From assembly GCF_000006405.1 (NCBI RefSeq), contig NW_003200491.1, positions 66,244 to 93,635 on the forward strand: DNA of 27,392 bases, in the 5' to 3' direction. Every line of letters starts with the position of its first letter. Position 1 is the first letter of the stretch. Position numbers and translations under genes: made by a program. Of this stretch, positions 1 through 27,392 are shown piece after piece. Source of the stretch: Perkinsus marinus ATCC 50983 (lineage: Eukaryota; Perkinsozoa; Perkinsida; Perkinsidae). The notes below the pieces were generated by a model, which did no database searches, was not told the origin of the DNA, and saw nothing but the letters and a program-made list of their open reading frames with translations.

Positions 1-20
1 AAACCCCGAGTGAAGAGTCT

Positions 21-308
21 GTGTGCGTCATCGCTAGTCCGTCCAATGTACCACCCCAACCCACTATGGTTGATCATGATGCATTGGAAGGCGTCGCAGA
101 TATGACTGAATCACAGATATTCAAAGCAATGAGCGACCCGGATTACGTAAAAACGAGAACAATGTTCGGTGTAAATCTCTACGACATCCTCGTCTGCATG
201 GATGTATTGCATCGTGCTGAGGATGACAACGAGGATTCAAAAGCAGCAGAGATGATAGCCTCAGGGGGGGCTCACGGGGAATACCTGAAGCGGGTCAACG
301 ATAGTTAA
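21..308 (+). pseudogene. Open fragment upstream of integrase, probable pol linker
   Basis: This is a 95-codon open stretch, acidic and without recognisable motifs, ending in TAA 75 bases before the integrase frame opens. Its place and orientation suggest the linker between RNase H and integrase of the same dead element. A Gag-like origin is possible. It shows no signal peptide or membrane segment, and it may begin outside the window. Confidence 0.3.
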
Positions 309-382
309 CTGCTTCTAATAATTAGAAGTGACAGACTATCGCAAATTAGAATCTAACTTGCGACCCAGTTGAACCTCAACCC

Positions 383-1250
383 ATGTGGAGAGTATATCTC
401 CCTTCAGAGCGCACCAGGCAATGGATAGTCTTCAGATATCATGATAATACTTTTCCCTCCCTCCACCGTACTATCTACGGTGTTCGAAACACCGACAAAA
501 AACTTGAAACGAAAAAGGTTCGAACACGTTCGTTCGTACACGTTCGTGTACGAACGAAGCTCGTACACGAACGTGTACGAAAAAGTGACTTCGGTGTGAC
601 TCTAGGTTGTCTAGAAAAAGTTCTCCACGCTGTTCGGAAACCCTTGAAAGGACCTGCTTTCTGGTTGGATGGTATGACAAAGGACATTGCCCGAATGATT
701 CGCGCCTGCGAAATCTGCCAAGTGAACAAAGATCTTGATATAATGAACCAGGCTCCTCTCGGTTTTCGACGATGGCAAAAAAGATTCACGAGGATCCAGC
801 TAGATCTTGCCGGACACTTCAGCCTCTCGAGCCAGATTGATGTGATTCCTTGGGAAACAGAATATTTGTGCCTGATGATATGCGAAGTTCGCATTCGCAT
901 ATGCACCCATGTGTGCTTAGCTGTTCCTGCCAAATCGACATCAGCGCGTGATGTTATTGGATCCTTGCTCAATGAGCAATGCTCATATAGTTTGGGACAT
1001 ATGGTGTCCCCGAGAGCATCCCAATTGATGCATGCCCAGCTCATGATAATGCGACACTTCGTCAGTTCACCTCGTCATGGGGGACGGAGATAACTCTGGG
1101 TATTCCGGAGAGACCTGAATCGCAAGGCTTAGTTGAACGCTTGATAAGAGATGTTAAAACTGCGATAAGGATTGGGACCAATTGTGGCGAAGTAACACTG
1201 CCCTGGTGGATCTGTGCACTTAACGCAGTCACTGTTCACAATTCTTAACC
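383..1250 (+). pseudogene. Frameshifted retroviral-type integrase remnant
   Basis: Frame one (383-1093) has the start-like WRVYLPSERT block that precedes integrase in Ty3/gypsy pol, the zinc-binding CxxC (CEICQ) and the first Asp of the DDE triad. Frame two carries the second Asp and the Glu (VERLIRDVK), then PWWICALNAV and a stop. The triad residues are all present but not in one frame. Roughly 50 codons between the zinc-finger histidines and FWLDGM look foreign and coincide with a perfect inverted repeat. The product would be inactive. It is not part of any cellular gene here. Confidence 0.75.
533..581. repeat. Perfect fold-back inverted repeat inside the integrase remnant
   Basis: Arms at 533-553 and 561-581 are exact reverse complements (21 bases each) around a 7-base loop. 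Each arm is itself partly palindromic (TACACG...CGTGTA). A second small palindrome (GGTGTTCGAAACACC) lies at 479-493. The sequence sits inside coding sequence of the dead integrase and looks like a small inserted fold-back element. A cruciform or hairpin transcript is possible. Confidence 0.8.
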
Positions 1251-1330
1251 TATACAAGATGTTTTGGGTTTTTCGAGATGGTAAATTGACGTCTGTACAT
1301 TTTGTGAGACCGTCTATTCCATTGAAATTC

Positions 1331-1873
1331 TGTAACGAGTTAAAAAGGCATTTTTTTGGGAATTAAATAAAAAATAATTGGCTAGAAGTATGGTAGTTTC
1401 CCGAAAGCTACTGAGGCCCAATTATAATACGGCGCCATTAGGTCCCTTCAAGAGTTTCCCCAAGTTGATATCAGAGTCTTCCATGTTCATACGCATATAA
1501 GATCAGTTCGTCCTAGCCAGACTTGTCGAGATCACTTTGGCGAATGATATGAAAATACTCTGTACTTTATCGTGCATTAGTATGGTTATTAGCAATCACT
1601 GAATATCCTCATAAAAAGCCCATACCATAAATCAAACAATTCGAGATCAGTTCCTTCTCGTTGAAGTTCTAGTTGCCATTCCGATAACTGTAAACACAAG
1701 ACGCCGGGAAAATGCAGAAACGACGCGCAAGAGGTAGCAGGAATAAAACAGGGAGTCAATTTAACAGATACGAGGCTAAAGTAACAACGAACTCATGAGA
1801 GTGAATACTGTCTATTTGCTGATAATAACGACGATTCCGATTGCTGATCCTAAATAGGAAAATAAACATTTAT
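1331..1873. other. Gene-free stretch between the dead integrase and the carrier gene
   Basis: No convincing exon, known repeat family or RNA was seen. It separates the plus-strand integrase remnant from the 3' end of the minus-strand carrier gene, whose 3' UTR and polyadenylation region presumably lie at its right side. Confidence 0.5.
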
Positions 1874-4800
1874 TCACATCAGATTGCTGACCTTCAAAAC
1901 CTTGTCAAGCTCGAGGCTATCAGCTACTGCATGACAAAACTCATATGTTCCCAACATGATAGCGCAGCCAGGGATAACCTACCCAACCTAATTTGTATCT
2001 TACAAGGAGTAACCTAAGATACCTTCAAGAGTCGAGGTCCAAGACCAACAGTGAATCCTCGAAGACGATACTCTTCGAAAATCGCCATCATCGCTGATCC
2101 AGTAGTGTGAATTCTAATGGAAAACATCAATAACCCTCCTACCGTTAAAAGCGCGCGCCCAGACGATCGATTACAAAGATACCCTCCTCTCCCTACGGCG
2201 AGCTCCTCATAAAATTGGCGATCGTCGTATAAAAAGATGCCGATTGACAACACGTCCATGAGGATCGAGTCACCGACCAGCTCGTTCCCACGCTACACAG
2301 AGCGACTCTTTCAATTCGAATAATCGATCATCTGGGCGCGCGCTAAATGTGTACTCACCGCTTAGCCACGTTAGTGTGGTGTCCACTACTACTACTAGTA
2401 GGACGAGTCGCTGTTTGTAATTGAGTTTTGACCATATCAAAGGGATGCGTCGCAGCAGCCGCGATAGTTCCGCAGACCGCACCATTTAGGAAGGAGAATC
2501 CGAAGGTTTCCATCCAAGTTACGGGAACGTTGGTCTGACGAAAGAAAAGACACTTTTCGTAACGCGTAAGAATATCAAGTTCATTATTATGATGGAGTTT
2601 TACGTCAAGTGGCGTAATACTATATATAAAAACCCCATATTCGCGGTGATATGCAGTAGTCGTGAAATATATTTTTCACTAGTATTTTTCATATCACTAG
2701 GGTAGTGAAACTCCAATATATATAGCATTATGACAATAATTATATATAATACAACCAATCAAAGCCATTGTGCAGTAGAGTATGATATGAAAGCTTGAAA
2801 TCATTGGAGATGATTGAGCGCATGAAAATACACTGAAGGGAACGGCCATTTCTTAATATCAATGCGAGCGTGTGTGATAAGCGATTTTCCAACAACTAAT
2901 GCGATTCAGCAGATGACCAAACTGTCATCAAATTCCTCCTCGGAAATATGAAAAATACAAAAGTTATATTGGAGTTTCACAACCCGTTTTACGTAAAGTG
3001 ACGTAAAACTCGGTGAAAAACGCGCGATATTTGCGGCGATATGCAGTAGTCGTAAAATATATTTTTTTCACTAGTGTTTTTCATATCACTAGGGTGGTGA
3101 AACTCCGATAAATCCTAAACAATAATATATCGTATAATAAAGAAGAAATACGAAGTTGAGCAATAATGATGTGACACTTTTGAGCAACTCGCGAACAGCG
3201 TTGGAATGTATGTTCCCTTTCCTCACCTGAGCTCGGGGGTCTCCCATCAATTATAGAAGTTTATATACAAACTTGGATAAAAATGTAGGGAATCCAAATT
3301 TCCTCAGAATTTTCATACTCTCACCAACACACGTAGTTGCATACTACCTTACGAGCAAACTCTATTGCTTCCGCAGAAAGAAAGCCTCAATACAAACATA
3401 CTCCTCACGAAAAGGAAACTCAGTTACCAGAATTAACGCGATAATCATCAAAGGGAGATTACGAAGAAAACGTTGGAGTTTCATAACCCGTTTTACTTGA
3501 AGTGGTGAAAAACGCGATATTCGCGGCTTGTAGTAGTCGTGAAATGTGTTGTTTTTCACTAGTGATTTTCATATCACTAGGGTGATGAAACTCCACTATA
3601 TAGCAAGAATATGTATGCACTACTGCGGGTTGAAGTAAACACACACAATCATCATACGTATAAAAGCGTATCGAGACAAAACATAGTATTATGAATATAC
3701 ACAATATTACGGGAAAAAATAAAAGCATATTTTTCCCATAATTTCCACGCTTCGTCCTTCCCAAAAACGACAGTGTACTATTTCTTATATACCATCACAA
3801 TACCTCAGCTTGTTTTTCAGCTAATTCCAAGAGTTCCTCATCATTAGCACTACGCGCTGCCCCTCGTCGCTCCACGTGGTCCGGCAAGAATATTTTCTTA
3901 TTGTACTCGTATAGCGACCAGTAGATCGCGGAAAATGGTAAATCACTGACAAAAAAAAATTTACAGGGATTTTTCCAACAATTTTTTCGGCGTTTTTTCC
4001 GACTATAATCAAAAAAATTCACATATTTTTACGAAATGTTATAACCGCACACGTGTGTACGCTCATTTTGAATTTATCATTAACCTTCAATGTGAGAAAA
4101 ATCGCTCAGATTTTTACAGTAAAAATTACAATTAGGAATAGAGTAACAAATAGAGTAACAAAAGAAAAGTAAAAAGTAACAAAACAAGTAAATAGAGTGG
4201 CTCAAAATATTCTTCCTACTGGTCAACTTTAAGTGGTCAATATTATGTCAATATTAATAATGACAGTATACAGTAACAGTATAATGTCAATATTAATAAT
4301 GATCAACGTGATAATCACAATCACTCGTTATACTCCATATCGCATATGAAGTTCGAGCAAACACCACTAATATTAATAAATTATTCTTACGAAAACACAT
4401 ATTTTTTTCGACCATGAAATTACTCAAAAAACAGCAAATATGATGAAGACTATCATCACCGTAGGCGTTGAGTTTACATATTTCTATTCTGGCAAATGTT
4501 GGCTTAATTCCTGCAGTTACCTTACGGTGAAAATCGGTGAAAACTCAGAATTTTATGCGCCAACCCAACCGCAAAAAGCGATCACACTGAATGGAGTTTC
4601 GCCCGTTTTGTGTAAAGTTACGTAAACCCGATGTTCGCGGTGATATGCAGTAGTCGCAAAATTTTACTAGTGTTTTTCATATCGCAGGTGAAACTCCAAT
4701 AGAAGAGTCGTGCGGCAGTCCAAAGACCTTTTAGTATGAATATTACAACTACGTTTGTTGATCAACGTCTGTCCAGACTGAAGATTTTTGCAGGACAGAA

Positions 4801-5703
4801 TGATTAGTAATAGTGAAATAGCCGGGATGGAACCCGAGACCTCCGGGTAGCCAACGATGCGCATTACGGTTATGCCAAATATACATGATATAAGTTCGTG
4901 TTCTGTACGAATAGACAAACTAACTAACGTATCACATGGTGTGATTCACATCCGGGTGAAGCCAAATCAAATGAAAATTTTAAAATATTTCTTATATTAT
5001 CCACCGTAAAAATTGGCAGAATATTACCGAACTAATGTGGGTAGCAAACCTCGCCAAAAACTAGAAAAAGAATCTTCGCGTAAAACTCGCTTCACAGTGG
5101 CCATTGCTCCCTCGCCCATACCGGTGGTGGCTTGTACACGCGTACGGAGGAATTCCACTGAAAGTGATACCATCCTTTCTCCAACTCACGATGGGAGTCG
5201 AGACTCACAAGGAGAGAATATAGTAACTGCAGTAGCTCTTGCTGCGGCACTCGCAATTCCATCGGGGACGCGTTCACGCCAGTGTTCATACAGAACGAAA
5301 AATACCTAAGAAGAGTATCTTAGGTTCCCGCAGGGAAGATTCAAAACAGGTCCGCTTGGAGAACAAAAGTTTGAATCGGATATGCTTACCCAATTAGATG
5401 GTATTTGATATACTAGACTGGTCATAGTTCCGTTCCACAGAGCTCGCCAACCATAAGCGTCTTTAATGTGTCGCATCACCTGCAGGCCACTTGTATTGAT
5501 CCGTTGATGATTCAAAGCTGGTGAAGCCTAAGGGGAAGGATATCTTAGGTTGGGTGCAAAAAGATTCAAAGTAGGTCCGATACCTGCCAATAGTTCTTGA
5601 CCACATCAAAGGGAGTGCATACTGCAGTAACAGCGACCGAGCCCATAGTAGAGGCCACTAAGGTGTACCGTAACGTCGCCTTCTCGCCGCTCGAGGCTGC
5701 CAT
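1874..5703 (-). CDS. Mitochondrial carrier protein, MTM1/SLC25A39-SLC25A40 type (8 exons, 332 aa)
   Basis: Exons in order of translation: 5584-5703, 5390-5527, 5209-5305, 5028-5157, 3804-3945, 2359-2534, 2023-2113, 1874-1978. All introns are GT-AG and the CDS sums to 999 bases. The product has the three repeats of the SLC25 family, each with its PX[DE]XX[KR] signature: TPFDVVKNYWQ (about aa 30-40), SPLEFLRTRVQ (about 117-127) and THPFDMVKTQLQ (about 238-249). The blocks RGLLPTLVRDLPFSAIYWSL and GFTVGLGPRLLK are typical of the MTM1/SLC25A39-40 branch. In other organisms these proteins are linked to glutathione import into mitochondria and to manganese/iron-sulfur homeostasis, so that role here is inference. 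It would sit in the mitochondrial inner membrane. The start is the first ATG before repeat 1. Introns 1, 2 and 7 are introner-like elements, intron 6 holds an inverted-repeat element, and introns 4 and 5 (over 1 kb each) hold MITE copies. Confidence 0.9.
1979..2022 (-). repeat. Introner-like element forming carrier intron 7 (44 bases, sense)
   Basis: The whole intron is the element. It starts GTATCTTAGGTT, continues with TGTAAGATACAAATTAGG and ends TAG. The element itself supplies the GT donor and lies in the sense orientation of the gene. Confidence 0.85.
2150..2344. repeat. Inverted-repeat element with 24-base ends inside carrier intron 6
   Basis: The ends at 2150-2173 and 2321-2344 are inverted repeats matching at 23 of 24 positions (AGCGCGCGCCCAG followed by an ATCGATTA end). 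It fills most of the 245-base intron 2114-2358. A single copy of the same end makes up most of intron 10 of the HAD-like gene (20857-20879), and a diverged one lies at about 18308-18330. It looks like a small MITE or another intron-forming element. Confidence 0.75.
2594..2714 (+). repeat. TGGAGTTTCA MITE-like element, copy A (carrier intron 5)
   Basis: About 120 bases bounded by the inverted ends GGAGTTT and GAAACTCC. The internal blocks ATATTCGCGG, GATATGCAGTAGTCGTGAAA and TTTTTCATATCACTAGGG are shared with the other copies. Confidence 0.75.
2971..3106 (+). repeat. TGGAGTTTCA MITE-like element, copy B (carrier intron 5)
   Basis: This is the most complete copy: inverted ends GGAGTTTCA and TGAAACTCC, the block CCCGTTTTACGT, and then the shared GATATGCAGTAGTCG core. 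Confidence 0.8.
3198..3345 (+). repeat. Interspersed ~150-base repeat family R3, diverged copy
   Basis: It shares the start GTTGGAATGTATGTTC, the block TTTCCTCA...CTCGGG and the end TCACCAACACACGTAGTT with the copies at 19531, 21380 and 22884. It lies in carrier intron 5. I see no coding capacity or terminal inverted repeats, so the transposition mechanism is unknown. Confidence 0.55.
3475..3594 (+). repeat. TGGAGTTTCA MITE-like element, copy C (carrier intron 5)
   Basis: Inverted ends GGAGTTTCA and TGAAACTCC. It is slightly deleted in the middle (GATATGCAG reduced to TTGTAG). Confidence 0.75.
4593..4697 (+). repeat. TGGAGTTTCA MITE-like element, copy D (carrier intron 4)
   Basis: A shortened copy with both ends (GGAGTTTC and GTGAAACTCC) and the core GGTGATATGCAGTAGTCG. 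Confidence 0.7.
4821..4876 (-). repeat. tRNA-derived sequence in carrier intron 4
   Basis: Read on the minus strand it ends in CTCGGGTTCCATCCCGGC, a T-arm/B-box (RNA polymerase III) sequence. The upstream half is too diverged for a cloverleaf, so it is a tRNA-derived repeat and not a working tRNA gene. Confidence 0.5.
5306..5389 (-). repeat. Introner-like element forming carrier intron 2 (84 bases, antisense)
   Basis: The 3' two thirds of the intron is the element in reverse orientation: CGGACCTGTTTTGAATCTT, a short spacer, then GAACCTAAGATAC and TTAG as acceptor. The first 30 or so bases are unique sequence with the GTAAG donor. Confidence 0.85.
5528..5583 (-). repeat. Introner-like element forming carrier intron 1 (56 bases, antisense)
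   Basis: The intron is little more than the element: GTAT donor, CGGACCTACTTTGAATCTT, spacer, CAACCTAAGATATCC and CCCCTTAG acceptor. Splicing it joins the TGGCAG codons to GCT in frame and gives a normal carrier repeat 1. Confidence 0.85.
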
Positions 5704-6603
5704 CAATCAAACTTAAGGCTCGTAGTACTAGTAACAATAAACTTGGATAAAATGCCCTTCGAACATACGACAAGCTAATATCGATTAGAATGGCGTGCGC
5801 TAAGTTAGTTCAGATTGTGCAGATATCTGAGCGAGGCCATTTCCGTTCTATGGGGGCGTATCTTAGGTTGCTCTAGGTAAGATACGGAATAGGTACGCTA
5901 ATATACCATGTTGTGCATGCGTGCATGGAATTCTCGTCCAATTTCATGCGATTGTTCACTTCTTTTTAAGTGACCTTTTAACGCAATGAGACACTCAGTC
6001 TCGTTTCTTGTTAGAAACTACCCGTCGTTTGTTCAGCAGCCACTTCTTGTTATTCGATATTCTACTGTACTCACCCACGCCCAATTGTCAGAGTAGATGA
6101 TACTTTCTTGAGAGGCCTTCAATGCAACACTTCGTTGAAATACTAACACAACAACTGTGGTTCACGCTTAGAGCTTCGTCATCTGCGCTTATCACAGTTC
6201 AGGTCAACCACTGTAACCATATAACTTTTTTGCTTTTCCTCATGTTATACTCAGTAGAGTTTCCCTTTCTAATAAGGCCAACCAAATGGCTAATTTTCAG
6301 TGTTGCATTTCTATCTTCCGCTCAACTGTATGAACGCCTGTCGTTCTCGATCAGGCACATCCAATGATGATGCGTCTACCAGAGTCGGGTCTCTCTACTT
6401 TGCATCGTCATTGCTACGCTGACTCTCCCTAGTGCTCCCGTTTATGGTCCCGTCATTCAAGTGTGTCTGATTGTCTACTCTAATGCTATGACTTACTATT
6501 ACTAATCCCCTCTTTTTCCTGCTCATGGGTGGTTGATTCTCGCGTTGTAAATGAGGTTGTCATCTTGGCGTTACATTTGTGTATAGGTGTTCTCTTCTCT
6601 AGC
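5704..6603. other. Divergent intergenic region with an introner-like copy
   Basis: It lies between the 5' ends of the minus-strand carrier and the plus-strand secreted-protein gene and must hold both promoters; no core-promoter motif is clear. An introner-like copy sits at 5858-5892. An open stretch at 6122-6367 (plus, 81 codons, hydrophobic, ATG start) has no recognisable features and is left unassigned. A TGTGCATGCGTGCATGG motif at about 5914 resembles one in an intron of the gene at 12873-14616. Confidence 0.5.
5858..5892 (+). repeat. Introner-like element outside any recognised CDS (35 bases)
   Basis: GTATCTTAGGTT, a spacer, then GTAAGATACGGAATAG: a complete GT...AG unit on the plus strand. 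If spliced, it would lie in a 5' leader, or in a small ORF starting at an ATG near 5790. That suggests an unrecognised transcribed exon upstream of the first secreted-protein gene. Confidence 0.6.
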
Positions 6604-7917
6604 ATGATGATCATCTACTGGCTACCCTGTCTCATCACGCTTGTCTCTATTCGTCACGCTCACTCTAGCGGTCCACCCCCTAACCAATATGACGATGTAG
6701 ATCTTGGTGAAGTTCAAATGCGGCACCCCGGAAAGGCCTCACGCGATCATCCTGAGTATGGGGGTAAGAAAACGCGGAGGTCATGGCGATCAGTTCTCAA
6801 TCGATTGAGTGGTAAACGAAGTAGCAAGGAAGTGCCAAATGAAGGTCACGATGCGGCCGTCCGTCGAGTTTCCGACAGACTCTCCGCTACCAGTCTGAGC
6901 CGAGGTGTCGACTCGGGGAATGACGGCATCGCTAGTGACGGTAAAAAGGCGAGATTCTCAAAGTTGAAAGGGTTTTTCAACGGCAAGGGGTCTCGGAAGA
7001 GTGGTGAGCTATTTGATCAATCCTCGTCCAGCACTGAACATTCCCGTGATGCTACTTCAACTACCCTTCGTTCTAGTCTGCCACATATGGTCACTACGGA
7101 GGAGTTGCAGAGAGGCCTTTCGACTCTAAATGAGGTTTCTGCTGAATCCACGATGGACTGGGATGCTGCGGATCGCACAACTCAAGGGATGGGTGATTCT
7201 CATGCCGATCTTCCCGCGGATGTCTATTGCAACTATCATAGTGGCCATGCTCTCTGCCTTGCAAAAATCCCGGACTCTGATTTTGTTGATATATTCCACC
7301 ACAACTTCGCAAAGAAGAGTACTAAGTCCTGCGGAGTGTCCACTTTCCCGAGCTTTGAGCCGGATGGTGAAGCCTTATCGAGGTTACCAGGAGAGAACGA
7401 AAAGGCTTGGGAGAAAGCGATGAAGCAATTGAAGGGGAAGAAGAGTTGGCAGGCTCCAGCCGACCAAGAGTTGTTGAACCAATTTAGACATCTAATATTC
7501 CACACTTGTGACATTGAAATAGAAGGGACATCTTTTGGCGTCACGGCTCTCTACATTAAACCTATGGAAGATCAGAAGCTCAGCGTGGCCTTCTTCACCG
7601 AACCGGAGAAGGTTGCTGTTGTTTGGGAATTTGAAAGACATGAACTTGTCGTCCCGGGCCATCAGAGAACTTACATTAGTATGGACCCGCCGTTCGAGGT
7701 TGAACTCGCACACAAACGGGCGAAGGTTACAGTAGCTGGAGAGCGAATCCAAGGCGTAGTTTTTACTCGTAAAAACATCTTCACGCTTCCGGGAGAATCT
7801 TATAGATCGAAGAATCAGATATTATGCTTTCGATTTTCATGGACTACGGAAGCAATTGCTGTCATGAAGTACGGGGAGAAATGGGCATTTATGATGAGCG
7901 AGAAGGAGACTACATGA
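6604..7917 (+). CDS. Predicted secreted protein, member 1 of a three-gene tandem family (437 aa, no introns)
   Basis: I do not recognise this family. The open frame reaches further upstream without an in-frame ATG. I chose the ATG at 6604 because it opens a good signal peptide (MMIIYWLPCLITLVSIRHAH) with likely cleavage after residue 20-22. Residues about 25-205 are polar, Ser/Arg/Lys-rich and probably disordered, with basic clusters such as RRSWRSVLNRLSGKRSSK and KARFSKLKGFFNGKGSRK. Residues about 205-437 form a conserved domain shared with the genes at 10324 and 11911: DVYCNYHSGHALC, DFVDIFHH, SC.V.TFPSF, FRHLI...CDIEIEGTSF, and near the C-terminus AVMKYGEKWAFM. Secretion or delivery into a host is a guess from the signal peptide. 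Codon use looks normal for a real gene. Confidence 0.85.
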   Translation: MMIIYWLPCLITLVSIRHAHSSGPPPNQYDDVDLGEVQMRHPGKASRDHPEYGGKKTRRSWRSVLNRLSGKRSSKEVPNEGHDAAVRRVSDRLSATSLSRGVDSGNDGIASDGKKARFSKLKGFFNGKGSRKSGELFDQSSSSTEHSRDATSTTLRSSLPHMVTTEELQRGLSTLNEVSAESTMDWDAADRTTQGMGDSHADLPADVYCNYHSGHALCLAKIPDSDFVDIFHHNFAKKSTKSCGVSTFPSFEPDGEALSRLPGENEKAWEKAMKQLKGKKSWQAPADQELLNQFRHLIFHTCDIEIEGTSFGVTALYIKPMEDQKLSVAFFTEPEKVAVVWEFERHELVVPGHQRTYISMDPPFEVELAHKRAKVTVAGERIQGVVFTRKNIFTLPGESYRSKNQILCFRFSWTTEAIAVMKYGEKWAFMMSEKETT

Positions 7918-10323
7918 ATCTGTCCTACTGCTAGTAGAACCAATCTTATTGTGTATGATGATGTTGATGTTCAACCAATCGTATTTGAGTTTGAGATTAT
8001 CTCAATATATTTTCTTTTCACGTAACGGTCCATAGGGAGGCCACAGGATATCCTGAACTGCCTCCATTTGGGAGTATTCTGAAAAATTCTATTCAACTTG
8101 ATGTGGAAGAGCAACGCTGATTTCGAATGAATAATCCGTCACCGACTCGTCCTCTAGCAGTGATAAACTTGCGCGATTTAAAGAATCAAACTGGGAAACA
8201 CTTAACGACGTGAGAGGTTCAATCAGAAGGAAGATCCATCATCTCATTTCACTCGAGGCACGTTTCGCTATATCAGACGAGGATCATGCCTCTCTGTTTG
8301 ACCTAGGCTCTCCAATATCCATCTCTTGAAAACTGAGACATATTATAAGTGATAATGATACGAGTGATAGTTAATAGGCTGACGAGAGCATTATCACATA
8401 CAATACATTCAATGCATTTGGTCCCCTCATCGTCACTTATATCATTATATTAGCAAGGTAGCTAGGCTAGGCCTAAGCACAGCGTGTATGATATTGTGCA
8501 ATAGGGAGGATTGTGAAAAGAGTGGAGAAAGGTCTTAACCATTACCTCACTCGTCACACCTCGAGTCGCAGGGAAAGCTCATATTCGTAACCCCCTGCTG
8601 CACTGCCTCTTGCACTCACCAGATCACTCAAGCTCAAAAGTGCTGCGCTTTCGAAGTAGCGCTACTGATTTTCCAAGGCCGACCAAACATCATTAAAACA
8701 ATAGTAGCAGCATAATATTGCTAACCGTTAGAAGTACTGCATTAATTTCGGGGGAGGAGGGAAGCTAGCTCGGGAGGATACAACACATCCAACACTGTCT
8801 AGCACGCTGAGAAAGTTTAGATCTCAACTCTAGCTTCTCCTCTCCCAACGTAGCCGAGAAGTTACAGGTTGAGGACCAATCCCCAGAGCGTGTTAAGGAA
8901 GGCGGCTGTAGTGAACTCCCTCCGACAAGGATACCGTAATTTGTGATATTCTTGTGTCATTTTCTGAGCTAGGCTGTGCATTTGTCTTTCCTCGCTAGAT
9001 AATGTCATTTTAGTGTATTACGATACTGTGGTGTATATTTGAGCATTAGATCAGTATTTCTCCCTATATCCTTGTTACCGGCTTAAGCATTTGGTTTTGT
9101 TAAGTCAAGAGGGAGATCACAACAGGCACGACTTCAACTTTCAGCGGCTCGTTATAATCGGTTATTAACTCAGTTACAATGTTCCAATTGATGATGATAT
9201 CATCATTATTCATTGAGTAACGATTCACGTATTTGTAGGACAGGTCGAATTCCTAGTATATATAAATATGAGCTTCGTTGAGATGATCCAGCGGAACTAA
9301 AGTGATCATACTAATGACCTTATTTCAAACGTTTGACTGAGGAGAATAATCGTCTATGGTTGAGGAAGCCAAGCGGATACTCCTCAATTGATCATTAGCT
9401 ATGAACTATATCTTCTCGTAAGGTCCTCATCTTGTATTCGAAGCATCACAGTTGACGAGTAATTACTGCTTGCATCGTCCATCAGTCCTTACAACTCCAC
9501 AACTACTGCTCAGTCCAAATAGAACTCTGAATATCTTGTCGCGAGGAGGTATATTGCAAGGCGACGGGCACACACACGAATCTTGTGATACAGTGACAAG
9601 AAAAACCCTAAGGGCTTTGGTTGAACTAAGTCGGTGGAGATCATCTTCCCTACTTAGCCAGTGGATTCCATGATTTGAGAGCGATAAGGACACCAGTGTG
9701 TGTTACAGGGGATTGGAATGAAAATGACGGTACTCGAGTATCGTCCAATTGAATTGTGAAGGACTGACCCACTGAAAACACAACACTCGTAATGATAAGG
9801 AAATTTTGCGAGAGAAAGCGCTCATCATCTTATCGAAGCAAAACAAAACTAGCAGTGTGTACTCCAGAGAAGGGTGATTGCGAGTAACCCTCTGGGAATC
9901 CCATCCTGATTAAGAGGTCGATCCACGGCCGCTATCATTAAGAATGTGTCAAATGCCAGAGGACATGGGAATTCCCCCAACGCCGTTATTTGCCACCCAT
10001 GATGACGATTATCGAGAAACCAATAACACTCTGATGATTGAAGTAGCGCACAGGGACAACAGCTGAGAGACATCTATGAACCCCGGGAGGGCCTAAGAAG
10101 ACAACCATTACGTCCACCTGAATTGCTCTTCGAAATCCTCATTTTGGCGGGCACCCCGTGGCAGGGGAAGCCACTTCGGGCAAGACGCGGAAGTATTTGT
10201 CACAAACTGTGGCGCAGCTGACGATAAGATGGACATCCGCACGAATGAGAATTTCCCTGACGATTTGGTGAATGCCGGAGACACTCATACGCATTCTTTC
10301 CCAGTTGTGTCCTCTGCCTCCCC
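7918..10323 (+). other. 2.4 kb region with several protein-like fragments; hidden spliced gene or pseudogene
   Basis: There is no clean gene, but several open pieces on the plus strand read like protein: 8135-8329 (ends ...HASLFDLGSPISIS, then TGA), about 8818-8943 (ends CSELPPTRIP), about 9580-9670 (TRKTLRALVELSRWRS), and two that can be joined by a 41-base GT-AG intron around 9788-10062 (starts MIRKFCERKRSS, ends VAHRDNS). A further piece at about 10044-10215 contains LRPPELLFEILILAGTPW, which is F-box-like. Their order and strand agree. They could be exons of one unresolved gene or of a decayed one. No introner, MITE or palindrome copies were seen here. Confidence 0.35.
8135..8329 (+). pseudogene. 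Open 64-codon fragment without start codon
   Basis: Bounded by TAA upstream and TGA downstream. The composition is protein-like and it contains ARFKESNWETLNDVRGS and the segment ISLEARFAISDEDHAS. There is no ATG. A possible acceptor (CTCTAG) lies at about 8157. It is either an internal/last exon or a gene relic; function unknown. Confidence 0.35.
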
Positions 10324-11493
10324 ATGCTGCTGCTTCCAGTTGCTCTCCTGATTTGTATCTATAGTGACAAGGACAGGCTAGTACGAGGAGCCCTCGGAGG
10401 AAGCGAGGACAGCGCTCTCCACGACAGCACCAACAAAGGCCAGACAGACGGTGAATCGCCTTTCGTCCGTGCTTACAGTTTACCTCCGGGCAAGATTCTC
10501 AAAGGTGGCCGCCGTAAAGTGAAGAATAAGGAGAGTCCATCATCATCGCCATTATCAACGTCTCAACCAGCTGGCATGTTTATCAGAGGGTTTATGCGTC
10601 GATCTCTTGAAAGAATAAAACCATCCGTTGCTCAGCCAAGAGCGGCTTCGACTAACGATGTGACCGACGGCAAATCTGTGGCGGTTTCGAAGGAGAAGAA
10701 GAAAAGGCTTTCATCTGTTAAAGAAATCAAAGACATCTTGGATTGCGACAGGCCGGCTGACGTTTATTGTCGCTTTCATGACTCTGAGTCCGTCCTATGT
10801 TTTGCCAAACTACCAGGCGGCGATTTCACTGATGTTTTCTATCATCATTTACGGAGTAATAAGACCCAAAGCTGTCAAGTCCTGACTTATCCAAGCTACC
10901 ACGCCAAGAAAGGGGAGTGCTACAAAAACCCAGCAAAGCTTGAGGCCAAGTGGACGGAGGCAGTGGAAGAGGCGAATACTAGCAGCAAAGGTTGGGAGAA
11001 ATCCAAAGCGCGAGATATTGAGAAGTTCCGTCATCTGATTCCCCTCCAGTGCGACATCGACATTGAAGGCATATCCTTCGACGTCAGCGCTATCTATGTC
11101 AAGTTTCCTACTGCTTTCAACGGCACCTTGAGCATCGCTTTTTTCAAAAGCCCTGAGGAGCCGTATAAAATTTTGGAGTTCACTCGCGCTTACCCGACTC
11201 ATCTGGCAAGATATGAACTAAGGTATCACAGTCTTGAGCCTCCTATCGATATTGGGGCCGGCACTTTCGGTAATCTACACATGAGAGCTCATGTGTCTTA
11301 CGATGGAAAGAAAATCGATGTCACTCTGCCAAAGGATTATGTCTTCTTTTTCAAGACAAGCTCCGGAGAACAAAGCGGTTCGAAAGACCAAATGTTTATC
11401 TTTCTCTTGGGGGAATATAATAAAACGTTTGCCGTTATGAAGTTCGGTGACAAATGGGCGTTGATGACGGATGAAGCCGTTACTGAACGTTAA
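10324..11493 (+). CDS. Predicted secreted protein, member 2 of the tandem family (389 aa, no introns)
   Basis: The ATG at 10324 opens a short hydrophobic signal (MLLLPVALLICIYS). A basic, Ser-rich linker follows to about residue 145 (RRKVKNKESPSSS, MRRSLERIKPS, KEKKKRLSS). The domain from about 146 to the end matches member 1 closely: PADVYCRFHDSESVLCFAK, GGDFTDVFYHH, SC.VLTYPSY, FRHLIPLQCDIDIEGISF and FAVMKFGDKWALM. The two cysteines in DVYC...LC, the SC pair partner and the CDI cysteine are shared with member 1, which suggests conserved disulfides. Lengths and spacing fit an old duplication followed by divergence of the N-terminal linker. Function unknown. Confidence 0.85.
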   Translation: MLLLPVALLICIYSDKDRLVRGALGGSEDSALHDSTNKGQTDGESPFVRAYSLPPGKILKGGRRKVKNKESPSSSPLSTSQPAGMFIRGFMRRSLERIKPSVAQPRAASTNDVTDGKSVAVSKEKKKRLSSVKEIKDILDCDRPADVYCRFHDSESVLCFAKLPGGDFTDVFYHHLRSNKTQSCQVLTYPSYHAKKGECYKNPAKLEAKWTEAVEEANTSSKGWEKSKARDIEKFRHLIPLQCDIDIEGISFDVSAIYVKFPTAFNGTLSIAFFKSPEEPYKILEFTRAYPTHLARYELRYHSLEPPIDIGAGTFGNLHMRAHVSYDGKKIDVTLPKDYVFFFKTSSGEQSGSKDQMFIFLLGEYNKTFAVMKFGDKWALMTDEAVTER

Positions 11494-11910
11494 CTGCACG
11501 TATGCTAATATGGCCACTCATGAGATGTTCTTCATTTGTTGTTGTTATCTGTTAGAATGACCATAATCTGTAGAGTTGATTATAACATCAATTCATCCCA
11601 CCAAGGTTAGAGGATAACTCTGCTTACCTCACTATATTATACGCACACGACTCAGGGTAGGAGTGTAAGAAACCTTCCCAACAGCCCAGCTATTGATCAT
11701 GCCATGTGATCGACTATCAATGATTTAAGCTACTGTACATCACTTGAGTATTGCTAAAGGCGAGCATCCATGAAAGCGAGACTGGACACGTCCAAGCAGT
11801 TTTCGAGCGCCCAACTTCCGGAACAATCACGCATTCTTCACTCTGTTGCAACGCGCAATTCCTCCACACTTCGAGCGAAATTCAATTCCCCTCAAGCTCT
11901 ACTCTCCAAG
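11494..11910. other. Spacer between secreted-protein members 2 and 3
   Basis: No gene or repeat was recognised. The frame of member 3 stays open back to an ATG at 11770, so the right 140 bases could code for an N-terminal extension, but that would bury the signal peptide. Confidence 0.5.
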
Positions 11911-12771
11911 ATGTTCTCCATCATCACTGTCGTATTCAGTGTCACCATCTGTGTCACCACTGAAGGCAGAAGTTTTCTCCGCTTCAAAGTGGGTGGCAGC
12001 AGAGGGCGGAGCCAACTCTCGAGAGAGCTGTCGTGGCTAGCCAGTGAACCACCCAAGCCCGATTCCTTCCTCAACGACGATCTCTATTGTGTATTTAACG
12101 ATGAAGATGAAGCCCTATGTGCCGTCAGAACTCATCACGGTAATGTTCACAGTCTTCTTGCTTACAACACAACCGGCTTTAATAGACGCACGCAGAGCGT
12201 CTCAGTGACAACCTATCCAAACGTCATCGATCCTCCAAAAGCTAAAGGGACCATCAAAAGTTATCTATTTAAGCTTAAGGGTTCAAGGGCCGAGAATAAC
12301 TTGCGGTCGACCATGGAAGCTCCCCTTAAGCAAAACTACGATATCATCTTGAAACAGAGTCTCATGGGGTTTGACCAGATCGATATGAGCAAGAACCCTA
12401 AAATGACATCCAGCGATCCCGAAAGGTACCTGGACTTCACCTTCTTGTCTTTTCCCCCCGTCACCCCCAAGACCTATCGCTTATTCAAAGTGGAGAGGAT
12501 TTCTGCGGAGCATGTGGCCTACGCCGGGGAGTTCGCGTGTCAAGATCCTGAATCGCAACTCATACCGGTTGGGGAAGGGTATCACATCACAGTAGACCAG
12601 AGGATGAGCGCTGATCTCGAGAAGTCCTATATAGACGATCGCCTTTGGTGGTTTTCGGGAAGCAGGTTCTACTACGACTTCTTCTTCCGGTTCCCCCATG
12701 GCACTTACGGGTTCCTAGCAGGCTATGGTGATAACAAGTATGTGATCTTGAGAGAGCGGTGGTATGTGTGA
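11911..12771 (+). CDS. Predicted secreted protein, divergent member 3 of the tandem family (286 aa, no introns)
   Basis: The start at 11911 opens the signal peptide MFSIITVVFSVTICVTTEG; an upstream in-frame ATG at 11770 would give 333 aa without an N-terminal signal. The basic linker of members 1 and 2 is almost gone, and the domain starts near residue 55. It keeps DLYCVFNDEDEALC (the first two cysteines), SVTTYPN, and a C-terminal block ending DNKYVILRERW that lines up with the AVMKYGEKW block of its relatives. The SC and CDI cysteines of the other members are missing. It ends 101 bases before the 3' end of the convergent minus-strand gene. Family function unknown. Confidence 0.8.
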   Translation: MFSIITVVFSVTICVTTEGRSFLRFKVGGSRGRSQLSRELSWLASEPPKPDSFLNDDLYCVFNDEDEALCAVRTHHGNVHSLLAYNTTGFNRRTQSVSVTTYPNVIDPPKAKGTIKSYLFKLKGSRAENNLRSTMEAPLKQNYDIILKQSLMGFDQIDMSKNPKMTSSDPERYLDFTFLSFPPVTPKTYRLFKVERISAEHVAYAGEFACQDPESQLIPVGEGYHITVDQRMSADLEKSYIDDRLWWFSGSRFYYDFFFRFPHGTYGFLAGYGDNKYVILRERWYV

Positions 12772-12872
12772 CGAATGCTTATCGTTGATGTTATTGTCGC
12801 CATTGTTGTTGTTGTTATCATATCATCGTAGTGTTACTAGTCAACACAACACGAATCTTAACAGGGGAAATA

Positions 12873-14616
12873 TCAAGACACGAAAATATTTAGCGCAATA
12901 TGTAGTTGCGAGCAGATGTCTGAAGCGATACAGGACCACAGGTTCGAAGCCGCCAGACATCGAATTTCCCACCTAGGATGAGAGCTAGTGCTCGAAGTCT
13001 GTCAATATGCTTCCCACAAGAATCCTCATCAATGAGAATCCAAACCGCCTCGGGCATTGGGTCGGTGATAGTTGGCAAAGAAAGGATAAGCTCAACGATG
13101 TCATGAGATTCGCTGCTGCCCTCTCTCGAAGTGTACCTGATTCATGTTTGAAAATAATCTAACCGGGAGTCGAACCTCGGACTTCTGCACTGAAGCATAA
13201 CTTTCTACCAATAGACCAAACCGACAGATACTCACCACACTTCAATATCCCCTATCTCGTCATGGAGGGATATCTCGCTATTCTGAAGGACGGATCTCAA
13301 GCCGGCAGGATGGGCGATAATCACCTGCGAGTGTTTCAGCGATCGAAAAGGAGACTTATGTCACCAATCTTTCGTTTGAATTCAAATATTTTCGCCTCTC
13401 TAACATTAAAGTCAACTCCTTGCTGTTCAGAAAGTTACCAATCGACATTTTCGGAGAGAAATAACTTTCTGCTGGTTTCGATTGTGATCCGATCTGATGA
13501 GACGGGAAGATGCAAATACAGGCGGAATCGGGACTAGTGTGTGGAAACATCAATTGACCGACGAGATTTGGTGGAAATTCACCCGTCAGCAGATTGAGTA
13601 CTAGATGATACGCCTAATAGGCCAGGCCCAGGATGGTCGAAGATGAGCTCGGAATGACTGGTGCTAGGATCGAACCAGGAATCTTTCGATTACCCACATA
13701 ATGCGGGCTACACTACGCAACGTTGTGGATTGACTTACTAAACAAGAGCACCAATGAGCATCAAAACGAGTATTTTACACCAGTTCGGTGAAAAAGGATT
13801 ATACGTTGTGGCGAAAAGGCGCCTTTAGCCGAAATACTCTAAGTTGACGCAGACACATCATCTGCTCAGTGTTGTTATTACGCGGGTAAGGAGACGAGAA
13901 TCTGAGAAAGAAAAATTAATTCAAAACCTACCTATGGCGTTTATGTTATTAGATTGACATAGAAATGATAGTATTCAATTATACGTGCTCCAATTTAACT
14001 TGGAAAGATCGAAAGAATAATATCAACATGTTTCACGTCGACCGAGAATCCCGACGCTTTTTTTCCGAAAAAAGTCATTGAAAATTACAACAAGGTGATG
14101 ATAACACTCACCGGGTAAATCTCGATCGACTAGAATGGTCAGGAATGGTATAGCTGATGGGTTACTGTACCTAACATCGACATGAAATAATATCTTGTGC
14201 ATGCGTGCAAGATTCATACCAGCTTATTGTGCCATCTGGATGGACAACAGCTGCTGTAATATCTTCTTCTTTTTCAAATATATCTAGAGAAGGGGGACGA
14301 CGTTTCGGTGTTCTGAAAGAGTAAAGACATATTTTCATGTCGATTTAATAAAGTAAAGGAATGAGCCCAGTATGGTAATTAAGTTGACTGTGGAGGATTA
14401 AGATAACAAGTCTAGGGGTACTTACGTTGAACTCTTCCGACTTGCCCCTTCTGGGGATGTATGCTCAAGCTCGATTGGACTCTGAAAATTTATTCATGCA
14501 CAGCCGACTCAGCACCCAGGCCTTACCTGATTCGAAGTTTTCTCGGAAATACTGTACTCAGTAGCGTTGGCCTGGACAGCCCCACTCTCACATCGACAAG
14601 ATGGTGTAGTAGACAT
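12873..14616 (-). CDS. Hypothetical protein, 9 exons, 248 aa
   Basis: Exons in order: 14527-14616, 14426-14481, 14220-14312, 14112-14170, 13882-13901, 13365-13493, 13236-13324, 12973-13136, 12873-12919; CDS 747 bases, all GT-AG. I do not recognise the family. The first 60 residues are polar (SPIELEHTSPEGASRK); then come AAVVHPDGTISW, AIPFLTILVDRDLP, LVIIAHPAGLRSVLQ and EAVWILIDEDSCGKH, suggesting an alpha/beta soluble domain, with a hydrophobic end. No signal peptide or membrane span is clear. The start is the first ATG after an in-frame TAG. The 20-base exon 5 is the weakest part. Introns 5, 7 and 8 contain tRNA-derived sequence, and intron 3 contains a GCACGCATGC palindrome. It is convergent with secreted-protein member 3. 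A further minus-strand open piece at 14779-14847 (starts MSTSWNRAAE) may be an upstream exon. Confidence 0.7.
12935..12972 (+). repeat. tRNA-like B-box in intron 8 of the 12873-14616 gene
   Basis: CACAGGTTCGAAGCC is a B-box/T-arm sequence, antisense to the gene, filling most of the 53-base intron 12920-12972. It is too short to be a tRNA. Confidence 0.5.
13150..13235 (-). repeat. tRNA-Glu-like sequence making up intron 7 of the 12873-14616 gene
   Basis: The 99-base intron (13137-13235) is nearly all tRNA-like. It has an A box TGGTCTATTGG and a B box GAGGTTCGACTCCCGG, close to the tRNA-Glu pattern TGGTCTAGTGG...GGTTCGACTCCCGG. The T stem has an extra base and the acceptor stem does not pair, so it is a tRNA-derived element, not a tRNA gene. 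GT and AG lie just outside the tRNA-like part. Confidence 0.7.
13661..13733 (-). repeat. tRNA-derived sequence in intron 5 of the 12873-14616 gene
   Basis: The minus strand has a D-arm-like GCGTAGTGTAG and a B box CTGGTTCGATCCTAGC separated by about 45 bases, as in tRNA-Val/Ile-like molecules. The ends do not pair into an acceptor stem. It is a relic or SINE head. Confidence 0.55.
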
Positions 14617-15616
14617 AATAGTGTGCTATAGACAACACTACGAAAGATCCCTGGATCCACTCCCAGTCGAGTCATTATTCTCATCCACTTATTTGAGAAA
14701 TTATTCCACAAGATGCTCCAACTCAAAACCCAAATTTACACAAAAATGAAGGGTAATACTCAACGCGTTATGTATAATTTACAACATATCTTCCTCGACA
14801 ATATTCCGACAAGACAATTCGGCAGCCCTGTTCCAAGATGTACTCATAGACAACTCAAGAAACAGTTTCACTTCCGAAAAAACCTTCAACTTGATACCAC
14901 AGCGATACTGCGATACTAACACCAAATGAATGATGAGGACGAATCATTCACATATACTTTAATTAAATGACGAGTTATTATTATTCAGCTATCCAGACAA
15001 TGGTACTCATGCGAATGATCATTGATAAGGATGTGATAACTCGAACAACAAGTACTGTCATTTTCAATACACTGAAGGCGCTACTGCCCGAAACTTTGTA
15101 ACAATATTTCCCTCGACGATTGGGGTGATAATGATAATGTGATGAGTGATGAGAAGAAGACTGGTAATACTACAATTCACAATTACTATATAAATAACAG
15201 AGTTAATTCCGAGGAAAAACGTAATGAGGGAAACATTATCATAACAATCCACATTCATGGAGGATACTCTACAAGAGTCTAATACAGAAAATATGTTGTG
15301 AGCATCATCACTTCAACTGATAATAATAATACTTACACAGTCACAACATCCATACAGCATTGATTTAATTACGGTATTTGATACTGGTGATGATAGTGAA
15401 GGCAAAAGAGACCATTAAGGTCAATCACTATGATGATGATGATGAGCATCGAAGAATCGATAAATCGACCAATACGTCAAACAATGACCACCACCACCCA
15501 CGATGACCAGATCCATCTATACCGAAAAAATGGAGAAACTAAGAATGATACTTCGAGTTAGTGTTGTTGTTGTAAGACCAGTTATGATATGTGATAGTAG
15601 TAGTAGTAGTAGTAGC

Positions 15617-15675
<59 letters not shown>

Positions 15676-15676
15676 C

Positions 15677-15738
<62 letters not shown>

Positions 15739-15739
15739 C

Positions 15740-15831
<92 letters not shown>

Positions 15832-16104
15832 CAGTAGTAGTAGTAGTAGTAGTAGTAGTTTTACAACTTCTCGAGAGGAATCAATGGTAACATAATGATC
15901 ATAATTATGATAGGAAAAACTGCACGCTTCGAGGACTTCACGAAAGCGGACAGGGAAACTTGAAACTCTTCTTCCACTTCATCACCCGCAGTCAAGAGCC
16001 TACAGCTGAGGTTTTGTTCTTGTTGTTGTTGTTTTTGAGTTATTATCATGCACTAGGGCATGAAGTAATATAATATTCCCGAATCATTGAGATGAAAACA
16101 CCAT
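14617..16104. other. AT-rich intergenic region with microsatellite
   Basis: Apart from the possible exon 14779-14847 (minus) and the TAG repeat, no gene is supported. A minus-strand open stretch at 15861-16049 includes an acidic protein-like segment (DEVEEEFQVSLSAFVKSS). It could be an extra 3' exon of the neighbouring gene, but no splice path in frame was found. Confidence 0.5.
15595..15860. repeat. TAG/CTA trinucleotide microsatellite, about 88 units
   Basis: Uninterrupted TAG repeats apart from four single-base T-to-C changes (CAG units) at 15616, 15676, 15739 and 15832. Both long open frames across it encode only Ser or Val runs and are artefacts of the repeat. Confidence 0.97.
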
Positions 16105-17499
16105 TTAGGCGCTTCCATTCCGGACTTGACAGTCAACATCATCTGGAGAGAGCCTGAATTAAAAACAATGCACCTCCCAAGAATAGAACCCACAACCTCC
16201 CGGATACAATAACTCGGTTAAGCGCTCAACGACTCGACCACCTAGCAACATATTTTCACTCACTTCTGAATTCTCCCATCATCAACTCCAGTGATGCCTT
16301 CATCATCTGTTATAATCCTAAGACAATAACAACATGCTAAAGTCATCGCCACAATTTCCTTGCCGCTGCCCGGTTCAAACAGCAGTAACTTATACTCGTT
16401 TTCCACACATGAAAACTAAACCATTAAGTGAATCGATTATTTATCCTTCCAATTTTGAGAGTTCGAAGAATATCCAATTTCACTAACCTCATAAATGTAA
16501 TAACAATGTGAATCGGCTGATGGCGCTCAGAAGCGTTTTCCCAGTCCATAAATCTACTTCATGTTTTCAAAAACACGAGTTCACATAACTATGTTTCAAC
16601 TAGTGATAATTCAATCTTACTAATCGAGTACTACAAACAGATGTTCACTTTAGAAGTTATATTATGGTGAAGTTTCAACAATCTCGGATATTTACGAAGT
16701 AGAAATTCAAATCGAAATCGACTAAAATTGTGATCATCTTTTCAACTCATTCGCGAAAGAAAATTCCCTCAACGCTATAAATGAGTTCCGCGAAATCCAA
16801 TGATAAAAAAACTCGCGTATGAATTTTCTGATTTCTCTTCATTAAAAATATCAATCCGCAACTTACTCTATTTTCACAAACCTTTCCCTCCGATGACGAT
16901 GTCGTCCATCACCAGCTCGGCGCTTCTCAACCAACTTTCTATCCCTCATATTTGCCGATCTTGAAGATTCTCTGGAGACCGAGCTCGACCTAATATACAA
17001 CAAAAGATTCTTACGCACAGCGAAGAATATCTATCGTTTTTCACGGGGAAGCAAATTCTGAAACTATACATGTAAATGCTCATATTATAAATGTTTACCA
17101 AAACTTCTACAACTCGAATATTGCGATTTCAGTATAGTTTTCCGTGAAATTTTTCCCCATTTTTTCCATAAATTCCGATTCCCAACTCACTTATCACTCT
17201 CCAACTTGTGGACAGTTTGAATACCCGAATTGTGATGACGACGCTCAGCCAGAGGAAGATAAAACAGCGGCCTGGATAGGAGAATCTTAGGTTCACCACG
17301 GTAAGATACAAAACAGGTTACCCCATCTCGTCATCATCATCATCCTCTACAATCAACATTCTTCCACGGCAACTTGCATCATGTGAGTTCTAAAGATAAT
17401 CTTCGCTGTGCGATACTAAGATACTCCTTTCACCCTCACCTTATCTGGATTCCTAGGAAGCCCGTTCACTTGAGAATCAACAACCACAGCAATTGGCAT
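16105..17499 (-). CDS. Hypothetical protein, 7 exons, 177 aa (possibly the 3' half of a longer gene)
   Basis: Exons in order: 17440-17499, 17322-17389, 17191-17271, 16882-16989, 16488-16553, 16264-16365, 16105-16153; CDS 534 bases with GT-AG introns. No known family recognised. The product starts MPIAVVVDSQVNG, then has an acidic run (MLIVEDDDDDE), a Ser/Arg-rich basic middle (REKRRAGDG-like, HRHRRE), and a more hydrophobic end containing IVAMTLACCYCLRIITDDEG. There is no signal peptide. Intron 2 is an introner-like element in antisense, intron 1 mixes an introner piece with a CGCACAGCGAAGAT motif, and intron 6 is a tRNA-Leu/Ser-like sequence. Exon 1 can also be entered in frame from an upstream exon, so the ATG at 17499 may be internal and this gene may join the model at 18436-19323. 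Confidence 0.65.
16176..16243 (-). repeat. tRNA-Leu/Ser-like sequence in intron 6 of the 16105-17499 gene
   Basis: The minus strand shows GGTGGTCGAGTCGTTGAGCG (A-box/D-arm of Leu/Ser type) and GTGGGTTCTATTCTTGG (B box), filling the 110-base intron 16154-16263. The stems are degenerate. Confidence 0.6.
17272..17321 (-). repeat. Introner-like element forming intron 2 of the 16105-17499 gene (50 bases, antisense)
   Basis: GTAACCTGTTTTGTATCTTAC, spacer, GAACCTAAGATTC, CCAG. The intron has essentially no sequence outside the element, apart from the acceptor tract. Confidence 0.85.
17390..17439 (-). repeat. Composite introner-like intron (intron 1 of the 16105-17499 gene)
   Basis: A 50-base intron containing AGTATCTTAG and then CGCACAGCGAAGAT. 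The second motif recurs near 17018, 18990, 26335 and 26478, also in introns or spacers. Confidence 0.55.
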
Positions 17500-17640
17500 C
17501 TTTAAAGAAAATAAATGAAAACTTCCTATCACCAAAAGTATATATATATCATACCAAACGACCACTCATCGATTAATAGATACCCTTTTAATATGCGCAC
17601 GCGTGCAAAACATGCACGCCTTAAAAAATATGAAAATTCA

Positions 17641-17775
17641 CCTGTTGATGATGACGATAGGAAAATTTTGAGGAAATTTCGGGAAAATTTCTTATTGATT
17701 TCTGTACAATTCTACCCGAATTCATATGTCTTTCGAAACTCCCGAGGAAAGCGAACATATATTCCTCCAACACTG
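17641..17775 (-). repeat. Interspersed repeat family R3, minus-strand copy
   Basis: Read on the minus strand it begins GTTGGAGGAATATATGTTCG, continues CTTTCCTCGGGAGTTTCG and ATATGAATTCGGGTAGAATT, and ends near TCATCATCAACAG. Confidence 0.6.
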
Positions 17776-17929
17776 TACCCAATACCACACTTCAGCTTAG
17801 CCATCACAGGTTCGATCCTCGGCACCTGCATTTTTCCGCTACCAACTTCGCGAATTTATTGAAAATTCTCATCAACTATTCTGGTCGATGACAACGATAA
17901 ATTTATTTTTCATTTTTGAATACTCATAC

Positions 17930-18014
17930 CATAAATCGTTTCCCATGCAAATTCCTGAGCAATTTGAGAAGCCATATATTCCAACACTAATTCTTCACGA
18001 AATTCATAAAGTGA
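17930..18014 (-). CDS. Orphan internal exon of a minus-strand gene (85 bases)
   Basis: Flanked by a GGCAG acceptor and a GTATGAG donor, it codes for SLYEFREELVLEYMASQIAQ and then EFAWETIY, with clearly protein-like helix-forming composition. A palindrome-type intron precedes it. It can be continued in frame through a short piece ending AAAATGCAG (followed by GTGCCGAGG) into exon 1 of the 16105-17499 model, so it may connect that model with the one at 18436-19323. The upstream link is unresolved. Confidence 0.55.
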
Positions 18015-18153
18015 CTGCCTACAGGTTATATAGATTTCAGACGATAATCGATCACGTGATCGATTTGTCCAAGTTCATAAATATATATATTCCACGCCGA
18101 GATGGAACTCGCGACCAATTATTTTAAGGAGAATCTTATGATTGCCACATAGG

Positions 18154-18188
18154 GTATCTTAGGTTCATGATGGTAAGATACAAAATAG
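18154..18188 (+). repeat. Introner-like element, complete plus-strand unit (35 bases)
   Basis: GTATCTTAGGTTCATGATG followed by GTAAGATACAAAATAG: donor and acceptor are both part of the element. If the surrounding gene is on the minus strand it lies antisense inside a larger intron. Confidence 0.75.
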
Positions 18189-18435
18189 GCCCAATTGAAG
18201 CCTCAACACAACATGTCAAAGATATCACCACGCACTTCAAAGAATCTTCATACTTCAACTACCTTCATCCTACCTCAAAGATTCCCCAATTACATGGTAA
18301 TGTAAAAAGCGCTCGCCCTCGTGATCGATTCAGAAACAGTAATTATTAATAATCTATATATAGCATGCTGCGGCAGTCCACCCACCCGAGTTCGATTCCC
18401 AGGGGACTAATTTTGCGACTTTTTTGCAGGGCGAT

Positions 18436-19323
18436 TTATACACCAAAAATTGCCAAAGTCACTCAGCAGCGTTAGAAATAATGGAAAACAGAACGATATA
18501 AAATCGATCAGCTGATCGATATAATCGATCGACCGATCGATCAGTAATTCATTACCTAAATAATCTTGCTCTCTTACCAAATCTTGCATTTCCTCAACGC
18601 TAAGCTTACCCTATGAATTGGAATTAGAAGATTCCTTACGACCATTCACCGAGCCAACTAGTATCCTGAAAAATGATATCCAAGGTTCAACGATGCAAGA
18701 TTCAAAATAGGTCCGCAAACATACCACTTACTCGAGCCGCCTAGTAGTAGTACAACATCGACTCGAACGAGGCGTATCTTTTATTCTGCGGACCACCAAT
18801 GCGGGCAAACGGAATATCTCCGACGACCTACATACAGCAGCACTGTTATAAAAATGGTTAACATGTACCAAAATTACAGCGGAGCGATGCAACCCTCATC
18901 ATCATCCATCACAATTACCGTCATCCTAGTTGACATCAGTGCTCGTTGTGAATCTATCTACACATACAACATAAAAGATTCCACAACGCACAGCGAAGAT
19001 TTTTCCAAACATAAAATCTTATAACAATATAATCTATATTATAATCATACCACAACATACTCTACAATCTGAACAACTATTCAAAGTAATTTAACTCTCA
19101 CATATACACAGCCCACCAAGGTTCGATCCCCACACCATGCATTTTATAACAATATTTCCTATCAACATGTTGATGTCCACAATACTACTATACATATATA
19201 TTTAAATATAAATAAATATCATTCGATCGAGGTTCGATTCCCACACCCTACATTTAATGATGACCTCCTTTTCTTAACTTCAGCAATAGGAAGGCGTGGC
19301 ACAAACGATGGTCGGGTGGACAT
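18436..19323 (-). CDS. Hypothetical protein, 6 coding exons, 99 aa; 3' end uncertain
   Basis: Coding exons: 19265-19323 (exon begins 19345), 18878-18925, 18732-18827, 18650-18665, 18556-18610, 18436-18461; CDS 300 bases. The product begins MSTRPSFVPRLPIAEVKKRR, then has MTVIVMDDDEG, a basic segment (VVRRIKDTPRSSR) and LSVEEMQDLVREQDYL. It resembles the neighbouring 16105-17499 product in layout: PIAV/PIAE start, hydrophobic-IV-acidic run followed by PL, then RR. Introns fall at similar places, so the two may be relatives or halves of one gene. Intron 3 is an introner-like element; intron 5 holds two ATCGATC palindromes. The 16-base exon 4 and the final exon are the weak points. Two further introner-type introns lie in its 5' leader. 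Confidence 0.5.
18666..18731 (-). repeat. Introner-like element in intron 3 of the 18436-19323 model (antisense)
   Basis: GTAAGTGG donor, GCGGACCTATTTTGAATCTT, spacer, TTGAACCTTGGATATC, TTTTTCAG. Confidence 0.8.
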
Positions 19324-19345
19324 CAAAGAGAGAAAGAGAACAAAT

Positions 19346-19389
19346 CTGGACCTATTTTGAATCTTACACATCCAACCTCAAGATACCAC
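19346..19389 (-). repeat. Introner-like element as a 5' leader intron (sense)
   Basis: GTATCTTGAGGTTGG, spacer, GTAAGATTCAAAATAGG, TCCAG. It immediately precedes the exon that carries the start codon at 19323. Confidence 0.75.
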
Positions 19390-19432
19390 CATCAAGTGAA
19401 TGGATATAAAATATGATGAAAATTATCCCCAC

Positions 19433-19503
19433 CTGGAAAACGATACAACAAATATCCAAGGTTCAACCATGTAAGATCCAAAACAGGCCCAAAAGAGGAC
19501 CAC
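19433..19503 (-). repeat. Introner-like element as a second 5' leader intron (antisense)
   Basis: GGGCCTGTTTTGGATCTTACA, then GTTGAACCTTGGATAT, TTTTCCAG. Together with the previous copy it defines a 43-base non-coding exon (19390-19432); both leader introns belong to the same family, in opposite orientations. Confidence 0.7.
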
Positions 19504-20248
19504 AAAACTATTCGCCACTTATCTAAACGACTACCAACATTGGAGAAATATATGTTCGCTTTCCTCAGCTGCTGACCTCAGGAGTTTCCAAAGCAAATTA
19601 TAAAATTTTACATACGAATTCGAATACGAGTGTACAGAAACCAACAATAATTTCCCAAATATTTCCTCGAAATTTCCATATCGTCATCACCAACACATGT
19701 AGTTGATGACCATGTGCATATTTTTCTACTCACAAATAACAACCTCCAAAAAAAATATTTTTCATAAAATTTTTTAGAGAACTCAACACAATTCATTTTT
19801 CAAGTAACGGTTTGTTAGCGTGCAGTAAGCCTACATTCTACCCTACCCCCACACATATCTCTTATCGATCACCTGATCGATTTCATCCATACCAAAACCG
19901 TCTCAATACGAAAACATGCACATGGTCAACTACATATAACAAAAAAATTGGTTTTTTTACACTACTACGCAAAGTCATTTATATTCATACCGTAATTTCG
20001 GAAACTCCATAGTAAAAAAGTGTACAAATTTCCGTAAAATTTTACTTTACATCAACAAATGAATTTCCAGATTTGAAAATTGTTAAAAACCTGAGCGAAA
20101 CCGTTACACAAATTTATCATTTTTTTATATTTTTTTACAAACTCATCCGGAGTACTTCTATGAACGTTTTGCCAATCGATTCACGTTCAAGCTCATGATG
20201 ATACCAATATTAGATCTTCAAACTGTCAAATTTAAATATGATTACCTT
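19504..20248. other. Intergenic stretch upstream of the leader exons and downstream of the HAD-like gene
   Basis: It holds an R3 repeat copy and an ATCGATCACCTGATCGAT palindrome at 19863-19883. The rest is AT-rich with no gene seen. The promoter of the 18436-19323 model and the terminator of the HAD-like gene presumably lie here. Confidence 0.5.
19531..19704 (+). repeat. Interspersed repeat family R3, near-full copy
   Basis: Shares long near-identical blocks with the copy at 21380-21551: CTACCAACATTGGAGAAATA, ATGTTCGCTTTCCTCAGCTG, AAAATTTTACATACGAATTC and CACCAACACATGTAGTT. Confidence 0.85.
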
Positions 20249-23200
20249 TTACGAATTTTCGCATTCCTGAATCGCTTCGCTCCGCCCAATTTCAACTGTT
20301 GGAGTTGCCTCGTTCGTCAACAACTCCAAGTCGAGAGCTCCATCATGCTTGACAATGTGCTCTGAAAATATATCAAAAATAATTATTCAAATATCATCAA
20401 GAATAATCGATCACGTAATCGATTATAGTATTATTACTAAATTCTACAATTTTTCGAAAATTTTCGAAAATACATAAATTTTATCGCCGTTATTGGAAAA
20501 GGGATTCTCATAAAATTTCACCAGTTTTACGTGAAGTGGCGTAAAACTCCGTGAGAAAGCCGATATTCGCAGCGATATGCAGTAGTCGTGAAATATGTTT
20601 TTCATATCACTAGGGTGATGAAACTCCAAAATTTTGATTTCAACTCTTCAAAATATTAATCGATCACGTGATCGATTATCTCTAAATATATATTCTAAAT
20701 AAAACTCAATAATTTTACTTAGGTCCCCGGTTCGATTCCCAGCCCCTCCCTTTCTACCCAATGAATCCGTCAAAAGTTGTATTTCATTTCCCAACTGCGT
20801 CAAGTCCGGCTTCAATAGAAACTTCACAGACTTCATCCTACCACAGCCATTTACCAAATCGATCATCTGGGCGCGCGCTTTTTGCTCACCAGCTGTTCGC
20901 CGTCCTCTGAGTCGGAATATTTCCCAAAGTTACTCTCATCAATGCTTCCCTTTCGTGTGGGGAATCCCCAATCGAAATCACATTGCGCCAAGACCTAAAA
21001 AAGATTGAACATACGTGTTTGAAAAAAGTAAACATAAAACTCTTCAACTGTTTGCTAATTGCGGAGCGAGCGTAGCATATACCGCAACAACAGGCACTTT
21101 CGCATTGTGCGTGCGTGCAGAATTATTCTGGCTCAACTACGAGGCTGTCAGATATGTCAAACGACTCCTCTATATGCGAAAAAATCGGAAAATTAGATTA
21201 TGCGAACAACTCGAAGAGATATGCACGAAAAACTTTAATGATGGAAAAATGTCCCACCCGAGAATCGAACCGGGCTGGACCTATGTAAACTTCATTGATT
21301 GAGTCCATGGACGTGGACTCAGTGAGCTCCTTCGTCACGAGGGCCTAGTTTTATAATAAAACTAAACATCCAATCACGACTACCAACATTGGAGAAATAT
21401 ATGTTCGCTTTCCTCAGCTGCTCAGCTCAGGATTTTCCAAAGCTGATTATAAAATTTTACATACGAATTCGAATACAAGTGTATAGAAATCAATTAAAAA
21501 TTTCACCAAAATTTCCTCATAATTTCAATATTATCACCAACACATGTAGTTCACCATATGCATATGCTCCCGCATAACATTATAATGTAATGCATCAAGC
21601 TGTGCGCAACTAGCATATATATAAAAGATATCTTTCACATCTATATATCACCATGCGTAAACTAAGATACCTCCCAAAAAATCTTCCCTGTGCGCAGCTA
21701 GTATATATATAAAAGATATCTTTCACATCTATATATCACCATGCGTAAACTAAGATACCTCCTCGAAAAATCTTCCCTGTGCGCAACTAGCATATATATA
21801 AAAGATATCTTTCACATCTATATATCACCATGCGTAAACTAAGATACTTCCCAAAAAATCTTCCCTGTGCGCAACTAGCATATATATAGAAGATATCTTT
21901 CACATCTATATATCACCATGCGTAAACTAAGATACCTCCCAAAAATCTTCCCGGTGCGTAACTAGCATATATATAAAAGATATCTTTCACATCTATATGT
22001 CACCCTGGGTAACCTAAGATACCTCCCTTTAAAAATCTTCCCTGTGCGCAACTAGCATATATATAAAAGATATCTTTCACATCTATATATCACCATGCGT
22101 AAACTAAGATACTTCCCAAAAAATCTTCCCTGTGCGTAACTAGCATATATATAGAAGATATCTTTCACATCTATATATCACCATGCGTAAACTAAGATAC
22201 CTCCCTTTAAAAATCTTCCCTGTGCGCAACTAGCATATATATAAAAGATATCTTTCACATCTATATATCACCATGCGTAAACTAAGATACTTCCCAAAAA
22301 ATCTTCCCTGTGCGCAACTAGCATATATATAGAAGATATCTTTCACATCTATATATCACCATGCGTAAACTAAGATACCTCCCAAAAATCTTCCCGGTGC
22401 GTAACTAGCATATATATAAAAGATATCTTTCACATCTATATATCACCATGCGTAAACTAAGATACCTCCCTTTAAAAATCTTCCCTGTGCGCAACTAGCA
22501 TATATATAAAAGATATCTTTCACATCTATATATCACCATGCGTAAACTAAGATACCTCCTTAAAAATCTTCCCTGTGCGCGGCGGCCGCCGCCACCACCA
22601 CGACTACCTGTGCATAACAGAGCTCTGCATCCAAAAGTTCGATGGTTGTTCGATTAAATGCGAATTAACTCCACTCATAGGCGTAGCACCTGTGTAAGCA
22701 AATCGATCACGTGATCGATTTGGATACTCACATCGTTGACCATCAATGATATCTCTGAATGCATGAGCTTTCCATCCCGCCGGACTTTTAACGCCTTTAT
22801 GCTCAAACGCACCTGCCCAAAAATTATACAAAAATTTTGTTGCAAAAAATTACTCGAAATTTTTGCGAATTTTTCCAATTCTCAACAGTGTTGGAATATA
22901 TGTTCGGTTTCCTCAACTGCTCAACTCGGGAGTTTCCCGATTTCCTGTAAAAGTGTATAAAAACCAACGGAAATGTCCTTCTTATTCTCATCAACATACA
23001 TGGGAGTTTTACAACCCGTTTTACGTGAAGTGGCGTAAAACTCCGTGAAAAACGCGATATTCGCGGCGATATGCACTAGTCGTGAAATGTGTTTTTCATA
23101 TCAATCAGACGAGAAACATTTTTCCACACTGCATTTGAAATCAAATCTTGCAATCTTGCTCCCACTTGCATTTCCTCAACGCCACATATCCTACTTCGTG

Positions 23201-25172
23201 CGCTGCAAATTTTCACCGCTAAATTTTGAAGCAGCAGTTCTAATGATGGTAGCCACTTTCGGCAAGACAACTCAAACCATCCTTCCTGAGAAGAAAGGGC
23301 ACAAATCATTAAAATATTTTACTTCCAAATGTGGGGAAATATTCACATATGTTGATAACGACAACTAGGAAATTCTCGAGCTGTTTCTTGGTAACTTCCA
23401 GGGTTGTTCTTTTCAGATGAAAATTATATAACATATTTTCCAACACTGATTTCACGCAACTTCAAAATATGCAAATAAGAAAAAGCTACCAAAATATTTT
23501 TGAGAAAAAAATTTTCATAAAAATGTAATTCTATATAACCAATACGATGAATAACTTTCCAGAATCATCACCACATACATTCCAGAATGCTAAAATCCGA
23601 ATCACAATTTTCCCGCATTTTCTGCCCACAATTTCGGCAAAAAATACGAGTAAAAGAAATCGAAGATTTTTATAAATGACATAATTGATAGCCTTCCGAG
23701 TTGATATTCATTTCTTCGGCAAAATATTTTACACGCAGAAAATGCAAAAAAACCGATAACGAATGTGACTCTGTTGATTTCACAGTATATATAGATTTCA
23801 ATAAAAAAATATAAGATTTGATATGATAATCGATCACACGATCGATTTATTGATGAATAGTGTTAAAATGAGTCTGTCGTGGAAGCATGCCGGGATCGAA
23901 CCCACGACCTTTCCCTCCCCACCTGAGCGTTAGTGACTATAACCACTTTACCTAACGAAGCGGCCTTCCGAACCATCTTCACGGCGAGCTCGGCCAACTC
24001 CGATAGCGCATCGATGAATTTCTCGGGTACGAATGGATCGCAAACCTCATTGGAAAAAATCCATATCAACAAAAAAATTGTGAAATTATCAAATTTTACG
24101 GTAAAAAGTTTCGGTAAAAATTCACCAAACAAATACCAGCGAAAATTATGGGAGATATCATCCATCCGAAATTGGAAAAAATCACAAAAGTAATTATCAA
24201 AAGAGCCAAATAATAATTTTTCCGTTTCACATTTCTTACAATGATTTTTTTCATAAAAAAAGGAAAAACTTCGCTCCGCCTTTTTTATTACATTCAAACC
24301 GTTCACTTTTGCCCAAGTTGTCGGACAGATGGTATCATCCCAATCGAAAATCAGCAAAGTTTGAACTCTCGCTGGCGTCGCTGAGAATCTCCCATCCTTT
24401 CTGGTGTTTATTGCATTACCTTACTCGGAGTCGTCAATAAAGATTCTTTCAAGGGCGTCGGGGTGACACCAATAGTAGTGCTGAAAAAATGCAACATGCC
24501 GGGATCGAATGCGTAGCTTTCTCCCCACCTCCCATTAGAAATATCCCCCTCCTTTTCATCATCGGCCTCCGCTGGTGTCAACAACACCGTGAACATAGAA
24601 TGGTCGTGATTTTCTATAGGATTCAATTCACCCTCTTCTCGAGAAGATCCTTTCGGTGTCATCATAACGCCACTTCCAACATGTGTAAATGTAGCCGTCG
24701 GAAAACCTTGAAAATCTCAAAAGAGTGAATTCGATCAAATCGATCGGATGATCGATTTATCATATTGTGGAGATTTCACAATCAAAAGACGTAAAAACTA
24801 TTTGGAAAAAGAATTTAATAAGTAATAAAGTAATTAAGCAAGCTTAAAAACCTGAAAACTCAAATCGATCAGTTGATCGATTAAATCGATCAGTTGATCG
24901 ATTAAATCGATCACTCCAATTTCCCATACTACTATTCACATGTGAATGACCTCGGCGACTTAAAACGTCGCGACTTTCGTTTTCCGCGTCCCCATCAAAA
25001 TCCAACTCTAGACATCTGCGGTTACCTAAATCGATCACGTGATCGATTATCCAATATCTTAGATTCAGAATAGGTTACCTTTAGTCTGAATCGGAGTTCC
25101 CTCTTGAAGATCTTCCACTGAAATCGGTTCCTCATTTTCGGCGGCTTTTTCAGTCGAAGGAGTGGCAAACAT
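20249..25172 (-). CDS. HAD-superfamily phosphatase-like protein (12 exons, 400 aa)
   Basis: Exons in order: 25079-25172, 24915-25025, 24529-24706, 24425-24480, 24292-24380, 23923-24045, 23195-23285, 22732-22812, 22608-22689, 20890-20994, 20758-20837, 20249-20361; CDS 1203 bases. The four HAD motifs appear in order and each falls in a different exon: I, LLIFDWDDTICPTTW (nucleophile Asp and Asp+2); II, VVIVTNAQ (Thr), followed by EGWFELSCRKWLPSL; III, the Lys in SPAGWKAHAFRDI; IV, NVISIGDSPHEREAL (acidic pair). The first 150 or so residues are polar with no known domain. Related proteins with FDWDDT...WVELSC occur widely in alveolates and stramenopiles; this is from memory, and their substrates are unknown. 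An in-frame TAA directly precedes the ATG. The exon before motif IV (CATPMSG...) is less certain. Eleven introns carry introner, palindrome, tRNA-like, MITE, R3 and satellite sequences. Confidence 0.85.
20514..20627 (+). repeat. TGGAGTTTCA MITE-like element, copy E (HAD gene intron 11)
   Basis: The right end GATGAAACTCC and the core GCGATATGCAGTAGTCGTGA are intact; the left end is diverged (AAAATTTCACC). Confidence 0.7.
20838..20889 (-). repeat. GCGCGCGCCCAG-type repeat forming HAD gene intron 10 (52 bases)
   Basis: The intron reads GTGAGCAAAA, then AGCGCGCGCCCAGATGATCG, ATTTG, and an acceptor GTGGTAG. The repeat matches the terminal repeats of the element in carrier intron 6. Here only one end is present. 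Confidence 0.75.
21252..21282 (-). repeat. tRNA-like B-box in HAD gene intron 9
   Basis: The minus strand reads AGCCCGGTTCGATTCTCGGG, a good T-arm/B-box. The 5' half of a tRNA is not evident. Confidence 0.5.
21380..21551 (+). repeat. Interspersed repeat family R3, near-full copy (HAD gene intron 9)
   Basis: Nearly the same as the copy at 19531-19704 over its first 110 bases and its last 20. Confidence 0.85.
21601..22580. repeat. Satellite: 11 tandem units of 87-90 bases inside HAD gene intron 9
   Basis: Units start (TGTGCGCAAC or close) at 21601, 21689, 21778, 21866, 21953, 22043, 22131, 22221, 22309, 22396 and 22486, with a broken start at 22574. Each holds TATATATAAAAGATATCTTT, CACATCTATATATCACC, CTAAGATACCTCCC and AAATCTTCCC. 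Unit lengths 88-87-90-88 occur twice (from 21778 and from 22221) with shared variants, so a four-unit block was duplicated. The CTAAGATAC and AATCTT pieces match the introner core, and one unit (about 22011) has the fuller AACCTAAGATAC. Confidence 0.97.
22690..22731 (-). repeat. Palindrome-type intron (HAD gene intron 8, 42 bases)
   Basis: GTGAGTATCC, then AAATCGATCACGTGATCGAT, then TTGCTTACACAG. Half of this minimal intron is the perfect palindrome. Confidence 0.85.
22884..23002 (+). repeat. Interspersed repeat family R3, shortened copy (HAD gene intron 7)
   Basis: Starts CAACAGTGTTGGAATATATG and TTCGGTTTCCTCAACTGCTC and ends CATCAACATACATG, directly abutting MITE copy F. Confidence 0.65.
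23003..23104 (+). repeat. TGGAGTTTCA MITE-like element, copy F, truncated (HAD gene intron 7)
   Basis: Has the left end GGAGTTTTACAACCCG and the core GCGATATGCACTAGTCGTGA, but lacks the CACTAGGG...GAAACTCC right end. Confidence 0.7.
23885..23922 (-). repeat. tRNA-like element starting exactly at the donor of HAD gene intron 6
   Basis: The intron begins GTGGGGAGGGAAAGGTCGTG and continues GGGTTCGATCCCGGCATG (B box). The same sequence, slightly degraded, begins intron 3 of this gene. Confidence 0.7.
24481..24528 (-). repeat. tRNA-like element as a complete 48-base intron (HAD gene intron 3)
   Basis: GTGGGGAGAAAG, then CGCATTCGATCCCGGCATG, then TTGCATTTTTTCAG. AG precedes the GT in the exon, as at intron 6. 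The 48 bases are stop-free and divisible by three, so an unspliced form would also be translatable (16 extra residues). Confidence 0.7.
24862..24913. repeat. Tandem ATCGATC palindromes in HAD gene intron 2
   Basis: Two adjacent 22-base units AAATCGATCAGTTGATCGAT(TA) plus a third half unit, starting at the donor of the 208-base intron 24707-24914. A further variant with centre GGATG is at 24738-24759. Confidence 0.85.
25026..25078 (-). repeat. Introner-plus-palindrome intron with flanking 8-base direct repeat (HAD gene intron 1)
   Basis: A 53-base intron: GTAACCTATTCTGAATCTAAG, then AATCGATCACGTGATCGATT and TAG. The plus-strand octamer GGTTACCT occurs at 25073-25080 and again at 25020-25027, exactly one intron length apart, as a target-site duplication would. 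Confidence 0.8.
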
Positions 25173-25357
25173 TTAAATGGAAATCAATCAATACTCTAAC
25201 AAAATCGATCGTCTGATCGATTACATCATAGAAATGAAAGAAAATTCATCGTTGTTTTCCACGTCGGAAATTTCTCATAAAAACCCAGAATTTTACCCAA
25301 AAGTATACACAAAATATTTTTGGTGTGAATAAATTCCCAAGAAGATGACGATGCTAC

Positions 25358-26470
25358 TTAATCCATCAATGATTCCTTAGTAGTGAAATTGGTCCATCCA
25401 TATCGATCACGTGATCGATTTCACACCGTCTCCTCGACAAAACCTCCCAAAGACGATTTTACAATTCTTGATCTTGGTACATACCCCAACCTATTTTGAA
25501 TCTTACCAAGCCAACCTAAGATATTTATCACTCATGCATAATCGTTGATACTATCGCACTGAATTGAATCAACCAAATCACAAAAAAACGAAGAAATGAT
25601 GGAAAAACTCCAAATAATTCGGATTGCCGGAAAAAAATCGTTTTAATCGATGATAACAATAGAAAAAACGAAAAAAATACCAGAAAAATCACAATGCTAA
25701 AAACAATCAAAATTTCCTCCAAAAATGCCCTCACCACAGTTCGAACCCGGAGCCTTTCGACTACCTCAATTTTCCCATTTTCCTCAGCCGCTGCTGAGTT
25801 GGTGAATGCCCCCAGGACTTGCGAAAAAAACCTTAGTAGTTTTATACAAACATGTAGTCAACCTCACTAATAAAGTTTATTTATAATTTTTAATCAGATT
25901 CATATTCTTCCGATGAATTCCCTAATACTCATTACTCTTTTTATGGAAAAATAAAACGGCAAATTTTATTAAACTCATTCCCGAGACCTTTTTATGGTAG
26001 GATAAATGTGTCCAACCAAACTTCCCCCTGGGAAAACGATGATTCGAAAAACTAAGCTAAATCGAATGATATAAAAAATCACATGAAAATTTCTATCACC
26101 GGTTCGAAATAGACATTAATACCAAACATTTCACCATCATGAAGTTCTACTATGTGTTTCGTTTCCGGATGGTCTTTTACCTGACCTAAACCGTATCTTA
26201 CCTTCCCAACCTCAAGATATCATATGTCTTTGATGAGCTCGGTCGAGGATAGATGAAAATCTCTCTGAAGAAATTTACGTTGAACGCGACGAATTTCTGG
26301 GCTTTTGGTATTGATCTTTCGTAAATTATTCGCTGTGCGTAAAGATTCATTCCAGGCCCAGTAAGATTCAAATCGTCTATCACGTGTTATTCATAAATTA
26401 GTTTACAACGCGCTCAAACTGAGAAGATATCTTCCACGAGAGCAGAAACCATTGGAGTGTTTGAGGACAT
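25358..26470 (-). CDS. Small hypothetical protein, 7 exons, 107 aa
   Basis: Exons in order: 26420-26470, 26279-26332, 26100-26180, 25765-25793, 25532-25558, 25427-25490, 25358-25375; CDS 324 bases. No known family recognised. It begins MSSNTPMVSALVEDIFS, then RIIYERSIPKAQKFVAFN, VKDHPETKHIVELHDGE, FGINVYFEP, a helix-like AIVSTIMHELGYVPRSR, and ends GGFVEETESLMD. There is no signal peptide or membrane span. Its stop lies only 185 bases from the ATG of the HAD-like gene, both on the minus strand. An alternative third-to-last exon (25992-26027) would end the protein early with GEVWLDTFILP. Intron 5 is an introner-like element, intron 2 contains another, intron 6 a palindrome, and intron 4 a tRNA B-box. 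Confidence 0.6.
25491..25531 (-). repeat. Introner-like element forming intron 5 of the 25358-26470 gene (41 bases, sense)
   Basis: GTGATAAATATCTTAGGTTGG followed by CTTGGTAAGATTCAAAATAG: almost nothing but the element, ending in its own AATAG acceptor. Confidence 0.85.
25738..25764 (-). repeat. tRNA-like B-box at the donor side of intron 4 of the 25358-26470 gene
   Basis: The intron starts GTAGTCGAAAGGCTCCGGGT and continues TCGAACTGTGG; CCGGGTTCGAACTG is a B-box. Compare the similar placing in HAD gene introns 3 and 6. Confidence 0.5.
26181..26278 (-). repeat. Intron 2 of the 25358-26470 gene, with a sense introner-like unit
   Basis: The 98-base intron ends with ATATCTTGAGGTTGG, spacer, GTAAGATACGGTTTAG, followed by GTCAG, which is the acceptor used in the model. 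Confidence 0.65.
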
Positions 26471-26924
26471 ATCTTTGCGCACAGCGAAGATTTTTGAAAT
26501 CTCATGTAAAATGATATACCGCTCCCTCGAATTCATTATAATTTTCGAACTCATCACTCTATAGATAAATCGGCAAAAATTAAATTTGAGAATTTATTCC
26601 AGGATGAAATTATATCGCGGCGAAATTACAAGCACGAAAGATTGAGTTAACGACGGGGAGTAGCAATTCTTTTGTTAATCACACAAAAGGCGTCGGAAGA
26701 TCTTTCCCTCGCCGAGTGTCACCAGTCACCACTAGTTAGAATTAATTTTGGCTATACGTATGTCGGTGATCAACACGCTCCACGACGGAAAGGGAACTTT
26801 ACCAATCATAATATTTTATAATAACTTCGACTTCACGACGATGAGGAAACTGCTCCCCGTAGATTGAATAGTCTTGATAAGGTAGACGTAATAATTCTAA
26901 CTTCATTTTCGACTCGAACTTAAA

Positions 26925-27026
26925 AAAAACTAGTGAGCAATTTATTTCACGACTACTGCATATCACTGCGAATATCGGGTTTTCCGTGGGGATTTACGCC
27001 ACTTCACGTGAAACGGGTGAGGCTCC
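26925..27026 (-). repeat. TGGAGTTTCA MITE-like element, copy G (the only minus-strand copy)
   Basis: The minus strand reads GGAGCCTCACCCGTTTCACG, GTGAAGTGGCGTAAAT, then the core GCAGTGATATGCAGTAGTCG and TCACTAGT. The right end is lost. Confidence 0.65.
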
Positions 27027-27068
27027 ATTAGTTCAGAGCGAAAGTAAATCACTTCATATTCTTAGGAC

Positions 27069-27100
27069 GTATCTTAGGGTTGACATGGCAAGATACGGAA
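27069..27100 (+). repeat. Introner-like element copy near the right edge
   Basis: GTATCTTAGGGTTGACATGG, then CAAGATACGGAAGATG. The acceptor end is degraded, and the host exon is unknown. Confidence 0.55.
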
Positions 27101-27160
27101 GATGCCTTATTGAAAAATATAATTGAAAAAATTACGACGTAATTTCAGTTGGTTGAAAAC

Positions 27161-27392
27161 CTAGGATACTCAGACGTATCTTAGGTGAGCTCACAGAAGA
27201 TTCAAATCAGGTCCGAGACAGACCAGAAACCCGAACTGTTATACAGATGAAAGCTGTTATCAAAGCAAGCAGAAACCCGAACTGCTGCGAGCGAGCGACA
27301 AACTTCCTTGGACTTGTCGTCTTCCTTGGATTTGTATTTACCTGGAAAGGAGTATATATCTACGCTCTTAAAGAGACTCTCTTCATGAGACG
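27161..27392 (-). CDS. Possible last exons of a gene running off the right edge (partial)
   Basis: A candidate exon 27224-27341 (TTTCCAG acceptor) is joined over a 63-base introner-like intron (27161-27223) to a short terminal exon beginning GTTTTCAACC. Two frames are open across it. One reads KYKSKEDDKSKEVCRSLAAV..., the other has a hydrophobic FGFLLALITAFICITV segment. A direct repeat (AGAAACCCGAACTG at 27225 and 27270, plus strand) lies within the exon. The frame cannot be fixed without the upstream exons, so identity is unknown. Confidence 0.35.

What the first reader, a model, noticed from the sequence alone, without database searches (positions are those of the whole stretch)
1979..25531. 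Introner-like family: whole short introns made of one repeated element, used in both orientations
At least ten short introns in five separate gene models are built from one element with TATCTTAGGTT at one end and GTAAGATNCAAAATAG at the other. Sense copies: 1979-2022, 19346-19389, 25491-25531. Antisense copies: 5306-5389, 5528-5583, 17272-17321, 18666-18731, 19433-19503, 25026-25078. Stand-alone units: 5858-5892, 18154-18188. In sense the element supplies a GTATCTT donor and an AATAG acceptor. In antisense it supplies a GTAACCT-like donor and a CCTAAG...TAG acceptor. Removing each one restores a good reading frame, including in the conserved carrier. Introners that seed new introns are known from several protists; I do not know whether this one has been described.
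Basis: partly seen in the sequence, partly recalled or inferred. Interest (0 to 1): 0.88.

Follow-up and report, generated by a model that had tools for sequence, protein, structure and literature searches.

The report
Tiny repeated introns in an oyster parasite
A short repeated DNA unit scattered through the genome of an oyster parasite makes up most of several tiny introns in ordinary genes, in either direction, much like intron-making elements already known from other protists.

Summary
The repeat is real and genome-wide: ATCTTAGGTT-N9-AAGATNCAAAAYAG occurs 502 times at up to 3 mismatches, against 1 for the reversed pattern, nearly always with a 9-nt spacer (258 against 14 with 8 nt, up to 2 mismatches). 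The genome is Perkinsus marinus by protein match. Seven unit introns (3 sense, 4 antisense, four genes) are supported by protein alignments that run through the splice junctions. They are 41-84 nt, median 56; seven short unit-free introns in three of these genes are 42-51 nt, so the ~40-nt unit is most of the intron. Against: 4 of 9 window introns lack coding support; only 16 of 43 sampled units pass a splice test, against 10% of random places; no target-site duplication signal; no presence/absence difference in the aligned parts of 7 haplotype or duplicate pairs. Best reading: an old introner-like family, which I did not find described for Perkinsus in five literature searches. That the copies created introns by insertion is inferred, not seen.

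The parts
1979..2022 (-). Intron of the carrier gene made of the unit in sense: donor GTATCTT, acceptor TTGGGTAG 9 nt past the core (profile hit 1986-2021)
   Evidence: Spliced product LLK^VIPGCAIMLGTYE equals annotated P. marinus protein P0122 there; Mito_carr match runs through the junction; profile hit
5306..5389 (-). 84-nt intron of the carrier gene with the unit in antisense (profile hit 5316-5354 on +)
   Evidence: QIPSNW^VFFVLYEHW; Pfam match and P0122 run through the junction
5528..5583 (-). 56-nt intron of the carrier gene with the unit in antisense (profile hit 5541-5579 on +)
   Evidence: DVVKNYWQ^ASPALNHQ; Pfam match and P0122 run through the junction
1874..5703 (-). Mitochondrial carrier gene (SLC25 type) holding three unit introns
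   Evidence: Joined exons 98% identical over 100% of the query to P. marinus ATCC 50983 protein P0122, 89% over 98% to P. olseni P0123; gene ends read by eye
17272..17321 (-). Likely intron, unit in antisense (profile hit 17284-17319 on +)
   Evidence: Open coding-like flanks in phase 2, 66 and 81 nt; profile hit; no homology test
25026..25078 (-). Likely intron with a degenerate antisense unit and a GATCACGTGATC palindrome
   Evidence: Frame GTPIQTK^GNRRCLELDFDGD open in phase 1; not found by profile R1
18666..18731 (-). Antisense unit with GTAAGT donor and TTTTCAG acceptor; core carries the variant ATCCAAGGTT; intron status unsupported
   Evidence: Profile hit 18683-18715 on +; coding flanks not supported
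19346..19389 (-). Sense unit, intron status unsupported
   Evidence: Profile hit 19348-19384; no coding support
19433..19503 (-). Antisense unit, intron status unsupported
   Evidence: Profile hit 19459-19490 on +; no coding support
25489..25531 (-). Sense unit with an 8-nt spacer, intron status unsupported
   Evidence: Profile hit 25489-25523; 8-nt spacer; no coding support
5858..5896 (+). Stand-alone unit upstream of the carrier start codon
   Evidence: Profile hit; weak splice score 0.8 (as L018:2044)
18154..18192 (+). Stand-alone unit
   Evidence: Profile hit; no spliced frame found (as L019:2373)
27177..27215 (+).
   Evidence: Profile hit, 20.5 bits; no spliced frame found
26183..26222 (-). 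Further degenerate unit
   Evidence: Member of repeat family D17; not tested further

Best explanation
This is an introner-like family of Perkinsus marinus. A repeat of about 40 nt (GTATCTTAGGTT-N9-AAGATNCAAAAYAGGTCCG) has been copied to hundreds of places, and in at least seven cases it is itself most of a tiny spliceosomal intron. In sense the donor is a GT 2-8 nt before the core (GTATCTT, GTGAGAATCTT, GTAGAGGTATCTT) and the acceptor is AAAATAG at the core's end or an AG 9-22 nt on. In antisense a GT 9-40 nt before the core is the donor, and the core's AACCTAAGAT is followed 11-15 nt on by a pyrimidine-rich AG; CCTAAG may act there as branch site, and in one case (L003) it seems to be the acceptor itself. 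Shown: the family, its fixed geometry, both orientations, and protein alignments through seven junctions. Inferred: spread by copying and insertion into exons, and the branch-site role.
For: Copy number 502 against 1 for the reversed pattern, 240 and 262 on the two strands. Junctions: queuine tRNA-ribosyltransferase (TGT) fragment aligned to the solved enzyme through both junctions, E 6.7e-45; kinase through the junction, E 4.7e-20; SPF45-like domain through the junction, E 7.1e-08; carrier through three junctions and identical there to the annotated P. marinus protein. In the TGT gene (L016) two units in opposite orientation form two introns separated by a 40-codon exon. Unit introns are 41, 44, 52, 56, 61, 62, 84 nt. 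Short unit-free introns of the kinase, TGT and carrier genes are 42, 42, 46, 49, 51 nt and 47, 48 (counted by eye), so a ~40-nt guest in such an intron would give over 80 nt, which fits only the 84-nt case. Splice-like setting in 16 of 43 sampled units against 272 of 2673 random places, Fisher p 3e-6.
Against: No presence/absence difference in the aligned parts of 7 pairs (5 between contigs, 2 duplicates within a contig). No target-site duplication: best of 2380 offset/length combinations has uncorrected p 1.7e-4. 27 of 43 sampled units fail the splice test at threshold 10, though that test is crude: it misses L003 and gives the wrong borders for window 5389-5306. The same genes also hold longer unit-free introns (109, 202, 245, 1082, 1269 nt), so short hosts were not the only possible ones. 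No RNA reads were available.
Confidence: 0.7

Rival explanations
1. A short dispersed repeat (such as a MITE remnant) that lies anywhere in non-coding DNA and is only passively present in introns; it creates no introns.
For: 27 of 43 sampled units fail the splice test at threshold 10; 4 of 9 window cases have no coding support. Antisense acceptors lie outside the core in 3 of 4 proven cases. No empty sites found.
Against: Six of the seven proven unit introns are 41-62 nt, too short for a 40-nt guest in one of the 42-51 nt introns of the same genes. Splice-like settings are 3.7-fold enriched.
Confidence: 0.18
2. The unit is a bipartite functional signal (bound by a protein or snRNP) with two conserved arms at a fixed distance, kept by selection in some introns and outside genes.
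For: Spacer 9 nt in 258 against 8 nt in 14. In 9 haplotype pairs the arms differ at 3 of 198 sites and the spacer at 9 of 81, Fisher p 0.001.
Against: In the same 9 pairs the 60 flanking bases differ at 13 of 540 places (6 of these in one pair shifted by an indel), so the arms are not clearly slower than their surroundings; it is the spacer that is fast. Units were found by their arms, which biases the arm count downwards. The unit-free introns of the same genes do without it.
Confidence: 0.08
3. Hairpin-dependent introner as described for Amoebophrya, with inverted repeats joining the exon ends.
For: ATCTTA/TAAGAT arms can pair; that hairpin is in the best fold of 4 of 5 sense introns tested.
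Against: It is in the best fold of only 1 of 5 antisense introns tested; z-scores of the ten introns range from +0.71 to -3.24. The ATCCAAGG subfamily (window 18678, 19454; L006) breaks two pairs without compensation (by eye). The seven proven introns have GT-AG borders.
Confidence: 0.03

Closest known systems
Introners in general (Gozashti et al. 2022, PMC9860276; abstract, first part of the results and passages read)
   Same: Families of similar introns at unrelated positions; the authors also looked for opposite-orientation insertion; median lengths from 30 nt; copy numbers 5 to over 2,000; many families lack TSDs or TIRs; splice sites may be carried or recruited.
   Different: Here a variable 9-nt centre lies between conserved arms, and splice sites lie at variable distance from the unit. 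Perkinsus occurs 0 times in that text; its supplement was not read.
Amoebophrya introner elements (Farhat et al. 2021, PMC7789003; passages and section 10 read)
   Same: Alveolate on the dinoflagellate side; repeated introns with inverted repeats.
   Different: Those are a subset of introns with non-canonical borders (these average 120 and 240 nt in the two strains), with 3-5 nt direct repeats at the borders and a hairpin; a similar layout was seen in 1% and 15% of canonical introns. Here borders are GT-AG, introns 41-84 nt, with no direct-repeat signal and no consistent hairpin.
Introner-like elements of fungi (PMC4457414; listing and start of abstract only)
   Same: Dispersed repeated introns; fungal introners are said to lack TSDs and TIRs (passage of PMC9860276).
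   Different: Not compared by sequence.

Membership tests
Introner | Similar sequence forms introns at unrelated positions in several genes | tested here: met
   Seven introns supported by alignments through the junctions, in four genes; 502 copies genome-wide
Introner | Similarity reaches close to both splice sites | tested here: inconclusive
   In the seven proven introns the 33-nt core lies 2-40 nt from the donor, and the acceptor lies between 2 nt before and 22 nt after the core's end (for L003 the acceptor is 2 nt before the core's end)
Introner | Segments are removed from mRNA | not testable with these tools
   No RNA reads; indirect support from protein alignments and an annotated protein
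Introner | Introns were gained by insertion (empty sites in relatives) | tested here: inconclusive
   No empty site in the aligned parts of 7 pairs; no outgroup genome held
DNA transposon (MITE) type introner | Target-site duplications | tested here: not met
   45 units; old copies could have lost them
DNA transposon (MITE) type introner | Terminal inverted repeats | tested here: inconclusive
   ATCTT/AAGAT arms exist but the conserved block runs about 14 nt past the 3' arm
Amoebophrya-type hairpin introner | Mostly non-canonical borders, border direct repeats and a hairpin | tested here: not met
   GT-AG borders in all seven proven introns; no direct-repeat signal; hairpin in 5 of 10 folds

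The most novel reading that the evidence does not exclude
The unit is a mobile, two-armed intron signal with strictly fixed geometry: two conserved arms 9 nt apart hold what the spliceosome or a bound protein needs in either orientation, while the spacer is free. Such a portable minimal intron, kept long after insertion by selection on its arms, would be a new way for an introner to persist.
Probability: 0.12. Interest if true: 0.8.

Novelty: new member of a known kind. Interest (0 to 1): 0.6.

Why it matters
Introners are a leading explanation for bursts of intron gain. Perkinsus is on the sister branch of the dinoflagellates, and I found no report of introners there (open-licence papers only, lists capped). 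A unit of about 40 nt that makes introns in both orientations would be near the lower end of known introner lengths (median lengths from 30 nt, PMC9860276), and since P. olseni has public gene models the gain of each intron could be dated by comparing species.

Tried and rejected
Organism by 18S rRNA (RF01960) gave no answer three times; the spliced-leader pattern and protein hits were used instead. Origin of the unit from the SL RNA: not settled. The pattern asked for GT after the leader and also for a T 22 bases on, so its single hit (unlike the unit) does not show what follows the leader elsewhere. A tRNA T-arm or B-box origin was considered by eye and dropped. Known RNA family: none in the window at gathering scores. 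Virus or prokaryote source: 0 exact matches in viral contigs and genome contigs (the tool says near-identical genomes may be left out). A protein search with a joined TGT fragment listed 120 of 7998 hits with no Perkinsus among the names shown; the length limit excludes many full-length enzymes.

Support not counted: L025 (M16-like) and L009 (PDZ-like) matches lie on one side of the junction. Of 10 spliced models given to Pfam, 4 had a match through the junction or junctions, 2 a one-sided match and 4 none; of these 4, L003 was then supported. In one search three intron measurements failed by a bad search word; one search measured one of them (46 nt), and two (47 and 48 nt) were counted by eye; the repeat-laden fifth kinase intron was not delimited. 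Three C69 stretches fetched as presumed partners of C52 were not homologous. One search stopped on a BLAST parameter error and was repeated. Of 60 units found in the loci, 45 were kept after dropping allelic or duplicate loci, 43 with enough flank. The codon model was trained on eight ORFs only. Flanking direct repeats of 6 nt or more within 40 nt: 21 of 45 against 14.2 expected from local controls, but 4 against 5.5 at 7 nt or more, and no clear excess within 16-24 nt. One of the 24 rows typed for the profile R1 was wrongly composed and equals no copy in the outputs; the profile is therefore slightly off.

Full report
In the sense direction the core is ATCTTAGGTT, nine variable bases, AAGATNCAAAAYAG. 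Over 45 units kept of 60 found in the fetched loci, the conserved block runs from GT just before the core (G in 33, T in 37) to about GTCCG after it, with a weak tail to about position 48; the base after AG is G in 45 of 45 although the pattern did not ask for it. Genome-wide there are 43 exact copies, 258 with up to 2 mismatches and 502 with up to 3, on both strands alike, against 1 for the reversed pattern in each of the last two searches. Counts include both haplotypes in places, since contigs C105 and C206 are diverged copies of one region. The spacer is 9 nt in nearly all: 258 against 14 with 8 nt at up to 2 mismatches. The window is unusually rich: 10 copies against 0.25 expected.

What organism it is. 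The P. marinus spliced-leader exon is ACCGTAGCCATCTTGGCTCAAG (PMC9399869, passages read). A 20-base pattern of it matches the genome 78 times within one mismatch, 38 exactly, against 0 for the reversed pattern. The spliced carrier protein from the window matches a protein annotated for Perkinsus marinus ATCC 50983 at 98% over 100%, and one of P. olseni at 89% over 98%. I take the genome to be P. marinus.

Are the units introns? Seven cases rest on homology. The carrier gene (minus strand, about 5703-1874) has three: 5583-5528 and 5389-5306 with the unit in antisense and 2022-1979 in sense. The joined protein is identical at all three junctions to the annotated P. marinus protein, and the P. 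olseni protein P0123 aligns there without gaps; Pfam Mito_carr matches run through the junctions. In L016 a queuine tRNA-ribosyltransferase (TGT) gene has an antisense unit intron of 62 nt and a sense unit intron of 61 nt, separated by a 40-codon exon; the joined fragment aligns through both junctions to the solved enzyme at E 6.7e-45. In L008 a kinase reads KAVDW^YSLG through a 41-nt sense intron (E 4.7e-20). In L003 an SPF45-like domain reads through a 52-nt antisense intron (E 7.1e-08). All seven have GT-AG borders. P0122 is an annotated protein; I did not see what evidence its gene model used.

Is the unit the intron, or a guest in it? The seven introns are 41, 44, 52, 56, 61, 62 and 84 nt. 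In the kinase, TGT and carrier genes I could delimit seven short introns without the unit: 42, 42, 46, 49 and 51 nt and 47 and 48 nt (counted by eye). Five longer introns of these genes are 109, 202, 245, 1082 and 1269 nt; none of the ten introns scanned holds the core within 3 mismatches, of which four are short and five are these longer ones measured (nine in all by script, the others by eye). A 40-nt guest in a short intron would give over 80 nt, which fits only one of the seven unit introns. This is the main reason for preferring creation over late insertion.

How general is it? An automated test (GT and AG near the unit, open flanks of at least 90 nt, no open frame through the unit, codon score at least 10) is passed by 16 of 43 units and by 272 of 2673 random places in the same loci, p 3e-6; at score 15 the figures are 13 of 43 and 151 of 2673, at score 20 they are 5 of 43 and 84 of 2673. 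So units are enriched in splice-like places but most do not pass. Some failures are true introns that the crude test misses (L003, and the carrier intron 5389-5306); others may lie in long introns, untranslated parts or between genes.

How it may work. In the proven sense introns the donor GT lies 2, 8 and 6 nt before the core (carrier GTATCTT, kinase GTAGAGGTATCTT, TGT GTGAGAATCTT) and the acceptor 9, 0 and 22 nt after it. In the proven antisense introns the donor lies 9, 40, 14 and 21 nt before the core; in three the acceptor is an AG 14, 11 and 15 nt past it, after a pyrimidine-rich stretch, so that CCTAAG is a candidate branch site; in L003 CCTAAG seems to be the acceptor itself. These roles are inferred from position. 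RNA folding gives the arm hairpin in 4 of 5 sense and 1 of 5 antisense introns, with z-scores from +0.71 to -3.24. The subfamily ATCCAAGG (window 18678, 19454; L006) breaks the hairpin without compensation, so the hairpin is not likely to be needed.

How it may have spread. Target-site duplications were sought at 2380 offset/length combinations (best uncorrected p 1.7e-4) and by flank comparison with local controls; none stood out clearly, apart from 21 of 45 units with a shared 6-mer within 40 nt where 14.2 are expected. In the aligned parts of 7 haplotype or duplicate pairs no indel of 18 nt or more holds a unit; the insertions are older than these splits, or losses are rare. In 9 haplotype pairs in the window the arms differ at 3 of 198 sites, the spacer at 9 of 81 (p 0.001) and the 60 flanking bases at 13 of 540, 6 of these in one pair shifted by an indel. 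So the spacer changes faster than both arms and flanks, while the arms are not clearly slower than the flanks; units are also recognised by their arms. A variable spacer of fixed length is not what simple copying of one source element would leave, and remains the oddest feature.

What is known. Gozashti et al. 2022 (PMC9860276; abstract, first part of the results and passages read) report introners in 175 genomes, with and without TSDs and TIRs, with median lengths from 30 nt, more often in aquatic species. Farhat et al. 2021 (PMC7789003; passages and section 10 read) describe introners in Amoebophrya with hairpins, direct repeats and mostly non-canonical borders. Five searches of the open-licence library on Perkinsus, introns and introners gave no report of such a family; I saw titles and starts of abstracts, and the lists were capped at 20 of 33, 20 of 1,590, 15 of 38, 30 of 31 and 20 of 30 papers. 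Supplementary tables were not read, so a listing there cannot be excluded.

Verdict. The family is beyond doubt and its intron status is well founded for seven introns and plausible for more. Introner-like is the best filing, with the gain step inferred. It is a new member of a known kind, with an unusual fixed-spacer architecture.

Noticed in passing
window 17400+, 18999-, 17026-, 26490-; L022:358+: A second short motif, ATCTTCGCTGTGCG or close to it, recurs (11 contexts listed, some in the tandem array); in L022 it sits in a stretch that by eye looks like an intron ending TTTTCAG. Possibly a second introner-like family.
   Followed up: partly
window 21600-22580: Tandem array of an 88-nt unit (11.1 copies) that carries both ATCTTCCCTGTGCG and AAACTAAGATAC, resembling parts of both short repeats.
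   Followed up: no
window 18043-25420: 13 copies of the palindrome AATCGATCACGTGATCGATT and variants, one inside the stretch 25026-25078.
   Followed up: no
window, approximately 2587-2721, 2965-3113, 3469-3601, 4590-4705, 20503-20634, 22997-23103, 26923-27020: MITE-like repeat of over 100 nt with GGAGTTTCA/TGAAACTCC ends (ends judged by eye).
   Followed up: no
G000 genome-wide: 38 exact copies of a 20-base spliced-leader core, several in pairs about 5-6 kb apart; they may be copies made from trans-spliced RNA. What follows the leader was not settled.
   Followed up: partly
window 6714-7914, 10327-11490, 11910-12768: Three neighbouring long ORFs that look alike by eye; a search with the second gave only the window's own protein at E 1e-3.
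   Followed up: partly
L008 (kinase) and L016 (TGT) large introns; window 17634-17770, 19535-19701, 21384-21551: A longer repeat, judged by eye at 150-200 nt, shared by large introns of unrelated genes and by the window.
   Followed up: no
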